64,000 nt of DNA. Source: Sphingomonas sp. LC-1. Lineage in GTDB: Bacteria > Pseudomonadota > Alphaproteobacteria > Sphingomonadales > Sphingomonadaceae. Of the stretch, positions 1 to 64,000 are shown in pieces (the stretch's first letter is position 1; every line of letters starts with the position of its first letter). The notes beneath the pieces were generated by a model. It ran no database searches and had not been told where the DNA came from. It saw only the letters and a program-made list of their open reading frames with translations. The stretch covers positions 1-64,000 of the forward strand of contig NZ_JANZXB010000006.1 of the NCBI RefSeq assembly GCF_025371035.1, in the 5' to 3' direction. The position numbers and the translations under genes are program-made.

Positions 1-75
1 GGGCATGGCCGCCCTTGCCACACCAATGATCGAGGAGGCACAGCCGCTACAGATTACACCCAAGGCCGCCTGAAA

Positions 76-721
76 ATGCAGCCCAGTGGCCACACCCGAT
101 TTTACACCACATTGACGGACGCGACCCTCGATGGCATCGAACCTCTGCTGCTTGCCCGGCTGGAGTGTGGACCGTGGATTGTGGAACCCAACGCAGACCG
201 GATGCAGTTCCCCTAGCCGACCGGGCGGTCAGCAATGGTGGGAGCTGGCGAACATGACGACGATCCGCGCCGGGATTGCGACCATGATGCGGGAGCTGGG
301 TTGGTCCGCACCGGGACATGGCGCGGCGATCGATGCCGCACTGCTGACAATCCTGGTCGAGACACTGCGCGCCTTGGACGCGATGCAGGGCGGCGCGCGG
401 TCTGTGCCGCGCCATCCTCACAGCCTCGTTGCCCGCCTCCGCGCGCGGATCGACGAGCGTTTTCGGCTGCGCGAACCGGTCGCGGACTATGCCGACGCAC
501 TGGGGACCAGCGAAAGCCGCCTGCGTGTCGCCTGTGCCCGGATCGCGGCTCTACCGCCCACCGCGATGCTGGACCAGCGCGCCATGCTCGATGCCAAGCG
601 GGCGCTCCTCTACACCAATTTGTCGGTAGCGGAGGTGGGCTATTCGATCGGCTTTTCCGACCCGGCCTATTTCACGCGCTTCTTTACCTGCCATGCGGGC
701 GTATCGCCAAATGGGCAATAG
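76..721 (+). pseudogene. Broken AraC/PobR-like transcriptional regulator
   Basis: The 3' part encodes a recognisable AraC-type DNA-binding domain. The best-preserved stretch is the second helix-turn-helix near the end (AEVGYSIGFSDPAYFTRFF), read in the frame of the ATG at 254. The upstream part of what looks like the same protein (TLTDATLDGIEPLLLARL, then GPWIVEPNADRM) is in a different frame and stops at TAG 214-216. A third frame around 214-250 carries a short continuation (LADRAV). So the reading frame is broken at least twice, and no cupin-like N-terminal domain is visible upstream. The end is also short after VSPNGQ. I read it as a decayed PobR-like regulator. A sequencing error is the alternative for the frameshifts. 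It is convergent with ribB, 16 bases apart. Confidence 0.6.
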
Positions 722-737
722 CTGATCCGCGATGCGA

Positions 738-1841
738 TCAGATCGCGCGCTCACCCGCCACGCGCAACCCATAGCCCTCCAGCCCGACCAGCGTGTGGCG
801 GCTGTTGGTCAACAGGATCATCTCCTCGACGCCCAATTCATTCAGGATCATCGCGCCCACACCATAGTCGCGCAGCTCCTCCATATCGGGCACCGCTGCA
901 CCGGCACGGGCATGGATCGCCAGCGTCAGGCCATCGGGGCGCGGGCGGTTGATGACCACGACGATCCCGCGTCCCTCCTGGCCAATCGCTTCCATCGACC
1001 GGCGAAGCAGACCGCTGCGCGCACCCGCCTCACCGAACAGGTCGACAAAGGGCGACAGAGCATGCATCCGCACCAGCGTCGGCCGCGTCGGATCGACCTT
1101 CCCCTTGACCAGCGCGACCTGCTCGCTGCCGGTCGCGCGATTCCAAAAGGTCATGGCCCGCCATTGTCCGCCCCATTCGCTGTCGAACACCGTTTCCGCG
1201 CGCTTTTCGACCAGATGATCGTGACGGCGACGATAGGCGATCAGGTCTCGGATCGTCCCGATCTTCAATCCATGGAATTGCGCGAAGGTAACGAGCCGGT
1301 CGAGCCGCGCCATCGTCCCGTCCTCGTCCATGATCTCGCAGATCACGCCGGAGGGATTGAGCCCGGCGAGCCGCGCGACATCGACCGCCGCCTCGGTATG
1401 CCCGGCGCGGACCAACACGCCGCCGTCGCGCGCCACCAGCGGGAAGACGTGACCCGGGCTCACGATCGCGTCCGCGCCCTGGGCCGCGTCGATCGCAACC
1501 GCGATGGTGCGGGCGCGGTCGGCGGCGGAAATGCCGGTGGTCACGCCATCGCGTGCTTCGATCGAGATGGTAAAGGCTGTCTCGTGCCGCGTCCCGTTGG
1601 TGCGCGTCATCAGGTCCAGCCCGAGCTGTTCGACCCGTGCACGCGCCATCGCGAGGCAGATCAGACCGCGCCCATGCCGCGCCATGAAGTTGATGGCATC
1701 GGGGGTGGCCATCTGGGCAGGGACGACCAGATCGCCCTCATTCTCGCGATCCTCATCGTCGACCAGGATGAACATGCGCCCGTTACGCGCTTCGTCGATG
1801 ATCTCCTCGGGGGTGGAAAGAAAGGCGTGGCCGCCGGTCAT
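738..1841 (-). CDS. ribB: 3,4-dihydroxy-2-butanone 4-phosphate synthase with degenerate GTP cyclohydrolase II domain
   Basis: The N-terminal ~200 residues are a RibB domain: the acidic signature DDEDRENEGD, later RAGHTEAAVD and the GVICEIMDEDG motif. It converts ribulose 5-phosphate to the four-carbon precursor of riboflavin. The C-terminal ~165 residues resemble GTP cyclohydrolase II (ending LVGLEGYGLRVA), but the zinc-binding cysteines of active RibA are absent (the equivalent region reads VRMHALSPFVDLFGEAGARS). This is common in alphaproteobacterial RibB proteins, so only the RibB activity is expected. I chose the ATG at 1841 because it overlaps the upstream stop codon as ATGA; an in-frame ATG lies 15 bases further upstream. 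It is the last gene of the ring-cleavage operon, so it may boost flavin supply for the flavin-dependent oxygenase encoded nearby (inference). Confidence 0.85.
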   Translation of the reverse strand: MTGGHAFLSTPEEIIDEARNGRMFILVDDEDRENEGDLVVPAQMATPDAINFMARHGRGLICLAMARARVEQLGLDLMTRTNGTRHETAFTISIEARDGVTTGISAADRARTIAVAIDAAQGADAIVSPGHVFPLVARDGGVLVRAGHTEAAVDVARLAGLNPSGVICEIMDEDGTMARLDRLVTFAQFHGLKIGTIRDLIAYRRRHDHLVEKRAETVFDSEWGGQWRAMTFWNRATGSEQVALVKGKVDPTRPTLVRMHALSPFVDLFGEAGARSGLLRRSMEAIGQEGRGIVVVINRPRPDGLTLAIHARAGAAVPDMEELRDYGVGAMILNELGVEEMILLTNSRHTLVGLEGYGLRVAGERAI

Positions 1842-2776
1842 GCGCGGACCACGCACTGGTCGATGGAGCCGAACAGCGGCCCCGCCCGCATCGTCACCCG
1901 ATCGCCGAAGGACAGGAAAGGCGTACGCGGCGTACCGCCCTCGATCATCTCAATCGCCCGGCGCTCGGACAGGCAAGTGGAGCCGACCCGCGCATGATCG
2001 ACATTCGACACGGTGCCCGAACCGATGATCGTCCCCGCGGGCAGGTCGCGGGTCCGTGCGGCGTGTGCGATCAGTTCGTGGAAGCCATAGGCCATTTCGT
2101 CACCCACCGGATTTCCGAACCACGCACCGTTGATCTCGACCGTCAGCGGCAGGCAGACGCGACCGTCGCGCCAGTCATCGCCAAGTGCCTCGGGCGTGAC
2201 CGCAAACGGCGCGACCGAACAGGCGGGCTTCGCCTGGACCCAGCCGAAGCCGGTCTTCATCTCGATCGGGGCGATCGCGCGCAACGACCAATCGTTGAGC
2301 AGGAGGACCAATCGGACATGGCCAAGCGCCGCCTCCGGTGTGCACCCCATCGGCACATCGCCCGTCACCACCGCGAACTCACCCTCGAAATCAATGCCGT
2401 CGGCCTCGCTGGGGAGCGGCACGTCCTGCGTCGCCGCGAGGAAGCGGTGCGACATGCCCTGATACATCAGCGGCTTGTCGGTCTCGATCGGCGGCAGGTT
2501 GAATGCCTTCTGCATCAACGCGCCGTGCGTCGGGAAGGCCGAGCCGTCGAGCCACTGCCAGGCGCGCGGTAACGGAGCCAGTAACGCGGTCCCGTCCAGC
2601 GCCTCCCCCTCCGCATCGACCCGCCCGGCCAGTGCGCGCAGAGCGGGTTCGACGCGCGTCCAATCGTCCAGCGCCGCCTGCATCGATAGGCCCGTATGCA
2701 GACAGTGGCGGCCGTCGGTCGAGACCACGACCAACGCTCCGTCCCGGCTGCCATCGTCTCGGGTCGCAAGCCGCAT
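1838..2776 (-). CDS. Fumarylacetoacetate hydrolase family protein
   Basis: A 312-residue protein with an N-terminal FAH-associated domain and a C-terminal FAH fold. The metal-site signature DFEGEFAVVTGDV is present, followed by NDWSLRAIAP and a GTIIGSGTVSN segment typical of the family. Family members hydrolyse C-C bonds in beta-diketo acids (fumarylacetoacetate, acylpyruvates) or hydrate 2-oxopent-4-dienoates. In this operon, downstream of an extradiol dioxygenase and an alpha/beta hydrolase, it should act late on an open-chain ring-cleavage product. The start at 2776 lies 5 bases after the cyclase stop; upstream codons in this frame overlap the cyclase gene. Exact substrate cannot be told from sequence. 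Confidence 0.82.
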   Translation of the reverse strand: MRLATRDDGSRDGALVVVSTDGRHCLHTGLSMQAALDDWTRVEPALRALAGRVDAEGEALDGTALLAPLPRAWQWLDGSAFPTHGALMQKAFNLPPIETDKPLMYQGMSHRFLAATQDVPLPSEADGIDFEGEFAVVTGDVPMGCTPEAALGHVRLVLLLNDWSLRAIAPIEMKTGFGWVQAKPACSVAPFAVTPEALGDDWRDGRVCLPLTVEINGAWFGNPVGDEMAYGFHELIAHAARTRDLPAGTIIGSGTVSNVDHARVGSTCLSERRAIEMIEGGTPRTPFLSFGDRVTMRAGPLFGSIDQCVVRA

Positions 2777-2781
2777 CGCGA

Positions 2782-3576
2782 TCAATCCTCGAAGATGGCG
2801 ACGGCGCGGCACCAGCCCGCCGAGCCGCCCTTCACCTTCACCGGCAGGCAGGAGACGGTGAAACCGGTGGACGGAAGCTCGGCCAGCCGGGTCAGCTTTT
2901 CCATGTGGCAATAGCCGATCTCTCGCCCGGCCTTGTGCCCTTCCCAGACCAGCGAATAATCACCGGTCTGGGCAACGCGCGCGGCGGTGTGGCTGAACGG
3001 CGCGTCCCAGCTCCAGGCGTCGGTGCCGGTCACGCGCACACCGCGCTCGGTCAGATACATGGTTGCTTCATAGCCCATGCCGCACCCGCGTCCGAGAAAA
3101 TCGGGCTGGCCCAGCGCCGCGCCTGCGCCGGTGTTGACCAGCACGATGTCGAGCGGTCGTAGCTCGTGGCCGATCCGTGCCAGTTCCGCTTCGACCTCGG
3201 CCGCCGTCACGACATGGCCATCGGGCAGGTGTCGGAAATCGAGTTTCACGCCCGGCTGGACGCACCATTCCAGCGGAACCTCGTCGATGGTGAGCGCACG
3301 CCTGCCGCCATCCGCCAGCGCCTCGTCCATCGTGGGATGGTAATGCCAGGGCGCATCGAGATGCGTGCCGTTATGCGTGCTGAGCGTCAGCATCTCGGAC
3401 GCGGCAAAGCCCTCGCCACCCGCCATCGCCTCGGCGGTGATGCCGGGGAAGAACATCGCGGCCTCCGCCACCGTCTCGCGGTGCGTCTGGCGGGTGATGC
3501 TGGGCCGCATGAAGGGTGGATCAGTGATGACCTCGGGGTCGATCGCGATCGACAGGTCGACGATGCGGCGCGTCAT
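2782..3576 (-). CDS. Cyclase family (kynurenine formamidase-like) metal-dependent hydrolase
   Basis: 264 residues carrying the family signature HNGTHLDAPWHY, which supplies metal ligands (HxGTHxDxPxH). Relatives include kynurenine formamidase, isatin hydrolase and polyketide-associated 'cyclases', which hydrolyse amides, lactams or lactones. There is no signal peptide, so it should be cytosolic. Its start overlaps the stop of the upstream alpha/beta hydrolase by four bases (ATGA), so the two are translationally coupled. In this pathway a lactone or enol-lactone hydrolysis role is plausible, but this is inference from position. Confidence 0.75.
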   Translation of the reverse strand: MTRRIVDLSIAIDPEVITDPPFMRPSITRQTHRETVAEAAMFFPGITAEAMAGGEGFAASEMLTLSTHNGTHLDAPWHYHPTMDEALADGGRRALTIDEVPLEWCVQPGVKLDFRHLPDGHVVTAAEVEAELARIGHELRPLDIVLVNTGAGAALGQPDFLGRGCGMGYEATMYLTERGVRVTGTDAWSWDAPFSHTAARVAQTGDYSLVWEGHKAGREIGYCHMEKLTRLAELPSTGFTVSCLPVKVKGGSAGWCRAVAIFED

Positions 3577-4730
3577 GCCGTGTGCCCTCCCAATGTCTCG
3601 GCGAACCAGTCGGAAATCAGGTCGCGGCCATAGGCCATGTTGTCAGCTCCGACATGCTCGACACCGCCTTCACGCGCCGTGAAGACGACCTTCTCGCGGC
3701 GGGGCGAATTCACCAGCTGATCGTAAAGGTCGTCGGCATATTGCACGCTGATCTGGCGGTCGTTTGCGCCGTGGGTGACGAGGAACGGCACCTTGATCCG
3801 ATCCATATGGCCGTTGAGGTTCATCGCCTCCGACTTGGCGAGAAAATCTTCCTGATCCTTGGCGCCAAACGCCCAGTGGACATGCGCCCAGTAATGCGGA
3901 ACGGGGTTTTCGCCCTCGCGCGCCATGCGCCTGTCCTGCACCTCGCGCCAATTGTGGTTCGCCCCCCACACCGCGCCGCTGGCGAAGCGGGGCTCATAGG
4001 CGACCGCGCGGGGGGCGAAGTGTCCGCCCAGCGAAATGCCGGTCATGCCGATCCGCTTGGGATCGACATCGGGCTGCCGTTCCAGCCAATCGACCGCCGC
4101 GCTGGCCCAGTTTTCGCTATGTGGGTCGACCGGGAGGTCCTGAAGCCGCAATGCCTCGCCGGAGCCTGGCTGGTCGAGGCACAGGGTCGAAATGCCGCGC
4201 CGCGCCAGTTCCTGCGGTAGCCGCGTCCAGTAGAGCAATTCCTTGCAGCTATCGAGACCGTTGCAGAACACGACCACGGGCTTGCGGCCGTCACCGGACG
4301 CGCGGGTATAGAGCGCGGGCATGGTACCGACCGTCAACGGGATTTCCACACGCTGCCGGTTGAGTTGACCCAACACCGTAGAACGATCGAAGGCATTGCG
4401 CGCCCGTGCAAAGGTTTCGCGGCGGCCCGGATGGCCATGGCCCTGCATTCGCTCGGCGGTGATGAGGTACAGGCTGGCCCGCTCCAGCTTGTTGGAGGCG
4501 GAGAAGCCCCGCCCCTTCGCCTCATCTTCGGCCGCAAGCGCGATCAGCTTGTCGCCCATCGCGGCCCAGGCCTTCATGAACATCGGCGTGCCGGCGTCCG
4601 CGCCGCTGGCCGCCGCGTCCTTGATCGGCTGGCACATGTCGATGATCTCGCCGAGCTGCGCGCCCGACTCCATCGCGATCGCGACCGACAGATTCCAGAT
4701 ATAGTTGGGAAAGGGTTCGTAGAGCGCCAT
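3573..4730 (-). CDS. Alpha/beta hydrolase of the Ayg1 / 2,6-dihydroxypseudooxynicotine hydrolase type
   Basis: 385 residues. The first ~135 form a helical N-terminal domain before the alpha/beta-hydrolase core begins. The nucleophile elbow is GISLGG, the oxyanion region reads VVVFCNGLDSCKE, a late acid lies in VTHGANDRQIS, and the terminal histidine is probably in GGVEHVGADN. This long-N-terminus architecture matches enzymes that cleave C-C bonds next to a carbonyl on an aromatic ring (nicotine-pathway 2,6-dihydroxypseudooxynicotine hydrolase; fungal Ayg1). It is not the compact BphD/MhpC type usual in meta-cleavage operons. I therefore suggest retro-Claisen cleavage of an acyl-aromatic or diketone. 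The start at 4730 follows the dioxygenase stop by 5 bases. Confidence 0.72.
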   Translation of the reverse strand: MALYEPFPNYIWNLSVAIAMESGAQLGEIIDMCQPIKDAAASGADAGTPMFMKAWAAMGDKLIALAAEDEAKGRGFSASNKLERASLYLITAERMQGHGHPGRRETFARARNAFDRSTVLGQLNRQRVEIPLTVGTMPALYTRASGDGRKPVVVFCNGLDSCKELLYWTRLPQELARRGISTLCLDQPGSGEALRLQDLPVDPHSENWASAAVDWLERQPDVDPKRIGMTGISLGGHFAPRAVAYEPRFASGAVWGANHNWREVQDRRMAREGENPVPHYWAHVHWAFGAKDQEDFLAKSEAMNLNGHMDRIKVPFLVTHGANDRQISVQYADDLYDQLVNSPRREKVVFTAREGGVEHVGADNMAYGRDLISDWFAETLGGHTA

Positions 4731-4735
4731 CGGGC

Positions 4736-5638
4736 CTACACCAAGACCGGCTGGAACAGCCCGGCATCGGGCTTGGGATGCGGCATGGTCTGCGGACCGC
4801 CGACACCGATGCCCCATTGGTCCATCGTGCCGGGGCCGGGGACATGCACCTGATGCTCGTGGGTCTCGAAATCGACATGCTCCAGCTCGGAGGTATATTC
4901 GACCGCGAAACCGTTGGGCGTCGTGAAATAGCTGAAGGTATTGTTGCCCGCCGTATGGCGACCCGGCCCCCAGCGAATGTCCGTCCCCGCCTGCTTCAGG
5001 CGCCGGATGCCCGCCATCATGTCGTCGACTGTCAGCATGTCATAGGCGACATGATTGAGGCAGGGCGGCCCCGGCAGGATCGCGAGACGATGATGGGCCG
5101 AGTTGCAGCGCAGGAAGCACATGAAATCGCCCAGCCAATCCGATACGCGGAAGCCCAGCACGTCGGTGAAGAAGGCCACCATCGCCCGGTGATCGGGCGA
5201 GTGGAGCACGATATGGCTGATCTTCTGCGGAATGCCTTCCCAGCGGCTGAGCACACGTGGTGTGCGGCGCTCGACATCCGACGAAATCTCGAAGGGCAGA
5301 CCGTCGGGCGAGAAGAAGCGGAAGCCATAGCCACCGCCCATCGTCGTCAGGTCGCGCGGGGCGAAGATGATCCGGCAACCCGCGTCCACGACCTTGTCAT
5401 GCAACGCATCGACATCGGCGCGGGTGTCGGCGGCCAGCGCGATGACGTCGATACGGTTAGCATCATCCTGCCGCAGGCGAACGACATAGGCCTCGTCATG
5501 CCCTTCGGCGGCGAAGTGATACAGGCCGTCCTGCTCGCCCGCCTCCACCAGTTTCCAGTCGTCGCGATAAAAGGCGCGCTCGGCATCAAGGTCGGCGACG
5601 CCGTAGCCGACGTAACGGATCTCGGTCACTCTTGCCAT
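4736..5638 (-). CDS. Extradiol ring-cleavage dioxygenase (type I, VOC superfamily)
   Basis: 300 residues, two vicinal-oxygen-chelate domains, the length of 2,3-dihydroxybiphenyl 1,2-dioxygenase. The catalytic C-terminal domain keeps the Fe(II) ligand pattern: His142 (KISHIVLHS), His196 (CLNHVAYDM) and Glu247 (FAVEYTSE). It should open a catechol-type ring next to the hydroxyls with O2. It lies directly after a TonB receptor and before three hydrolases, the classic order for meta-cleavage of an imported aromatic. The aromatic substrate is unknown; from the surrounding genes it is probably the (hydroxylated) aglycone of a C- or O-glucoside. The region after residue 255 (HEHQVHVPGPGTMDQW) is a common tail in this branch. 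Confidence 0.85.
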   Translation of the reverse strand: MARVTEIRYVGYGVADLDAERAFYRDDWKLVEAGEQDGLYHFAAEGHDEAYVVRLRQDDANRIDVIALAADTRADVDALHDKVVDAGCRIIFAPRDLTTMGGGYGFRFFSPDGLPFEISSDVERRTPRVLSRWEGIPQKISHIVLHSPDHRAMVAFFTDVLGFRVSDWLGDFMCFLRCNSAHHRLAILPGPPCLNHVAYDMLTVDDMMAGIRRLKQAGTDIRWGPGRHTAGNNTFSYFTTPNGFAVEYTSELEHVDFETHEHQVHVPGPGTMDQWGIGVGGPQTMPHPKPDAGLFQPVLV

Positions 5639-5701
5639 GTCATGCTCCAGGGGTGAGGCATTCCCCGGCGGTGGCCACCCGCCCCGCCGGGGAAAGGGTC
5701 G

Positions 5702-8020
5702 TCAGAAGCGGAATGAGCCCTGCACGCCGTAGGTGCGCGGCTGGCCGAAATTCCAGTTGTAGATGTTGATGCCGCCGCCGGTGAACCCGGCATAGGTCTT
5801 CACCCGATTGTCCTCCAGATTGCGGACATAGCCCTGGATGCTGAACCGGTTGTTCGGCATGTTGAGTTCCAGGCTGAGATCGGTGGTGGTGAACGCGTCC
5901 ACTTCGTCGCCCTTGTAGTTGAAGGCGGTGAGGAAGTAGCGCGACTTGAACCGGCTGAAGCCGTTGGCGACCAGCTTGTAGCCGTCACCCAGCTCGATCG
6001 TCTTGGTATAGTTGATACCGATCGTCCATTTCGGGGCCTGCGGGGCGACATTGCCCGCCAGATCCAGCGTCAGGCGCGCGACAGTGGACGCCGGGTTGGC
6101 CAGCGTGGGCGCCGGAATGCCAGCGAACTGCTGCAACCGTGCATCGATATAGTTGACGATCAGGCTGACCCGGTCGTTCGGCGACAGGCGAACGGCGGTG
6201 TCGGTTTCGATACCCCAGACCCGGCTCTTGCCCGCGTTGAAGGTGCGCGCGCCGACCGTGGTGTCGATATACACCTGAACCTGCTGGTCCTTATAGTCGT
6301 AATAGAAGGCGCTGGCGTTGAATTCGAGCTGGTTGCCCATGAAGCGGTTCTTCGAGCCGATCTCATAGGCGGTCAGATTTTCCGCATTGAACGACCCGAC
6401 CAGATCAAAGCCGCCGCTTTTGTATCCGGTGCTGACCTTCGCGTAGAGCAGGTTGTCGCGGGCGGGCTTGTATTCGACACCCGCCGTCCAGGTGATCTTG
6501 TCTTCCTTATAGGTCGGATAGCGGATCAACGCCCCCGCCCCGCTGCCGTCGGCGGGCGGCCGTGCCATGGTCGGCGAGCGATAGAAGCCGTAATTGATGT
6601 ACTTCGCGTCCTTCTTGTCATCCGTATAGCGAATGCCGCCGGTGAAGCTCAGCGTGTCGGGCACGACCCAATAGGTCGCCTGGGCAAAGGCCGACTTGGA
6701 GTCCGAGGTGACGTAGGGGCGATAGAAGAAATTGGCGAAGGCACTTGCCGTAGTCAAATAAAGACCACGCGCGATGATCTGGTTTTCGTGGAAATAGAAG
6801 CCACCGACCTGCCAGACAAACTGGCCCTGCGTACCGCCGTTCAGACGGACCTCATGGCTCTGCGTGCGCGTGTCGTAGCGGTCGTTATAGAAAGTGAACA
6901 GCTCCGGCAGATAGCCGTTTTGCGGGATGACGGCCTGGTTGTCGACATGCCGGTAACCGCCGATGTAGCTGAGCGTCGCACCGCCGAAATCATAGGAGAT
7001 GCGACCGCGCACCGCATATTGCTGGCTCTTGAAGCTGCCCATCCGGCCGAGGGGGAAGTTGGCGGGATCGAAGCCCTGCGGCACGTCCACGAACGACGGG
7101 ACCTGACGCTGGGCCAGCGTGGGATAGGTCGTGGGCGAGGCCACGGACGCAGGCAGTTCCGTTACCCCGGGGGTCGTCCCGCTGACGGGCAGCCCATATT
7201 GCATCGGCCCGGTCTGGTCGATGTCGACATATTCGCCCGCGAGATAGACCTCGAGCGCACCGGGAGCGAACAATATGCTGCCGCGAACCGCATCGACATT
7301 GGCATCGTCGCCGCGCCCCGCCGGGCCGTTGTTGACATAGCCGTCATGCTGATTGTGCAGCCCGGCCACGCGGATCGCCAGCTTGTCACCGATCGGCACA
7401 TTGACCGCGCCCGTCGCGTAGATCGCGTTGTAATTGCCATAGCCCGCCGTCGCCGAGCCCTCGAAGCTCTGGAGCACCGGCTTGGCCGCGACGATGTTGA
7501 GCGCACCCGCCGTCGAGTTGCGACCGAACAGCGTCCCCTGCGGCCCGCGCAGGACTTCGATCCGTTCCAGGTCGAAGAAGTTGGCGTTCAGGCCGACCGG
7601 GCGATTGATATACTCGCCGTCGATCGAAACGGTCAGCGCCGGATCGGCGCTTTCCGAAATATCCTGGCTGGATACGCCCCGGATCGCGATCTTCGTGAAG
7701 ACCGAGTCCGGAGTGATGCCCAGATCCGGGGCGAGACGCTGAAGCCCGCTGACGTCGGTCACCTGCGCCTTGGTCAGGTCTGCACCACCGATCGCGCGGA
7801 TGGCGATCGGCGTATCCTGCAACCGGGTTTCGACCTTGGTCGCGGTGACGATGATGTCTTCGGAATTCATCGTATCGTAGGACGCCGCCGTCGTCGTCTT
7901 GTTGGCCGACGTCTGGGGCGTGGCACCCGCCGGATCGGCGACCTGGGCAAAGGCCGGGTTGGCCACCCACATGGCGGTGGTGGTGAGCGCCGTGGTTGCG
8001 ACGCGACGGAACCTCATCAT
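5702..8020 (-). CDS. TonB-dependent outer-membrane receptor of the aromatic/C-glycoside locus
   Basis: 772 residues with a signal peptide (cleavage near PAFA-Q, residue ~25), a TonB-box-like stretch (EDIIVTATK, residues ~54-62), a plug domain (IEVLRGPQGTLFGRNSTAGA) and a beta-barrel ending in GSFRF, the aromatic C-terminus used for outer-membrane insertion. It is first in an operon with the ring-cleavage dioxygenase and downstream hydrolases, so it most likely imports the aromatic glycoside or a related phenolic. It has its own promoter overlapped by the AGAAT-N4-GTTCT repeat. ATG 8020 and ATG 8017 are both possible; a GGAGAGGGG ribosome site precedes them. Confidence 0.9.
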   Translation of the reverse strand: MMRFRRVATTALTTTAMWVANPAFAQVADPAGATPQTSANKTTTAASYDTMNSEDIIVTATKVETRLQDTPIAIRAIGGADLTKAQVTDVSGLQRLAPDLGITPDSVFTKIAIRGVSSQDISESADPALTVSIDGEYINRPVGLNANFFDLERIEVLRGPQGTLFGRNSTAGALNIVAAKPVLQSFEGSATAGYGNYNAIYATGAVNVPIGDKLAIRVAGLHNQHDGYVNNGPAGRGDDANVDAVRGSILFAPGALEVYLAGEYVDIDQTGPMQYGLPVSGTTPGVTELPASVASPTTYPTLAQRQVPSFVDVPQGFDPANFPLGRMGSFKSQQYAVRGRISYDFGGATLSYIGGYRHVDNQAVIPQNGYLPELFTFYNDRYDTRTQSHEVRLNGGTQGQFVWQVGGFYFHENQIIARGLYLTTASAFANFFYRPYVTSDSKSAFAQATYWVVPDTLSFTGGIRYTDDKKDAKYINYGFYRSPTMARPPADGSGAGALIRYPTYKEDKITWTAGVEYKPARDNLLYAKVSTGYKSGGFDLVGSFNAENLTAYEIGSKNRFMGNQLEFNASAFYYDYKDQQVQVYIDTTVGARTFNAGKSRVWGIETDTAVRLSPNDRVSLIVNYIDARLQQFAGIPAPTLANPASTVARLTLDLAGNVAPQAPKWTIGINYTKTIELGDGYKLVANGFSRFKSRYFLTAFNYKGDEVDAFTTTDLSLELNMPNNRFSIQGYVRNLEDNRVKTYAGFTGGGINIYNWNFGQPRTYGVQGSFRF

Positions 8021-8069
8021 ACGATCCCCTCTCCTTTGATCGGAGGCGTACCCGCCTCTCGTTTAGAAC

Positions 8070-8085
8070 TAGAATGATTGTTCTG
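8070..8085. promoter_or_regulatory. Putative TetR operator (copy A) before the TonB receptor operon
   Basis: TAGAATGATTGTTCTG. It shares the invariant AGAAT-N4-GTTCT core with three other sites at 12689, 13440 and 18596. It overlaps the predicted -10 element of the minus-strand promoter, a position suited to repression. Binding by the TetR protein encoded at 12742 is inferred. Confidence 0.65.
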
Positions 8086-8102
8086 TTTATTGTTCAAGTC
8101 AA
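8074..8102 (-). promoter_or_regulatory. Predicted sigma-70-type promoter of the ring-cleavage operon
   Basis: On the minus strand TTGACT (8102-8097) is followed after 17 bases by AATCAT (8079-8074), a 4-of-6 match to the -10 consensus. It lies about 55 bases upstream of the receptor start, with the operator covering the -10 element. Confidence 0.5.
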
Positions 8103-8143
8103 GCGCTGATATACAGCCCCGCCCGATTATTTTGCGCGGTCGT

Positions 8144-8596
8144 TCAGAACATCGGATGCGGATTGCGCGAGGTCGTCGGCATGGGCTGGATGACGTCCCA
8201 ATGCTCGACGATCTTGCCGTCCTTCAGGCGATAGATGTCCGCGACCGCGCCGCCGGCGGAGGCCGGATCGGTGCGGCCATGGAGGTGAATGACCGCCATG
8301 TCGCCGTCGACGATGATCCGTTTCACATCGAACCGGGCGCCCGGCGTCGCGAATTTGGGGGCGAGCGCGGCGACCGCCGCCTCCCGTCCATCGGCCAGCC
8401 CCGGATTATGCTGGATATAGTCGGGCACCACGTAGCGCTCGAACGCCCCCGCCACATCGCGGCGGGTATAGAAGCGATCGGCGAAGTCGGTGATGATCGC
8501 GCGGTTGCGCTCGGTCAGCGTCGCGCCTGATCCGGCGATCGCAGCGGGAGCCAGGAACGGCGCCGTCAGGACAAATGCATGGAACAACGCCTTCAT
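8144..8596 (-). CDS. Exported SnoaL/NTF2-like protein
   Basis: 150 residues: a signal peptide (MKALFHAFVLTAPFLAPAAIA, positively charged start, hydrophobic core, AxA end) followed by an NTF2-like fold of the SnoaL aldol-cyclase-like group (FERYVVPDYIQHNPGLADG, then IVDGDMAVIHLHGR and DIYRLKDGKIVEHWDVIQ). Such proteins catalyse or assist reactions on polyketides and other ring compounds; many have no known activity. Its start overlaps the GH3 stop (ATGA), so it is the last gene of the monooxygenase/GH3 operon. The predicted export contrasts with the cytosolic-looking GH3. Confidence 0.72.
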   Translation of the reverse strand: MKALFHAFVLTAPFLAPAAIAGSGATLTERNRAIITDFADRFYTRRDVAGAFERYVVPDYIQHNPGLADGREAAVAALAPKFATPGARFDVKRIIVDGDMAVIHLHGRTDPASAGGAVADIYRLKDGKIVEHWDVIQPMPTTSRNPHPMF

Positions 8597-10941
8597 AACG
8601 TCACCTCAACGGTGAAGGGCAGATCGTCGCTTGCCCGACCGACGGCCAACACCGCACGATCGACCGCAACGCGCCAACCATGATCCCCCCAGATGCGGAA
8701 CAGACGGGGCTCCGGAGTCACCCGAACGGTCGCGGTTTCTCCCGCCGCCAGCGTGACCTTGGCGAATCCGACCAGCGCGAATTCGGGGGCGTGACGATAG
8801 AGCTGCACGACGTCGCTTCCGGCGCGATCGCCGACATTGCGCAATCGGACCAGAACATCACCCCCGTCGGCGTCGACACCCAACCATTCGAACCGCGTAT
8901 AACCCTGCCCTGCCCCAAAGGCGTAGAGCGGCGTCGTTCCCCGCGCTTTCAGACCCCGATAGCCGATCAGCACACCATCGTCATAAGCTAGGTCCCCCTG
9001 CCCGTCCGGCTGGAGGGACAAGGCGGGATAGTCCGCCTCCCGCCGTGCCAATGTGACTGGCAGACGGCCTCCCGGTTCCACATCGCCCGCCAGGACCGCC
9101 GCGAGCGCGGGGCCGAACCCCTCGCCGGGATACCAAGCGGATATCAGCGCGGATGCCTGGTCGCTCCACGTCGCATCGAAAGCATGGCCGATATTGGCGA
9201 TGATCGCGGTGTTTGGGTTCGCGGCGCAGATCGCGTCGATCAGCGTGCGCTGCTCCGGCGCGATCGCCGTATCAGGCCGATCCTTGCTCTCGACGCTGGA
9301 GTCGGACGTTTCGCCGATCATCAGGATCACCGCATCGGCGCCGGTCGCGGCTTCGACCGCGCGCGCCAGCATCGCCTCCGCACTGTCCGGGCCGCGAATA
9401 CCGTACCAGAGGCCATGCACGCGGGCGCCGTCATAGTGGAATTCGACCTCCACCAGCACGCGTTGCCCGGCGGTGAGCATCAGCTCGGCGCTGTCGGCAT
9501 CGCCCCGCTTGAGCGATCCCATGACGTCGGAGGCCGCCATCCGCTCGGGCTGGTCGATCAGCGGCTGGCCATCGACTTTCAATCTGACCGCGCCGGTCGC
9601 GCCCACATAAAAGCGGTGGGCGCCATCCGCAGAGGCCGTAAACCAACCGCTGGCGCGGATCGCAGCCGAACGGTCGAACACCCCCTGATCATGGACGCCG
9701 ACGAACCAGACGAGCGAGTTGGTATCGCGCACTTCCTGCCCCATGGGCTGGCCGGACAGATCGCCATCGGCGAAATATTCGACCGTCATGCCCGGCCCCT
9801 CGCCCCGCACCGGCGCGACCGGCATGGCGGGCAGCCGCGGTTGCGGGTCGACGCCGGGTTCGTAGACGATGTCCGCGGTCCCGGCATATCGCGCCATGAT
9901 CGCCTCCAGGGGGCGAGCCGCATCGGGCGAGAGCGCGATCTTGGCAAAGGTACCGCCCTGGTAGCAGGGCGCGGCAGCATTCGGGCCGATCACCGCGATC
10001 CGGCGATGCCTGCCCGGCGTCATCGGCAACAAATCCCCCTCGTTGCGCAGCAGCACCATACCGGCCGCCGCCGCCTCGACCAGCAAGGCATCGGCATCCT
10101 CCTCGGGCGCCGATTTCGGACCGGACCAGCGGCGGGCCGCTCGGGCCACCCGCTCGGCAGCATCGGCCACCCGCTCGGCCGCGACCTCGCCCGCCTCGAC
10201 CGCCGCGACGGCCTTGGCACCGACGAAGCGTGCTGGCCCCGGCATCTCGAGGTCGAGCCCGCCGTTCAGGCTGCCCGCCGTCGAATGCGTTCCGAACCAG
10301 TCGCTGATGAACGGGCCCTCGAAACCCCATTCGCGCTTCACGATGGTCGAGATATGGCCGTGCTCGGCGCACCAGTCGCCATTGACCCGGTTATAGGCGG
10401 TCAGCATCGCCCCCGCCCCGGCTGCCGCGCAAAGCTCGAAGGGCAGCAGATAGATTTCGCGCAGAGTCCGCTCGTCCACCACCGCGTTCATGCGGTCGCG
10501 GTCGGTCTCGCTGTCGTTGCAGACCAGATGCTTGACGCAGGCGCCGACGCCGGTCGACTGAAGCCCCCGCGTCCATGCTGCTCCGGCCAGGCCGGTCAGC
10601 AGCGGGTCTTCGGAAAAATACTCGAATGCCCGCCCGGCGAGCGGGCTGCGCGCCATGTTGACGTTGGGCGCCAGGACGAGGTCGACACCCATGCGGATCG
10701 CCTCGCCACCGACCAGCGCCGCGACCCGCGCGATCAGCGCGACATCGAAGCTGGCGCCGAGTGCCGTTGCGCAGGGCGACAGACGCGCGACGTCGCGTTC
10801 GTCGACCTTGCCGCTCGCGATGCCCATCGGCCCATCGCTCATGTGCAGCGACGGGATACCCGCCTCCGGGATCGCGACCGATCGCCACATGGCCGCTCCG
10901 GCGGTCAGGCTGGCCTGCTGCGCGAGCGTCAGCGCGCTCAT
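8593..10941 (-). CDS. GH3 beta-glucosidase with PA14 domain
   Basis: 782 residues without a signal peptide. The GH3 N-terminal TIM barrel includes KHLV near 137 and the nucleophile Asp214 in FISDWFGTHS. The second GH3 domain holds a candidate acid/base glutamate in SSVESKDRPD. A PA14 insert lies between (roughly residues 380-490: MTVEYFADGDL ... SGWFTASADGAHRFYVGA), as in aryl beta-glucosidases that use PA14 to shape the aglycone site. A fibronectin-III-like domain ends the protein. It likely removes O-linked glucose from phenolic glycosides in the cytosol. It overlaps the FMN reductase stop by four bases and the SnoaL start by four bases. Confidence 0.88.
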   Translation of the reverse strand: MSALTLAQQASLTAGAAMWRSVAIPEAGIPSLHMSDGPMGIASGKVDERDVARLSPCATALGASFDVALIARVAALVGGEAIRMGVDLVLAPNVNMARSPLAGRAFEYFSEDPLLTGLAGAAWTRGLQSTGVGACVKHLVCNDSETDRDRMNAVVDERTLREIYLLPFELCAAAGAGAMLTAYNRVNGDWCAEHGHISTIVKREWGFEGPFISDWFGTHSTAGSLNGGLDLEMPGPARFVGAKAVAAVEAGEVAAERVADAAERVARAARRWSGPKSAPEEDADALLVEAAAAGMVLLRNEGDLLPMTPGRHRRIAVIGPNAAAPCYQGGTFAKIALSPDAARPLEAIMARYAGTADIVYEPGVDPQPRLPAMPVAPVRGEGPGMTVEYFADGDLSGQPMGQEVRDTNSLVWFVGVHDQGVFDRSAAIRASGWFTASADGAHRFYVGATGAVRLKVDGQPLIDQPERMAASDVMGSLKRGDADSAELMLTAGQRVLVEVEFHYDGARVHGLWYGIRGPDSAEAMLARAVEAATGADAVILMIGETSDSSVESKDRPDTAIAPEQRTLIDAICAANPNTAIIANIGHAFDATWSDQASALISAWYPGEGFGPALAAVLAGDVEPGGRLPVTLARREADYPALSLQPDGQGDLAYDDGVLIGYRGLKARGTTPLYAFGAGQGYTRFEWLGVDADGGDVLVRLRNVGDRAGSDVVQLYRHAPEFALVGFAKVTLAAGETATVRVTPEPRLFRIWGDHGWRVAVDRAVLAVGRASDDLPFTVEVTL

Positions 10942-11504
10942 GCGACCGGCTCCAGCCGGAAGGCCATGATCTGCCGCGCCTGGGTCGCGATCTGCCCCGC
11001 CACGCCATCATCGACGATCGCGCCGTCCGCGCCGAACGGCTTCTGCGCGATCGAGTTGATCGCGATCCCCGCCGGGGTCGGCCAGCCGCGCATGGCATGG
11101 ACGATCCCGCGCAGCGCCGCCAGCGTGACGCCGCCCGCCTGCCATCCCGCCGCCGAGACGATCAGCCCCACCGGCATGCCATCGAAATAGACCCGCTCGT
11201 CCCCGCGCAGATCCTCGAGCAGGTCGATGGCGTTCTTCACGACGCCCGATACGCCGCCATGATAGCCGGGCGTCCCGATAACCAGACCATCCGCTTCGCG
11301 CAGCGCGGCGACGAAGGCCTCCTGTTCGGCGGTACGCTCGGGACGCTCCGGGTTGAAGTGCGGCAGTGCCGCCAGCGCCGGACCGTCGAACATGGTGGTC
11401 TTCGCCCGCATGCGCTCGCACTCGGCCAAAACCGAGCGGACCAGCATCTCGCTCGACGAACGGGGTCGGAAGGTGCCGCCGATCCCCACGATATGCCGTG
11501 CCAT
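10938..11504 (-). CDS. NADPH-dependent FMN reductase
   Basis: 188 residues of the flavodoxin-like NADPH-dependent FMN reductase family. The phosphate-binding loop is GTFRPRSSSEM, and GTPGYHGGVSGVVKNAIDLL forms the flavin-contact segment. It would supply reduced FMN. It is placed four bases after the luciferase-like monooxygenase, so the pair forms a plausible two-component monooxygenase (reductase plus oxygenase). The ATG of GH3 overlaps its stop codon. ATG 11504 is the only sensible start. Confidence 0.83.
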   Translation of the reverse strand: MARHIVGIGGTFRPRSSSEMLVRSVLAECERMRAKTTMFDGPALAALPHFNPERPERTAEQEAFVAALREADGLVIGTPGYHGGVSGVVKNAIDLLEDLRGDERVYFDGMPVGLIVSAAGWQAGGVTLAALRGIVHAMRGWPTPAGIAINSIAQKPFGADGAIVDDGVAGQIATQARQIMAFRLEPVA

Positions 11505-11508
11505 CGGC

Positions 11509-12612
11509 TCAGGCCTTCTTGAACGCGGGCATGACCTTTTCGGACAGCAGCCGCAGCGTCTGGTCGCCCAGCCGCAGCCGTTCGTCGGTCAATGGACCGG
11601 TCGTCGTTCCGCACAGGATGTTGCCGATGCCCAGTTCCTCATAGGGCTTGAGATGTTCGATCACCGTCTCGGGCGAGCCGTACAGGCACCAGGTGCCGAT
11701 CCAGTCCTCGGTCAGCGCGTTGGGCGTACGGTCGGTCTTCTTGTTGGCGTCGTTCGATTCGGCGCGGGCATTGAATTCGGCCTCGCGTTCGATCGCGTCC
11801 TGATAGGCGCGCAGGATGGTCATCATCTCGTCGCGCGCCTGTTCGTCGCTGTCGGCCAGATGAACCAGCTGATAGGTATGGGTCGTCCAGTCCAGCGCAC
11901 GGGCGATCTTCTCCGCACTGTGCCCGGCCTCGTCCAGCAAGGCGCGATAGATGCCGAAATATTTGGCGACGTGCTTCATCGGCTCGGTCCCGCCGATCTG
12001 CGGCGGGGTGAAGGCCGGGATGAAGGCGGGCCAGGCGTTCTCCGCGGCGCGGCGGGCGCTCGACTCCTTCATCGCCACCGGCATCAACCGGGCATGGCCC
12101 TCGCTATAGGGCGCCGGTGCGATCCGTTGCAGCACCCGGCCCTGGTGCGGGCCGTTGTCGATCTCGACCGCCGGATCGTCCATCGTCTTGGCCCAAAGCT
12201 GTTCGGCCAGGGCAAGGTTCTTTTCCGAAATGGCGCCCGCATCGCGGTAATCGACGCCGAAGCCGATCATCTCCTCGGGCGTGGTGCCCGAGCCGACACC
12301 GACCAGCAGCTTGCCGTCGGTCAGCTGGTCGAGAATGTTGATCCGCTCGACGAAGCGCACCGGGTGATGCAGCGGCACCGACGTCACCGAAAAGCCGAAA
12401 TGCATGTGCGGGAATTTCGCCGCCAGATAGGATGCGAACATATAGCTGTCGCTGGCGATCGGCATATAGCCGTTGAAATGGTGATCCGGCATGAAAAGCG
12501 CGTCGAAACCGAGCGCGGCGGCCCGCTCGGCATGGCAGGTCAGACCGTGGATCAGCGCGCGATCCTCGTCAGGCGCCATGGACCGTGCGTTGAGAAATAC
12601 CGAGAAACGCAT
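11509..12612 (-). CDS. Luciferase-like (LLM-class) flavin-dependent monooxygenase
   Basis: 367 residues of the bacterial-luciferase TIM-barrel family: MPDHHF near residue 42, GFSVTSVPLHHP, ERINILDQLTDGK and VGVGSGTTPEEMIGFG are typical LLM features. Members use FMNH2 and O2 to hydroxylate, do Baeyer-Villiger insertion or cleave C-S bonds. With the adjacent FMN reductase it likely hydroxylates the aglycone, making the catechol needed by the extradiol dioxygenase (inference). I chose ATG 12612, preceded by GGGAGAGG; the upstream codon is a TTG. It is the first gene of a four-gene operon under the copy B operator. Confidence 0.82.
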   Translation of the reverse strand: MRFSVFLNARSMAPDEDRALIHGLTCHAERAAALGFDALFMPDHHFNGYMPIASDSYMFASYLAAKFPHMHFGFSVTSVPLHHPVRFVERINILDQLTDGKLLVGVGSGTTPEEMIGFGVDYRDAGAISEKNLALAEQLWAKTMDDPAVEIDNGPHQGRVLQRIAPAPYSEGHARLMPVAMKESSARRAAENAWPAFIPAFTPPQIGGTEPMKHVAKYFGIYRALLDEAGHSAEKIARALDWTTHTYQLVHLADSDEQARDEMMTILRAYQDAIEREAEFNARAESNDANKKTDRTPNALTEDWIGTWCLYGSPETVIEHLKPYEELGIGNILCGTTTGPLTDERLRLGDQTLRLLSEKVMPAFKKA

Positions 12613-12688
12613 CAAACCTCTCCCTTTTTATCATGCCCGCCGTGGTCCGGCGCGTTGCCGCATTGATGCGGTTCGTCTAAAATAAAAT

Positions 12689-12704
12689 TAGAACTGCAAT
12701 TCTG
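12689..12704. promoter_or_regulatory. Putative TetR operator (copy B), between monooxygenase operon and tetR
   Basis: TAGAACTGCAATTCTG on the plus strand; on the minus strand it reads AGAAT-TGCA-GTTCT, matching the other three copies. It lies in the divergent spacer and overlaps the -10 region of the minus-strand promoter, so it could repress the monooxygenase operon and tetR together. Confidence 0.68.
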
Positions 12705-12731
12705 ATATGACGGTCCCCCACGGGCTGTCAA
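12702..12731 (-). promoter_or_regulatory. Predicted promoter of the monooxygenase-GH3 operon
   Basis: On the minus strand a perfect TTGACA (12731-12726) is followed after 18 bases by TATCAG (12707-12702). The transcript would start inside or just after operator copy B, about 90 bases before the monooxygenase start. Confidence 0.5.
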
Positions 12732-12741
12732 TGGGGTGTTG

Positions 12742-13410
12742 ATGGATATCGAGACGATCTTGGCGAAGGCGCGCGCGCCACAGCAGGGCCGCAGCAAGGC
12801 GAGTTTCGAGCGGATGCTGGCCACCGCCGAGGAATTGATGACGCAGCGCGGTTCGGACGAATTCACGCTGAACGAGGTCGCCAAGCACGGCAAAGTGTCG
12901 ATCGGTTCGATCTATTGCCGCTTCGACAGCAAGGACGACCTTGTCCATGTCGTGCAGCTGCGGGTGCTGGAACGGGTGGACGCCGACATGCTGGCCGTGA
13001 TCGCCGATCTGGCTGCGCGCGGCGGCGGCCTGATCGACATGGTGCACGATCTGGTCGAATCGGTGGCCGAAGTGCTGCGACGCTATGCCGACCTGATGCG
13101 CCCGCTGATGCTCCGCGCGAGCGCCGATCCGGTGATCGCCGCCATCGGCAAGCGCAGCTATGGCCGCACCAGCGAGGCGGTGATCGCCACATTGCTCAGC
13201 AATCGCGACTCGATCCGCCATCCCGATCCCGAGCATGCCGCCGATGCGGGTTTCCGTATCCTCTACGCCTCGATCGCGCGCTATCTGGGCTTCGGCTCGT
13301 CGATCGACGCGGCGGGCGAAGGCGACTGGACCGAATTGAAGGCGGATCTGGCCGACATGCTCGCCGCCTATCTTTCGACCAGCCCCAAGGCGCGCCCCAC
13401 CCGCGCTTAG
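12742..13410 (+). CDS. TetR-family transcriptional regulator of the locus
   Basis: 222 residues. The N-terminal ~65 form a TetR helix-turn-helix: RMLATAEELMTQRGSDEFTLNEVAKHGKVSIGSIYCRFDSKDDLV. The rest is a ligand-binding domain without obvious family match. It is divergent from the monooxygenase operon and upstream of the GMC operon. Four copies of a 16-bp inverted repeat lie at promoters of this cluster, one beside this gene, so I infer that it represses these operons and is released by a glycoside or aglycone. GTG 12736 and TTG 12739 precede ATG 12742 in frame; the ATG is preferred. Confidence 0.85.
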   Translation: MDIETILAKARAPQQGRSKASFERMLATAEELMTQRGSDEFTLNEVAKHGKVSIGSIYCRFDSKDDLVHVVQLRVLERVDADMLAVIADLAARGGGLIDMVHDLVESVAEVLRRYADLMRPLMLRASADPVIAAIGKRSYGRTSEAVIATLLSNRDSIRHPDPEHAADAGFRILYASIARYLGFGSSIDAAGEGDWTELKADLADMLAAYLSTSPKARPTRA

Positions 13411-13439
13411 CGCTTGCACCGTCTTCCAAATCGCCTTAC

Positions 13440-13455
13440 TAGAATGACAGTTCTA
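13440..13455. promoter_or_regulatory. Putative TetR operator (copy C) before the GMC dehydrogenase operon
   Basis: TAGAATGACAGTTCTA, the most symmetric copy (five-base perfect arms TAGAA/TTCTA around six bases). It lies 47-62 bases before the small-subunit start. A weak TTGCAC (13414-13419) and TACTAG (13437-13442), 17 bases apart, could be the promoter, with the operator on the -10. Confidence 0.68.
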
Positions 13456-13501
13456 ATTATAGCCGCTGGCAAAAGCGGCGTAGGCGAGGATGAGGCACGG
13501 C

Positions 13502-14131
13502 ATGGCCGATACGGGCTTGGCTCGGCGCGAGCTATTGGGAGGGGCGGCGCTGTTCGCGATGGCGGTGGGCGTTCCCGTCGCCGCCGTCCGCTGGACCGAC
13601 ACTGCAGAGGTCGTCACCGACCGGCAACGTGCGCTTCTGCGCGACGTCGCCCAGCGTGTCCTGCCCCGAACCACCACCCCCGGCGCGGGCGAGATCGGCG
13701 CGCATGACTTCGTCATTCTCGCGCTTGCCCATGGGCTGGACGGCACCCGCGCTCCGGCCGCCGGAGCGGCCCTGCCCGCGACGATCACCCGCCATCAACG
13801 CCGCAATGGGACGCTCGACTATCTCGACTGGCTGGAATGGCAGCTCGACGCCGCGACGCATGGCGATTACCTGGCCGTCCCCCCGGCCGGGCGGGAGGCA
13901 GCGGTCGCGGCGATCGACAAGGCCGCCTTTGCCGATGCTGGACCCGACGCGGTCGAATCGCCCTGGCGCAAGCTGAAGGGCCTGATCCTCACCGCCTATT
14001 ACACCTCCGAGGTCGGCGGCTCACGCGAGTTGCAATATGAGCTCGTTCCCGGTCGGTGGGACGCCGACATCCCCTATATCCCCGGAAACCGCGCCTGGTC
14101 GAGCGACTGGACCGCAGTGGAGTTCAGCTGA
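13502..14131 (+). CDS. Tat-targeted small subunit of a GMC dehydrogenase (gluconate 2-dehydrogenase subunit 3 family)
   Basis: 209 residues. The N-terminus carries a twin-arginine motif and hydrophobic core (LARRELLGGAALFAMAVG), followed by a gluconate 2-dehydrogenase subunit 3-type domain (TDRQRALLRDVAQRVLP, ... YYTSEVGGSRELQYE, ... WSSDWTAVEFS). In gluconate 2-dehydrogenases and FAD glucoside 3-dehydrogenases this small subunit pairs with a GMC flavoprotein and carries it through the Tat pathway. Its stop overlaps the GMC start (TGATG). ATG 13490 is an alternative start; the ATG at 13502 is better spaced from GAGG. Confidence 0.82.
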   Translation: MADTGLARRELLGGAALFAMAVGVPVAAVRWTDTAEVVTDRQRALLRDVAQRVLPRTTTPGAGEIGAHDFVILALAHGLDGTRAPAAGAALPATITRHQRRNGTLDYLDWLEWQLDAATHGDYLAVPPAGREAAVAAIDKAAFADAGPDAVESPWRKLKGLILTAYYTSEVGGSRELQYELVPGRWDADIPYIPGNRAWSSDWTAVEFS

Positions 14132-15828
14132 TGGCGCAACAACCCGTTTTCGACGCCATCGTGGTGGGCTCGGGCATTACCGGCGGTCTGGCGGCCAAGG
14201 AACTGACCGAAGCCGGGCTGAAGGTCCTGATGATCGAGCGTGGGCCGATGATCGAACATGGCAGCGGCTACACGCGCGAGACGCTGGCACCCTGGGATCT
14301 GGAATTTCGCGGGGTCGGCGACGCCGAACTCTATGGCAAGGACTATGCCGTCCAGCGCAAGAACCGGCACTTTACCGAGTTCACGCAGGACCATTTCGTC
14401 AACGACCGCGAGAACCCCTACACCACCGAAGGCGAAACCGAATTCAACTGGTGGCGCAGCTACCAGCTGGGCGGGCGGTCGCTGACCTGGGGACGGCAAT
14501 GCTATCGCTGGTCGGATTATGATTTCGACGCCAATCGCCGCGACGGGCATGGCACCGACTGGCCGATCCGCTACGCCGATCTAGCACCCTGGTACGACAA
14601 GGTTGAGGAGTTTATCGGCGTCGCGGGCATGGCGGAGGGCCTGCCCCAGCTTCCCGATGGACGCTTTCAGCCGCCCATGGCGCTGAATGCCGTCGAGCAA
14701 CACACGCGCGAGGTGATCGGCCGCCAATGGCCCGGCCGGCGCCTGACGATCGGACGCAACGCCAATCTTACCGAGGCCAAGCCCGACCAGGGGCGCGCGG
14801 CGTGTCAGTATCGCTCGATATGCGCACGCGGCTGTTCCTATGGCGCCTATTTCTCGACGCAGAGTTCGACGCTGCCCGCCGCGCAAAAGACCGGCAATCT
14901 GACGCTCGTCACCGACGCGGTGGTCGAGGCGATCGAGCAGGACCCGGCGACCGGCCGCGCCACCGGCGTGCGCTTCATCAACACCAAAGACGGCACGCGA
15001 CAGCGCGCTCACGCCCGGATCGTGTTCCTGAACGCCGGGTCGTTCAACAGCGTCGGCGTGCTGCTTCGTTCGGCGAACGAAGCCAATCCCCACGGCCTTG
15101 CCAATTCCAGCGGCGTGCTAGGCACCCACATCATGGACCATGCCCAGACGGTCGCCGGGATCGCGGTCATGCCGGGGTTCGAGCAGCATACCTATTTCGG
15201 CAATCGCCCGACCGGTGTGGTCATCCCGCGCTTCCGCAACCTGGATACGATCGACGGCAAAGGGCATACGCGCGGCTTCTCCTATCAGGGCGGCGCATTC
15301 CGCGCAGCCTGGACGGGTGGCAAGCGCGCGCCCGGCGTGGGCAAAGACTATAAGGACAGCCTGCGTGAGCCCGGCATGTGGCGCATGGTGCTGGTCGCCT
15401 TTGCCGACTCCATGCCGCGTCCCAGCAACCGCATCACACTCGACCCGACCGTCAAGGACGCCGCGGGCCTCCCCGCCCTGCGCATCAACTTCTCACACGG
15501 GGCGCAGGAACATGCCGCACTCGCCGATGCCAAGGCGGAAGCCGCCGCGATGCTGACCGCCGCCGGGGGCCATGTCATCATGGGTATGGACACGCCCAAT
15601 CCAGGGGGCTCGGCCATTCACGAGATGGGCGGCGCGCGCATGGGGCATGATCCCCGGACAAGCGTGCTCAACAAGTGGAGCCAGGCGCATGACGTGCCCA
15701 ACCTGTTCGTCACCGATGGCGCGCAGATGTCGTCCTCGGCCTGCCAGAATCCGTCGCTGACCTATATGGCGCTGACCGCGCGGGCCTGCGCGAACGCCGT
15801 GTCGATGCTGAAGGAAGGCGCGATCTAA
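14131..15828 (+). CDS. GMC flavoprotein, probable glucoside / C-glycoside 3-dehydrogenase large subunit
   Basis: 565 residues. A Rossmann FAD-binding motif is at the N-terminus (VVGSGITGG, G13-x-G15-x2-G18, ending in IERG), and the GMC C-terminal domain includes IHEMGGARMG, NLFVTDGAQMSSSACQNP and SLTYMALTARA. The likely catalytic pair is a His in the HEMGG segment and the Asn of QNPSL, as in the pyranose-oxidase side of the family. No signal peptide is present; export would rely on the partner's Tat signal. Known relatives oxidise the 3-hydroxyl of glucosides. Here it sits next to C-glycoside deglycosidase genes, which act only on 3-keto-C-glycosides, so C-glycoside 3-oxidation is the best inferred role. 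No cytochrome c partner is encoded nearby. Confidence 0.82.
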   Translation: MAQQPVFDAIVVGSGITGGLAAKELTEAGLKVLMIERGPMIEHGSGYTRETLAPWDLEFRGVGDAELYGKDYAVQRKNRHFTEFTQDHFVNDRENPYTTEGETEFNWWRSYQLGGRSLTWGRQCYRWSDYDFDANRRDGHGTDWPIRYADLAPWYDKVEEFIGVAGMAEGLPQLPDGRFQPPMALNAVEQHTREVIGRQWPGRRLTIGRNANLTEAKPDQGRAACQYRSICARGCSYGAYFSTQSSTLPAAQKTGNLTLVTDAVVEAIEQDPATGRATGVRFINTKDGTRQRAHARIVFLNAGSFNSVGVLLRSANEANPHGLANSSGVLGTHIMDHAQTVAGIAVMPGFEQHTYFGNRPTGVVIPRFRNLDTIDGKGHTRGFSYQGGAFRAAWTGGKRAPGVGKDYKDSLREPGMWRMVLVAFADSMPRPSNRITLDPTVKDAAGLPALRINFSHGAQEHAALADAKAEAAAMLTAAGGHVIMGMDTPNPGGSAIHEMGGARMGHDPRTSVLNKWSQAHDVPNLFVTDGAQMSSSACQNPSLTYMALTARACANAVSMLKEGAI

Positions 15829-15841
15829 ACGACACATAAGA

Positions 15842-15877
15842 AAAGGGGCGGCCTTCCGATCGGAAGGCCGCCCCTTT
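15842..15877. terminator. Bidirectional rho-independent terminator (36-nt perfect palindrome)
   Basis: AAAGGGGCGGCCTTCCGA is followed at once by its exact reverse complement, flanked by A-rich sequence on the left and TTATTATT on the right. It lies between the convergent GMC and DUF6379 genes and should end transcription from both sides. Confidence 0.9.
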
Positions 15878-15898
15878 ATTATTCACCGAAGCCGCCGA

Positions 15899-16273
15899 TC
15901 AGCGCAGCATCAGCGTCTTGCTATCCTTGGTCGTCGGCACGAACGGCAGATAGGAGATGCGCATCGTCTCGGCCAGTTCGATCCGGTGCTCGCCCGGCGC
16001 CAGCCCCCCTGCCCGCTTCACGCCCACCAGCGCCTTCTCGCCGAAATTCCAGCGGTCGCTATATTCGGTTTCCATCTCGTCCAGCGTCCAAGTGCGCCCA
16101 CGCAGCGACACGGTGATGTCCTCGCGCCGGACTGGTTCGCCATCGACGCTGACCGCCACATTCTCGATCATCGACAGGCCCAGGCCCCGATAATAGGGCA
16201 ACCGCGCCTCAATGGTGAAACCGGTGTCGGTCGCCTTCAGGCTGTCTTCCACGATCATCTTGTTGTCGAACAT
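15899..16273 (-). CDS. C-glycoside deglycosidase beta subunit (DUF6379)
   Basis: 124 residues. The pattern MFDNKMIVEDSLKATDTGF, then RLPYYRGLGLSMIENVAVSVDG and a terminal RISYLPFVPTTKDSKTLMLR resembles the small beta subunits (DUF6379) of bacterial C-glycoside deglycosidases (the DfgB/CarC type). These pair with a metal-dependent TIM-barrel alpha subunit to break the C-C bond between a 3-keto sugar and an aromatic ring. The alpha-subunit gene lies 12 bases upstream in the same operon, as in known systems. I recognise the family from memory; a profile search would settle it. There is no signal peptide, so the enzyme should be cytosolic. Confidence 0.75.
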   Translation of the reverse strand: MFDNKMIVEDSLKATDTGFTIEARLPYYRGLGLSMIENVAVSVDGEPVRREDITVSLRGRTWTLDEMETEYSDRWNFGEKALVGVKRAGGLAPGEHRIELAETMRISYLPFVPTTKDSKTLMLR

Positions 16274-16285
16274 CGGTCAAGTCCT

Positions 16286-17290
16286 TCAGGCGGCGATGGT
16301 GGTGTTGGCGGGCACGTCGATGAGTTGCTTCAGCATGTCCTGATGGCGGCGGACCTGTTCGACCGAGTCGACCTCATGCGCGTCCTCAATCCAGCGATTG
16401 CCCTCATATTCCGAGCAGATATAGCCGTCGTAATTCCCCTGCTTCAGGACTTGGACGATCTCGTCATAGGGGATGCTGGGTTCGACCAGATTCTCATCCA
16501 TCTGGTAGAATTTGCCGTGCACATTGTGGATGCGGTGCATGTAATCGAGCATCCGCTTCGGCTCGAACGCGGCATTGTGGCGCAGCGTCTCGGCCATCGC
16601 GATCGCCGGGCCGACCCCGCCCATCTCGCGCACGTTCAGGATGACATATTCGCTGAGAACCCGGTCCTCATAGGCCTTGATGATATAGTCGGCGATGTTC
16701 TGGGGCACGCCGTTGCGGATGAAGCGCTCCTTCCACACCGGCGGAAACTGGAACAGGAACATGCCCATGTCGGGCAGGAAGCCCAGCGCATCGCTGCCCG
16801 ACTTTTCAAAGGCTTCGGCATGGCGGACGATCCAGGGATGGTCGAAGTGCAGCGGGGCATGCACCTCGATCAGGATCTTGATCCCCTTTTCCTCGGCATA
16901 AGGCGCGGCGGCGACCAGCACCTCAGGTGCAATCGCCACCAGCGCGCGGACATATTTCACGCCGAGCCTTGCGGCGAATTCGATATCATTGCGCACGCTC
17001 GCAACCTGCTCGGCGAACGGCATTTCGCGGCCCTTGTAGCGTTTATAGTCGAGCATGAAGTCATGGCAGACCGGCACCGCGTCATATTTATTGATCAGGT
17101 GATGCCACTCGGCGATCTTCTCGTCCGCGACGCCAGCTTCGGGCCAGCCCCAGAAGGTCTGTTCGCCGATGACCTCGATCCCGTCGGCGCCGAAGCCGAC
17201 AGTGGTGCGGATGCAGTCCTCCAGCGACATTTTGCCGAGGAAGGTTTCGTTCTGATAGCTGTAGAGGCTGACGCCCCGCTTGATCGTCAT
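16286..17290 (-). CDS. C-glycoside deglycosidase alpha subunit (sugar phosphate isomerase-like TIM barrel)
   Basis: 334 residues, xylose-isomerase-like TIM barrel. Probable Mn2+ ligands and catalytic residues are visible at the expected strand ends: Glu142 and His144 (LIEVHAPLHF), Asp174 (FLPDMGMF), His258 (HNVHGKFYQM) and Glu294 (CSEYEGNRW). Length, ligands and partner gene agree with alpha subunits (DfgA/CarB/DgpC type) that deprotonate a 3-keto-C-glycoside and release the aglycone. The start at ATG 17290 is preferred; the open frame extends upstream into the transporter gene, but that part is out of character. It lies 31 bases after the MFS stop, so it is co-transcribed. A different isomerase activity is the main alternative. 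Confidence 0.75.
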   Translation of the reverse strand: MTIKRGVSLYSYQNETFLGKMSLEDCIRTTVGFGADGIEVIGEQTFWGWPEAGVADEKIAEWHHLINKYDAVPVCHDFMLDYKRYKGREMPFAEQVASVRNDIEFAARLGVKYVRALVAIAPEVLVAAAPYAEEKGIKILIEVHAPLHFDHPWIVRHAEAFEKSGSDALGFLPDMGMFLFQFPPVWKERFIRNGVPQNIADYIIKAYEDRVLSEYVILNVREMGGVGPAIAMAETLRHNAAFEPKRMLDYMHRIHNVHGKFYQMDENLVEPSIPYDEIVQVLKQGNYDGYICSEYEGNRWIEDAHEVDSVEQVRRHQDMLKQLIDVPANTTIAA

Positions 17291-17321
17291 GTCATATCGT
17301 CCTGAATGGTAGGAATGGGGA

Positions 17322-18554
17322 TCAGACAGCGGCGGCAATGGCCGGCGTACCGCCGCCACGACGGGCTGACGCGATAAGGAAGGCCGTGACCGCGCCGACG
17401 ACCCCGGCGGCACCCATGATCAGGAATGCCGCCTGCATCGTCCCCGCCTGGGTTCGGAACATCGAGACCAGGAACGGGCTGGAGAACTGGCCGAAGAAGA
17501 AACACGCGGTCCACACGCCCATGCCGCGACCGCGATGCTCGAAGGGCAGCTTGGACTGCGCCCATGCGATTAGGGTCGGCACCGCCATGCCCGCACCGGT
17601 CTGCTGCACCACCAGGCCCGCAATCATCCAGCGCCAGTCCGGCGCCAGACCGATCGTCGCCAACCCACCGCCGATCAACGACAGGAAGATGCCGAGTTGC
17701 ACCACCGGGCGTGCCCGACCCGTCACCCAAAAGATCGCAGAGCCCAGCATCACGAACAGGCTGGGAATGAAGGTCAGCTTGCTGAGGTCCTGCGACGACT
17801 GGATACCGACTTCGCGGAACGCCATGCCGCCATTGATGATGAAGACATAGTAGAGGGCAGAGGCGAACAGGGTCACGCCGCCGATCATGGCGACCGACGC
17901 CATCGGGAACGGCGTACGCGCGGGCGCCTGACCGATGCCCAGCATCTTGCGCGCCGTCGCATCGCTCTGCGGCTCGTAGAGAAACTTCACCGCCGCGATG
18001 AAGATCGGGAAGGCGACCAGATAGATCAGGAAGATGCCGTTCCAGCGCAGGCCGGTCAGGAAGCCCGAAGCCAAAATAACCCCGCTGGCCAGGAACGGCC
18101 CAGCCAGCCCCTGCATGGTCAGCCAGTTGCGCCGCCCCTTCTCGTCCCAATAATCCCCGATCAGCGTGTTGAGCGTGGTCAGGATCACCGCCTCCGACAC
18201 GCCCAGCAACAGCCGCGAGGCGTAGATGCCGTTCAGACTGTCGAGGAAAAAGGGTGCCGCGCCGAACAGCGCGTAGAGCAGGGTCGCGGCCAGCATCAAT
18301 TTGCGCCGTCCGAAGCGATCGACGAGAATTCCTGCGAACAGCGCGACCACAGCAATCGTCAGGCCTGGCGCCGATACCATGGCGGGCACCTTCCACGACG
18401 CGGACGGGTCGGCCGAGAAATGGTCGATGATGGACGGCACCGCCGGAAACAGCGACGCGATGGCCAGAATCGGCAAAAAGCCGGCGGTGATGACGGTGAT
18501 ACCCTGACCTATACCGGGTCGGCGTGCCTCGGGGTCTTCCGGCGTCATGACCAT
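17322..18554 (-). CDS. MFS transporter, probable importer of the oxidised glycoside
   Basis: 410 residues with about 12 hydrophobic segments. The loop between TM2 and TM3 carries the MFS signature (DRFGRRKL), and LLLGVSEAVILTTLNTLIGDYWDEKGRRNW is typical of MFS TM4-loop sequences. It is the first gene of the operon with the deglycosidase subunits, so the cargo is likely the (3-keto-)C-glycoside made in the periplasm (inference). I chose ATG 18554, preceded by GGGAGAGA; a TTG at 18569 is the alternative. Operator copy D lies just upstream. Confidence 0.8.
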   Translation of the reverse strand: MVMTPEDPEARRPGIGQGITVITAGFLPILAIASLFPAVPSIIDHFSADPSASWKVPAMVSAPGLTIAVVALFAGILVDRFGRRKLMLAATLLYALFGAAPFFLDSLNGIYASRLLLGVSEAVILTTLNTLIGDYWDEKGRRNWLTMQGLAGPFLASGVILASGFLTGLRWNGIFLIYLVAFPIFIAAVKFLYEPQSDATARKMLGIGQAPARTPFPMASVAMIGGVTLFASALYYVFIINGGMAFREVGIQSSQDLSKLTFIPSLFVMLGSAIFWVTGRARPVVQLGIFLSLIGGGLATIGLAPDWRWMIAGLVVQQTGAGMAVPTLIAWAQSKLPFEHRGRGMGVWTACFFFGQFSSPFLVSMFRTQAGTMQAAFLIMGAAGVVGAVTAFLIASARRGGGTPAIAAAV

Positions 18555-18595
18555 CGGCTTCTCTCCCAATCGATTCGCCGCTCTTACGGCTTAAT

Positions 18596-18611
18596 TAGAA
18601 CTTGCATTCTG
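18596..18611. promoter_or_regulatory. Putative TetR operator (copy D) between two divergent transporter genes
   Basis: TAGAACTTGCATTCTG; the minus strand reads AGAAT-GCAA-GTTCT. It shares the flank TATCAGAAT...AGTTCTAATT with copy B. It lies 42 bases before the MFS/deglycosidase operon and 50 bases before the DHA2 transporter, so it can control both. A perfect TTGACA on the minus strand (18647-18642) lies upstream, but I cannot place a convincing -10 at normal spacing. Confidence 0.65.
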
Positions 18612-18661
18612 ATACGTGGTATCGCCATGACGTGCCACTCTGTCAAGCAAGGATCATCACG

Positions 18662-20074
18662 GTGGCGACACGCGCGGTTTCGGATCGGTTGAGCGAGCGA
18701 CAAAGGACGCTGGCGTTCGCGACGGTGCTGCTCGCCTTCGTCATGGACGTGGCGGATTCGACGATCGTCAACACCGCACTGCCCGCAATCCAGCAGGGAT
18801 TGGGGGCGTCGGACCGCGCGATGCAATGGGTCGTGTCGGGCTATTTCCTGACCTTCGCCGTGCTGCTGGTCGTGGGCGGTCGGTTGGGTGATCTGTTCGG
18901 CTATGCGCGGATGTTCGCAATCGGGGTGGCGGGTTTTTCCATCGCGTCGCTGGGGTGCGGACTGGCGCAGGATGCGACGACGCTTGCCGTCGCGCGGCTG
19001 TCGCAGGGAGCGGCCGCCGCGATCATGGCACCGCAGGGCGTGGCGCTGATCCAGCTTTTATATTCACCCAGCGAACGGATCGGCCGACTGGCCGCCTTTG
19101 GCGTGGTCGGCGGGCTGGCAGCGATCGGCGGCCCGGTGCTTGGCGGCTTGTTGATTGAGCTCAACCCGTTCGATCTGGGCTGGCGCAGTGTCTTCCTGAT
19201 CAATCTGCCCTTCGGCGCACTGGCGCTGATTGCCGGGCTGACGTTGCTGCCACCGGGACGCTCGGGCCATGCGCTGCGTGTCGACGGGCCGGGATCGCTG
19301 TTGCTGTTCCTCGCGCTCGGCACGCTGCTGCTCCCCCTGATCGAGGGGCGGAGCGCCGGGTGGCCGTGGTGGACGGCGGCATTGGTCCTGACGAGTGCTG
19401 GCCTATGGTGGTGGTTCTGGCGTTATGAAGGCGCACGCCGGTCCCGACTGGGGTCGGCGCTGATCGAACCGTCGCTGTTCCATGACCGCAGTTTTCGGGT
19501 CGGACTGGCCTCAACGGGAGCCTTCGCGATCGCCTCGGGCGGCTTCCTGCTGACCTTCAGCCTGACGCTGCAACAGGGGCTGGGCTACAGCCCGGTCGAT
19601 GTCGCGCTGCTCCACATACCCTTTGGCATGGGGGTCATGGCGGGCATCAGTCAGATCGGGCGCAAGGCCCTGCCCGTCCATGGACGTCGTGTGCCGATAA
19701 CGGGAGCGATCCTGATGGCGCTCGCCTGTTCGGCGACCGGGGTCGCCGTGCACATCGCCCTTCCGAGCGTGGTCATCGGCGCGTTGCTGCTATTTGCGGG
19801 TGTCGGCATGGGGACACTCAGCGGTCCACTGGGGCCGATCACCCTGTCACGCGTCGATCGCAACCATGCGGGTGTCGCGGGAGCCATGCACAAGACGATG
19901 CAACAGATCGGCGGCGCCATGGGCACGGCCCTGATCGCCACCATCTATTTCTCGATGACGGGCGATCATCGGCCGCCCGTAACCGCCTTCCTGATCGCGA
20001 CATTGGTGGTGGCGGCGGATCTGCTGGCCATCGCTTTGCTGCTGACCCGCCTGCCGGAGCGACTATTCGATTGA
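18662..20074 (+). CDS. DHA2-type MFS efflux transporter
   Basis: 470 residues with about 14 predicted membrane segments. Motif A-like GGRLGDLFGYARMF and the drug/H+ antiporter-2 pattern (VANTALPAI-like sequence DSTIVNTALPAIQQGLG near the N-terminus) place it in the EmrB/QacA group. It probably exports the phenolic aglycone, a toxic intermediate or unrelated compounds. It is divergent from the deglycosidase operon and shares operator D. I chose GTG 18662, preceded by AAGGA at 8-9 bases; earlier starts would run into the operator. Confidence 0.78.
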   Translation: MATRAVSDRLSERQRTLAFATVLLAFVMDVADSTIVNTALPAIQQGLGASDRAMQWVVSGYFLTFAVLLVVGGRLGDLFGYARMFAIGVAGFSIASLGCGLAQDATTLAVARLSQGAAAAIMAPQGVALIQLLYSPSERIGRLAAFGVVGGLAAIGGPVLGGLLIELNPFDLGWRSVFLINLPFGALALIAGLTLLPPGRSGHALRVDGPGSLLLFLALGTLLLPLIEGRSAGWPWWTAALVLTSAGLWWWFWRYEGARRSRLGSALIEPSLFHDRSFRVGLASTGAFAIASGGFLLTFSLTLQQGLGYSPVDVALLHIPFGMGVMAGISQIGRKALPVHGRRVPITGAILMALACSATGVAVHIALPSVVIGALLLFAGVGMGTLSGPLGPITLSRVDRNHAGVAGAMHKTMQQIGGAMGTALIATIYFSMTGDHRPPVTAFLIATLVVAADLLAIALLLTRLPERLFD

Positions 20075-20099
20075 GGGGGGCAGTTGCGCCCTCCCCTCA
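20072..20099. terminator. Hairpin spanning two convergent stop codons
   Basis: TGAGGGG (20072-20078) pairs with CCCCTCA (20093-20099). The left arm begins with the stop codon of the DHA2 gene and the right arm contains the stop of the isomerase gene on the other strand. There is no long T run, so termination strength is uncertain. Confidence 0.5.
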
Positions 20100-21020
20100 G
20101 TCGTAGATGGGCCGCAATTCCTTATCGATGTGGTATCGTGTCAGGGCCATCGACGCGAGAAGGTCCGGCGACCCGTCATATTCGACCGACATCCAGCCCT
20201 TGAACTGATATTTCTTCAACAGGTGATACAGGCCCTTCAGGTCCAACTCACCCAGGCCGGGCTCCCAGAACCAGCGTGTGCCGTCATCGGTGATCTCCGG
20301 GTCCTGAGCATAGCGGACTTCATCGGGCTGGCGGACCGAGGCCGTATCCTTCAGGTGGAAGGTGCTGATCCGGTCGTGATAATCCTCGTAGAAGGTCAGC
20401 AGATCCTCGCCCATGATCGCGACCTGCGCCGTGTCGATGCAATAGTGAACCAGCTCAGGATCGGTGCTTTCGATGAACTCGCGGTGGTTCGGCAGATTGA
20501 TCGCGCAGAAGAACTCGTTGTGAAGACCGATCTTGACGCCGTGGTCGGTCGCATAGCGCCCGATCTCGTTGATCGTCCGGGCACATTGCTGAACCTGTTC
20601 GCGCGACAGCGGACCCGACCCGTAATAGTTGTTGGTCGGACAGGTGTTCATATAGGTGCCGCCGAACTTCACGATCGTGTCCACGGCCTCCCGTCCCGAG
20701 CGCACCGCTTCCTCGAAATGATCGGCGGCATGCGAGGCATGGGCGCCGTGGAACATCCCGATCACATCGACGCCGCGATCCTTCGCGAACGCGGTGAATG
20801 CCTCGGGCGAGCCGAACAGGGGCAGGATGTCGGCGAGGTCCCAGGGCGCGATCTCGATACCGTCAAAGCCGAGCGCCGACTGGTATTTCAGGATCGTGTC
20901 CCAGTCGGAATAATAGGCGGAGTTCGTATTGTTCTCGTAATAGAAATCGCGGAAGTTCTCGATCTGCCGATAGGGGATCGCCTTCCAATGGCTCATATTG
21001 GCGTAGCGGATATTGGGCAT
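20097..21020 (-). CDS. Sugar phosphate isomerase/epimerase-family TIM-barrel enzyme
   Basis: 307 residues. A complete metal site of the AP-endonuclease-2/xylose-isomerase-like fold is visible: Glu169 (GLHNEF), Asp196 (CIDTAQ), His222 (TFHLKDT) and Glu280 (MSVEYDG). It has no signal peptide. It ends a four-gene operon with two related proteins and a GPH symporter. In 3-keto-sugar catabolism enzymes of this superfamily act as lyases, isomerases or hydratases, so it may process the sugar released from the glycoside (inference). Its ATG at 21020 overlaps the upstream stop as TGATG; a GTG three bases earlier is also possible. Confidence 0.75.
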   Translation of the reverse strand: MPNIRYANMSHWKAIPYRQIENFRDFYYENNTNSAYYSDWDTILKYQSALGFDGIEIAPWDLADILPLFGSPEAFTAFAKDRGVDVIGMFHGAHASHAADHFEEAVRSGREAVDTIVKFGGTYMNTCPTNNYYGSGPLSREQVQQCARTINEIGRYATDHGVKIGLHNEFFCAINLPNHREFIESTDPELVHYCIDTAQVAIMGEDLLTFYEDYHDRISTFHLKDTASVRQPDEVRYAQDPEITDDGTRWFWEPGLGELDLKGLYHLLKKYQFKGWMSVEYDGSPDLLASMALTRYHIDKELRPIYD

Positions 21021-21997
21021 CACAGGGCACTCCGTCCGGCCTGGTTCGGCAGTTGGTTGAGGAAGGCACGAGTGCGCAGAAGAGCGCGGAACGGATCGCG
21101 TGTCTGGCGGGCGCTGCAGACGACCGGTCCGTCATAGCCCAGATCATCCAGTAGCTGGACGATACGCGACAGATCGACCGATCCGGTTCCGGGATCGCGG
21201 AACACCTGTGTGGCCCGCCCGGCCGGGAATTCGGGGTTCGGGCTCTTCCATGTCTCGTCCGTATCGAGGAAATCGGTATCGGTGAGGTGCACGCAGCCGA
21301 TCCGGCCGATATGCGCGCTGATGAACGCGGCGGGCGAAACGCCCGCGATCGTCAAGGTCGCGGTATCGACGTCGAGCGTGACGCTTTCGGGCAGGGCGTC
21401 GAGCAGCGGAAGGATGCGCTCGCCCCGGAAAAGGCTCCAATATTCGTTACGCAGCACCAGGGTGACGCCCACCTCCTGCGCCTTGGCGGCAAGGCCCTGA
21501 AGCAGTTCGGTCACGCGCGCGACGATGTCATCCATCTTCGCGTCCAGATCGGGGTGATAATGCGCCATCCGCCCGTAAAAGGCGGACGGGCTGATCGCAA
21601 AATAATCGGCACCGAGGTCGGCGGCATGGGAAAGCGCCTCGCCCGCGAAATGGCCGCTGGCCCCGAAGAAGAAGCCCATATTGTCATTGCGCATGAACAG
21701 ATTGGGATCGAAGGTAACGCCGACGACCCGGTCGATGCCGCTTTGGCGCAACACGTCCCGGTAATTGGCGGCGCTTTGATATTTTGTGTTGATGCAATAG
21801 CGGTTCATCGGAACGCCGCTGCGGCCGCCAAATTGCCAGACCGGCTCATAGGGGATCTCGATCGCGCGAAACCCGCTCGCACTGATCAGCGGATACAGCT
21901 CCTCCCAGAAATATTTGCCTTCATACCGGTTTCGGTTGGGTTCCTGATAATGGCGATTGATCAGATCCAGGCTTATGCCGATCGTATCTTTGTTCAT
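21020..21997 (-). CDS. Sugar isomerase-like TIM-barrel protein with altered metal site
   Basis: 325 residues of the same superfamily as its neighbours. Glu185 (VLRNEYWSLF), Asp211 (TLDVDTAT) and His237 (CVHLTDTD) match metal ligands, but the last ligand, normally Glu on strand 8, is missing: the equivalent segment reads VVCSARQTRD. It may therefore have a different activity or act as a partner subunit. The start at ATG 21997 is chosen from the conserved first strand (IGISLDLINRHYQ); ATG 22009 is an alternative. It overlaps the next gene by 1-4 bases. Confidence 0.68.
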   Translation of the reverse strand: MNKDTIGISLDLINRHYQEPNRNRYEGKYFWEELYPLISASGFRAIEIPYEPVWQFGGRSGVPMNRYCINTKYQSAANYRDVLRQSGIDRVVGVTFDPNLFMRNDNMGFFFGASGHFAGEALSHAADLGADYFAISPSAFYGRMAHYHPDLDAKMDDIVARVTELLQGLAAKAQEVGVTLVLRNEYWSLFRGERILPLLDALPESVTLDVDTATLTIAGVSPAAFISAHIGRIGCVHLTDTDFLDTDETWKSPNPEFPAGRATQVFRDPGTGSVDLSRIVQLLDDLGYDGPVVCSARQTRDPFRALLRTRAFLNQLPNQAGRSAL

Positions 21998-22053
21998 GTC
22001 GGTTTCCATCGTTTTCACGGATGCGTCGCCGCGCGACACCCGGATTGGTATGA

Positions 22054-23355
22054 CTAACGCTTGGCCGGTCCCGTCCGGGGCCAGCAGAGAACGACGAGCG
22101 TCTGGACGGCGAGCACCGCCACCGCGCCGCCGCTATAGGTCCAGCGGATGGCCTCCCGCGCGGCGTCGCTGACATGGCCGGGGGCATAGTCGAATGCGCC
22201 CAGCACATAGGCGAAGCCAGCCGTGCCCAGCGCCATGCCGAGCTTCGTCGAAAGACTGATGCCTGCGGATAACAGCCCCTCGCGACGGGCGCCGAACTTC
22301 GCCTCGTGGTAATTTACGGTTTCCGCGATCATCGCATAGGTCGAGGTGATCGTGATCGAGGTCGCCAGGCAGCCCGCGACGTAGAAGCCCAGAAATACCG
22401 GCACATTGTCCTGAACGAAGGGCAACGCTCCGAACAGCACTGCCGCGATGGCGAGCGCGCCGGCCGTGCCGTTCCGCAGGCCGGTGCGCGTCAGGATCGC
22501 GGGCGCGAAGAAGGCGGACAGGAGCAGCATACCCGCGACGGCGGGCAGCATGACCGAGATCATCCATGGCCGCTTCATGACGTCGATGGCGAAATAGGCG
22601 GTGGCGGCCATCATCATGCCGAAGCGCGCGAAATAGAGCAGGCAATGGAAGAAGACGACCAGCCAGGCACGGTTGCGCAACATCTCGCCGACCGCGGAAA
22701 GAATGGCGAAGCCCGGCGGGGCATCATCCTCGTACCGCTCCTTGCAGTTGCGGAAGAGCGCCAGCGTGCAGATCAGCCCGACGATCGCGAACAGCACGGC
22801 AACGAGCGTGAACCCTCGCTGCTGGTTTCCTCCGCCCAGCAAACCGACCAATGGCATGACCGCCGCCGTTCCCAGCACGACGCCGGTCGCGGTGCCGATC
22901 GAACGCAGGCCCGACAGCCGCAGCCGCTCCTTGCCGTCCAGCGTCATCATCGGCATCAACGCGGTATAGGGGATCGCCTGAAGCGACATGACGATACCCA
23001 GCGCCTTGAAGGTGACGAAGGCGTAGACGAGTTGCGCGCCCTGGCTCCATGCAGGCATCGAGAAGACGGCAACGGTCAACAGCGCATAGGGAATGGCCGT
23101 GCACAGGAAATAGACGCGGGTACGCCCCCAGCGGGTGCGGGTCTTATCGACCCCGATGCCGACCAGCACATCGACCACGGCGTCCAATATCCGCGCGACC
23201 AGAAATACCGTGCCGACCGACGCCGCGGGCAAGCCCACGACATTGGTGTAATAGAACAGCAGGAAACCGCTGGCCATATTATAGGCCAGACTGGTTCCCA
23301 TGTCGCCAAAGCCGTAACTCAGGCGCTCGACAAAGCCCAATTCGCTTTTTTGCAT
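22054..23355 (-). CDS. GPH-family (glycoside-pentoside-hexuronide:cation) symporter
   Basis: 433 residues, about 12 membrane segments, with MelB-like features: ERLSYGFGDMGTSLAYNM at the N-terminus, RILDAVVDVLVGIGVDKTRTRWGRTR (the conserved acidic/basic TM2-loop), and TYAMIAETVNYHEAKFGARREGL in the second half. These transporters couple sugar or glycoside import to Na+ or H+. In this operon it probably imports the sugar moiety or an oxidised glycoside. ATG 23355 follows the isomerase stop by 40 bases. Confidence 0.82.
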   Translation of the reverse strand: MQKSELGFVERLSYGFGDMGTSLAYNMASGFLLFYYTNVVGLPAASVGTVFLVARILDAVVDVLVGIGVDKTRTRWGRTRVYFLCTAIPYALLTVAVFSMPAWSQGAQLVYAFVTFKALGIVMSLQAIPYTALMPMMTLDGKERLRLSGLRSIGTATGVVLGTAAVMPLVGLLGGGNQQRGFTLVAVLFAIVGLICTLALFRNCKERYEDDAPPGFAILSAVGEMLRNRAWLVVFFHCLLYFARFGMMMAATAYFAIDVMKRPWMISVMLPAVAGMLLLSAFFAPAILTRTGLRNGTAGALAIAAVLFGALPFVQDNVPVFLGFYVAGCLATSITITSTYAMIAETVNYHEAKFGARREGLLSAGISLSTKLGMALGTAGFAYVLGAFDYAPGHVSDAAREAIRWTYSGGAVAVLAVQTLVVLCWPRTGPAKR

Positions 23356-23395
23356 GACGATGACCCGTTCAGGACTGGGAAGCAGCGGATGCGGG

Positions 23396-24169
23396 TCAGT
23401 CGGCCAGCGCTTCTTGCGAAACGGCCAGCGATTGCACCATGGGCAGCGTCGGAAAATATTCGAGACCGATGGCGCCGGTATAGCCAAGATCACGCAAGGT
23501 CTGCGTGACCTCCTTCCAGTCGACAGCGCCGGTCCCCGGCTCGTTGCGGTCGGGCATATCGGCGACCTGCACATGGGCGACCAGATCAATACGCCCGGTG
23601 AGTACCGTGCGCATGTCCTCACCCATCACGGCACTGTGCCAGACATCGTACAGGAGACGCAGGTTCGGGCTGCCCACCGCCTCGACCAGGTCGAGGCCGA
23701 GCGTGGTGCTGACCAGATACATGGTCGCGAAAAGCCGGGTGTTGAGCGGCTCGAGCAGGAGCATGACGCCCGCCTCCTCCGCCGCATCGGCCGCGGCGCG
23801 CAAGGCGGCCACGGCATTGTCGAAATGCTCTTGCTCGCTCATGCCCTCCACCCGGAAACCCGAGGCGACGATCAGGGCGGGCTTGCCGAGCTTGGCGGTG
23901 GCGGCGATGGTTTCGCGAACGGCGGTGACCATCTCCTCACGCTCAGCGGGATCGACGATCGAGCGGCGCGGATCGACGCACAGGCTGGTCAGCCGCATTC
24001 CCGTGTCCGAGAGCGCCACCGCGAGCGCGTCGATGGGCTTGTCACGCCAAAGGTGAAATTCGGCCAATTCCAACCCGGCCGCCTTGGCCGCGCGAAGACG
24101 CGCATCCAGCGCTCCAGCTTCGGCGAACTGCCATTCAATGCATGACGATAGCGAATAGACCGCAGACAT
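23396..24169 (-). CDS. Hydroxypyruvate isomerase-like sugar isomerase/epimerase
   Basis: 257 residues, compact TIM barrel. Metal ligands are likely Glu in LLLEPLNTRLF, Asp in LLYDVWHSAVM, His in AHVQVADMPDRNEPGTG and Glu in IGLEYFP, the Hyi/OtnI-type pattern. It is first in the operon with the GPH symporter and two other TIM-barrel enzymes. ATG 24169 is preceded by an excellent ribosome site (GGAGAGGGTCC). No copy of the AGAAT-N4-GTTCT repeat is seen upstream, only a half-site-like ATTCTA near 24184, so regulation may differ from the main cluster. Confidence 0.78.
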   Translation of the reverse strand: MSAVYSLSSCIEWQFAEAGALDARLRAAKAAGLELAEFHLWRDKPIDALAVALSDTGMRLTSLCVDPRRSIVDPAEREEMVTAVRETIAATAKLGKPALIVASGFRVEGMSEQEHFDNAVAALRAAADAAEEAGVMLLLEPLNTRLFATMYLVSTTLGLDLVEAVGSPNLRLLYDVWHSAVMGEDMRTVLTGRIDLVAHVQVADMPDRNEPGTGAVDWKEVTQTLRDLGYTGAIGLEYFPTLPMVQSLAVSQEALAD

Positions 24170-25030
24170 AGGACCCTCTCCCATTCTACGGCCCCGTGGT
24201 GCGTTTGCACTCGTATGCCTGGCGAGTGAATCCCCGCTATTTTGTTTCCCGATTAGTCCCTCATTTGCCCAGCCAATGCAAGCCGAATGCGGCTCATTCA
24301 AAGGAAATCCAGCGAATAAGCCTCAGGCCGCCCATTATGGCTCCCTGCGCAGGCCCTCCTGGCTGCTCGCAACGACACTCGACCCAACTTTCTGGTCAAA
24401 TCGCGGCTTAGGTGTTCAGTCCTGTCATTTGCTGGATCGGATTGACGATGAACAGTTTCGTCCTGACGTCCAAATTTTACGATATCTTCGTAAGTTGTAA
24501 GGACGCCCAGCGGCTTGACGCTGAAATAAAAATGCAGGCGACGAAGGAGGCGGCGAGATAATCCATAGCTGATCGTGCGGCCATTTAAGTGGAAGCGTTT
24601 GACGGTCAGTATTGCACGACCCACCGTGACACGCTTTGAAAAACATTACGGCGACACGCCAGGCTATGGGTGGCGGGAGGGTTGAATCTCGACGCCGCAT
24701 CACTGTCGAGACGCGCAGCCGCGCTGGGCCTCGATGGATCGTTTGGGGCCCGGCATCTCGCTGTGCATCCCGATGGGCGCAGGCCTTCCTGAAAAGCCTT
24801 TATCGAGGCGGTGCACTGGCTCGACCTGGACCAGGCAGACATCGCCCGGATGCTTCAAGGTGCGCGTGACGCATTCGCCCATGCCCGGATGCTGGCCGAT
24901 GTCGCCTTCTCCTGATCCCGCGCTCAACGGCATTGCCCCGGCGAGCCGCCAAGGGATGCGCCAACCAGGGGCGATGGCATAGAGGCGCGATGCTACGCCG
25001 ATCGCGGCAAACACCACGCGCCATCGGAGA
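24170..25030. other. Gene-poor stretch with decayed coding remnants
   Basis: No convincing gene fills these 861 bases. The first ~450 are less GC-rich than the surroundings and have no long frame with family features. At about 24801-24915 the plus strand reads a protein-like tail (AFIEAVHWLDLDQ, then ARMLQGARDAFAHARM, ending ADVAFS and TGA) that is closed on its left by a TGA; the preceding segment WAQAFLK lies in another frame. I read this as the frameshifted end of a lost gene that I cannot identify. The left part contains the promoter and ribosome site of the isomerase operon. Confidence 0.5.
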
Positions 25031-25837
25031 TCATCGTTCCGGCTCCCCAAAGGCGAAGCGGATCGCCGGGGCCATGGCCGCCAGCATCGTCGTTCCGTGC
25101 GACTGCCCCGGCAGCGGGAGGAAACGTGCCCGGCCGACCCCTCCGCCGCGATCAAGCGACCGGGCCAGTTCGGCGGGGGATGCAGCGGCAGCCTCCCCTT
25201 CCGCGATCAGGATGCGGGGTCCGTCCGTCGCCGTGGCGGCTTCGCGTGCGATCAGCCCATCGCCGAACCAGAGCGACGGACTGACCGCGACCACCGTATC
25301 GAACATCGCCGGGCGGGTCAGGGCGGCATGCAAGCCGACCAGACCGCCGAAGCTGTGGCCGAGCAGTGTCTCCCGAGACAGATCAACCCGCCAGCGCTGG
25401 CGGACGAGCGGCTGAACCTGACGTTCGATGAGGTCGAGAAAGGCCTCCGCTCCACCGGTCGCGAGTCCGCTGGCGGGCGTGGTCGCGGGGATCGTCCAGC
25501 CGGGCGTCGCGGGCGTATAGTCGCGGACGCGGCGCTCCAGCGGCCCGGCCGCGATCCCGACGACGATGCCATCCGAAACGCCGCTCCGTGCACCTGCCCG
25601 CGCCAGCCGGCGCGCGGTGAGCGCCGCGATCGCAAAATTATCCTCACCGTCCAGCACGTAGAGCACAGGATAGCCGCCGGGCGGCGGAGGCGCCTCCGGC
25701 CAGGCGATGAAGATGCGATACGCCTCTCCGCTTTTGGCGTGGACGACCCGCTCGACGCTGTGCGACAGCGTATAGGGCGTCTCCGCCGCCACCGGCGCGG
25801 CGGGTCCGGCCAGTGCGAGCAAGAGGGTTGCCAGCAT
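25031..25837 (-). CDS. Secreted siderophore-esterase-like alpha/beta hydrolase
   Basis: 268 residues: signal peptide (MLATLLLALAGPAAPVAAE), then a D-esterase/IroE-type hydrolase domain (YPVLYVLDGEDNFAIAA, nucleophile elbow GHSFGG, and terminal His in GQSHGTTM). Related proteins hydrolyse ferric siderophores to release iron in the periplasm. The gene starts two bases after the stop of a siderophore-type TonB receptor, which supports that role. A general carbohydrate or xenobiotic esterase is the alternative. Confidence 0.78.
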   Translation of the reverse strand: MLATLLLALAGPAAPVAAETPYTLSHSVERVVHAKSGEAYRIFIAWPEAPPPPGGYPVLYVLDGEDNFAIAALTARRLARAGARSGVSDGIVVGIAAGPLERRVRDYTPATPGWTIPATTPASGLATGGAEAFLDLIERQVQPLVRQRWRVDLSRETLLGHSFGGLVGLHAALTRPAMFDTVVAVSPSLWFGDGLIAREAATATDGPRILIAEGEAAAASPAELARSLDRGGGVGRARFLPLPGQSHGTTMLAAMAPAIRFAFGEPER

Positions 25838-25839
25838 GC

Positions 25840-28002
25840 TCACCACCGGTATTGCAGCCGGAGATTCAGCGTCCGCCCCGACCCGTAATAACAGGCGGAA
25901 GGCGACGAACACAGCGCGACATAGCGATGATTGGTCAGGTTGCGCGCATTGACCGACAGGATGATGCCGCTGGCAAAGGCCTTGCGCAGGAACAGATCGT
26001 ACAGGGTATAGCTGGGCACACGATAGGCATTGGCCGTGTCGCCATAGGAAACGCCGACATAGCGTACGCCGCCGCCAAGCCCGACCCCGCCCAGCGGCCC
26101 GCCCTCGGCAAAGCGATAGTCGGCAAATAGCGACCCCATCCAATCAGGCACCTGCGCCAGCCGATTGCCCTGTTGCCCGGCCGCGCCACGCGTGATCTCG
26201 CTATCCATATAGGTGCCGGTCGCGATCATGCTGAGCCCGCCGACCAGCGTCGCCTTGCCTTCCAATTCGACTCCCCGAATGCGGCCCTGTCCGGTCTGGA
26301 CCTGGCAGGTTCCGCCCGCGCAGACATGGCTTTCGTCCGGGTCGGGACTGGCGAGATTGTTCTGGGTCAACTGATACGCCGCCGCGGTCAGCAGCGCGTT
26401 GCTGCCACGCGGCTGGAACTTGACGCCCGCCTCATATTGCTCGCCGGTCGTCGGCTTGAACGGCGTGCCGTCAAAATACTGGCCGGTCGTCGGCTGGAAC
26501 GAGGTGGAATAGCTGGCATAGGGCGCAAGGCCGCTCGGCGAGACCCAGGTCGCGCCCGCCCGCCACGTCATCTTGTCGGCCTTGGTCAGCGTCACCGGAT
26601 CGGTGCTGCCGGTCGCCAGCTCGTTGACCTGATGGTTCTTCGCCCAGTCATAGCGCGCGCCCAGCGTGACATGAAGCTGGCCGAGCGTGATCTGATCCTG
26701 GCCATAGGCGCCGACCTGCTCCACCCGCGCGTTCAGATAGACCTGCGGCTTCAGCGTCTGGAAGATCCGCCCCACGCCTTGCGACACGGGATTGAAGATG
26801 TCGGGCATCGGTGGAACGTCCGTCGACAGATCGCGCCGGTGCCGCCATTCGGTATCGAGCAGATCGAGGCCGACCAGTACCCGGTGCGCCAGGGGACCCG
26901 TGTCGATACGGCCTTCGATCTTGGTATCAAGGCCATAGCCATCCGAATGGCCGACGCCTTGCACCGCGCGCCGGTTGATCGTCTGACCATTGGCCAGTGT
27001 GCCGCCACGCAGTACGGTTCCCTGAAACAGCGTCTCGACATGGGTGTAGCGACCATTCTGCCGCAGTTCGAGCCGATCGGAAAAGGCATGGCGCATTTCG
27101 TATCCGACCAGATACTGGTCGCGATCGAAGGTGTTGAACTGGGGTTCGCCGAGAAAGGCGTCGAGCCGGATATGGCGCCCCCCCGCCCCCGGCTGCCGCG
27201 ATCCGACATCGGGCAGGAACTGGAAGGTCGATCCGCCCTCGTCACGCTGATATTGCGCCATAAGCGTGATGCTGGTCGCCGCGTCGGGTGCCCAGCTCAG
27301 GCTGGGGGCGATATAATAACGCCCGGTCTTGATCGCATCGATCTGTGCATCGCCATAGCGCGCCAGGCCGACGAGCCGCGCGCTGATCGTGCCGTCGCGT
27401 GTGAGTGGCCCGGATATGTCGGCCGCGCCCTGATATTGCCATTTGCCGAGATCGGTGAACCCGGCCCCCTGCACCATGATCTCGCCGCGCGGACGCGCGG
27501 TCGGGCGCTTCGTGACCAGATTGACGATACCGCCCGGCGCCACCTGCCCGAACAGCACCGCCGAAGGGCCCTTCAGGACCTCGATCTGCTGAAGCGCGAA
27601 CGGGTCGAACGCGGTCCGCGTCCATTGCCCGCCGGACGGTAGGCGAATGCCGTCGAGGAACAGATTGTCACTGAAGCTGCCGGCCGCGAAGCCGCGTACC
27701 GAAAAGCTGTCGGCACGGCTGTCGATACCGTCCTGCTCGGCCTGGACGCCCGCGGTGTAAGCCAGCGCCTCGGTGACGCTATGGACCGCACGGACGTCGA
27801 GTTCCTCGCGGGTGATGACCGAGATGGATTGCGGCACCTCGATCAAACGCGTCGAGGTTTTGGTTCCCGACGTCGCCTGAGTCTGTCCGGTAGCCGTCAC
27901 GACGATCTCGCTGTTGCGCAGTGCGTCGCCGGTTTTTTCCTGCGCCACCGCCGGCGATGCCGCCGAAGACAGCAGCAACCCGACACCCCAATAAATCTTC
28001 AT
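25840..28002 (-). CDS. TonB-dependent siderophore receptor
   Basis: 720 residues: signal peptide (ending AVAQ near residue 21), a segment RLIEVPQSISVITREELD typical of ferrichrome/pyoverdine-type receptors, plug motif IEVLKGPSAVLFGQVAPGG followed by IVNLVTKRPT, and a barrel ending LNLRLQYRW. A 19-bp Fur-box-like dyad lies about 80 bases upstream, and a siderophore-esterase-like gene follows in the same operon. Iron-siderophore uptake is therefore well supported; the siderophore is unknown. Confidence 0.9.
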   Translation of the reverse strand: MKIYWGVGLLLSSAASPAVAQEKTGDALRNSEIVVTATGQTQATSGTKTSTRLIEVPQSISVITREELDVRAVHSVTEALAYTAGVQAEQDGIDSRADSFSVRGFAAGSFSDNLFLDGIRLPSGGQWTRTAFDPFALQQIEVLKGPSAVLFGQVAPGGIVNLVTKRPTARPRGEIMVQGAGFTDLGKWQYQGAADISGPLTRDGTISARLVGLARYGDAQIDAIKTGRYYIAPSLSWAPDAATSITLMAQYQRDEGGSTFQFLPDVGSRQPGAGGRHIRLDAFLGEPQFNTFDRDQYLVGYEMRHAFSDRLELRQNGRYTHVETLFQGTVLRGGTLANGQTINRRAVQGVGHSDGYGLDTKIEGRIDTGPLAHRVLVGLDLLDTEWRHRRDLSTDVPPMPDIFNPVSQGVGRIFQTLKPQVYLNARVEQVGAYGQDQITLGQLHVTLGARYDWAKNHQVNELATGSTDPVTLTKADKMTWRAGATWVSPSGLAPYASYSTSFQPTTGQYFDGTPFKPTTGEQYEAGVKFQPRGSNALLTAAAYQLTQNNLASPDPDESHVCAGGTCQVQTGQGRIRGVELEGKATLVGGLSMIATGTYMDSEITRGAAGQQGNRLAQVPDWMGSLFADYRFAEGGPLGGVGLGGGVRYVGVSYGDTANAYRVPSYTLYDLFLRKAFASGIILSVNARNLTNHRYVALCSSPSACYYGSGRTLNLRLQYRW

Positions 28003-28079
28003 AGGTCTCCCGCCCCTGGTATCCGCTGCCCTTGAGGCCCGTCGCGGACAATGCGGGATCGCCCTTAGCTACGATAGAT

Positions 28080-28098
28080 AATGCGAGTCAATCGCATT
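28080..28098. promoter_or_regulatory. Fur box-like operator before the siderophore receptor
   Basis: AATGCGA-GTCAA-TCGCATT: perfect seven-base arms around five bases, resembling the alphaproteobacterial Fur/iron-box form. It sits upstream of an iron-uptake operon transcribed leftward from 28002. The rest of the 28003-28280 spacer shows no gene. Confidence 0.65.
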
Positions 28099-28280
28099 TG
28101 GTAAGGGATTAAGATGCTTGTGGAATTCTCGGGAGGTAAATCGCTTCGGGATGGGGCCCAGCGCCGTATCTGCATCGGGGCCCCAGCTATCCTCCACGGA
28201 TCGGCAATGCCGTCAGCCGTTACGTTCCTCGGCAGCGACAGCGATGGACCAAGGCACGCCCCCGAAAAGCGGCGAAAAGC

Positions 28281-29627
28281 TCAAGCCAGCACGCTTGCGG
28301 GCATGGTAATCGCTAGGGTCCGTGCCGGGCTGTAAAGGTTGACGTAGAGGGTGCGGCCATCGGGTGAGAAACAGGCCCCCGCCAACTCGGTCTGTGCGTG
28401 CAGAAAGCCCAATATATAGGTCTGCCCCGCGGGCGTGACGCCGATGAGCCGGTTGGTGACGGTCTCGGTATATTGGTCCTCGCACATGATCAGATGGCCG
28501 TTCGGCGCGACCGTCAGATTGTCTCCGAAGTCGAGCATCGGCTTGCCGGTCGACTCGACGAAGATCTGGACCATGCCGCCCGTCGCCTGATGCCCTTCGT
28601 CGCGGGCGGGGCGATAGCGCATGATCTGGCCCAGCCCGGCCGCCCCGCCCGACGTACAGCAGAAATAGAGTTCGCCACGGCCCATATGGATGCCCTCGCC
28701 ACGGGCGAACAACAATGCTCCAGCGGCCGCGCCGCGCGCGCGCAGATCGTCCTGCGGGCTGTCGACATGGTCGAGATCGATCCAGCGGGTCGGCAGCCAT
28801 TCGCCCGGCGCCACGCCGATACCCGTCCAGTTCCGGCTGTCGCGCCGCGCCGGATCGCGCGCCGCAAGCGCCTGGAGCCGTCCGCCCGCCACCAGCCGGC
28901 CGGGGCGGGCGGGCAGAAACCGATAGAGCAGGCTGTCGTCGCGATCCTCGGTCAGATAGACGATGCCGGTGCGCGGATCGACCGCCGCCGCCTCGTGGTT
29001 GAAACGACCCATGGCGCGCAACGGCACCGGATCGACGCGCCCGCGCGCCGCCGCCGGCACCTCGAAGACCCAGCCATGATCCTGCGAGACGCCACCGCCC
29101 GCACGGGTCACATCCTCTTCGCAGGTCAGCCAGCTTCCCCATGGCGTCGTTCCACCAGCACAATTGCGGATCGTTCCCGCCAGGCTCAGATGCTGTGACA
29201 GGACCCGTCCGCTGGCATCGTCGATGACCAGCGTGGTCGTACCACCCGGCAGGGCGAGCCCATCGGGGTGGCGGTCGAACGCCGCTCCCAAGGCACCGGC
29301 ACGCGCACCCTTTGCGGCATCCTCGGGCAAAAGCTCGTGGTTGCGGACCAGGGCATGGCGTTTGCCGGGCAGCGGGATGCAGCCCATGCCGTCGGCGTGA
29401 TCGGGTACGACCAGCCCATCGTCCATCCTGTCACCCAGCGCCGAGACGATGCGGTAGGAAAAGCCGCTTGGCAGGTCGAGCAGTCCGGCGGGATCGGGCA
29501 GCAGCGGGCCGTATCCGACCCGGCCCGTGTCGGGGACGGCGGCATTCGCGATACGGGCAAGGCCCGCAAAGGCGGTGGCGGTCAGGCCGAGCGTGGCGGA
29601 GCGGCGGGTCGGGGTGAGATCAAGCAT
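28281..29627 (-). CDS. PhoX-like (DUF839) secreted phosphatase
   Basis: 448 residues. The N-terminus has a twin-arginine signal (TPTRRSATLGLTATAFAGLA), as expected for Tat-exported PhoX. Matching PhoX/DUF839 segments include SYRIVSALGDRMDDGLVVPD, RNHELLP, GTTPWGSWLTCEEDV, GRFNHEAAAVDPRTGIVYLTED and CEDQYTETVTNRLIGV. PhoX is a Ca2+/Fe3+ alkaline phosphatase of the periplasm. It is last in a MerC-CobW-Zur operon, its start overlapping the zur stop by a few bases. A zinc-independent phosphatase in a Zur-type operon makes biological sense as a substitute for zinc-dependent PhoA (inference). ATG 29627 is better spaced from AGGA than ATG 29633. Confidence 0.82.
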   Translation of the reverse strand: MLDLTPTRRSATLGLTATAFAGLARIANAAVPDTGRVGYGPLLPDPAGLLDLPSGFSYRIVSALGDRMDDGLVVPDHADGMGCIPLPGKRHALVRNHELLPEDAAKGARAGALGAAFDRHPDGLALPGGTTTLVIDDASGRVLSQHLSLAGTIRNCAGGTTPWGSWLTCEEDVTRAGGGVSQDHGWVFEVPAAARGRVDPVPLRAMGRFNHEAAAVDPRTGIVYLTEDRDDSLLYRFLPARPGRLVAGGRLQALAARDPARRDSRNWTGIGVAPGEWLPTRWIDLDHVDSPQDDLRARGAAAGALLFARGEGIHMGRGELYFCCTSGGAAGLGQIMRYRPARDEGHQATGGMVQIFVESTGKPMLDFGDNLTVAPNGHLIMCEDQYTETVTNRLIGVTPAGQTYILGFLHAQTELAGACFSPDGRTLYVNLYSPARTLAITMPASVLA

Positions 29628-30069
29628 GACCATATCCTGTCGCAGCCATGTTTCGCGCGGATGACGCAGAGGCATGGCCGGCGCAGGCATCGCACAAGCC
29701 GGCGGCTTCGAGCGGTGCGGCGGCCAGTACGAAACCGCGCTGCACCGCTTGCGCTTGGATGGACCGCATCGCGCCATGCTCGATCAATTGCACATGGTGG
29801 CAAGACAGGCAGACGAAGCACAGATCGATCGGCCGCGAACACACGACATAGGCGCGCAGCATCTCGACCCGCAGCACGCGCCGCTGGCGGACCAGTCGCG
29901 CGAGCGTGCGATAAACCTGCGCCGGGACGATCGGATTGACCCGCTCGCTGGCCCGCGCGGCAATGTCATAGGCGCTGAGCGGTCGGCCCCCTTCCGCCAA
30001 TATGCCATGGACCAGCGCCTCGATCTCGCCACAACGCCGCCGGGGCGCGACCTTGCCGTCATGGGTCAT
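29620..30069 (-). CDS. zur: Fur-family regulator, probable Zur
   Basis: 149 residues. A winged-helix region (LSAYDIAARASERVNPIVPAQVYRTLARLVRQRRVLRVE) matches the Fur-family fold, and the C-terminal zinc-site cysteines are CFVCLSC and CDAC. The gene is embedded between a G3E GTPase gene (ATGA overlap) and phoX-like gene, behind a zinc-type dyad at 31618, so zinc sensing is more likely than iron. If so, the operon is autoregulated. Confidence 0.8.
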   Translation of the reverse strand: MTHDGKVAPRRRCGEIEALVHGILAEGGRPLSAYDIAARASERVNPIVPAQVYRTLARLVRQRRVLRVEMLRAYVVCSRPIDLCFVCLSCHHVQLIEHGAMRSIQAQAVQRGFVLAAAPLEAAGLCDACAGHASASSARNMAATGYGHA

Positions 30070-31169
30070 ACGCGGTCGCTCGCCGCGACGCTCTCCACCA
30101 GCCCCTGCAACTGCACCTCGTTCAGCCCCAGCGTCATCAGGGCAAGGGTTCCGCGAAGCTCCTCCGGGTCGATCCCCCGCGTGATGAACACCATGCGCGT
30201 GCGTCGGTCGTCGGATGGCCATCGTTCCAGCTCGACCGGCGGGTGGAATATGTGCTGCACGCCGTGCACCACCACCGGCGCATCGAACCCCGCCAGGTTG
30301 ACGATTCCCTTCACGCGCAGCAGGTCCGCGCCCTTGAACATGGTGAGCAGCCCCAGCCAGCGGTCGAAGGCGACCGGGTCGAGCGGCGTGTCGAAGGTCA
30401 GACAGGTGGCGCGGATGCCGTCGTCATGGCGATTGACGTCGTGGTGATGATGGTCGTGATGGTGGTGGTGGTGCCCGTCCTGATAGGCTTCGTCGGCCAG
30501 CCAGCGGCGGACATCCTCGCTCTTGGCGGCGGGATCGTACAGCCCCACGCCGAACAATAGAGCGGCGTCGACGATGCCGTTGGTGACGGGGATGACCGGT
30601 GCGGCGGGGTTGAGCGTGGCCAGGCGATCGCGCAGCCTGTCCTGCGCGCCCATCCCGACCAGATCGGTCTTGGTCAGCAAGAGCCGATCGGCAACCGCGG
30701 CCTGCTTCACCGCCTCGGCCTGGCTGTCCAGCGTCGCCATCCCAGTCGCCGCATCGACCGTCGCGATGACCGCGTCGAGCCGATAGAGCGATGCCAGCCG
30801 GGGGTCGGTCATCAGCGTGTGCAGGATCGGTGCCGGATCGGCCAGCCCCGTCGTCTCGATCACCACCCGGTCGAACCATGGCTGACCACTGCGTGCGAAG
30901 CGCCATGGTGCGTCCCGCAAGGTGCGCGCCAGATCGCCCCTGATCGTGCAGCACAGGCAGCCGCCGATCATTTCGACGACCATATCCTCGTTCGACCGCG
31001 CGACGAGATCATGATCCAGCCCGACCGCGCCGAACTCGTTGATGACGACCAGCGCCCGCGCCATGTCCGCCGAACGGACCAGATGATTGAGGACCGTCGT
31101 CTTGCCGCTGCCGAGAAAGCCGGTCAGTACCGAGACCGGAATGCGCGCGTCCGCCACCACGCCGCTCAC
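30066..31169 (-). CDS. G3E-family (CobW/ZNG1-like) GTPase metallochaperone with histidine-rich loop
   Basis: 367 residues. Walker A GFLGSGKTT, the metal-binding CxCC motif GGCLCC, GxxD-type ETTGLADP and LTKTD are visible. A histidine-rich loop (GHHHHHHDHHHH, roughly residues 238-250) likely binds zinc. The C-terminal CobW domain follows. Such GTPases deliver zinc or cobalt to client enzymes under limitation. The best start is GTG 31169, which overlaps the MerC stop as GTGA; no ATG fits. It is second in the MerC-CobW-Zur-PhoX operon. Confidence 0.85.
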   Translation of the reverse strand: MSGVVADARIPVSVLTGFLGSGKTTVLNHLVRSADMARALVVINEFGAVGLDHDLVARSNEDMVVEMIGGCLCCTIRGDLARTLRDAPWRFARSGQPWFDRVVIETTGLADPAPILHTLMTDPRLASLYRLDAVIATVDAATGMATLDSQAEAVKQAAVADRLLLTKTDLVGMGAQDRLRDRLATLNPAAPVIPVTNGIVDAALLFGVGLYDPAAKSEDVRRWLADEAYQDGHHHHHHDHHHHDVNRHDDGIRATCLTFDTPLDPVAFDRWLGLLTMFKGADLLRVKGIVNLAGFDAPVVVHGVQHIFHPPVELERWPSDDRRTRMVFITRGIDPEELRGTLALMTLGLNEVQLQGLVESVAASDRV

Positions 31170-31597
31170 GCCCGGTCCTCCGCCGGGCAGGCGGCGGGTG
31201 CGCCCTTCCCATGTGACATGGCTCGCCAATTCCCGACATGCGCCACCGCGAGCAGCACTGCGCCCAGGCTGCTGACCCCGCGCTCGGTCGTCTCGACCGA
31301 GACGGCAAAGGCTCCGATACCGAGCAGCGCCAGCCCGACGACCGCGAGGCGCAGGGGCCAGCGGCTGTCATGCCGCCGCCGCCCCAGCGCCATCGCCAGC
31401 ATGCTGGTCGGCAGCGCCAGCGCGAAGGCGACGGCATGGAAGCTTTCGGGCACCGTCAGCATCGTCGCCAGCACCGGCAGCGCGACCAGCAGGACCGGCA
31501 GCAACAGGCAGTGGATCAGGCACAGCACCGACGCGGTCACCGCGAAACCGTCGAGCCAATATTGCCGACCAAAAGCGATCTTGAAGACACTGGACAC
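31166..31597 (-). CDS. MerC-domain membrane protein
   Basis: 143 residues with four likely membrane segments. The first carries a Cys-x3-Cys pair ([10 protein letters not shown]), the metal-thiolate feature of MerC-type transporters. Standing first in an operon with a zinc-type GTPase and Zur, and preceded by a Zur-like box, it is more likely to handle zinc than mercury (inference); no other mer genes are present. Confidence 0.75.
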
Positions 31598-31617
31598 CGA
31601 ATAGCTCTTTCCATTAA

Positions 31618-31635
31618 GTTATGTTGTAACGTATC
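31618..31635. promoter_or_regulatory. Zur box in the divergent merC-like / cobW-like spacer
   Basis: GTTATGTTGTAACGTATC fits the proteobacterial Zur pattern GnTAnGTTnnAACnTAnC at every fixed position. It lies 21 bases before the MerC start and 17 bases before the second GTPase start, so one site can control both operons. Confidence 0.75.
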
Positions 31636-31651
31636 ACATGGGAATATCGTC

Positions 31652-32884
31652 ATGGCAACCCTTCCGTCTCAGGATCGTCTCCCCGTCACGGTGCTGTCGG
31701 GTTTTCTCGGCGCGGGAAAGACGACGCTGCTCAACCATATCCTGGCCAATCGCGAGGGGCGCCGCGTCGCCGTGATCGTCAACGATATGTCGGAAGTGAA
31801 TATCGACGCCGATCTGGTGCGTGGCGGCGAGGCGGCACTATCGCGATCGGAAGAGGCGCTGGTCGAGATGACCAATGGCTGCATCTGCTGCACGCTGCGC
31901 GACGACCTGCTGGCGGAGGTGCGCGCGCTCGCCGAGGCGGGGCGGTTCGACTATCTGGTGATCGAGTCGACCGGCATTTCCGAACCGCTGCCCGTCGCCA
32001 CCACCTTCTCCTTCCGCGACGAGGAGGGCGTGTCGCTGGGCGATGTGGCGCTGCTCGACACGATGGTGACGGTGGTCGATGCCATCAACCTGCTGGCCGA
32101 TTATTCCAGCCAGGATTTCCTCGCCGATCGCGGCGAGACGATGGGTGAGGAGGACACGCGCAGTCTGGTCGGCCTGCTGGTCGAACAGATCGAGTTCGCC
32201 GATGTGGTGGTGATCAACAAGGCGTCGTCGGTGTCGCCCGAACAGTTCGCGACCGTCAGGAAGCTGGTCGCCAGCCTCAACGCCGATGCCGTCATCGTGC
32301 CCGCCGACCATGGCCGGGTCGATCTGGACCTCGTTCTCGCCACCGGCCTGTTCGACGAGGAGAAAGCGTCGCGCCACCCGCTCTGGGCCAAGGAGCTTTA
32401 CGGCTATGAGCACCACCAGCCCGAGACGGAGGAATATGGCATAGAGAGCTTCGTCTATCGCGCCCGGCAGCCCTTCGATCCGGCGAAGTTCCGCGCCTTC
32501 CTGACCGATGGCGGCCTGGATCACATAGTGCGCGCCAAGGGGCATTTCTGGCTGGCGACGCGGCCAGACTGGGTCGGCGAACTGGCGGTGGCGGGCAGCC
32601 AGACGATGAGCTCCCGCCTCGGCCGCTGGTGGGCGTCGATCCCGAAGAACCAGTGGCCGGATGACGGCCGGTTCGAGGAATTCGTCGCCAGCCACTGGGA
32701 CCCCATCTGGGGCGATCGGCGACAGGAACTGGTGTTCATCGGCATCGGCATGGACGAGGCACGCATCCGGCAGCGGCTCGACGCCTGCCTCCTCGCCGCC
32801 CCCGCCTTCACGCCGAACCTGTGGGCGACGCTGCACGACCCCTTCCCCGCATGGGGCACGCCGCAGTTGCAGGCCGCCGAATGA
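31652..32884 (+). CDS. G3E-family GTPase, ZigA/YciC-type zinc chaperone
   Basis: 410 residues. Walker [10 protein letters not shown], metal motif [14 protein letters not shown] and NKAS switch/base-recognition regions are present; the C-terminal half includes [16 protein letters not shown] and a GHFWLATRP segment typical of YciC/ZigA proteins. It is longer than the first GTPase and has no histidine-rich loop. It starts 17 bases downstream of the Zur box, so expression under zinc starvation is expected. A secreted superoxide dismutase follows after 100 bases. Confidence 0.87.
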
Positions 32885-32984
32885 CAGGCGCCGCGATCAG
32901 CGGACGGCTTCGCCGCGTTCGTGGATAACGGCGACTTGTGCCGGACCGCACATCACACCAGCCCCTCTGAACCGGAGAGCAACG

Positions 32985-33671
32985 ATGACATACTGGATTG
33001 CCTGTCTCGCCGCGCTTGCGACGCCCGCCACCGCGCAGGAACAGAAGGCCACGACGCCGTTCGTCCTTGCGCCGCTTCCCTATCCGGCCACCGCGCTTGA
33101 GCCGGTGATCGACGCCGAAACGATGACGCTGCACCATGACCGGCATCATCAGGCCTATATCGATTCGCTCAACAAGGCGATCGCCGCCGATCCGGCACTG
33201 GCGGGGCGGTCGCTGGAGCAGTTGCTCGCCGTCGCCGGGGCGGAACCGGCGGCGGTGCGCAACAATGCGGGCGGCCATTGGAACCACAGCTTCTTCTGGA
33301 AGACGATGGCGCGTCCGGGCACCGGCGGCCAGCCTTCGCCCGAACTCGCGCGGGCGATCGATGCCGCCTTCGGGTCAATGGACGCGATGAAGGCGGCGTT
33401 TAAAACGGCAGGCACGGGGCGCTTCGGCTCGGGCTGGGTCTGGCTGATCCTGGGACCGGACAGCAGGCTCGCCATCGCCTCGACACCCAATCAGGACAAT
33501 CCGCTGATGGACGTGGCCGAAACCCACGGCACGCCGCTGCTCGGCAACGATGTGTGGGAACATGCCTATTATCTGAAGCATCGCAACCGCCGCGCCGACT
33601 ATCTGGATGCATGGTGGCAGGTCGTGGACTGGAAGACGGTATCGGAGCGCTTCGCCGCCGCACGGCGCTAG
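32985..33671 (+). CDS. Secreted iron/manganese superoxide dismutase
   Basis: 228 residues: signal peptide (MTYWIACLAALATPATAQ), then a Fe/Mn-SOD. Metal ligands are seen in LHHDRHHQAY, NHSFFWKTM and DVWEHAYYLKHRN. It would remove superoxide in the periplasm, a job usually done by Cu/Zn-SOD. Placement after a Zur-controlled GTPase suggests a zinc-free replacement enzyme (inference). The start at 32985 has a good GGAGAG site. The 100-base gap holds no obvious terminator. Confidence 0.87.
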   Translation: MTYWIACLAALATPATAQEQKATTPFVLAPLPYPATALEPVIDAETMTLHHDRHHQAYIDSLNKAIAADPALAGRSLEQLLAVAGAEPAAVRNNAGGHWNHSFFWKTMARPGTGGQPSPELARAIDAAFGSMDAMKAAFKTAGTGRFGSGWVWLILGPDSRLAIASTPNQDNPLMDVAETHGTPLLGNDVWEHAYYLKHRNRRADYLDAWWQVVDWKTVSERFAAARR

Positions 33672-33706
33672 CGCATCCCGCAGCCCGACCCCCTGCCATC
33701 GCCGGT

Positions 33707-33720
33707 TTGACAGCGGTCAA
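33707..33720. promoter_or_regulatory. Fnr/FixK-type box before the hemN-like gene
   Basis: TTGACAGCGGTCAA, a perfect TTGAC-N4-GTCAA dyad flanked by T and A, ending 35 bases before the hemN-like start. It would make the hemN-fnr operon respond to low oxygen. Confidence 0.75.
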
Positions 33721-33755
33721 AGGCATCGACCCGGCCGCGGGGCACAAGGTCGGGC

Positions 33756-35078
33756 ATGTGGCCCTATCATCCCGAACTGCTCGCGCGGCCCGTACCGCGC
33801 TACACCAGCTATCCCACCGCCGCCGAATTCCGGGATGCGGTGGGCCATGGCGACATGGCCGCCGCGCTGGACGAAGTGGAGGGCGATACGTCGATCTCGC
33901 TCTACCTGCACATCCCCTATTGCCGGGCGATCTGCTGGTATTGCGGATGCAACACCGGGGCGGCGAACCGAACCGCACGACTCGACGCCTATCTGGCGCG
34001 GTTGCATGAGGAGATCGATCTGGTCGCCGCGCGGCTGGGCGGACGGGGGCGGATCGGGCGGATCGCCTTTGGCGGGGGCAGCCCCAATGCGATTCCGCCC
34101 GCCGCCTTTGCCGCGCTGGTCGCGCATCTTCGTGCCGCATTCGCCTCCGAGCGGATGACCCTGTCGCTGGAAATCGATCCCCGCGGGTTCGACTCCGACT
34201 GGGCGGCGGTCGTCGCGGATGCCGGCGTCACGCGCGCCAGCCTGGGCGTGCAGACCTTCGATCCCGCGCTTCAGGCCGCGATCGGCCGGGTTCAGCCGCA
34301 TGACGAGATTATCCGGACAGTCGGCCTGCTGCGCGCCGCCGGGGTTGGCTCGATCAATTTCGACCTGATGTACGGCCTGCCCGGTCAGGACGAAGCGGCG
34401 TTGGCGGCGACGCTGGAGCAGAGCATCGCGCTCGCCCCGGAACGGCTGGCGGTTTTCGGCTATGCGCATGTCCCGCACCTCATCCCGCGCCAGCGACGGA
34501 TCGATGCACGCGCGCTGCCCGGTGCGGCGGAGCGCTTCGCACAGGCGGCGCTGGCGCATGAGCGGCTGACCTCGGCGGGCTATCGCGCGGTCGGCTTCGA
34601 CCATTTCGCGCTTGCCGACGACACCCTGGCCCGCTCCGCCGACAGCGGAACGCTGCGCCGCAATTTCCAGGGCTTCACCGAGGATCAGGCCGAGACCCTG
34701 ATCGGGCTGGGCGCCAGCGCGATCAGCGAGTTTCCCGATCGCCTGCTGCAAAATGCCAAGAATGCCGGGGAGTGGCATCAGGCGATCGGCGCGGGTCGCT
34801 TCGCCACCGCCCGAGGAGTGGCGCGCGACCCGGTGGAGCAACGACGCGCCAGGGCGATCGCGGCGGTGCTGTGCCACGGCCGCGCCGAACTCGCCGATCT
34901 GCCCGAACGGGAGGCGATCCGCCTGCGCCTCCACCGCTTCGAGCAAGCCGGACTGATCGACTGGCAGGGAACGCGCCTGCGGCTGAACGGCGATGCCCTG
35001 CCCTATGCGCGCAGTATAGCCGCCGCCTTCGACGCATGGCGAACGGAGGACGATATGCGCTTCAGCCATGCCGTCTGA
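33756..35078 (+). CDS. hemN: Oxygen-independent coproporphyrinogen III dehydrogenase (HemN)
   Basis: 440 residues. The radical-SAM cluster motif C-x3-C-x2-C is YCRAICWYCGC (residues ~54-62), preceded by YLHIPYC; later GGGSPN, EIDPRG, SLGVQTFD, FDLMYGLPGQ and the RNFQGFTED/GLGASAIS region match true HemN. It makes protoporphyrinogen IX without oxygen in haem synthesis. It is preceded by an Fnr box and overlaps the downstream Fnr-type regulator gene by 11 bases, so regulator and enzyme are co-expressed. It fits the neighbouring cytochrome bd genes, which need haem at low oxygen. Confidence 0.9.
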   Translation: MWPYHPELLARPVPRYTSYPTAAEFRDAVGHGDMAAALDEVEGDTSISLYLHIPYCRAICWYCGCNTGAANRTARLDAYLARLHEEIDLVAARLGGRGRIGRIAFGGGSPNAIPPAAFAALVAHLRAAFASERMTLSLEIDPRGFDSDWAAVVADAGVTRASLGVQTFDPALQAAIGRVQPHDEIIRTVGLLRAAGVGSINFDLMYGLPGQDEAALAATLEQSIALAPERLAVFGYAHVPHLIPRQRRIDARALPGAAERFAQAALAHERLTSAGYRAVGFDHFALADDTLARSADSGTLRRNFQGFTEDQAETLIGLGASAISEFPDRLLQNAKNAGEWHQAIGAGRFATARGVARDPVEQRRARAIAAVLCHGRAELADLPEREAIRLRLHRFEQAGLIDWQGTRLRLNGDALPYARSIAAAFDAWRTEDDMRFSHAV

Positions 35079-35763
35079 CCCGCCGCCGCGCTGTGCGGCC
35101 TGTGCCGCCCATGGCGTGGCCCTGTGCGGGGCACTGGATCGTCGGCAGATCGTGGCGCTGAATCATATCGGTCGTCGCCGTCGGCTGGCCGCCGGGCAGG
35201 CGCTGGGCTGGGCGGGCGACCCCGCCGCCACTTGCGCCAATCTCGTCTCCGGCGTGCTCAAGGTGTTGCGCGGCGAACCGGACGGGCGTGTGCAGATCGT
35301 CGGCCTGCTCTATCCCGGCGACTTTGCCGGCATCCTCTTTGCCGAACGATCGCCCGACACGATCGTGGCGCTGAACGATGCCGATCTGTGCGTCTATCCG
35401 CGCGGGGCCCTGGAGGCGTTGCTGATCGACCAGCCCGCCATTGGACGGCTCCTGCTGAGACGCTCATGGGCGAAACTTACCGAAGCGCGCCGGTGGATGG
35501 CCATTCTGGCTTGCGGCCGGGCGGAAGCGCGCGTGGCCGCGCTGCTGATCGACATGGCGCAGCGGTGCGAGGCGGATGCGCAAGGCCTGTTCCGATCGCC
35601 GCTGTCGCGCGGCGCGATGGCCGAGGCGCTGGGCCTGGCGATCGAGACGGTGAGCCGCCACATGACCGAATTTGACCAACAGGGGCTGATCGCCACATCC
35701 GGGCCGCATCGGCTACGCCTGATCGACCCGGTACGCCTCGCCGCCATTGCGGGATGCTCCTAG
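35068..35763 (+). CDS. Fnr-type oxygen-sensing regulator 1
   Basis: 231 residues. N-terminal cysteines C-x2-C-x7-C (CAACAAHGVALC) plus a central Cys (DADLCVYP) give the four ligands for a [4Fe-4S] cluster. An effector-domain roll follows, and the recognition helix IETVSRHMTEF carries the E-x2-S-R residues that read TTGAT/TTGAC half-sites. It is coupled to hemN. Its stop (TAG) overlaps the stop of cydC on the other strand in the palindrome CTAG, so the two operons meet end to end without any spacer. Confidence 0.88.
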   Translation: MPSDPPPRCAACAAHGVALCGALDRRQIVALNHIGRRRRLAAGQALGWAGDPAATCANLVSGVLKVLRGEPDGRVQIVGLLYPGDFAGILFAERSPDTIVALNDADLCVYPRGALEALLIDQPAIGRLLLRRSWAKLTEARRWMAILACGRAEARVAALLIDMAQRCEADAQGLFRSPLSRGAMAEALGLAIETVSRHMTEFDQQGLIATSGPHRLRLIDPVRLAAIAGCS

Positions 35764-37361
35764 GCGGCGGACCGGCGCTGCGTGCTTTCCGCCGACCATT
35801 GCCACTCGCACAGCGCGGTCAGCACCGGGCGGTGGCTGACCAGGATCATCCCCTGCCCGGTCCGCGCGAGCCGTGCGTCGAGACGGCGCGCGACCTGGGC
35901 GGCGACCTCCGCATCCAGCCCTTCGCCAGGCTCGTCGAGCAGCAGCCAGGGCGCATCCGCCAGAAAGACACGCGCCAGTGACAGACGCCGCCTCTCGCCA
36001 CCCGACAGGCGCGTGCCATCGTCGCCCAGCCAGCTATCGAGCCCGTACGGCAAAGCCCGCACCACGCCGTCGATCGCCGCATCCTCCAGCGCCTGCCACA
36101 TCCGATCCTCGTCCGCATCGGGATCGGCAAGCAGCAGGTTCTCGCGAACCGTACCGGTGAGGAGCGCGGCATCCTGCGGCGCCCAGGCGAAGGTCGCGCG
36201 CAGCGTCTCGGGCGCGAGGGTCGCCCCATCCCGTCCGTCGACCGTGATCCGCCCGGGCTCCAGCGGACGAAGCCCCAGCATCCCCTCGATCAGCGTCGTC
36301 TTGCCGCATCCCGAACGTCCCGTCAGCGCGATGCGCGTACCGGGTGCGAAGCGGTCGCCATCGATGGTCAGCACCGCGTCACCCGGCAAAGCGCCGACCG
36401 GCCGCTCCGCCTCCACCGCGCTGAATATCCCATCGAGCCGCGCCTCCGCCTCGCGCAGCCGTCCGCCTTCGGTCAGCGATCGCAGTAGCGGCGCGATCGC
36501 ATCGACCGTCATTGCCGCCGCCAGCGCCGCGAGTGACGCGGTCGGCGCGCCCGCCCCCGCCGACAGCGCCAGCGCCGATGCGGCCGCGACGGCGATGCCG
36601 ATAGCGTGCAGCGCCTCGAACCGCGCCGCGACCCCGGCCTGCCGGACCTGCGCCTCGGCCAGCCGGTCGCCCGCCGCCGCGATCCGGGTCGCCGCCCAAT
36701 CCTCCAGCGCGAAGCAGCGCAGCTCCGCTGCCGCACCGCCGAGCATGGCGACCTCTTCGCGCAAGACGCCGGCGGCGCGCTGCACCGCCCGCCCCCGCTC
36801 CTCGAACTGACGCGCCCAGTACCGCCCCACCAGCAGCGCGCCCGCCACGCACGCCAGCGTCGAGACCATCGCGGGCCAGCCTCCCAGCGAGGTCAGCGCC
36901 GCACCGGATAGCAGAGCGGCGGCGACACCCCAGGGCCCCGACAGCCGCACGAACCGCCATTCCACCGCATCGACATCGCCGATCAGTCGCGCGGTCGCCT
37001 CGCCCCGGCCAAGCGCCAACGCCATGGCGGGCGGCGCAGCGGTGACGGCGCGGTAGAGCGCCGGGCGCAGCCGCGCCAGCGCGCCGAAGGCTGCGCCATG
37101 CCCCGCCAGCCGCTCACCATAACGCGCGCCCGTCCGCACGATCGCCAGCAAACGGATCGCGGCGGAGGGCAGCATATAGTTGAACGCCTGCGCCGCGACG
37201 ATCCCCGCCCCACCCGCCAGCGCCGCCGCGGTCAGGAACCAGCCCGACAGCGCGAGAAGCAGCACCGACGCGGCGGCGACCAGGGCGGCGCATGCCCCAG
37301 CCTGTCGCAAGCGGCGGCGTTCGTTGCGACGTTCGGCGGCGATCAGGCTATGAAGGGTCAT
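35760..37361 (-). CDS. cydC: Thiol reductant ABC exporter subunit CydC
   Basis: 533 residues: N-terminal membrane domain with about six segments and a C-terminal ATPase with Walker A (LTGRSGCGKTT), signature RLSGGERRRLSLARVF and Walker B WLLLDEPGEGLD. With CydD it exports glutathione/cysteine and is needed to assemble cytochrome bd. Start overlaps the cydD stop (ATGA). In the Walker B follow-up, GEGLD replaces the more usual TxxLD. Confidence 0.88.
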   Translation of the reverse strand: MTLHSLIAAERRNERRRLRQAGACAALVAAASVLLLALSGWFLTAAALAGGAGIVAAQAFNYMLPSAAIRLLAIVRTGARYGERLAGHGAAFGALARLRPALYRAVTAAPPAMALALGRGEATARLIGDVDAVEWRFVRLSGPWGVAAALLSGAALTSLGGWPAMVSTLACVAGALLVGRYWARQFEERGRAVQRAAGVLREEVAMLGGAAAELRCFALEDWAATRIAAAGDRLAEAQVRQAGVAARFEALHAIGIAVAAASALALSAGAGAPTASLAALAAAMTVDAIAPLLRSLTEGGRLREAEARLDGIFSAVEAERPVGALPGDAVLTIDGDRFAPGTRIALTGRSGCGKTTLIEGMLGLRPLEPGRITVDGRDGATLAPETLRATFAWAPQDAALLTGTVRENLLLADPDADEDRMWQALEDAAIDGVVRALPYGLDSWLGDDGTRLSGGERRRLSLARVFLADAPWLLLDEPGEGLDAEVAAQVARRLDARLARTGQGMILVSHRPVLTALCEWQWSAESTQRRSAA

Positions 37362-38989
37362 GCGGCAGGTCCCAGGCGGACGACCCGCGTCGCGATGGCA
37401 GCGAGCGCGGTGCTATGGGTGGCGATCAGCGTCGTACGCCCATGGGCGGCACACGCGATGGTCGCGATCAGATCGGCTTCGGCCGCCGCGTCGAGATGCG
37501 CGGTCGGCTCGTCGAGCAGCAGGAACGGCGCGGGGCGGAGCAAGGCGCGGGCCAACGCGATGCGCCGCCGCTCGCCGCCGGACAGGCCGCTGCCCCGCGC
37601 GTCGAGCGGCGCGTCCAGTCCGCCCGGCCGACGCGCCAGCATCGGGCCAAGCCCCGCCGCCGCGACCGCCCTGTGGATCGCCATTTCGTCGGCCTGTGGA
37701 TGCGCCAGCACCAGATTTTCGCGGATCGTGCCCGCGATCAGCAGGGGATGCTGCCCCGCCCAGCTCGCCTGTCCGGCCAGAGAGACAAAGGCCTTACCGC
37801 CCGCCTCGATCGTCCCAACCGACAAGGGCGCGAGCCCCAGCAGCAGATGCAGGACGCTGGTCTTGCCGCTGCCCGATGGGCCCAGCAGCACCACCGTCTC
37901 GCCTGCATCGATATGCAATGACAGATGCGACACGGCGGGTGCGTCGCTGCCCGGATAATGGATCGTCACGTCGCGCAAGGCGAGCGGGGCCATCACCGCT
38001 CCCGCCGTCGCGACAACCGGATCGGGCAGCGGGATCAGCGCATCGGCCGCCGTCTCCGCCGCCTGCTTGTCATGATAGGCGGCAGCGAGCCGACGCATCG
38101 GCGCATAGAATTCGGGTGCCAGCGCCAGCACAAAGAATGCACTGCCCAGGGTCAGCGTCTCCGGCGCAGCAAAGGGCAGCAGGCCGAGCAGCGAAAAGCC
38201 GCAATAGACCGCGACCAGCGCGACCGACAGCGCCGCGAAAAACTCCAGCGCGGCGGAGGACAGAAAGGCCACGCGCAGCACCCGCATGGTGCGCTCCGCA
38301 AGTTCCTGCGCGGCCGCGCCGATGGCGTCGGTCTCGCGGGTTTCGGCGCGAAAGGCGAGCACCACCGGCAGGGCGCGCACGCGGTCGGCGAACCGCGCCG
38401 ACAGGCGATGCAGCGCGACGAACTGGCGGCGCGATTCCTCCGCCGCCGCGCCGCCCGCCAGGATCATCGTCGCGAGGAAGGGCAACAGGGTTGCGGCAAG
38501 GATGAGCGCCGCGACCCAACTGGCGCAGGCGGTCGCGGCGATCACCAGTATCGGTGCGGCGGCGGCGGCCTTTCGCGCGGGCAGGAAGCGCGCGACATAG
38601 CCGTCCAGCGCCTCGACCGCATCCACGGCGCGCGTCGCCAGCATCCCGCTGTCCAAAGCTTCCCCGGCCGTCCGGTGCAGCACGGCGTCGACGACGCGCC
38701 GCCGTTGCGCCCGCTTGACGCCCCCCGCCCGCACCGCCCCCTGCCGCATGGCCATGGTGGCGAACGCGCCGCGCAACCCGCCGCCCGCGACCGCCAGCAA
38801 TAGCCAGGGCAGCAGCATCGCCTGTGTCGAGACTGCCGTCACCCCGCCCGCGATCCCCACCGCAAAGCCGATCGCCGCGCCCGTATCGAGCAGCAACAGG
38901 CCCGCTGCACCGTCACGGCGTCCGGCCGCTTGCTTCAGCCATCGGGTGCGCGCCTTGGCCGCGATGGGATCATGAGTGACCGTCGTCAT
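37358..38989 (-). CDS. cydD: Thiol reductant ABC exporter subunit CydD
   Basis: 543 residues: membrane domain followed by an ABC ATPase with Walker A LLGPSGSGKTS, signature LSGGERRRIALARAL, Walker B FLLLDEPTAHLD and H-loop region IATHS. It forms the CydDC heterodimer. I chose ATG 38989 because the open frame further upstream runs into the Fnr box at 39024. It is divergent from cydABX with a 123-base spacer. Confidence 0.88.
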   Translation of the reverse strand: MTTVTHDPIAAKARTRWLKQAAGRRDGAAGLLLLDTGAAIGFAVGIAGGVTAVSTQAMLLPWLLLAVAGGGLRGAFATMAMRQGAVRAGGVKRAQRRRVVDAVLHRTAGEALDSGMLATRAVDAVEALDGYVARFLPARKAAAAAPILVIAATACASWVAALILAATLLPFLATMILAGGAAAEESRRQFVALHRLSARFADRVRALPVVLAFRAETRETDAIGAAAQELAERTMRVLRVAFLSSAALEFFAALSVALVAVYCGFSLLGLLPFAAPETLTLGSAFFVLALAPEFYAPMRRLAAAYHDKQAAETAADALIPLPDPVVATAGAVMAPLALRDVTIHYPGSDAPAVSHLSLHIDAGETVVLLGPSGSGKTSVLHLLLGLAPLSVGTIEAGGKAFVSLAGQASWAGQHPLLIAGTIRENLVLAHPQADEMAIHRAVAAAGLGPMLARRPGGLDAPLDARGSGLSGGERRRIALARALLRPAPFLLLDEPTAHLDAAAEADLIATIACAAHGRTTLIATHSTALAAIATRVVRLGPAA

Positions 38990-39023
38990 GCCGGGACCGT
39001 CGCAGCGACGGCCGCCACCGTCT

Positions 39024-39037
39024 TTGACCGCCGTCAA
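39024..39037. promoter_or_regulatory. Fnr-type box between cydDC and cydABX
   Basis: TTGACCGCCGTCAA, a perfect TTGAC-N4-GTCAA dyad in the divergent spacer, 35 bases from the cydD start and 75 from cydA. It can serve either or both operons. Confidence 0.75.
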
Positions 39038-39112
39038 TGTCGGAACCCGGACCGACGCCTAGCGACTCGCGCGACAAGGGGCCGGGGATGGCTCCTTTTA
39101 TGGAGGAGTCAC

Positions 39113-40681
39113 ATGGACCCCGGAGTCATCGACCTGTCACGGCTGCAATTCGCGGCCACCGCCCTGTATCATTTCCTGTTCGTGCCGTTGACGCTCGGCC
39201 TGTCGATGATGCTGGTCATCATGGAATCGGTCTATGTCATGACCAATCGCCCGGAATGGCGGGTCACGACGCGGTTCTGGGGCAAGATCTTCGGCATCAA
39301 CTTCGTGCTGGGCGTCGCCACCGGCCTGACCATGGAATTCCAGTTCGGCACCAACTGGTCCTATTTCTCGCACTATGTCGGCGACATCTTCGGCGCGCCA
39401 CTGGCGATCGAAGGACTGATGGCCTTCTTTCTGGAGGCCACGTTCGTCGGGCTGATGTTCTTCGGCTGGGACCGCTTGTCGAAGCTGGGCCATCTGATCG
39501 TCACCTTCATGGTCGCGCTCGGCACCAACCTGTCGGCACTGTGGATCCTGATCGCCAATGGCTGGATGCAGAATCCGGTCGGCGCGACCTTCAACCCCGA
39601 TACGATGCGGATGGAAGTCGCGGATTTCGGCGCGGTGCTGTTCAACCCGGTCGCCCAGGCCAAGTTCGTCCATACGGTCAGCGCGGGCTATGTCTGCGCC
39701 TCGGTCGTGGTGCTGGGCGTGTCGGCCTTCTGGCTGCTCAAGGGCCGCTTCCTGCCCGTCGCGCGCCGGTCGATGACGGTAGCGGCGGCGTTCGGCCTCG
39801 CCTCCTCGCTGTCGGTCGTCGTGCTGGGCGACGAGAGCGGCTATGCACTGACCGACAACCAGAAGATGAAGCTCGCCGCGATCGAGGCGGTCTGGCATAC
39901 CGAGCCCGGCCCCTCCGGCCTGACCCTGTTCGGCTATCCCGACACGGTGGCACGCGAGACGCGCTACAAGGTCGAGATTCCGTGGCTACTCGGTTTGATC
40001 GCGACGCGCAGCCTGGACGGCACGGTGACGGGCATGTCCGAACTGGTGCTGAAAGCGCAGGAGCGCATCGCCTCGGGCGTGATCGCCTATGACGCGGTGC
40101 AACGGCTGAAGGCCGACCCGCAGGACATGGTCCAGCGGGCACGGTTCGAGGCGCACAAGCGCGACCTGGGCTATGCCTTGCTGCTCAAGCGGCAAATGGC
40201 CGATCCGCGCAGCGCGACGCCGAAGCAGATCGAGGCGGCGGCCTGGGACACGGTGCCCGATGTCGGCCTGCTCTTCTGGAGCTTCCGCATCATGGCGGCG
40301 ATCGGCTTCGCAATGATCGGGTTGTTCGCGACCGCCTTCATCCTGTGTTCGCTTCGGATGCATATGGATGCGCGCTGGTTCCTGAAGCTGGCGGTGGCGG
40401 CAATCCCGCTGCCCTGGGTCGCGATCGAGCTGGGATGGCTCGTCGCCGAACTGGGGCGACAGCCTTGGGCGATCGAGGGCGTGCTTCCGACCTTCCTGGC
40501 GACCAGTTCGCTGTCGCGCGGGGCACTCTGGACGACGCTTGCGGGTTTCACCCTGCTCTATGGCATGCTGGCGGTGATCGAGGTGCGCTTGATCCTCGCC
40601 GCCATCGCCCATGGCCCCGAGGAACGCGACGACCAGCCGGCACTGGGGGCGATCCCCGCCGCCATTCCCGTCACCGCCTGA
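39113..40681 (+). CDS. cydA: Cytochrome bd ubiquinol oxidase subunit I
   Basis: 522 residues, multi-pass. Haem ligand His20 lies in ATALYHFLFVPLTLG; ITMEFQFGTNW, the quinol-site GRQPW motif and a periplasmic Q-loop in the middle are recognisable. It oxidises ubiquinol and reduces O2 with high affinity. Preceded by a clear GGAGGAG ribosome site. First gene of cydABX; 16 bases before cydB. Confidence 0.92.
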   Translation: MDPGVIDLSRLQFAATALYHFLFVPLTLGLSMMLVIMESVYVMTNRPEWRVTTRFWGKIFGINFVLGVATGLTMEFQFGTNWSYFSHYVGDIFGAPLAIEGLMAFFLEATFVGLMFFGWDRLSKLGHLIVTFMVALGTNLSALWILIANGWMQNPVGATFNPDTMRMEVADFGAVLFNPVAQAKFVHTVSAGYVCASVVVLGVSAFWLLKGRFLPVARRSMTVAAAFGLASSLSVVVLGDESGYALTDNQKMKLAAIEAVWHTEPGPSGLTLFGYPDTVARETRYKVEIPWLLGLIATRSLDGTVTGMSELVLKAQERIASGVIAYDAVQRLKADPQDMVQRARFEAHKRDLGYALLLKRQMADPRSATPKQIEAAAWDTVPDVGLLFWSFRIMAAIGFAMIGLFATAFILCSLRMHMDARWFLKLAVAAIPLPWVAIELGWLVAELGRQPWAIEGVLPTFLATSSLSRGALWTTLAGFTLLYGMLAVIEVRLILAAIAHGPEERDDQPALGAIPAAIPVTA

Positions 40682-40697
40682 AGAAAGGGACTGGGAC

Positions 40698-41837
40698 ATG
40701 TTCGATTATGAAATGTTACGCCTCATCTGGTGGGCGCTGCTCGGCGTGCTGCTGATCGGTTTCGCGCTGACCGACGGGTTCGATCTTGGCGTTGCCGCCC
40801 TCCTGCCCTTCGTCGCGAGGGACGATACCGAGCGGCGAATGGTCATCAACTCGGTCGGGCCGACCTGGGAGGGCAACCAGGTGTGGTTCATCCTAGGGGG
40901 CGGCGCGATCTTCGCCGCCTGGCCCTTCGTCTATGCGGTCAGCTTTTCGGGCTTTTATCTGGCGATGTTCCTCGTTCTGGCCGCGCTGATCCTGCGGCCG
41001 GTGGGGTTCAAATACCGTTCGAAAAAGCCCGACCCGGCATGGCGCGCTCGTTGGGACTGGGCGCTGTTCGTCGGCGGTCTGGTGCCCGCGCTGGTATTCG
41101 GCGTCGCGGTCGGCAATGTGCTGCTGGGTGCGCCCTTCCGTCTCGATGGCGATCTGCGCGCCTTCTACGACGGCACGCTAATCGGCCTGTTCACCCCCTT
41201 CGCGCTGCTGTGCGGCCTGTTGTCGGTGGCGATGCTGGTGTTGCACGGCGCGGCATGGCTGTCGATCAAGGTCGAGCATGGGCCGGTGCACGACCGGGCG
41301 CGAACCTTCGGAACGGTGGCGGCGATCGCGGCGATCCTGCTCTTCGCGGCCGGGTTCGCCTTCGTCGCCTGGGGCGATATCGGGTACCGGGTCATCGGCG
41401 CGGTCGATCCGCAGGGGCCGTCCAACCCGCTGCGCATGACGGCGGAACCAGCGGGCGGCGCATGGCTGACCAACTATACAACCTATCCCTGGATGATGGT
41501 GCTGCCCCTGATCGGCTTTGCCGGTGCGGTGCTGGCGCTGATCGGCATCCGTGGCGGGCGTGAGGCGCTGGCCTTCGCCGGCTCCTCGCTGGCGGCGACG
41601 GGGATCATCGCCACGGTGGGCTGTTCGATGTTTCCCTTCATCCTGCCATCCAGCATCGATGCCCATAGCAGCCTGACGGTGTGGAACGCATCCTCCACGC
41701 ACAAGACGCTGGGCATCATGCTGATCGTCACCATCGTCTTCCTGCCGATCGTGCTCGCCTACACCGCCTGGGCATACCGGGTGATGTTCGGGCGCGTGAC
41801 CAGCGACGCGGTGCGCACCAGTCCCGATTTCTACTGA
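40698..41837 (+). CDS. cydB: Cytochrome bd ubiquinol oxidase subunit II
   Basis: 379 residues with eight to nine membrane segments; the N-terminus (MFDYEMLRLIWWALLGVLLIGFALTDGFDLGV written in parts: MFDYEMLRLIWW, FALTDGFDLGV) is diagnostic for CydB, as are GPTWEGNQVWFILGGGA-type residues. It pairs with CydA in the inner membrane. Start follows GGGACTGGGAC; the small cydX gene begins 12 bases after its stop. Confidence 0.92.
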   Translation: MFDYEMLRLIWWALLGVLLIGFALTDGFDLGVAALLPFVARDDTERRMVINSVGPTWEGNQVWFILGGGAIFAAWPFVYAVSFSGFYLAMFLVLAALILRPVGFKYRSKKPDPAWRARWDWALFVGGLVPALVFGVAVGNVLLGAPFRLDGDLRAFYDGTLIGLFTPFALLCGLLSVAMLVLHGAAWLSIKVEHGPVHDRARTFGTVAAIAAILLFAAGFAFVAWGDIGYRVIGAVDPQGPSNPLRMTAEPAGGAWLTNYTTYPWMMVLPLIGFAGAVLALIGIRGGREALAFAGSSLAATGIIATVGCSMFPFILPSSIDAHSSLTVWNASSTHKTLGIMLIVTIVFLPIVLAYTAWAYRVMFGRVTSDAVRTSPDFY

Positions 41838-41849
41838 AAGGCTCCTGCC

Positions 41850-41978
41850 ATGTGGTATTTTTCCTGGGTCCTCGGCCTCGGCCTCGCGCTCGGCTTCGGT
41901 GTGCTGAACGGCATGTGGCATGAATTCCACCTGCCGCAGGAGGAGGACCTGCCGCCGACGCGCGGACCGATGGAATAG
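41850..41978 (+). CDS. cydX: Cytochrome bd accessory subunit CydX
   Basis: 42-residue protein: MWYFSWVLGLGLA begins a single membrane helix, followed by FGVLNGMWHEF and a short acidic, proline-containing tail. This is the CydX/CbdX signature. It stabilises the bd oxidase near its haems. It is too short for usual gene-length cut-offs and could be missed by annotation pipelines; its position right after cydB supports it strongly. Confidence 0.9.
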   Translation: MWYFSWVLGLGLALGFGVLNGMWHEFHLPQEEDLPPTRGPME

Positions 41979-42071
41979 ATAGATATATCGGGGTCATGGC
42001 ATCGCTTCCGGGCGCGGCCATGATCCTACCCCCTATATTGTCCTGCCGACGTACGGGGCCGGTGCGAAAGC

Positions 42072-42782
42072 TCAGGCCGCCTCGGCCCGCGCGGCCAGCG
42101 ATGCGCCATCCATGATCGTGATCGCGCGACCGCCTGGCAAAGCGATGACACCCGCCTCCTTCAATCGGGTCAATTGGCGGCTGACCGTTTCGATCGTCAT
42201 GCCCAAAACATCGGCGATTTGACCGCGCGTCAGGGGAAGGTCGAAGCGGACCGGCGTGTCGGGACATGCGTTGCACGCCTTCTCCCCCAGGCGGCCCGCG
42301 ACATCGACGAGAAAACCGGCCAGCTTCTCGCTCGCCGACTGCCGCGCCAGCACCAGCATCCGCCCGCGCGCCTCGTTCAACGACGCGAAGGTGCGCTGGA
42401 GAAGCAGATGCTCCATGCGCGGATGCTCTTCCAGGACATTCTGGAACGCCGCGCGGGGAAACACGCACAGTTCGGCGTCGCTCAACGCCACGGTCGTGAA
42501 ATCCGCCACCCCGGCATAGGGCTGACCGAAGAAATCCGCCTGATACAGCAGGCCGACGATCTGCTCGCGACCGTCCGCCGTCCCGGCCACCAGTTTCAGC
42601 ACGCCCGACAGGACGTTGCCGCACACCACCGCCTCGTCGCCGCTCCAGACCACGGTCTGCCCCCGTGCGACATGGCGACGTTGGCCGAGCTCGTTCAGCA
42701 CCTTCAACTCGCGATCGTCGAGGCTGCCGCACAGTGCATGATCGCGGACGGCACAATCCGCGCAAATCTTGGTCTGGATCAT
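42072..42782 (-). CDS. Fnr-type oxygen-sensing regulator 2
   Basis: 236 residues. Cys pattern C-x2-C-x7-C (CADCAVRDHALC) and central Cys (DAELCVFP) supply a [4Fe-4S] site; recognition helix IETVSRQLTRL has the Fnr E-x2-S-R residues. An extra Cys pair, CNAC, lies before the DNA-binding domain (around residue 168), not seen in the first paralogue. It is divergent from ompW, with two Fnr-type boxes between them. ATG 42782 is chosen from the conserved start MIQTKICADC. Confidence 0.88.
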   Translation of the reverse strand: MIQTKICADCAVRDHALCGSLDDRELKVLNELGQRRHVARGQTVVWSGDEAVVCGNVLSGVLKLVAGTADGREQIVGLLYQADFFGQPYAGVADFTTVALSDAELCVFPRAAFQNVLEEHPRMEHLLLQRTFASLNEARGRMLVLARQSASEKLAGFLVDVAGRLGEKACNACPDTPVRFDLPLTRGQIADVLGMTIETVSRQLTRLKEAGVIALPGGRAITIMDGASLAARAEAA

Positions 42783-42844
42783 GGGACCCAGTGTAGCAGG
42801 GACGGATGAATGTGTCGCCCGTCCGCCCGTCAACGCTTTGAAAT

Positions 42845-42858
42845 TTGACCGCGATCAA
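42845..42858. promoter_or_regulatory. Fnr-type box upstream of ompW
   Basis: TTGACCGCGATCAA, TTGAC-N4-ATCAA, in the divergent fnr2-ompW spacer, about 89 bases before ompW. Confidence 0.72.
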
Positions 42859-42866
42859 CTTCGGGC

Positions 42867-42880
42867 TTGTCCGTGGTCAA
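42867..42880. promoter_or_regulatory. Second, weaker Fnr-type box upstream of ompW
   Basis: TTGTCCGTGGTCAA matches TTGAC-N4-GTCAA with one mismatch. Its centre is 22 bases (about two helical turns) from the better box centre. Confidence 0.45.
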
Positions 42881-42946
42881 GTCGGCTCGGGATCTGCGGG
42901 TTTACGTCCTCCCTCACACCCTGTCGTGACAAAGGAGGTTCGGGGA

Positions 42947-43657
42947 ATGACGATCGTAAAGAACGCGGCATTGGCGCTGGGGGCGATGTCCGCCGCCACC
43001 GTCGCGGTTCCCGCCATGGCGCAGACCGCCGAGCCGCCCAATGCCGCGCCCCGCATCGGCATCGCGGCCGGTGACGTGCTGGTGCGCGCGCGCGCAATCA
43101 CGGTCGTACCGAACGAGGATTCGGGCGGCATCACCCCCGCCTTTCCACAGGAACGGCTGTCTGTCGGCAACGCGGTCATGCCCGAATTGGACGTAACCTA
43201 TATGGCGACCGACCATATCGGCTTCGAACTGATCGCCTCGACGACCAAACATACCGCCAAGGGGACGAGCGGCACGACCGGCGGCATCGGCAAGCTGGCG
43301 ACGACCTGGGTCCTGCCGCCGACGCTGACCGCGCAATATCACTTCGCACCGACCAGCCATGTGCGTCCCTATCTCGGCGCGGGCATCAACTACACGATCT
43401 TCTGGAACAAGAAGGCATCCGACGGGCTGCAGGCCGCCGTCGGCACGACCCGCGTCCACATGAAGGACAGCTTCGGCTGGGCGGCGCAAGCCGGGGTCGA
43501 CATGGACATCACGCCGAAGGTCTTCCTGAACCTCGACGTCAAATATATCGACATCGACACGCGCGTTCAGCTCGACACCGCCGCAGCCGGCACCCAGAAG
43601 GTCAAGCTCGGCCTCGACCCGCTGGTGTTCGGCGTCGGCCTGGGCATCCGTCTCTAG
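42947..43657 (+). CDS. OmpW-family outer membrane protein
   Basis: 236 residues: signal peptide (NAALALGAMSAATVAVPAMAQ) then an eight-stranded OmpW barrel, with GDVLVRARAITVVPNEDSG, TYMATDHIGFELIA, RPYLGAGINYTIFW and a terminal VFGVGLGIRL. OmpW porins admit small hydrophobic molecules and are often raised at low oxygen; the two Fnr boxes upstream agree. Start has a strong AAAGGAGG site. Confidence 0.88.
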   Translation: MTIVKNAALALGAMSAATVAVPAMAQTAEPPNAAPRIGIAAGDVLVRARAITVVPNEDSGGITPAFPQERLSVGNAVMPELDVTYMATDHIGFELIASTTKHTAKGTSGTTGGIGKLATTWVLPPTLTAQYHFAPTSHVRPYLGAGINYTIFWNKKASDGLQAAVGTTRVHMKDSFGWAAQAGVDMDITPKVFLNLDVKYIDIDTRVQLDTAAAGTQKVKLGLDPLVFGVGLGIRL

Positions 43658-43663
43658 GTCACT

Positions 43664-43710
43664 CCGGGGGCATACGGTGGTGGACACCATCACGTCCTTA
43701 TGCCCCCCGG
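43664..43710. terminator. Long hairpin after ompW
   Basis: CCGGGGGCATA (43664-43674) pairs with TATGCCCCCCGG (43699-43710), one base bulged. The loop contains a smaller GTGGTG/CACCATCAC-like stem. There is no T run, so it may act as a mRNA-stabilising or weak terminator element. Confidence 0.5.
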
Positions 43711-44198
43711 AAGTCGGGCGCTTGGCTATCGGCTCCGACATGGCTGGTCCGCACGCCCCCGACGCACGCCAAGCGGTGGATCGTGGCGGCCAAGCGGTTC
43801 AAAAGCGTACCATCGCATGCCCGCCATGCCGGCGTCGCTAGGGGTGACACAGCCATCCCCCTAGACCGGAAAAATGATCTGCTGGCGAAACGCCGGTGCG
43901 GATAGCTTGCCTAACCGCTGCGCAACATATGCTTTTCCCCTAATTCCCATCTTATCGATAGGATTATCCCTGCGCCGATGGCCCGGTGCATGAGGGAGAC
44001 TGGGATGAGCCCGATCCGATTCCACGATCCGCCCGCCGGGGCGAAGCATCCGACATACTGACCGCTAACGACCGCGCCGCCGGGTAACGCCCGGCCTTTT
44101 CGAGCGACGGTTCCGCCCCATGTCGGCCGCGATTGGCGCGTCCGCACGGGAAGAAACGCGCCCGCGATCGATCGCCAAAACCATAAGAAAGCCAATCC
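43711..44198. other. Non-coding leader region before the TonB receptor
   Basis: I see no convincing gene here. It contains the ten-base direct repeat GCCAAGCGGT twice near 43780, with its partial inverse GCTTGGC near 43720, then an AT-rich patch (43925-43970). A compact stem array follows: GGATG 44003-44007 / CATCC 44047-44051 closing GATC 44013-44016 / 44026-44029 and CGCCC 44030-44034 / GGGCG 44039-44043. Last is a hairpin GCCGGG-taacg-CCCGGC (44079-44095) followed by CTTTT. It could be a structured 5' leader with an attenuator. Confidence 0.4.
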
Positions 44199-46655
44199 AT
44201 GAAAAGGGGATTTCCGGCGAAGATGGCGCTCGCCCATCGCCGCCGCTACCTGCTGCTCGCCGCCACCGCGCTGCTGCCCTCGGGTGCCGCCGCGCAGGTC
44301 GTTCTCGCCAGCAACGATGTATCGGCAAAGGCGGAGGCGACTGCGCCAAGCACCGATGCCCGAGCGGCCGACGCCGTGGATGATTCCGCCGGTGAGATTC
44401 TCGTCACCGCACGGCGGCGCGAAGAGCGGGCGCAGGACGTGCCGATCGCGCTCAGCGTGGTCGGCGCAGAGCAGCTCGGGATCCGTGGCGACTATCGGCT
44501 GGATCAGGTGCAGCAACTGGTGCCGTCGCTCCAGGTCTTCAGTTTCAACCCGCGTAATACCAACATCAACATCCGCGGGCTCGGCTCCAATGTCGCACTG
44601 ACCAATGACGGTCTGGAGAATGGCGTCGGCGTCTATATCGACAATGTCTATTATGGGCGCGTCGGACAGAGCCAGTTCGACCTCGTCGATCTCGATCGGG
44701 TCGAGGTGCTGCGCGGACCGCAGGGCACGCTGTTCGGCAAGAACACCACCGCAGGCGCGATCAACATCTCCAGCCGCCTGCCGCAGTTCCAATGGCACGC
44801 CGACGGACAGGCCGATATCGGCAATTACGATTATCGACAGGTGCGCGGCTCCGTCACCGGCCCGTTGATCGACGGCCTGGCTGCCTTTCGCCTGAGCGCC
44901 GCCTATACGCGCCGCGACGGCTTTCTCTACGACACGACGACGCGGCGCCGCGTCCATGATTATGAGAATGCCACGGTGCGCGGCCAGTTGCTGCTGACGC
45001 CCGCCCCCGCCCTGACCGTCCGCGTCATCGGCGACTGGGGCCAGCAGGACCAGTCCTGCTGTATCAACGTGCCGGTCCGGACCTTCACGGCCTATGACAA
45101 TGGCGCCCCCATCGCGAACAATTTCCTGCAGAGGCTGGCGCGTTTCCCGAATTATACGCCGCTGCCGATCGATCCCTTCGCCCGCCGGACCGACGCCAAT
45201 TCGCCGTTCCAGGCGAATATGGACACATGGGGCGTGTCGGGTCAGGTCGATTATGATCTTGGCGGCGCGGCGCTGACCTCGATCACGGCGGTGCGGCAAT
45301 GGAACTGGTTCCCGCGCAATGACGGCGACCTGACCGCGCTGTCGATCAACACGCAGGGCCATATCCTCAATTTCCAGCGGCAGTTCAGCCAGGAATTGCG
45401 GCTCGCCTCCACCGGCTCCCGCACGGTCGACTGGCTGCTGGGCGTCTACTATTTCCAGCAGGTGGTGCGCGGCTATGGCCGCACCGAATTCGGGCCGGAT
45501 GCCGCACTCGCGCTCTTCCCATCGGACAATCAGACGGTCGCGAGCATCGCCACCAACGGCCTGCTCTCCGGCGCCCGGTCCGATCCGCATACCAAGAGCG
45601 GGGCATTCTTCGGCCAGGCGACTTGGCATATCAGCCCCGCGCTCAGCCTGACCGGCGGTCTCCGCTACACCCATGAAGAGAAATGGGGCAGCTACGCCAA
45701 CGACCTTCTCTTCGCGCAGCCGACCACCGGGCTGACCGCAGCACAGATCGCGCGCGTCGCCGCGATCCGCAACGCGTTGACCCCGGTTCAGGCCTTTTCG
45801 GTCGACACCGACGACGACAGCGTCTCGGGGCTCGCCACGCTGGGGTGGAAGCCGGTGGAGGACGTGCTGGTCTATGCCACCTATTCGCGCGGCGCGAAGT
45901 CGCAGGGCCTGAACCTCACCAATCTCCCCGCCGGGATCGACCCGGTCGTCCGGCCCGAAACGGTCGACAATTTCGAGGTCGGGTTGAAATCGCAATTCCT
46001 CGACCGGCGCGTGACGCTCAACCTCGCTGCCTACCAGACCAACGTGCATGATTATCAGACGACGATCGTCCAGCAGGTGATCGGCACCAACACCTATATC
46101 AACTATATCGCCAACATCCCCAAGGTCCGCTCGCGCGGGTTGGAGGGCGATCTGGCGGTCCGTCCCGCAGATTGGCTGAACCTGACCGGCTCGGTCGCCT
46201 ATACCGACGCGACCTATCGCGACTATCCCAACGGCCCGACACCGGTGGAGGCGCTCAACCCGACCGCCGCCAGTCCCGGCGGGTCGCCGGTGCGCGATTT
46301 CACGGGCGAGCGTCTGGCGGGCGTGCCCAAATGGGCGGCCTCGGTCGGCGCCGACGTGACCCGCACGATCGGCGGCCGTGCGGAGGCCTATCTGCACGGC
46401 GACTGGTCGTACCGCTCCTCCTACTACACCGTCGCCAGCAACAGCCGATACGGGCTCGTCCCCGGCTATGGCTTGGTCAATGCGCGCGCCGGCATCCGGC
46501 TGGGCGAGGATGGTCGCTACGACCTGTCGGTCTGGGCGCGCAACCTGTTCGACAAAGACTATTTCCAGACTTTGAACGTCGTCAATTACGGGCTCGTCTC
46601 CGCCATTCTGGGCGATCCGGGCACCTATGGCGCGACGCTCAAGGTCCGTTTCTGA
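44199..46655 (+). CDS. TonB-dependent receptor of the GPH/TauD operon
   Basis: 818 residues: signal peptide (cleaved near GAAAQ, residue ~33), TonB-box-like GEILVTARRREE, plug motif VEVLRGPQGTLFGKNTTAGAIN, and barrel ending ATLKVRF. The pair SCC near residue 285 is unusual but may form a loop disulphide. It leads an operon with a GPH transporter and an AtsK/TauD-type dioxygenase, so its cargo is probably the substrate of these, perhaps a sulfated or sulfonated compound (inference). Confidence 0.88.
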   Translation: MKRGFPAKMALAHRRRYLLLAATALLPSGAAAQVVLASNDVSAKAEATAPSTDARAADAVDDSAGEILVTARRREERAQDVPIALSVVGAEQLGIRGDYRLDQVQQLVPSLQVFSFNPRNTNINIRGLGSNVALTNDGLENGVGVYIDNVYYGRVGQSQFDLVDLDRVEVLRGPQGTLFGKNTTAGAINISSRLPQFQWHADGQADIGNYDYRQVRGSVTGPLIDGLAAFRLSAAYTRRDGFLYDTTTRRRVHDYENATVRGQLLLTPAPALTVRVIGDWGQQDQSCCINVPVRTFTAYDNGAPIANNFLQRLARFPNYTPLPIDPFARRTDANSPFQANMDTWGVSGQVDYDLGGAALTSITAVRQWNWFPRNDGDLTALSINTQGHILNFQRQFSQELRLASTGSRTVDWLLGVYYFQQVVRGYGRTEFGPDAALALFPSDNQTVASIATNGLLSGARSDPHTKSGAFFGQATWHISPALSLTGGLRYTHEEKWGSYANDLLFAQPTTGLTAAQIARVAAIRNALTPVQAFSVDTDDDSVSGLATLGWKPVEDVLVYATYSRGAKSQGLNLTNLPAGIDPVVRPETVDNFEVGLKSQFLDRRVTLNLAAYQTNVHDYQTTIVQQVIGTNTYINYIANIPKVRSRGLEGDLAVRPADWLNLTGSVAYTDATYRDYPNGPTPVEALNPTAASPGGSPVRDFTGERLAGVPKWAASVGADVTRTIGGRAEAYLHGDWSYRSSYYTVASNSRYGLVPGYGLVNARAGIRLGEDGRYDLSVWARNLFDKDYFQTLNVVNYGLVSAILGDPGTYGATLKVRF

Positions 46656-46666
46656 CGGAGACGGCG

Positions 46667-48070
46667 ATGGCCAGCATTCCCTTCGATGACGTACGCGCCC
46701 CGCGCGACCAAAGCTCCGTCGAACGGAGCGACGGCGCGGCGGCGCACCGACTGATCGGCTTTGGATCACTCGCCATTCCGCTGGCGGGTGCTGGCCTTCC
46801 GCTCGCGCTGTTCGTGCCGCAGCTCTATGCCAGCCATTTCGGGCTGTCGCTGGCGACGATCGGCTTCATCTTCTTCCTCGGCCGCTTCTGGGACGTGGCG
46901 GCGGATCCGATCGTCGGTACGCTATCGGATCGCACCCGCAGCCGCTTCGGGCGACGAAAGCCGTGGATCGCGGCGGGCGGCCTGCTGTTCGGAATCGGCT
47001 CGGCGCTGCTGTTCTTCCCGCCCGCAACCGTCGCACCGCTTTATCTGGGTGCGGCCCTCTTCGTCTTCTACGCGGGCTGGACGATGATCGAAATTCCCTT
47101 CTCCGCCTGGGCAGGGGAGTTGTCGGACGCATATCATGAGCGCACGCGCATCGTGACCTACAAACAGACCATGTCCGCCATCGGTCTGTTGCTGGTTCTG
47201 ATCCTGCCGACGTTGATCGAGCAATGGCGCCCGGCGGACGGCGTGCTGAAGCTGCACGCCACAGGCCTTTTCGTCCTGGGGACCCTGGCGGTTGCTCTGC
47301 CACTTGGCCTGAACGCGATAGCCGAGCCGCCGGTCGCCGCCCTGTCCTCCCATCGCCCCGGCTTCTGGCGGACAGCGACGGTCGTCTTCCGAGACCGATT
47401 GCTGCTGCGCGTGCTCGCCTCCGACCTGGCGGTGACCGCCGGCCAGTCGATCCGCGCAGGCCTGATCGCCTTCTTCTGCGTCAGCTATATGGGGCTGCCG
47501 CAATGGGCGAGCGGGCTCTATCTGCTGCAATTCGTCTTCGGCGTTGCCGCCGGGCCGCTCTGGCTGGCGATCGGGCGACGGCTGGGCAAGCGCGAGACGG
47601 CGATTGCCGGCGAACTGGTGCAAGCGGCGATCAACATCTCCTTGCTCGCGGTCTTTCCGGACATGCTGTGGCTGTTGATCGCGCTGGCGGTGGCGCAGGG
47701 GCTGACCCAGGGGTCGGGCAACCTGATGCTGCGCGCGATGGTCGCCGATGTCGCCGACGCCCATGAACTGGCGACGGGGCACAACCGCACCGGCCTGTTC
47801 TTCTCGGTGTTCAGCCTGGCGACCAAGGCGGGTCCCGCAATCGGCATCGGCGTGGCGCTCCCCCTACTCGCCTGGCTGGGCTTCCAACCCAAGGGGCATA
47901 GCGCGCCCGCCGCGCTGGAAGCCCTCAAATACGTCTTCGCGCTCGGCCCTGCCGTCGCGCACATCATCTCGGCGGCGCTGATCTGGCATTTTCCGCTCGA
48001 CCAGACCCGCCACGCCGCGATCCGCCGCGCACTCGATGCGCGTGCGGCCACCGTTCCCGTCGAAGCCTGA
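46667..48070 (+). CDS. GPH-family MFS transporter
   Basis: 467 residues, about 12 membrane segments. The MelB-type features are GRFWDVAADPIVGTLSDRTRSRFGRRKPW and IPFSAWAGELSDAYHERTR, in which charged residues normally bind cation and sugar. Start 46667 lies 12 bases after the receptor stop, and tauD-like follows after 13 bases. It would carry the receptor's cargo over the inner membrane. Confidence 0.82.
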   Translation: MASIPFDDVRAPRDQSSVERSDGAAAHRLIGFGSLAIPLAGAGLPLALFVPQLYASHFGLSLATIGFIFFLGRFWDVAADPIVGTLSDRTRSRFGRRKPWIAAGGLLFGIGSALLFFPPATVAPLYLGAALFVFYAGWTMIEIPFSAWAGELSDAYHERTRIVTYKQTMSAIGLLLVLILPTLIEQWRPADGVLKLHATGLFVLGTLAVALPLGLNAIAEPPVAALSSHRPGFWRTATVVFRDRLLLRVLASDLAVTAGQSIRAGLIAFFCVSYMGLPQWASGLYLLQFVFGVAAGPLWLAIGRRLGKRETAIAGELVQAAINISLLAVFPDMLWLLIALAVAQGLTQGSGNLMLRAMVADVADAHELATGHNRTGLFFSVFSLATKAGPAIGIGVALPLLAWLGFQPKGHSAPAALEALKYVFALGPAVAHIISAALIWHFPLDQTRHAAIRRALDARAATVPVEA

Positions 48071-48083
48071 AGGAGTGTGTGAC

Positions 48084-49019
48084 ATGACCGTGATCCAGCA
48101 CCAATTCTACAATGCCGCCGACACCCAGAACCCGCTCGACATCGTACCCGTCGCAGGGCGGATCGGGGCCGAAATCCGCGGCGTCGCGCTATCCGGCGAT
48201 CTCGACGACCCGACCGTCGACGCGATCAAACAGGCGCTCGGCCGCCACAAGGTGATCTTCTTCCGTGGCCAGACGCATCTCGACGACGAGACGCACGAAG
48301 CCTTCGCCGCACGGCTGGGCGAGCCGCTGGCGCATCCCACCGTCCCGGTGGCGGAAGGGTCGCGCTTCCTGCTCGAACTCAACTCGCGAGAGGGCGAGGC
48401 GGCATCGCAATGGCATACCGACATCACCTTCCTCCCCGCCTTCCCCGCCGCATCGATCCTGCGCGCGCTGGTGATCCCACCGGCGGGCGGCGACACGCTA
48501 TGGGCCAATGCCGTCGCCGCCTATGACGGGCTGCCCCCCGCGCTCAAGGCGCTGGTCGACGATCTGCGCGCGGTGCACACCAACGCCTATGACTATGCCA
48601 CCGCCAGCCCGGAGGCATCGTCGGAGGCGATCCGCCGCCACCGCGAGATCTTCGCCTCCACCGTCTATGAGACGGAGCATCCGGTGGTGCACATCCATCC
48701 GGTGACCGGCGAGAAGGCGCTGCTGCTGGGCAATTTCGTCAAGAGCTTCGTCGGCCTCAACCGCGACGATTCTAACCGCGTGTTCCAGATTCTGCAGGAT
48801 CAGGTCACCAAGCCCGAGAACACGGTGCGATGGCGCTGGCAGCCTGGCGACGTGGCGATCTGGGACAATCGCGCGACGCAGCACCGGGCGATCGCCGACT
48901 TCGGCAAACAGCGGCGCCACCTGCGCCGCGCGACGATCGCGGGATCGGTCCCGGTAGGCCTGAACGGCGGCTCCAGTCGTGCGCTGAAGCCCGAACCCCT
49001 GCTCCAGGCGGCGGAGTGA
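48084..49019 (+). CDS. TauD/AtsK-type Fe(II)/2-oxoglutarate dioxygenase
   Basis: 311 residues. The 2-His-1-carboxylate site is HTD in SQWHTDITF and His in NRATQHRAIADFG, with Arg in RHLRRATIAG for 2-oxoglutarate. Family members release sulfite or sulfate from taurine or alkyl sulfates; the sequence around WHTDITF resembles alkylsulfatase AtsK more than TauD, judged by memory. It may also hydroxylate other acids (e.g. 2,4-D-type). It closes the operon, and a strong terminator follows. Confidence 0.82.
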   Translation: MTVIQHQFYNAADTQNPLDIVPVAGRIGAEIRGVALSGDLDDPTVDAIKQALGRHKVIFFRGQTHLDDETHEAFAARLGEPLAHPTVPVAEGSRFLLELNSREGEAASQWHTDITFLPAFPAASILRALVIPPAGGDTLWANAVAAYDGLPPALKALVDDLRAVHTNAYDYATASPEASSEAIRRHREIFASTVYETEHPVVHIHPVTGEKALLLGNFVKSFVGLNRDDSNRVFQILQDQVTKPENTVRWRWQPGDVAIWDNRATQHRAIADFGKQRRHLRRATIAGSVPVGLNGGSSRALKPEPLLQAAE

Positions 49020-49026
49020 AGACCGC

Positions 49027-49064
49027 TGCCGATGTCTCCCAAGCAGAGACATCGGCAACTTTTT
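49027..49064 (+). terminator. Rho-independent terminator after the tauD-like gene
   Basis: TGCCGATGTCTC pairs perfectly with GAGACATCGGCA around a seven-base loop, followed by ACTTTTT. Strong and well placed 8 bases after the stop codon. Confidence 0.93.
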
Positions 49065-49187
49065 CCATCAGTTGCATGCATAAACTGCAATCGACGGGCT
49101 GCACTTCGAACGCAACTTGCCGCAGCCGAAACGTTATCTCCTGCTGAGAGGGCCGCTCGGCCCGCCACGGCAAGGGAATAGCGGACT

Positions 49188-50912
49188 ATGGCCAGGACGA
49201 TCGCCGATATGTTGAACGACACGCTGGTCGAGGCCGGCGTGTCGCGTATCTGGGGTGTGACGGGCGACAGCCTCAACGGCTTCAACGACAGCATGCGCCG
49301 GTCGGGCAAGATCGCCTGGATGCACGTCCGCAACGAGGAAGCGGGCGCCTTCGCCGCCGGGGCCGAGGCGGCGGTGACGGGCGAACTGGCGGTGTGCGCG
49401 GGCAGTTGCGGGCCGGGCAATCTGCACCTCATCAACGGGCTGTACGATTGTCACCGCAATCATGTGCCGGTGCTGGCGATCGCGGCGCATATCCCGTCGA
49501 GTGAGATCGGGCTGCGCTATTTTCAGGAAACGCGCCCGACCGAGTTGTTCCGCGAATGCAGCCATTTCTGCGAAATGGTGCAGGACGCGCGCCAGATGCC
49601 CGAGCTTCTGCACCGGGCGATCCGCACCGCCATTGGACAGCGCGGGGTCGCGGTGCTGGTCATCCCCGGCGACGTCGCGTTGCAGCCCGCGCCCGAGACG
49701 CGCGCGGTGGCGTTCGCGCCGCCCGCAACACCCCGGCTGGTGCCTCAGCAGCAGGATTTGGCCAGCATCGCCGCGCTGCTCGACCAATCCCGAGCGGTCA
49801 CGCTGCTATGCGGTTCGGGCACCGCAGGCGCACATGATGAGGTCGTGGCGCTGGCCGAAGCGCTCCAGGCGCCGATCGTCCATGCCTATCGTGGCAAGGA
49901 ATGGATCGAATATGACAACCCTTATGACGTCGGCATGACCGGGCTGATCGGCTTTTCGTCGGGCTATCACGCGATGATGGAGTGCGACACGCTGCTGATG
50001 CTGGGCACCGACTTCCCCTATCGCAATTTCTATCCCGACAAGGCGAAAGTGGTGCAGGTCGATCGCGACCCGAGCGCGCTGGGGCGGCGCGTGCCGCTGG
50101 ACATGGCGGTGGTCGCCGATGTGAAGGAAGTGGCCAGCGGCCTGCTACCCCTGATCCGGACAGGACGCGACGGCGCCTTCCTCGACAAGGCGCGGGCGCA
50201 TTATCGCGATGCCCGCGAGGGGCTGGACGACCTCGCCACCCCGCGCACCGGGGAAAAGCCGCTTCATCCGCAATATGTCGCGACGTTGGTCGATCGGATC
50301 GCGGCGGAGGACGCGGTGTTCACCGCCGATGTCGGCACGCCCGCCGTCTGGGCCGCGCGCTATCTGACGATGAACGGTCGGCGGCGGATCGTCGGATCGT
50401 TCAACCACGGATCGATGGCCAATGCCCTGCCCCAGGCGCTGGGCGCACAGGGCGCGTTTCCGGGGCGGCAAATCATATCGCTGTCGGGCGATGGCGGGCT
50501 GTCCATGTTGATGGGCGACATGCTGACCGCGGTGCAGATGGCGCTGCCGATCAAGATCGTCGTCTTCAACAACTCGACGCTGGGCTTTGTCGAACTGGAG
50601 CAGAAGGCATCGGGCTATGTCGACACCAATGTCTCGCTCGACAATCCGGACTTCGCCGCCGTGGCGCGCGAAATGGGCTATTTCGGCGTCCGCGTCACGC
50701 GATCCGATGCGCTGGAACAGGCGTTGCGCGACGCCTTCGCGCATAACGGCCCGGCGCTGGTCGATGTGGTGACCGAGGGGTTCGAACTGATCATGCCACC
50801 CAAGATCCAGGCGGAACAGGCCAAGGGCTTCAGCCTCTATGCGGCACGCGCCGTGCTCAGCGGGCGCGGCGACGAGGTGATCGAACTGGCCAAGGCCAAT
50901 ATCTTTCGGTGA
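49188..50912 (+). CDS. poxB: Ubiquinone-dependent pyruvate dehydrogenase / pyruvate oxidase-like
   Basis: 574 residues of the thiamine diphosphate family. The activating Glu lies in [15 protein letters not shown], the FAD-binding middle domain follows, and the ThDP motif [17 protein letters not shown]...[11 protein letters not shown] is present. It oxidises pyruvate to acetate and CO2, passing electrons to quinone at the membrane. The C-terminus ends ELAKANIFR. PoxB is the closest fit by length and gene type; acetolactate-synthase-like enzymes are the alternative. Next gene overlaps as GTGA. Confidence 0.82.
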
Positions 50913-51451
50913 TCGCCTCGCTGCACCCGACATGGTCGGCCGGAAGGCTGGGCGCGGTGGCATTCGTTGCGCGCTGCACCGGATCGGCGATGCTCGCTGC
51001 GTTGGTGGCGGACGCGGTGGGGCTGGACCATCCGATCTGGGCGGTCGTGTCGGCATTGGTAGTGTCACAGGACAGCGCGGCCGATACGCGTCGCTCGTTT
51101 CTGTGGCGGGTTGCGGCGACCGCGATCGGACTGGTGGTGGCGATCGGGGTGGGCAGCGTGGTGCCGGGCGATGCGGCCCACCCCACGCTGCGACTGGTCG
51201 TGGCGATCACGGCATGCGCCGCGATCGCCCGCCACTGGCCCGCGCTGCGTGTCTGCATGTGGACCTCTGCGATCGTGCTGATGACGACGCAACCGGGCCG
51301 AACCGTCGCCCAGACCGGGCTGGAACGGGGCAGCGAAGTACTGCTGGGCGCGGCGATCGCGGTGCTGGTTCACGCGGTCCTCGAAGGGATACTCGTCAGG
51401 CTGGCGCGCCGCCCGACCTGGGCGAGTCAGCGTCGCTCCGGATCGGTCTGA
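50909..51451 (+). CDS. FUSC-family small membrane protein
   Basis: 180 residues with five or so membrane segments; [28 protein letters not shown] and the R-x4-T pattern fit the fusaric-acid-resistance/aromatic-acid-exporter superfamily. It is shorter than classic members (no long cytosolic tail). GTG start 50909 overlaps the poxB stop (GTGA). Its 3' end overlaps the convergent fecR-like gene by 56 bases. Possibly an exporter of acids or aromatics; unproven. Confidence 0.68.
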
Positions 51452-52355
51452 CGGTCACCGCATGGGGATTGTCGATCAGGTCGCGGATCGCGGCCGGGTT
51501 GCCCTGATCCACGATACCAAAAACGGGTATGCGCGCCGCGCGCCGGTCGGTCAGCGTCAATTCGTCGGAGGCGCGCACGGCGTAACGGTTGACCATGTCG
51601 ATGACATCCTCGAGCGGTTCGCCGTGAAAGACGAGTTGGCCGCGCGTCCACGCAACCGCATCGGCCGTACCGACGGATTCGGCCTGGCTGATGAAGCCCA
51701 TTCGCGTCCCACCCTGAACCGCGGTGCCGAACGCCACCCGTTCCCCCTTACGCGCCAGCTTGGCGACGGGCGTGCCCTGGCCGGGCGTGTCGACCGCCAC
51801 GGTGACGCGCACCGTGCCCTGGGTGACCGAGACGTCGGCGTCACGGCGACCGACCGCGACATCGAACGCGGTGCCGACCGCCGTGACGGCACCGAACGGC
51901 GTCTGCACGACGAACGGACGGCGCTGGTCATGCGCAACCTCGAACAGGGCTTCGCCCCCCTCCAGCATCAGCCGTCGCCGATCGGGCGTGAAGCTGACCG
52001 TCAGCGTGGTACGCGCCGCAAGCGTGACGGTGGAACCGTCCTTGAGCCGGATCACCTTTCGCTCCGCCCGTCCGGCGGCATAGCGCGTCACCGACGCGGC
52101 GGCATCGTCGCCGGACACCCAAAATGGCGTGCTCGCGGCCATCATCAGCGCCAGCGCCGCCGCGATCGTCCAGCGGGTCGCCACGGACCGGCTTGCCCGC
52201 GGCTGTTCCGTCACCGGACGCGGCTGTTCGCCCAGCCAGTCCCAAAAGGCTTCCGCCTCGCGCCGGTCGGCGGGATGGAGATCGTCCGCCCGCCCCCCGA
52301 GCAGCGCGTCGAACACCGCCTCCCGGCGTTGCCCCAGATCGTGACGATCGGTCAT
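51396..52355 (-). CDS. FecR-type anti-sigma factor
   Basis: 319 residues: cytoplasmic N-terminal domain with the AFWDWL tryptophan motif, one membrane helix near residues 63-82 (TIAAALALMMAASTPFW), then the FecR periplasmic domain (VIRLKDGSTVTLAARTTLTV, LEGGEALFEVAHDQRRPFVV) and a C-terminal STN-like part. It relays receptor occupancy to the ECF sigma factor with which it overlaps (ATGA). Confidence 0.87.
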   Translation of the reverse strand: MTDRHDLGQRREAVFDALLGGRADDLHPADRREAEAFWDWLGEQPRPVTEQPRASRSVATRWTIAAALALMMAASTPFWVSGDDAAASVTRYAAGRAERKVIRLKDGSTVTLAARTTLTVSFTPDRRRLMLEGGEALFEVAHDQRRPFVVQTPFGAVTAVGTAFDVAVGRRDADVSVTQGTVRVTVAVDTPGQGTPVAKLARKGERVAFGTAVQGGTRMGFISQAESVGTADAVAWTRGQLVFHGEPLEDVIDMVNRYAVRASDELTLTDRRAARIPVFGIVDQGNPAAIRDLIDNPHAVTVRPIRSDADSPRSGGAPA

Positions 52356-52897
52356 GGCGCCACCTCCCGCAGATAGGCCAGCCTGTCGTAAAGATGGCTG
52401 ACGGCATGGGTGAGATGCTTCTGCACCATGCGTGGGCTGATCCCGAGCGAACGGGCGATGTCCCCGGTGCTCATCTCGTCGAAGCGGCGCATGACGAAGA
52501 TCGTCCGCGCCCTCGGGCTCAGTTCAGCCAGCGCCGCGTCCAGCGCCTGTTGCAGATCGACGACGCGACGGCGTTCCTCCTGTCGCGGCGCGATAGAGGG
52601 ATGGAGTTCCTCGGTCAGAGGCAGGACGGCCGGACCACGCCGCCCGCGATCGGCGATGAGGTTGGCGGCGATGCGGAAGAGATAGGCCTGCGGCTCGTTG
52701 AGGGAACGCTGGCGTGCCGTCGCGATCAGCCGCGCGCACGCTTCCTGAACCAAATCCTCGGCCTCGTGCGGATCGCCGATGCGACGCGCGACGAAGGCAC
52801 GCAGCGCGGCGCGATAGGCGCCGAGTGAATCACCCTCTATGTCCGCGGTCCGCTCGCCATCGGTCGCGGCGGCCTTGTTGTTCGAATCCTGCTGCAC
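52352..52897 (-). CDS. FecI-type ECF sigma factor
   Basis: 181 residues with sigma region 2 (DPHEAEDLVQEACARLIATAR, AYLFRIAANLIADRGRR) and region 4 (LSPRARTIFVMRRFDEMSTGDIARSLGISPRMVQKHLTHAV). It should drive the divergent TonB receptor operon when FecR is signalled. The start at 52897 leaves a 169-base spacer to the receptor gene. Confidence 0.9.
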   Translation of the reverse strand: MQQDSNNKAAATDGERTADIEGDSLGAYRAALRAFVARRIGDPHEAEDLVQEACARLIATARQRSLNEPQAYLFRIAANLIADRGRRGPAVLPLTEELHPSIAPRQEERRRVVDLQQALDAALAELSPRARTIFVMRRFDEMSTGDIARSLGISPRMVQKHLTHAVSHLYDRLAYLREVAP

Positions 52898-52973
52898 GCG
52901 CTCCCCGCCCCCCTCACCACTATGACGCAGATCGGGGGCGTCCGCGAACCTCCATGAGAAAAATCGTAAAAAA

Positions 52974-53046
52974 ATGTCGCAGCGAGGGTTCGCATCAGGC
53001 CTGTCATTGCGTCGATAGAGGCAGACGCAGCGAAAAGCTGCGACAT
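52974..53046. repeat. Inverted repeat in the sigma-receptor spacer
   Basis: ATGTCGCAGC (52974-52983) and GCTGCGACAT (53037-53046) are exact inverses separated by 53 bases. They end 20 bases before the receptor ATG, so a transcript starting upstream could fold the leader or the two arms could be regulator sites. Confidence 0.5.
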
Positions 53047-53066
53047 CTTCCGGGGGGAAATCAAAG

Positions 53067-56000
53067 ATGACGAGGGCTTACCGACTGCTGCTGTCCGTGT
53101 GTGCGACGGCGATGATCGTGCCGACGGCGGCGGCGGCGAAGGAACAGCGGACGGTCGCGATCGATGTGCCTGCGGGTCGGCTCGACGAGGCGCTGCTGAG
53201 TGTCGCACGCCAGGCGGGATTGCAACTGGTCTTCACCGACCCCGCCGTCGCGGATCGCCGCGCCCCCCGGATCAACGGGCGCTATACGCCCGGCGCGGCG
53301 CTCGACCTCCTGCTCGCGCGCAGCGGCTTCGGCTGGCGCTATACCGGGCCGCGAACGGTCCGCGTCATGCCGGTCGACACCGCCTCGCTCACCATGGTCA
53401 GCATGGGCCAGGTTTCGCTGCCTTCCGCACAAAATGTCGGGCAGGAACGCCTCGCCCCCTCCAACGCCGCAGTCGAAGCGACGGTCGACGCCGATCCTGT
53501 CGGGGCGCCGCCGACATCGGACATCGTCGTCGTCGGATCGCAGATCAAAGGGGCGAAGACCACCGCCGCCCTGCCCGTGACGATCATCGACCCGCGGCAG
53601 ATCGCCGCCACGGCCGCGGTCAGCGGCGACGAACTGTTCCGTTCGATCCCGCAGCTCGGCGACGTCACCTTCAACAGCTCCTATCTGCCGAACAGCTCGA
53701 ACGCGGCGCGCGGCGATGTCGGTTCGGTCAACCTGCGCAATCTGGGCGTCGGCAACACGCTGGTGCTGCTCAACGGTCGCCGCGTCGTGAACCACCCGAC
53801 CAGCCGCGCGGACGAAAATCTGGTGCCGGTGCTCACCTACAACACCAACGCCATCCCCGTCTTCGGGCTGGAGCGGCTGGAGGTGCTGCGCGACGGTGCC
53901 GCCGCCATCTATGGCTCGGATGCGGTAGCGGGCGTGGTCAACACCGTGTTGCGCACCGATTTCACCGGCATTCAGATTGAGGGCCAGACCGGCTATCCCG
54001 AACATACCAGCCAGACCGAGAATAATCTGACCCTGCTCGCCGGGACCGATATCGGCAAGGGGCGCGGCAATATCACCCTGTTCGCCAGCTATACCGACCG
54101 TACCGCGTTGCGCGGTTCGGAACAGGATTACACCGCCTCCGACGACATCAGGCCGCTGTTCGTGGGCACCCGGTTCGACGGGGCGACCTCGCTCGACGGC
54201 CGGTCTTCGATCACGCCCTGGGGCTCGTTCCAGACCGTCGGCAACGTCCCGGTGCGCCAGGGTACGACGGCCCTGACCAACGCATCGGGCCAGTTCCACG
54301 TCCAGCCGCTGACCAATAGCGGTTGCCAGACCAACGCTGCCACCGGCCTTCGCAACGGGCTGTGCATCGACGACGGCACCAATACCGCCGCCGCAGACCG
54401 CAACCTGCGCTTCGACTCCCGCGCGGCTTATGACAGCTATATCATCCCCTCGGTCGAGCGGCTGAACCTGTTCGCCAACGGCCATTACGAACTGACGCCG
54501 GGCCTCGAACTGTTAGGCGAGGCTGGCTATTACAAGGCGACCACCGACAGTATCCAGTCGTCGTCCGGCACGCTCAGCTCGCTGCCGATCATCGTGCCCG
54601 CCACCAACTATTATAATCCGTTCGGTCCGACCGTGCTGAACGGCGCAGCCAATCCCAATCGCCTGCCCGGCATCAACACGCCGGCCAGCGGCCTCGCGGT
54701 CACGCTGTCGAGCTACAATATCGCCGATGCCGGTCCCAACCTCGTCCATGTCGAGAATGACCAGTATCGCGTCCTCGCCGGGCTGCGCTGGAACTGGCTG
54801 GGTTTCCAATGGGAAAGCGCCGCGCTTTATTCGGAAGCGCAGGTGCGGGACACGTCGGACGGGATCAGTTCGACCCTGCTCCAGCGCCAGCTCGCGCTGT
54901 CGACACCGGACGTCTATAACCCGTTCAACGGCAGCGACCTGTCAAACCCTTCGGGTCGCGACACGACGCTAAGCAACGCCGCCGCACTCCAGGCGATCCG
55001 CATCAAGACGACGCGATTCAGCAAGGCGACGCTGGCGCTTGCGGACGTCAAGCTGTCGAACGCCAGCCTGCTGAGCCTGCCCGGCGGCAATCTCGGCCTG
55101 GCGCTGGGTGCCGAAATCCGCCGCGAGACGCAGCTCGACGATCGCGACCCGCGCGTCGACGGTACGACGACCTTCACCGACAGCGTCAGCGGCCTGACTT
55201 ATGGGTCGGACCTGGTCGGCACCAGCCCGTCGCCCGACACCAGCGGCCGCCGCACCGTCGCCGCCGCCTATGCCGAACTGGCGGTGCCGGTCATCGACCC
55301 GTCGATGCATGTCCCGCTGGTCCGCAACCTCGAATTCCAGCTTGCGGGGCGGTTCGAACATTATAGCGACGTCGGCTCGGTCGCGAAGCCGAAGATCGCC
55401 GGTGCCTGGGACGTGGTCCGCGGCATCCGCCTGCGCGGCTCCTATGCGGAGGGGTTCAAGGCCCCCAATCTCGAACAGATCAACGCCCGCGTCGTCACCC
55501 GCTCAAACAGTCGCGTGGATTATGTGCGGTGCGAAGCGCAATTGCGGACCGGCGCGATCAGCTCCTTCGCCAATTGCAGCCAATCGTTCGCGATCAGCGC
55601 GCAGCGTTCGGGCAATCCCGATCTGAAGCCCGAAACGTCGAACACATGGAGCGCAGGCGTCGTACTGGAGCCGCATTTCCTCGACACCGTGATCGGCCGG
55701 ATCACCCTGACCGCCGATTATTGGAACGTGAAGCAGAAGGGCATTGTCGGCATCTTCGGCGAAGGCAATGCATTGATCGCCGACTATCTGGCGCGTGTCG
55801 GCGGCACCACCAACCCCAATGTCGTCCGTCAGGCACCCACCGCCGACGACATCGCGCTGTTCGCCGGATCGGGGCTCCAGCCCGCGGGCCGCGTGCTCTA
55901 TGTCAATGATCGCTACGTCAACCTGTTGCCGCAACAGGCGTCGGGCCTGGACCTCGGCTTCAACTGGCGGCTGCCCGATTTCGGCGCGGGGGAACTGACG

Positions 56001-56468
56001 CTGTCCGCCAATGCCGCCTATCTCCGCCGCTTCTTCCTCGAACCCTCCGATCCGATCCAGGCGCTGATCGACGCGCGCGCCGCCAGCACGATCAACGCCG
56101 GAACCAGGATCGCCGACGCGGGTGATCTCGTCCGCCAGAACGGTAAGCCGCGCTGGCGCGCGACCGGGACAGTGACGTGGCGCTATCGCAATTTCCAGAT
56201 CGGGGGCTTTACCCAATATACCGGCGATGTGGACGATACCGGCCTGATCGATTCGACAGGCGCGGCATGGCTGATCCAGGATCAGATGACCTATAACCTC
56301 TATGGCCAGGTCAGCGTGGGCAACAAGCGCGAGGGGCAGTATCGCATGCGGATCGGCGTCAGGAACCTTACCAACGAAAAGCCGCCACTATCGTCGAACG
56401 GCTTCCTCGGTTCGCTGTACAATCCCTATGGCCGCTACTGGTACGCCAATATCCAGGCGTCCTTCTGA
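53067..56468 (+). CDS. Signalling TonB-dependent receptor with STN domain
   Basis: 1133 residues: signal peptide (ending TAAAAK, ~24), an N-terminal secretin/TonB short domain (VAIDVPAGRLDEALLSVARQAGLQLVF ... LARSGFGWRY) that contacts FecR, a plug (LNGRRVVNHPT, LERLEVLRDGAAAIYGSDAVAG), and a long barrel ending ANIQASF. It belongs to the large-substrate subgroup common in sphingomonads. Together with FecI-FecR it forms a cell-surface signalling set; the downstream peptidases suggest a peptide cargo. Its stop overlaps the next start (TGATG). Confidence 0.9.
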   Translation: MTRAYRLLLSVCATAMIVPTAAAAKEQRTVAIDVPAGRLDEALLSVARQAGLQLVFTDPAVADRRAPRINGRYTPGAALDLLLARSGFGWRYTGPRTVRVMPVDTASLTMVSMGQVSLPSAQNVGQERLAPSNAAVEATVDADPVGAPPTSDIVVVGSQIKGAKTTAALPVTIIDPRQIAATAAVSGDELFRSIPQLGDVTFNSSYLPNSSNAARGDVGSVNLRNLGVGNTLVLLNGRRVVNHPTSRADENLVPVLTYNTNAIPVFGLERLEVLRDGAAAIYGSDAVAGVVNTVLRTDFTGIQIEGQTGYPEHTSQTENNLTLLAGTDIGKGRGNITLFASYTDRTALRGSEQDYTASDDIRPLFVGTRFDGATSLDGRSSITPWGSFQTVGNVPVRQGTTALTNASGQFHVQPLTNSGCQTNAATGLRNGLCIDDGTNTAAADRNLRFDSRAAYDSYIIPSVERLNLFANGHYELTPGLELLGEAGYYKATTDSIQSSSGTLSSLPIIVPATNYYNPFGPTVLNGAANPNRLPGINTPASGLAVTLSSYNIADAGPNLVHVENDQYRVLAGLRWNWLGFQWESAALYSEAQVRDTSDGISSTLLQRQLALSTPDVYNPFNGSDLSNPSGRDTTLSNAAALQAIRIKTTRFSKATLALADVKLSNASLLSLPGGNLGLALGAEIRRETQLDDRDPRVDGTTTFTDSVSGLTYGSDLVGTSPSPDTSGRRTVAAAYAELAVPVIDPSMHVPLVRNLEFQLAGRFEHYSDVGSVAKPKIAGAWDVVRGIRLRGSYAEGFKAPNLEQINARVVTRSNSRVDYVRCEAQLRTGAISSFANCSQSFAISAQRSGNPDLKPETSNTWSAGVVLEPHFLDTVIGRITLTADYWNVKQKGIVGIFGEGNALIADYLARVGGTTNPNVVRQAPTADDIALFAGSGLQPAGRVLYVNDRYVNLLPQQASGLDLGFNWRLPDFGAGELTLSANAAYLRRFFLEPSDPIQALIDARAASTINAGTRIADAGDLVRQNGKPRWRATGTVTWRYRNFQIGGFTQYTGDVDDTGLIDSTGAAWLIQDQMTYNLYGQVSVGNKREGQYRMRIGVRNLTNEKPPLSSNGFLGSLYNPYGRYWYANIQASF

Positions 56469-58204
56469 TGCGAATCCATCGTCTGGCGCTGATCGCGCTG
56501 CTCTTCCCGTCGCTGCTGGCCGCGCAGGAGGAGGAACCACAGGCTCGCTCGCCCTCCGGCGGCGACATCGTCGCCTATGACCAGATCCACAAGCCGGTCG
56601 TCGGGCGGGGCGGGATGGTCGTCAGCCAGAACAAGCTGGCCGCCGACATCGGCGCGGACATTCTGCGCAAGGGCGGCAACGCGGTCGACGCCGCCGTCGC
56701 GGTCGGCTTTGCGCTGGCGGTGACACTGCCGCGCGCGGGCAATGTCGGCGGTGGCGGCTATATGCTCGTCCACATGGCGGCGAAGGACGGCAAGCCCGCG
56801 CAGGACATTGCCATCGACTATTATGGCCAGGCCTCGCGCCACACGACCGACGACCTGCTGCTCGGTACGGACGGCAAGGTCGATCCCGCCAAGGTCATGT
56901 CGATGAAGGGCGTGGCCATCCCCGGCACCGTCGCGGGGCTGTGGGAGGCGCATCGCCGCTTCGGTTCGCTGCCCTGGGGAACGCTGATCGCCCCCGCCAT
57001 CGCCATGGCGGAGAAGGGCGTCACCCTGTCCGACGACGAAGCCCAGGCGCAGGCCGCGCAGCGCAAGCTGATGGCCGACGATCCCGCGGCGACGGCCATG
57101 TTCTTCAAGCCGGACGGCAGCGCCTATGCGCCGGGCGAGACCTTCCACCAGCCGGACCTCGCCGCCACGCTCAGGACGATCGCCGCCAAGGGTCGCGACG
57201 GCTTCTATACCGGCCCGCTGGCCGAACGGATCGCGGCGGGTATCCGCGCCGGTGGCGGCATCATCGATGCGGGCGACCTCGCAGGCTATCGCGCGATCGT
57301 CTCCGCGCCGATCTGGTCGAGCTATCGTGGCAAGCGCATCGCCTATATGCCGCCGACCGCCTCGGGCGTCAGCGTCGCCGAGGCGATGAACATCCTCGAA
57401 ACCTTTCCGGTCGCGCAAGCGAAATGGGGCAGCGTCGCCAACCTGCACCTTCTGTCCGAGACGATGAAGATCGTGTCCGCCGACCGTCGGCTGGTGGGCG
57501 GCGGCCCCGATTGGCGCACGCCCGCGCTCGGCCTCGCCAGCAAGGGCTATGCCGCCGAGCGGGCCAAGCTGATCCGCCCGGACAAGTCGCTGGGCAAGGA
57601 CGATGTCCCCGACGGCAACCCCTATCCCTATGAAAGCCGTGACACGACGCATTTCTCGGTCGCGGACGCGGCGGGCAACGCGGTCAGCAACACCTACACC
57701 CTGTCCGCCTCTTATGGTGCGCATGTCGTCGCACCGGGGACCGGCATCCTGCTCAACAATTCCCTCGGCAACCTCGCCTGGGGCCGCCGGGGCACCGCCA
57801 GCGAACGGCGCGCGACGCGGCCCGTCGCCAACAAGCGCGTCGGATCGACGATCACCCCGATCATCGTCTTCGACGCCGACCGGCCATGGCTGGTCACCGG
57901 AACCCCCGGCGGGGGCTATATCATCGCGACGATGGTGCAGCTCCTGTCGAACGTCATCGACCATGGCCTCAACGTCAGCGAGGCGGCGGAGCGCCCCCGC
58001 ATCAACCAGGGCGGCGGCGATGCCGCGCTGGAGCTGGAGGAAGGCTTCTCGCCCGACATCGTCCCCCTGCTCGAAGCGAAGGGACACAAAGTCCGCCGCT
58101 CGAACACCATGGGTTCGATCCAGTCGATCATGGTCGATGGCGAACGCTTCCTCGGCGCCGCCGATACCCGCCGACCCGACGCCGCCGCCATAGCCGTTCG
58201 CTAG
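56468..58204 (+). CDS. ggt: Gamma-glutamyltransferase
   Basis: 578 residues: signal peptide (ending SLLAAQ), N-terminal subunit with GGNAVDAAVAVGFALAVTLPRAGNVGGGGYML, and the autocatalytic Thr in ESRDTTHFSVADAAGNAVSNT that starts the small subunit. GGVS-type TPGGGYIIATMVQ is near the C-terminus. It removes gamma-glutamyl groups from glutathione and peptides in the periplasm. It follows the TonB receptor with a one-base overlap, so it acts on the imported peptides. Confidence 0.9.
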   Translation: MRIHRLALIALLFPSLLAAQEEEPQARSPSGGDIVAYDQIHKPVVGRGGMVVSQNKLAADIGADILRKGGNAVDAAVAVGFALAVTLPRAGNVGGGGYMLVHMAAKDGKPAQDIAIDYYGQASRHTTDDLLLGTDGKVDPAKVMSMKGVAIPGTVAGLWEAHRRFGSLPWGTLIAPAIAMAEKGVTLSDDEAQAQAAQRKLMADDPAATAMFFKPDGSAYAPGETFHQPDLAATLRTIAAKGRDGFYTGPLAERIAAGIRAGGGIIDAGDLAGYRAIVSAPIWSSYRGKRIAYMPPTASGVSVAEAMNILETFPVAQAKWGSVANLHLLSETMKIVSADRRLVGGGPDWRTPALGLASKGYAAERAKLIRPDKSLGKDDVPDGNPYPYESRDTTHFSVADAAGNAVSNTYTLSASYGAHVVAPGTGILLNNSLGNLAWGRRGTASERRATRPVANKRVGSTITPIIVFDADRPWLVTGTPGGGYIIATMVQLLSNVIDHGLNVSEAAERPRINQGGGDAALELEEGFSPDIVPLLEAKGHKVRRSNTMGSIQSIMVDGERFLGAADTRRPDAAAIAVR

Positions 58205-58213
58205 GAGCACGAC

Positions 58214-59662
58214 ATGCACCATATGACCTTGGCCTTCGCCATTCTCGCTGCCACTCCGGCCACCGCCCAGATCGCCGAGCCGCAGCGCCAGGCGATCCTG
58301 GCGGACGTGGATGCGCGCGCCCCCGATCTGGCGCGTACCGCACTCGCCATCTGGAACGCCGCCGAGGTCGGCTATCAGGAGACGAAGAGCAGCGCGCTGT
58401 TGCAAGCCGAGTTGAAACGCGCGGGCTTCACCGTCACGCCCGGCGTCGCCGACATGCCCACCGCCTTCATTGCGAGCTTTCGGCGCGGCACGGGACCGGT
58501 GATCGGTATCCTCGCCGAATATGACGCCCTTCCCGGTCTCGCCCAGCGCGCGGAGCCGAAGCGCGAGCCGATCGCCGGCCAGGCGGCGGGCCATGGTTGC
58601 GGCCACAATATCTTCGGTGCGGCGTCGATCACGGCAGCCGTGGCGGTCAAGGACTGGATGGTCGCCAACCGGATCGATGGCGAGGTCCGCGTCTATGGCT
58701 CCCCCGCCGAAGAGGGCGGATCGGGCAAGGTATACCTCGTCCGCGCCGGGCTCTTCGATGACGTGGATGCCGTCCTCCACTGGCATCCGGGCGACATCAA
58801 CCAGGTCAGCACCGGGACGAGCCAGGCCAATATCTCGGGCAAGTTCCGCTTTCACGGCCTGTCGGCCCATGCCTCCGCCGCGCCTGACAAGGGGCGTTCC
58901 GCGCTGGACGGGGTCGAGGTGATGAACGTCGCGGTGAATTATCTGCGCGAGCATGTGCCGATGACGACACGGATCCACTACGTGGTCACCAAGGGTGGCG
59001 AGGCACCCAATGTCGTCCCCGATTTCGCCGAAAGCTATTACTATGTCCGTCACACCGACCCGCAGGTCGTTCGCGACGTGATGGAGCGCGTCCGCAAGGC
59101 CGCCGAGGGGGCCGCGATCGCGACCGGTACGACATCCGAGTTCGAGGCGACCGGCGGCGTCTATTCGATGCTGGCCAGCGAGACGTTGGCGAAGGTGATG
59201 GACGCGAACCTGCACGCGGTCGGTGGTGTGCGCTGGACGCCGGAGGAAAATGCCTGGGCTAGCGGGCTTCAATCGACCCTGCCGGTCCGAAAGCCGCTCG
59301 AAAGCGCGGCCAGCGTCGCCGCGATCACCGATGCGGACATGGGCGCATCGACCGACGTCGCCGATGTGTCATGGGTGGTGCCGACGATCGGGCTCAACGC
59401 GGCGACCTGGGTGCCGGGCACGCCCGCCCATAGCTGGCAGGCGGTGGCGGCATCGGGCTTCTCGATCGGTGCCAAGGGCGGCACCGTCGCGGCGAAGACC
59501 ATCGCGCTGACCGCCGCCGATCTGATGGTCGCACCGCAATTGCTGGCCGATGCCAAGGCCGAACTGATCCGCCGCCGGGGCCCCGACTTCCGGTACAAGG
59601 CCATGCTCGGCGACCGAAAGCCGCCGCTTGATTACCGCCGCGCGAGCATCGACCAGCGCTAG
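58214..59662 (+). CDS. Exported M20-family amidohydrolase, AbgB-like
   Basis: 482 residues with signal peptide (ATPATAQ). Metal-binding segments GHGCGHN, YGSPAEEGGSGK and LHWHPGDINQ fit the M20D group that includes p-aminobenzoyl-glutamate hydrolase subunit B; LSAHASAAPDKGRSALDGVEVMN is the dimerisation domain. It likely cleaves amide-linked amino acids (e.g. aryl-glutamate). Ten bases after ggt. Confidence 0.85.
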   Translation: MHHMTLAFAILAATPATAQIAEPQRQAILADVDARAPDLARTALAIWNAAEVGYQETKSSALLQAELKRAGFTVTPGVADMPTAFIASFRRGTGPVIGILAEYDALPGLAQRAEPKREPIAGQAAGHGCGHNIFGAASITAAVAVKDWMVANRIDGEVRVYGSPAEEGGSGKVYLVRAGLFDDVDAVLHWHPGDINQVSTGTSQANISGKFRFHGLSAHASAAPDKGRSALDGVEVMNVAVNYLREHVPMTTRIHYVVTKGGEAPNVVPDFAESYYYVRHTDPQVVRDVMERVRKAAEGAAIATGTTSEFEATGGVYSMLASETLAKVMDANLHAVGGVRWTPEENAWASGLQSTLPVRKPLESAASVAAITDADMGASTDVADVSWVVPTIGLNAATWVPGTPAHSWQAVAASGFSIGAKGGTVAAKTIALTAADLMVAPQLLADAKAELIRRRGPDFRYKAMLGDRKPPLDYRRASIDQR

Positions 59663-59770
59663 AGCGATCAACCACCACCGCCGCTGCCCGTCCGAAAACA
59701 CCGGACACCCGTTGCCGGTGCGAAATGAATGATACATGGTATCCCAAGAATCCCCTTACGAGATCGGTCC

Positions 59771-60610
59771 ATGCCCATGAACGCCCTCCCCTCATCCGCC
59801 AATCGTCGCGCGCGGCGGGTCGTCGCCGGTCTGGCGGGTGGCCTGTTGATCGCCTTGTCGACGAGCGCCAGCGTCGCGAGGAATGACGGTTATGCGGGTT
59901 ATCTCGCCCCCGGCGAATTCGACGTGACGCAGGTGATCGAGCCCGCCCCGCGCAAGGGCGATCCACGCTACGATACCGACCGCAGGATTTTCCGGGCGAC
60001 GCGCACGCTGGCGGATACCCCGCGCTGGCAATTGGCGACCAACGATGTCGATACCTCGCGGCCCGCGCTGATGCGCGACTTCAGCTGCGCCATCGGCGTC
60101 GCGCTGACGCCGGAGAATGCGCCGCTGACGCTCCGGCTGGTGTCGCGCGCCGGAGCCGATACCGCCGGGCAGACCAATATCGCCAAGAATGTCTATCGCC
60201 GGGCTCGCCCCTTCCATCAGGACAAGGGAAGGGTGTGCCAGCCGGTTGCGCAGCTTGCCGACAGCTTCGACTATCCGTCCGGCCATACCACCTGGGGCTG
60301 GACCTGGGCGCTGATCCTCACCGAACTGGCACCCGACCGCGCCGGGCCGATCCTGCGCCGCGGCCGGGCCTATGGCGACAGCCGCTTCGTCTGCGGCGCG
60401 CATAACGAAAGCGCGGTGGAGGGCGGGATGCTCTCCGCCAGCGCGACCATGGCGCTGGTCCGTACCAAGCCCGCCTACCAGCAGGATCTGGCCGCCGCCC
60501 GCGAGGAGATCGCCCGGCTGCGTGCCGATCCCGCAAGCCCCAAGCCGCAAGGCTGCGCCGCCGAGGAGTCGCTGATCGCACAGCGCGTCATGCCGAGGCT
60601 CGACCGTTGA
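59771..60610 (+). CDS. Class A non-specific acid phosphatase (PAP2 superfamily)
   Basis: 279 residues with an N-terminal export signal and the three PAP2 motifs: KNVYRRARP (K-x6-RP), SFDYPSGHTTWGW (PSGH) and SRFVCGAHNESAVEGG (SR-x5-H). It releases phosphate from varied organic phosphates in the periplasm. In the canonical third motif the Asp after S is replaced (S-A), a small oddity. It is 109 bases after the M20 gene and overlaps the M1 peptidase start. Confidence 0.87.
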   Translation: MPMNALPSSANRRARRVVAGLAGGLLIALSTSASVARNDGYAGYLAPGEFDVTQVIEPAPRKGDPRYDTDRRIFRATRTLADTPRWQLATNDVDTSRPALMRDFSCAIGVALTPENAPLTLRLVSRAGADTAGQTNIAKNVYRRARPFHQDKGRVCQPVAQLADSFDYPSGHTTWGWTWALILTELAPDRAGPILRRGRAYGDSRFVCGAHNESAVEGGMLSASATMALVRTKPAYQQDLAAAREEIARLRADPASPKPQGCAAEESLIAQRVMPRLDR

Positions 60611-62532
60611 GGCGCGTCCTTCCCCTTCTCGCGCTGGTCGCCGCCACCGCGAGCGCGCAGGACTATCAGCCGCGCGAGACCTTCGCGCCGTTCGACATGG
60701 GTCAGGCCGTCAACCGCTATCGCAGCGCGAACGGCCTGCCCGGCCCCGATTTCTGGCAGAATCGCGCGGACTATCAATTGCGCGTGACCCTCGACCCCAC
60801 GACCCGGACGATCGCGGGGACGGCGACGATCACCTACACCAACAACAGCCCCGACACGCTCGACGTGCTGTGGCTGCAGATCGACCAAAATCTCTACAAG
60901 CCGGGATCGCGCGGCGGCATGGCGCGTGGCGGTGCCCCGGCGGGCCATACCGATGGCATGGTGATGGAAGCGGTCGGCATCGCCGTCGCCGGCGGCCCGG
61001 CGGCAGCGGTGACGCCGCTGGTCAGCGATACCCGCGCGCAACTCCGCCTGCCGACCCCGCTCGCCCCGCATGCCAAGGCGGCGGTGACGATCCGCTATCA
61101 CTATACCATCCCCGAGGCCTGGGGCGGCCGCACCTCCTGGGGCAAATCGCCGGGCGGCGACATTTACGACATCGCGCAATGGTATCCGCGCATGGCGGTG
61201 TATGACGATATTCGCGGTTGGGACACGGCACCCTATCTCGCGCAGGAATTCTACCTCGAATATGGCGATTTCGACTATTGGGTGACGTTGCCCGCGTCGA
61301 TGCTGATGGCGGGATCGGGCGAGCTCATGAACCCGCGCGAGGTGCTGACCCCGACGCAGGTCGCGCGGTTGGACAAGGCACGGGGCAGCGATGCGACCGT
61401 CCCGATCCGCAGCGTCGCGGAAATCGCCGATCCCGCCTCCCGCCCGACGCGCGGCGGTACGCTGACCTGGCATTACCGGATGCAGAATACGCGCGACGTC
61501 GCCTTCGCCGCCTCGTCCGCCTTTGCCTGGGACGCCGCGCGCATCCGCCTGCCGAACGGCGGCGCGTCGCTCGCCATGTCCTATTACCCGGCCGAAAGCG
61601 CGGGGACCGCGCGCTGGGGCCGCTCGACCGAATATGTGAAGGACACGGTCGAGCGCTTTTCGGCGCGCTGGTATCCCTATCCCTGGCCCGCCGCGATCAA
61701 CGTCGCGGGGCCGACCAGCGGCATGGAATATCCCGGCATCGTGTTCGACGCGCCCGAGGACGCGGGCAAGGAGCTGTTCTGGGTCACCGCGCATGAGATC
61801 GGACACAATTGGTTCCCGATGATCGTCGGCTTCGACGAACGACGCCATGCGTGGATGGACGAGGGCTTCAACACCTTCATCGACGTCTATCAGTCGGATG
61901 ACTTCAACCACGGCGAATATGGCCCCAAGCGCGACAGCGAATATGCCGAGGGCGGCGGCAATCCGGTCGACGAGATCCTGCCCGTCCTGGCCGACAAGGA
62001 TGCGCCGCCGATCCTGTCCCGCGCGGATACCGTGATCGAAAAGTGGCGGCATCCGGTCACCTATTTCAAATCGGCGCTGGGCCTGGTCCTGCTGCGCGAA
62101 CAGATATTGGGGCCGGAGCGCTTCGACCCCGCCTTCCGCCGCTTCATCGCCACCTGGGCCTATCGCCATCCGCAACCCGCCGACTTCTTCCGCGCGATGG
62201 AAAGCGAGGCGGGCGAGGATCTCTCCTATTGGTGGCCTGGCTGGTACGCCAACAACTGGCAACTCGATCTGGCGGTGACGGGGATAGAGGCAGCCAAGGA
62301 CGGCACGCCGCTGGTCCGGGTGGCGTCGCGCGACAAGCTGGTGATGCCTGCGACGCTGCGGGTCGGCTATGCCGATGGCAAGACGCGCGACATACGCCTG
62401 CCCGCCGAGACCTGGATACGCCAGACATCCACGGCGGTGCCGGTGCCGGCGGGCAAGGTGGTGAAGGTCGAGCTCGACCCCGATCACAAGCTGCCCGACC
62501 GCGATCGGTCGAACAACATCGCCACGCGCTGA
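60607..62532 (+). CDS. Exported M1-family metallopeptidase
   Basis: 641 residues: signal peptide (VLPLLALVAATASAQ), M1 catalytic motif HEIGHNWFP with the third zinc ligand Glu 19 residues later (DEGFNTF), and GMEYPG as the GxMEN-like exopeptidase segment. It is likely an aminopeptidase of the periplasm. The best start is TTG 60607, overlapping the phosphatase stop (TTGA); no ATG fits before the signal peptide, so a TTG start is a real oddity. Confidence 0.85.
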   Translation: MRRVLPLLALVAATASAQDYQPRETFAPFDMGQAVNRYRSANGLPGPDFWQNRADYQLRVTLDPTTRTIAGTATITYTNNSPDTLDVLWLQIDQNLYKPGSRGGMARGGAPAGHTDGMVMEAVGIAVAGGPAAAVTPLVSDTRAQLRLPTPLAPHAKAAVTIRYHYTIPEAWGGRTSWGKSPGGDIYDIAQWYPRMAVYDDIRGWDTAPYLAQEFYLEYGDFDYWVTLPASMLMAGSGELMNPREVLTPTQVARLDKARGSDATVPIRSVAEIADPASRPTRGGTLTWHYRMQNTRDVAFAASSAFAWDAARIRLPNGGASLAMSYYPAESAGTARWGRSTEYVKDTVERFSARWYPYPWPAAINVAGPTSGMEYPGIVFDAPEDAGKELFWVTAHEIGHNWFPMIVGFDERRHAWMDEGFNTFIDVYQSDDFNHGEYGPKRDSEYAEGGGNPVDEILPVLADKDAPPILSRADTVIEKWRHPVTYFKSALGLVLLREQILGPERFDPAFRRFIATWAYRHPQPADFFRAMESEAGEDLSYWWPGWYANNWQLDLAVTGIEAAKDGTPLVRVASRDKLVMPATLRVGYADGKTRDIRLPAETWIRQTSTAVPVPAGKVVKVELDPDHKLPDRDRSNNIATR

Positions 62533-62538
62533 CGATAG

Positions 62539-63897
<1,359 letters not shown>

Positions 63898-63940
63898 GGG
63901 TCATGACACGGGCGCGGCACGCCAGCCGCGCTCGCTGCCT

Positions 63941-64000
63941 TCAGAATAGGCCCTGCGTCCGCAATGCGATCGCATGCACGCTATCGGTGGCGCAGAGGTA
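63941..64000 (-). CDS. C-terminal fragment at window edge, possibly LuxR-type regulator
   Basis: The minus strand reads 19 codons (YLCATDSVHAIALRTQGLF) to a TGA at 63943-63941. The pattern near VHAIALRTQGL is like the last helix of a LuxR/NarL-type DNA-binding domain. The gene continues beyond the window; the identification is tentative. Confidence 0.3.
   Translation of the reverse strand, partial: YLCATDSVHAIALRTQGLF

Follow-up and report, generated by a model that had tools for sequence, protein, structure and literature searches.

A candidate flavonoid C-glucoside catabolic locus in Sphingomonas sp. LC-1 that combines C-deglycosylation genes with ring-cleavage genes

C-glycosyl flavones are common plant compounds, in which the sugar is held by a C-C bond that is almost unbreakable. 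Whether a single locus could take such compounds from uptake to ring opening is the question raised by a region of ~23 kb (positions 738..24169) in a 64,000-nt stretch of DNA from Sphingomonas sp. LC-1, here called the window. A first-pass annotation had reported a candidate C-glycoside utilisation locus in this region, and this observation was confirmed: Pfam scans, with which the domains of the locus proteins were assigned, found a GMC flavoprotein with a Tat small subunit, a DUF6379-like protein, a TIM barrel, an MFS transporter, an extradiol dioxygenase, a hydrolase, a monooxygenase pair, a GH3 glycosidase, a TonB receptor and a TetR regulator, all close to where they had been placed. The interpretation given to the locus was partly supported. 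ORFs inside a block overlap or are at most 31 bp apart, with two gaps of 63 and 79 bp, and the strand switches between blocks; this block-wise layout fits the proposed arrangement in operons, although five had been counted and we count six blocks. Control of the whole locus by one regulator was not borne out, since a TetR-family gene (12736..13410, + strand; PF00440, E 5.4e-11), divergent from the luciferase-like monooxygenase gene, and an AraC-type gene are both present and the genes are split over six blocks. Genes not listed before encode a RibBA-type protein, a SnoaL-like protein, a cyclase, a fumarylacetoacetate hydrolase family protein (FAAH), two more MFS-type transporters and three more TIM-barrel proteins. 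The start codons of FAAH, the α/β hydrolase (ABH), the GMC flavoprotein, the MFS_2 transporter and TIM4 probably lie downstream of the longest-ORF starts (for ABH, GMC and MFS_2, downstream of 4817, 14056 and 23622).

The small protein that had been called DUF6379-like (15899..16273, - strand) matched PF19906 in a profile search with E 7.6e-36 and 122.8 bits, against a curated cut-off of 27.6, and 8qvc_B with E 4.8e-28, and corresponds to the β subunit of a C-glycoside deglycosidase (CGD; DUF6379 is also named CGDB). The adjoining ORF, 12 bp away (16286..17290, - strand), encodes a xylose-isomerase-like TIM barrel that corresponds to the CGD α subunit (8qvc_A, E 7.6e-106). The core of the first-pass interpretation, which a small protein without a DUF6379 match would have refuted, passed this check. 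The gene grouping is more than chance, because CGDB scores above its curated cut-off, is the sole copy in the window genome (a second CGD β was not found there), belongs to a family with no member in the 14 control genomes, and because the genes of the locus were found together again in fetched stretches of relatives. Alignment to 8qvc and 7bvr gave the α-subunit residues E142-V-H144, D174, H258-G-K260 and E294-Y-E296. According to the available text of PMC8563793, the metal ligands of AgCGD2 are E147, D179, H269, K271 and E305, the catalytic residues are H149 and E307, and the PuCGD residues are likewise named. All residues named for these two enzymes are found in the window protein and, together with family membership, argue strongly for a predicted metal-dependent C-C lyase. 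The CGD αβ systems DgpBC/PuCGD, DfgAB/EuCGD, CarBC/AgCGD2, PurBC and PDB 8qvc share with the window the PF19906 β subunit, the TIM-barrel α subunit, the metal and catalytic residues and the adjoining genes; unlike these characterised systems, the window CGD represents a sphingomonad branch, known here from sequence.

The GMC flavoprotein (14056..15828, + strand; PF05199 and PF00732) and the Gluconate_2-dh3 small subunit (13490..14131, + strand; PF13618, E 1.4e-21) are proposed to form a glucoside 3-dehydrogenase. By eye, the N-terminus of the small subunit carries a Tat-like signal, with an RRELL twin-arginine motif ahead of a hydrophobic stretch. The nearest solved relative of the GMC protein is fructose dehydrogenase (E 8e-45), whereas the POx/CGOx-type structures 7qf8 and 8qve matched with E 1e-12 and 2.8e-10; a POx/CGOx oxidase (PurA, CarA, PsG3Ox) was therefore rejected as the first enzyme. 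In make-up, the pair resembles GlycDH and its TAT-pathway protein from Rhizobium sp. GIN611/Agrobacterium, likewise a flavoenzyme dehydrogenase with a Tat-signal partner. As far as the available text of PMC10628242 goes, puerarin, nothofagin, orientin, vitexin and isovitexin are substrates of GlycDH co-expressed with its TAT partner, C-glucosides are oxidised at C3, and O-glucosides are broadly accepted. Two sugar-phosphate-isomerase-type genes adjoin GlycDH in Agrobacterium, which is a further likeness to the window; there, however, the dehydrogenase is paired with the O-glycoside eliminase AtOGE, and in the window with CGD (PMC10628242, same text). The PurABC and CarABC pathways of soil bacteria (Paenarthrobacter, Microbacterium) also consist of FAD-dependent 3-oxidation followed by a CGD, but start with an FAD oxidase of the POx/CGOx type, and ring-cleavage genes, present in the window, are not mentioned in the available text (PMC12724307). 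Contrary to the earlier description of the locus as complete, domain and profile scans recognised no 3-keto-glucose reductase among the locus proteins, and no c-type cytochrome was found, as CXXCH occurred in 0 of the 24 proteins scanned from AraC to PhoX.

Outer-membrane uptake is the probable function of the TonB-dependent receptor (5702..8020, - strand; PF00593, E 9.4e-33; PF07715, E 8.3e-13), which by eye has a signal-peptide-like N-terminus, as has the SnoaL-like protein (8144..8596, - strand; PF12680, E 2e-14). One MFS transporter (17322..18569, - strand; PF07690, E 1.4e-30) is a possible inner-membrane importer; the others are a DHA2/EmrB-like protein (18602..20074, + strand; PF07690, E 1.2e-40; TIGR00711, E 9.4e-56, under its cut-off) and a member of the MFS_2 sugar symporter family (22054..23622, - strand; PF13347, E 1.7e-79). 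No signal peptide was seen by eye in the GH3 glycosidase, which has a PA14 domain (8593..10941, - strand; PF00933, PF01915, PF07691). The three further TIM barrels are the IolE-like TIM2 (20097..21023, - strand; PF01261, E 6.1e-28; IolE 3cny, E 1.2e-13), the divergent IolE-like TIM3 (21020..22039, - strand; PF01261, E 1.8e-12; weak IolE matches) and the hydroxypyruvate-isomerase-like TIM4 (23396..24301, - strand; PF01261, E 7e-39). TIM2 might be a 2-hydroxy-3-keto-glucal hydratase; it matched the hydratase 8ro4 with an E of only 1.6e-4, and the matches of TIM3 were likewise weak. At the other end of the locus, the RibBA-type DHBP synthase/GTP cyclohydrolase II (738..1856, - strand; PF00926, E 1.2e-82; PF00925, E 9.2e-32) has a counterpart at 85-96% in fetched stretches of five relatives (G564, G521, G538, G433, G320).

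The extradiol dioxygenase (EXD; 4736..5638, - strand; PF00903, E 8.5e-25; PDB 3b59, E 3.2e-147) is a type I (VOC), glyoxalase-type enzyme with conserved His/His/Glu. H142, H146, H196 and E247 were invariant in 79 of 79 relatives, the metal ligands presumably being among them. Next to it lie genes for ABH, a possible C-C hydrolase (3573..4817, - strand) whose best solved relative is the 2,6-dihydroxypseudooxynicotine hydrolase 2jbw (E 2.9e-14), for a cyclase/arylformamidase-like hydrolase (2782..3576, - strand; PF04199, E 1.8e-37), and for FAAH (1838..2911, - strand; PF01557, E 4.1e-32), probably a late step in ring degradation. Twenty EXD stretches were taken from family genomes that lack a CGDB match; in these, tblastn detected an FAD_binding_3 gene (c0; classed as FdeE/IfcA-type from Pfam and context) in all 20, ABH and LysR in 19 each, FAAH in 18 and a cupin in 12, a set that resembles the ifc/fde cluster in the available text of PMC11069340. 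As described there, the fde (Herbaspirillum) and ifc (Variovorax) clusters share with the window a glyoxalase-type dioxygenase and an α/β hydrolase like DHPON hydrolase; of their other components, an FAD monooxygenase also occurs in the related sphingomonad loci, and a cupin in 12 of 20 of them. The window differs in having a luciferase-like monooxygenase (LLM) and an FMN reductase (FMNr) instead of an FdeE/IfcA-like hydroxylase, and in being joined to C-deglycosylation. As a set, the ring-cleavage genes resemble the flavonoid A-ring pathway, apparently in a sphingomonad version, with EXD, judging from its neighbourhood, as the putative FdeC/IfcB counterpart. The role of ABH is uncertain, because disruption of the ifc hydrolase gene in Variovorax left daidzein degradation unaffected (PMC11069340, available text). 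Neither Herbaspirillum nor Variovorax was among the matches listed (best 30 of 32) in the plasmid search.

LLM (11509..12615, - strand; PF00296, E 2.5e-37) and FMNr, an NAD(P)H:FMN reductase (10938..11504, - strand; PF03358, E 7.5e-25), are encoded 4 bp apart, and a PF00296 protein adjoining an FMN reductase is a two-component make-up. The LLM superfamily is chemically diverse, and we know of no role for this class in flavonoid catabolism; none came up at title or abstract level among the papers listed (20 of 78). Within a radius of 10 kb around 79 EXD loci, c0 was present in 59, LLM in 17 and both in none. All 14 EXD-positive genus genomes that lack c0 have LLM at most 7 kb away, and EXD was found in all 34 LLM-positive genomes. 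On the EXD tree the LLM label changes 5 times; on average, 3.0 of 3 independent pairs went in the predicted direction, with a sign test p of 0.25, these being too few pairs to reach significance. Because LLM and c0 are mutually exclusive at EXD loci, we infer that the two-component FMN monooxygenase replaces the FdeE/IfcA-like hydroxylase. Over a wider range, LLM was found besides an adjoining c0 in two genomes (G505 at 13.3 kb, G313 at 21.1 kb), and c0 was present somewhere in the genome in 20 of the 34 LLM-positive genus genomes. A search of 11 genomes with a Sphingomonas sp. R1 query at E 1e-10 gave matches in 6, of which those in G387, G371 and G419 were only at 27-44%. The window genome, G433, G301, G057 and G112 gave no c0 match at this threshold, and a hidden FdeE-like enzyme in the window genome was not found at E 1e-60 either. 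A clean one-to-one swap across all taxa was not upheld, because Deinococcus aetherius has LLM (62%) and a c0 relative (46%) within one locus, and the two therefore need not be interchangeable everywhere.

We consider it likely that the locus serves the catabolism of flavonoid C-glucosides, by uptake, 3-oxidation, C-C lysis and A-ring cleavage, with 6-C-glucosyl flavones (isovitexin, isoorientin) as the most likely substrates, given the 6-C preference that we assume for the nearest solved CGD relative. The glycoside would enter the periplasm through the TonB receptor, its glucose 3-OH would be oxidised by the Tat-exported GMC/small-subunit dehydrogenase, as the GlycDH pair suggests, and the keto-glycoside would be imported by the MFS protein. 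CGD αβ would then, as family membership and residues strongly suggest, split off the aglycone by elimination, with the flavone and 2-hydroxy-3-keto-glucal as products, and the IolE-like TIM barrels may hydrate or isomerise the sugar piece, to which their weak matches might point. From the mutual exclusion described above, LLM and FMNr would take over the part of an FdeE/IfcA-type hydroxylase and hydroxylate the A-ring at a position adjoining an OH already there, conceivably with flavin supplied by RibBA. EXD would open the ring, and gene content suggests degradation of the product by ABH, the cyclase and FAAH, as in fde/ifc-like pathways. One may speculate that GH3 trims an outer O-linked sugar off C,O-diglycosides.

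It is very improbable that deglycosidase and ring-cleavage genes are chance neighbours acting on unrelated substrates. For 15 of 29 CGD orthologue matches, the assembly does show no EXD inside 20 kb, but in the genus sample of 295 genomes EXD occurred in 35 of 36 CGD α-positive and 25 of 259 negative genomes (Fisher p 5e-28, a value that ignores kinship between genomes), and in a family sample in 16 of 17 deglycosidase-positive and 37 of 281 negative genomes. In Pelomonas, Ideonella, Paracoccus and Deinococcus, too, CGD has cyclase and FAAH genes as neighbours. The earlier proposal that C-deglycosylation is joined to ring cleavage thus gained support from a genome-level co-occurrence well above chance. 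More weight should be given to the view that LLM and FMNr act at another step in C-glucoside breakdown, for instance on the ring-opened product or the glycone, with an unrecognised enzyme as A-ring hydroxylase. The chemical variety of the superfamily, the D. aetherius locus and the LLM-positive genomes that also hold c0 speak for it, the failure to find a c0 relative in the window genome and four others, the 79 EXD loci and the repeated switches on the tree against it, and on balance we regard it as rather unlikely.

A non-flavonoid aromatic C-glucoside, such as a xanthone (e.g. mangiferin), anthrone or chromone, would need the same deglycosylation and a related ring cleavage. Although the Deinococcus aerius cluster, going by the title of its publication, acts on both C-glucosyl flavonoids and xanthonoids, EXD, ABH and FAAH sit in gene sets like the ifc/fde flavonoid clusters, and we judge this substrate class unlikely. 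Still less probable is a locus mainly for O-glucosides, in which the dehydrogenase would form 3-keto-O-glucosides for elimination by CGD or the other TIM barrels, GH3 would be an alternative route and C-glucosides a minor substrate. The broad O-glucoside oxidation by GlycDH (PMC10628242, available text) and the GH3 gene agree with it, but the CGDB-type αβ pair with the window residue set is of the known C-C cleaving kind (PMC8563793, available text), and AtOGE is said to share no sequence similarity with CGDB-type complexes (PMC10628242, available text).

The preferred reading, flavonoid C-glucoside catabolism, has a parallel in Deinococcus. Plasmid pDAETH-1 of D. aetherius carries, in one stretch, genes for TetR, LLM, FMNr, GH3, CGD α and β, cyclase, FAAH and ABH. 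It differs from the window in having sugar ABC-transporter genes rather than a TonB receptor and MFS protein, its own GMC protein without a match to the window GMC, a distant VOC enzyme and an extra c0-like monooxygenase. D. aerius, which we take to be the source of 8qvc, reportedly has a deglycosylation gene cluster acting on C-glucosyl flavonoids and xanthonoids. The first-pass annotation knew of no such locus in earlier work; these two cases, the former with matching functions and ring-cleavage-type genes and the latter known at title level, speak against calling it undescribed. With a little less than even confidence, we propose that LLM, as a two-component FMN-dependent enzyme, hydroxylates the flavonoid A-ring, that it has repeatedly taken the place of the unrelated FdeE/IfcA flavoprotein hydroxylase, and that it forms part of a self-contained route for C-glucosides, from uptake through periplasmic 3-oxidation and C-C lysis to ring cleavage, common in outline to Alphaproteobacteria and Deinococcota.

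Little is known about the mineralisation of C-glycosyl flavones outside the gut, and the 2025 PurABC paper (PMC12724307, available text) claims for its own strain the first demonstration that a soil bacterium catabolises a C-glycosylated flavonoid. In the present locus, uptake is tied to ring opening, and since the strains concerned are related to leaf isolates that can be cultured, the whole route is open to gene deletion. If LLM and FMNr are indeed the A-ring hydroxylase, this would add an enzyme class to flavonoid catabolism, with a possible use in hydroxyflavonoid production.

The source genome comprises 4.15 Mb in 48 contigs, and the window is bases 1-64000 of contig 45. With ORFs chosen by codon-position GC and proteins scanned with Pfam and NCBIfam, the genes of the region 738-24301 were identified as a minus-strand block of RibBA, fumarylacetoacetate hydrolase family (FAAH), cyclase, alpha/beta hydrolase, extradiol dioxygenase (EXD, 4736-5638) and TonB receptor genes; a minus-strand block of SnoaL, GH3, FMN reductase and luciferase-like monooxygenase (LLM, 11509-12615); TetR, small subunit and GMC flavoprotein (14056-15828) on the plus strand; C-glycoside deglycosidase (CGD) beta and alpha with an MFS protein on the minus strand; an EmrB-like gene on the plus strand; and, on the minus strand, TIM2, TIM3, MFS_2 and TIM4, the TIM genes encoding further TIM-barrel proteins. 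Within blocks, genes overlap or are separated by no more than 31 bp; two larger gaps, of 63 and 79 bp, lie at the TonB receptor and 3' of TetR, respectively. The proposed roles of TIM2 to TIM4 and directions of transport are tentative, and RibBA might conceivably supply flavin, as GH3 might act on O-linked outer sugars. The SnoaL-like protein (8144-8596) has a signal-peptide-like N-terminus, overlaps GH3 by 4 bp and may have a periplasmic role. An AraC-type ORF (131-721) adjoins RibBA; its Pfam match covers just the C-terminal helix-turn-helix domain, and it is possibly a fragment or has a wrongly placed start. At 44199-49019, a TonB receptor, an MFS_2 sugar symporter and a TauD-type dioxygenase lie in tandem, possibly a further uptake and catabolic unit.

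The first-pass annotation had proposed that the small protein at 15899-16273 is a DUF6379 protein and its partner (16286-17290) a CGD alpha subunit, and this was borne out by profile, structure and active-site residues. The small protein matches PF19906, currently named 'C-glycoside deglycosidase beta subunit', with 122.8 bits against a Pfam cut-off of 27.6, and its closest solved structures are the DUF6379 chains 8qvc_B and 8umc_B, followed by DgpB1, DfgB, DgpB and AgCarC2. Residues 3-325 of the alpha subunit align with 8qvc_A (E 7.6e-106), and 7bvr, 7bvs and 7dnm, of the PuCGD, EuCGD and AgCGD2 kinds, are more remote. We take 8qvc to be the Deinococcus aerius enzyme, whose cluster reportedly prefers 6-C-glucosyl flavones. 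The alpha subunit is 96% identical to its homologue in S. paucimobilis NBRC 13935 and 97% to that of an uncultured Sphingomonas, and these closest named relatives assign the genome to Sphingomonas. According to Mori and co-workers (PMC8563793), AgCGD2 has metal ligands E147, D179, H269, K271 and E305 and catalytic H149 and E307; the matching motifs in the window's protein are E142-V-H144, D174, H258-G-K260 and E294-Y-E296. Family and residues thus place both predicted products in CGD, which, by analogy with characterised relatives, would carry out C-C elimination.

Among solved structures, fructose dehydrogenase and a glucose dehydrogenase come closest to the GMC protein, which would catalyse the first oxidation; the POx/CGOx oxidases are remote from it. 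It is accompanied by a small subunit of the Gluconate_2-dh3 family that bears a twin-arginine-like signal. The Rhizobium glucoside 3-dehydrogenase GlycDH is similarly co-expressed with a 'TAT-pathway signal protein', and is described as 3-oxidizing puerarin, nothofagin, orientin, vitexin and isovitexin (PMC10628242). This shared Tat-signal partner argues well for glucoside 3-oxidation that would take place in the periplasm. No CXXCH motif was present among 24 proteins scanned from the locus region.

EXD closely matches PDB 3b59 (E 3.2e-147). To place its neighbours, 20 EXD stretches from family genomes without a CGD beta match were surveyed by predicted-ORF clustering, which missed EXD in two stretches, and by Pfam on nine cluster representatives. 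Recurring neighbours were c0 (an FAD_binding_3 monooxygenase resembling FdeE and IfcA), LysR, cupin, GST, TonB receptor, metallo-beta-lactamase-fold, DUF2218 and SDR proteins; by tblastn, c0 was found in 20/20, alpha/beta hydrolase and LysR each in 19/20, FAAH in 18/20, cupin in 12/20 and cyclase in 6/20. According to PMC11069340, the Variovorax ifc cluster for flavonoid degradation holds an FAD monooxygenase, IfcA, that 8-hydroxylates isoflavones, a 'glyoxalase', IfcB, with 65.8% to FdeC, cupins, and an alpha/beta hydrolase that resembles 2,6-dihydropseudooxynicotine hydrolase and whose disruption had no effect on daidzein degradation. The sphingomonad EXD loci have a similar gene combination, and among solved structures the window's hydrolase is nearest to 2jbw, that same pseudooxynicotine hydrolase. 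Because of this likeness in gene content to ifc and the Herbaspirillum fde cluster, EXD, alpha/beta hydrolase, cyclase and FAAH probably form a flavonoid A-ring cleavage module, and by the same analogy the locus would cleave the A-ring. In five relatives (G426, G429, G320, G348 and G349), EXD is 67-69% identical to the window's, far below the 86-96% of the hydrolase and LLM, pointing to an apparent exchange of just the dioxygenase gene.

CGD, EXD and LLM co-occur. Among 295 genus genomes, CGD alpha of any clade (E 1e-20) was found in 36, EXD (E 1e-80) in 60 and LLM (E 1e-80) in 34; EXD was present in 35/36 CGD genomes versus 25/259 others, the sole exception, G337, having a weak CGD match. All 34 LLM genomes carry EXD, and 32 carry CGD. 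In the family sample (298 genomes), CGD beta occurred in 17, EXD in 53 and both in 16, at an EXD threshold (E 1e-30) that lets in some distant relatives. Of the 29 genus matches whose CGD alpha shares 69% identity or more across most of the protein, 26 had LLM and 14 had EXD within 20 kb; for both CGD clades, EXD lay within 20 kb in 21 of 49 matches, a count that omits four lower or partial ones (G559:C54, G493:C1:15186, G499:C6:19255 and G337). When 88 stretches (32 from the relatives' genomes and 56 named loci, genomes partly overlapping) were queried with the window's proteins, LLM, FMN reductase, GH3, GMC, small subunit and TetR recurred near CGD in several genera; many stretches are without some of these genes, and the ring-cleavage genes occur only in a minority.

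Within 10 kb of EXD at the loci examined, c0 and LLM exclude each other. In these 79 loci, drawn from the 101 EXD matches that reach 65% identity, c0 (50% threshold) lay within 10 kb in 59, LLM (60% threshold) in 17, both in 0 and neither in 3 (Fisher p 1.4e-14, kinship ignored). At two of the latter, G382 and G397, LLM lies at 16 kb; the sole c0 relative anywhere in the G382 genome is a 40% one, and in G397 other contigs hold c0 relatives of 66-73%. The third, G036, has c0 elsewhere in two pieces. In G505 and G313, c0 adjoins EXD and LLM lies at 13 and 21 kb, respectively. The 22 matches outside the 79 comprised 12 from the family sample and 10 from the genus; by coordinates, c0 was within 10 kb in 9 of these 10 and LLM in 0, G576 having a c0 relative of just 41%, 18 kb away. 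Genome-wide, c0 (E 1e-60) was found in 46/60 EXD-positive genus genomes, and in each of the remaining 14 LLM lies no more than 7 kb from EXD. Conversely, a c0 match is present in every one of the 26 EXD-positive genomes that lack LLM, at only 41-45% in G512, G532 and G576. At E 1e-10, no c0 relative was found in the window's genome, G433, G301, G057 or G112, and G387, G371 and G419 have weak ones alone (27-44%, part or most of the protein). A maximum-likelihood tree of EXD requires 5 changes in the LLM label, 3 forced by well-supported branches, against a shuffled mean of 15.7, which suggests more than one origin of the EXD-LLM pairing. One change depends on the 4-kb contig G564c, where LLM could not have been detected and which comes from a MAG that is 7% contaminated; the G563 genome is 84% complete. 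Independent pairs on supported branches followed the predicted direction in a mean of 3.0/3, too few for significance.

The simplest reading of this pattern is that LLM and its FMN reductase perform the hydroxylation done elsewhere by c0, which would make LLM an A-ring hydroxylase. Counting against such an exchange, LLM and c0 can coexist, since a stretch of Deinococcus aetherius pDAETH-1 (L234, 2581-21454) has a c0 relative (46%) alongside LLM (62%). This stretch further carries TetR (43%), FMN reductase (58%), GH3 (49%), CGD alpha (52%) and beta (45%), cyclase (43%), alpha/beta hydrolase (56%), FAAH (30% over 57%) and a distant VOC enzyme (25% over half of EXD). Although its GMC is its own, without match to the window's, and it has sugar ABC-transporter genes, its set of functions matches that of the window in another phylum, which recommends it as a comparison for pathway order; the joined pathway is thus not peculiar to sphingomonads.

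Partial sets occur elsewhere. In Pelomonas and Ideonella loci, CGD is accompanied by cyclase, FAAH and a c0 relative of 40-42%, which in Ideonella runs off the end of the locus; neither locus shows LLM in about 21 kb. A Paracoccus locus has CGD, LLM, FMN reductase, GH3, cyclase and FAAH, and a shorter Pseudooceanicola locus the first four; EXD was found in none of these four loci at the thresholds used. Plasmid pNL2 of Novosphingobium aromaticivorans, a sequenced model strain, has two CGD pairs and a GMC of another kind, with no EXD match within the 41 kb read; its alpha-beta pairs face each other (L233, 19989-26772), with DUF1080 and GMC oxidoreductase genes. In Sphingobium sp. TomTYG65, a CGD alpha relative (43%) lies ~10 kb from EXD, with annotated beta-glucosidase, cyclase and alpha/beta hydrolase genes in between.

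Taken singly, CGDs, GlycDH-type dehydrogenases and flavonoid A-ring clusters are already known; neither a sphingomonad C-glycoside locus nor a luciferase-like flavonoid hydroxylase appeared among the titles and abstract openings listed by a search that lay mostly outside subscription journals. A second CGD alpha clade, 44-45% identical to the window's, is present at G313:C39, G395:C1 (near 1.25 Mb), G556:C19 and G438:C27, where EXD is 2.5 kb away and c0 ~1 kb from that EXD. Because this clade, too, sits near EXD, here with c0, C-deglycosylation and A-ring cleavage may have been joined more than once.
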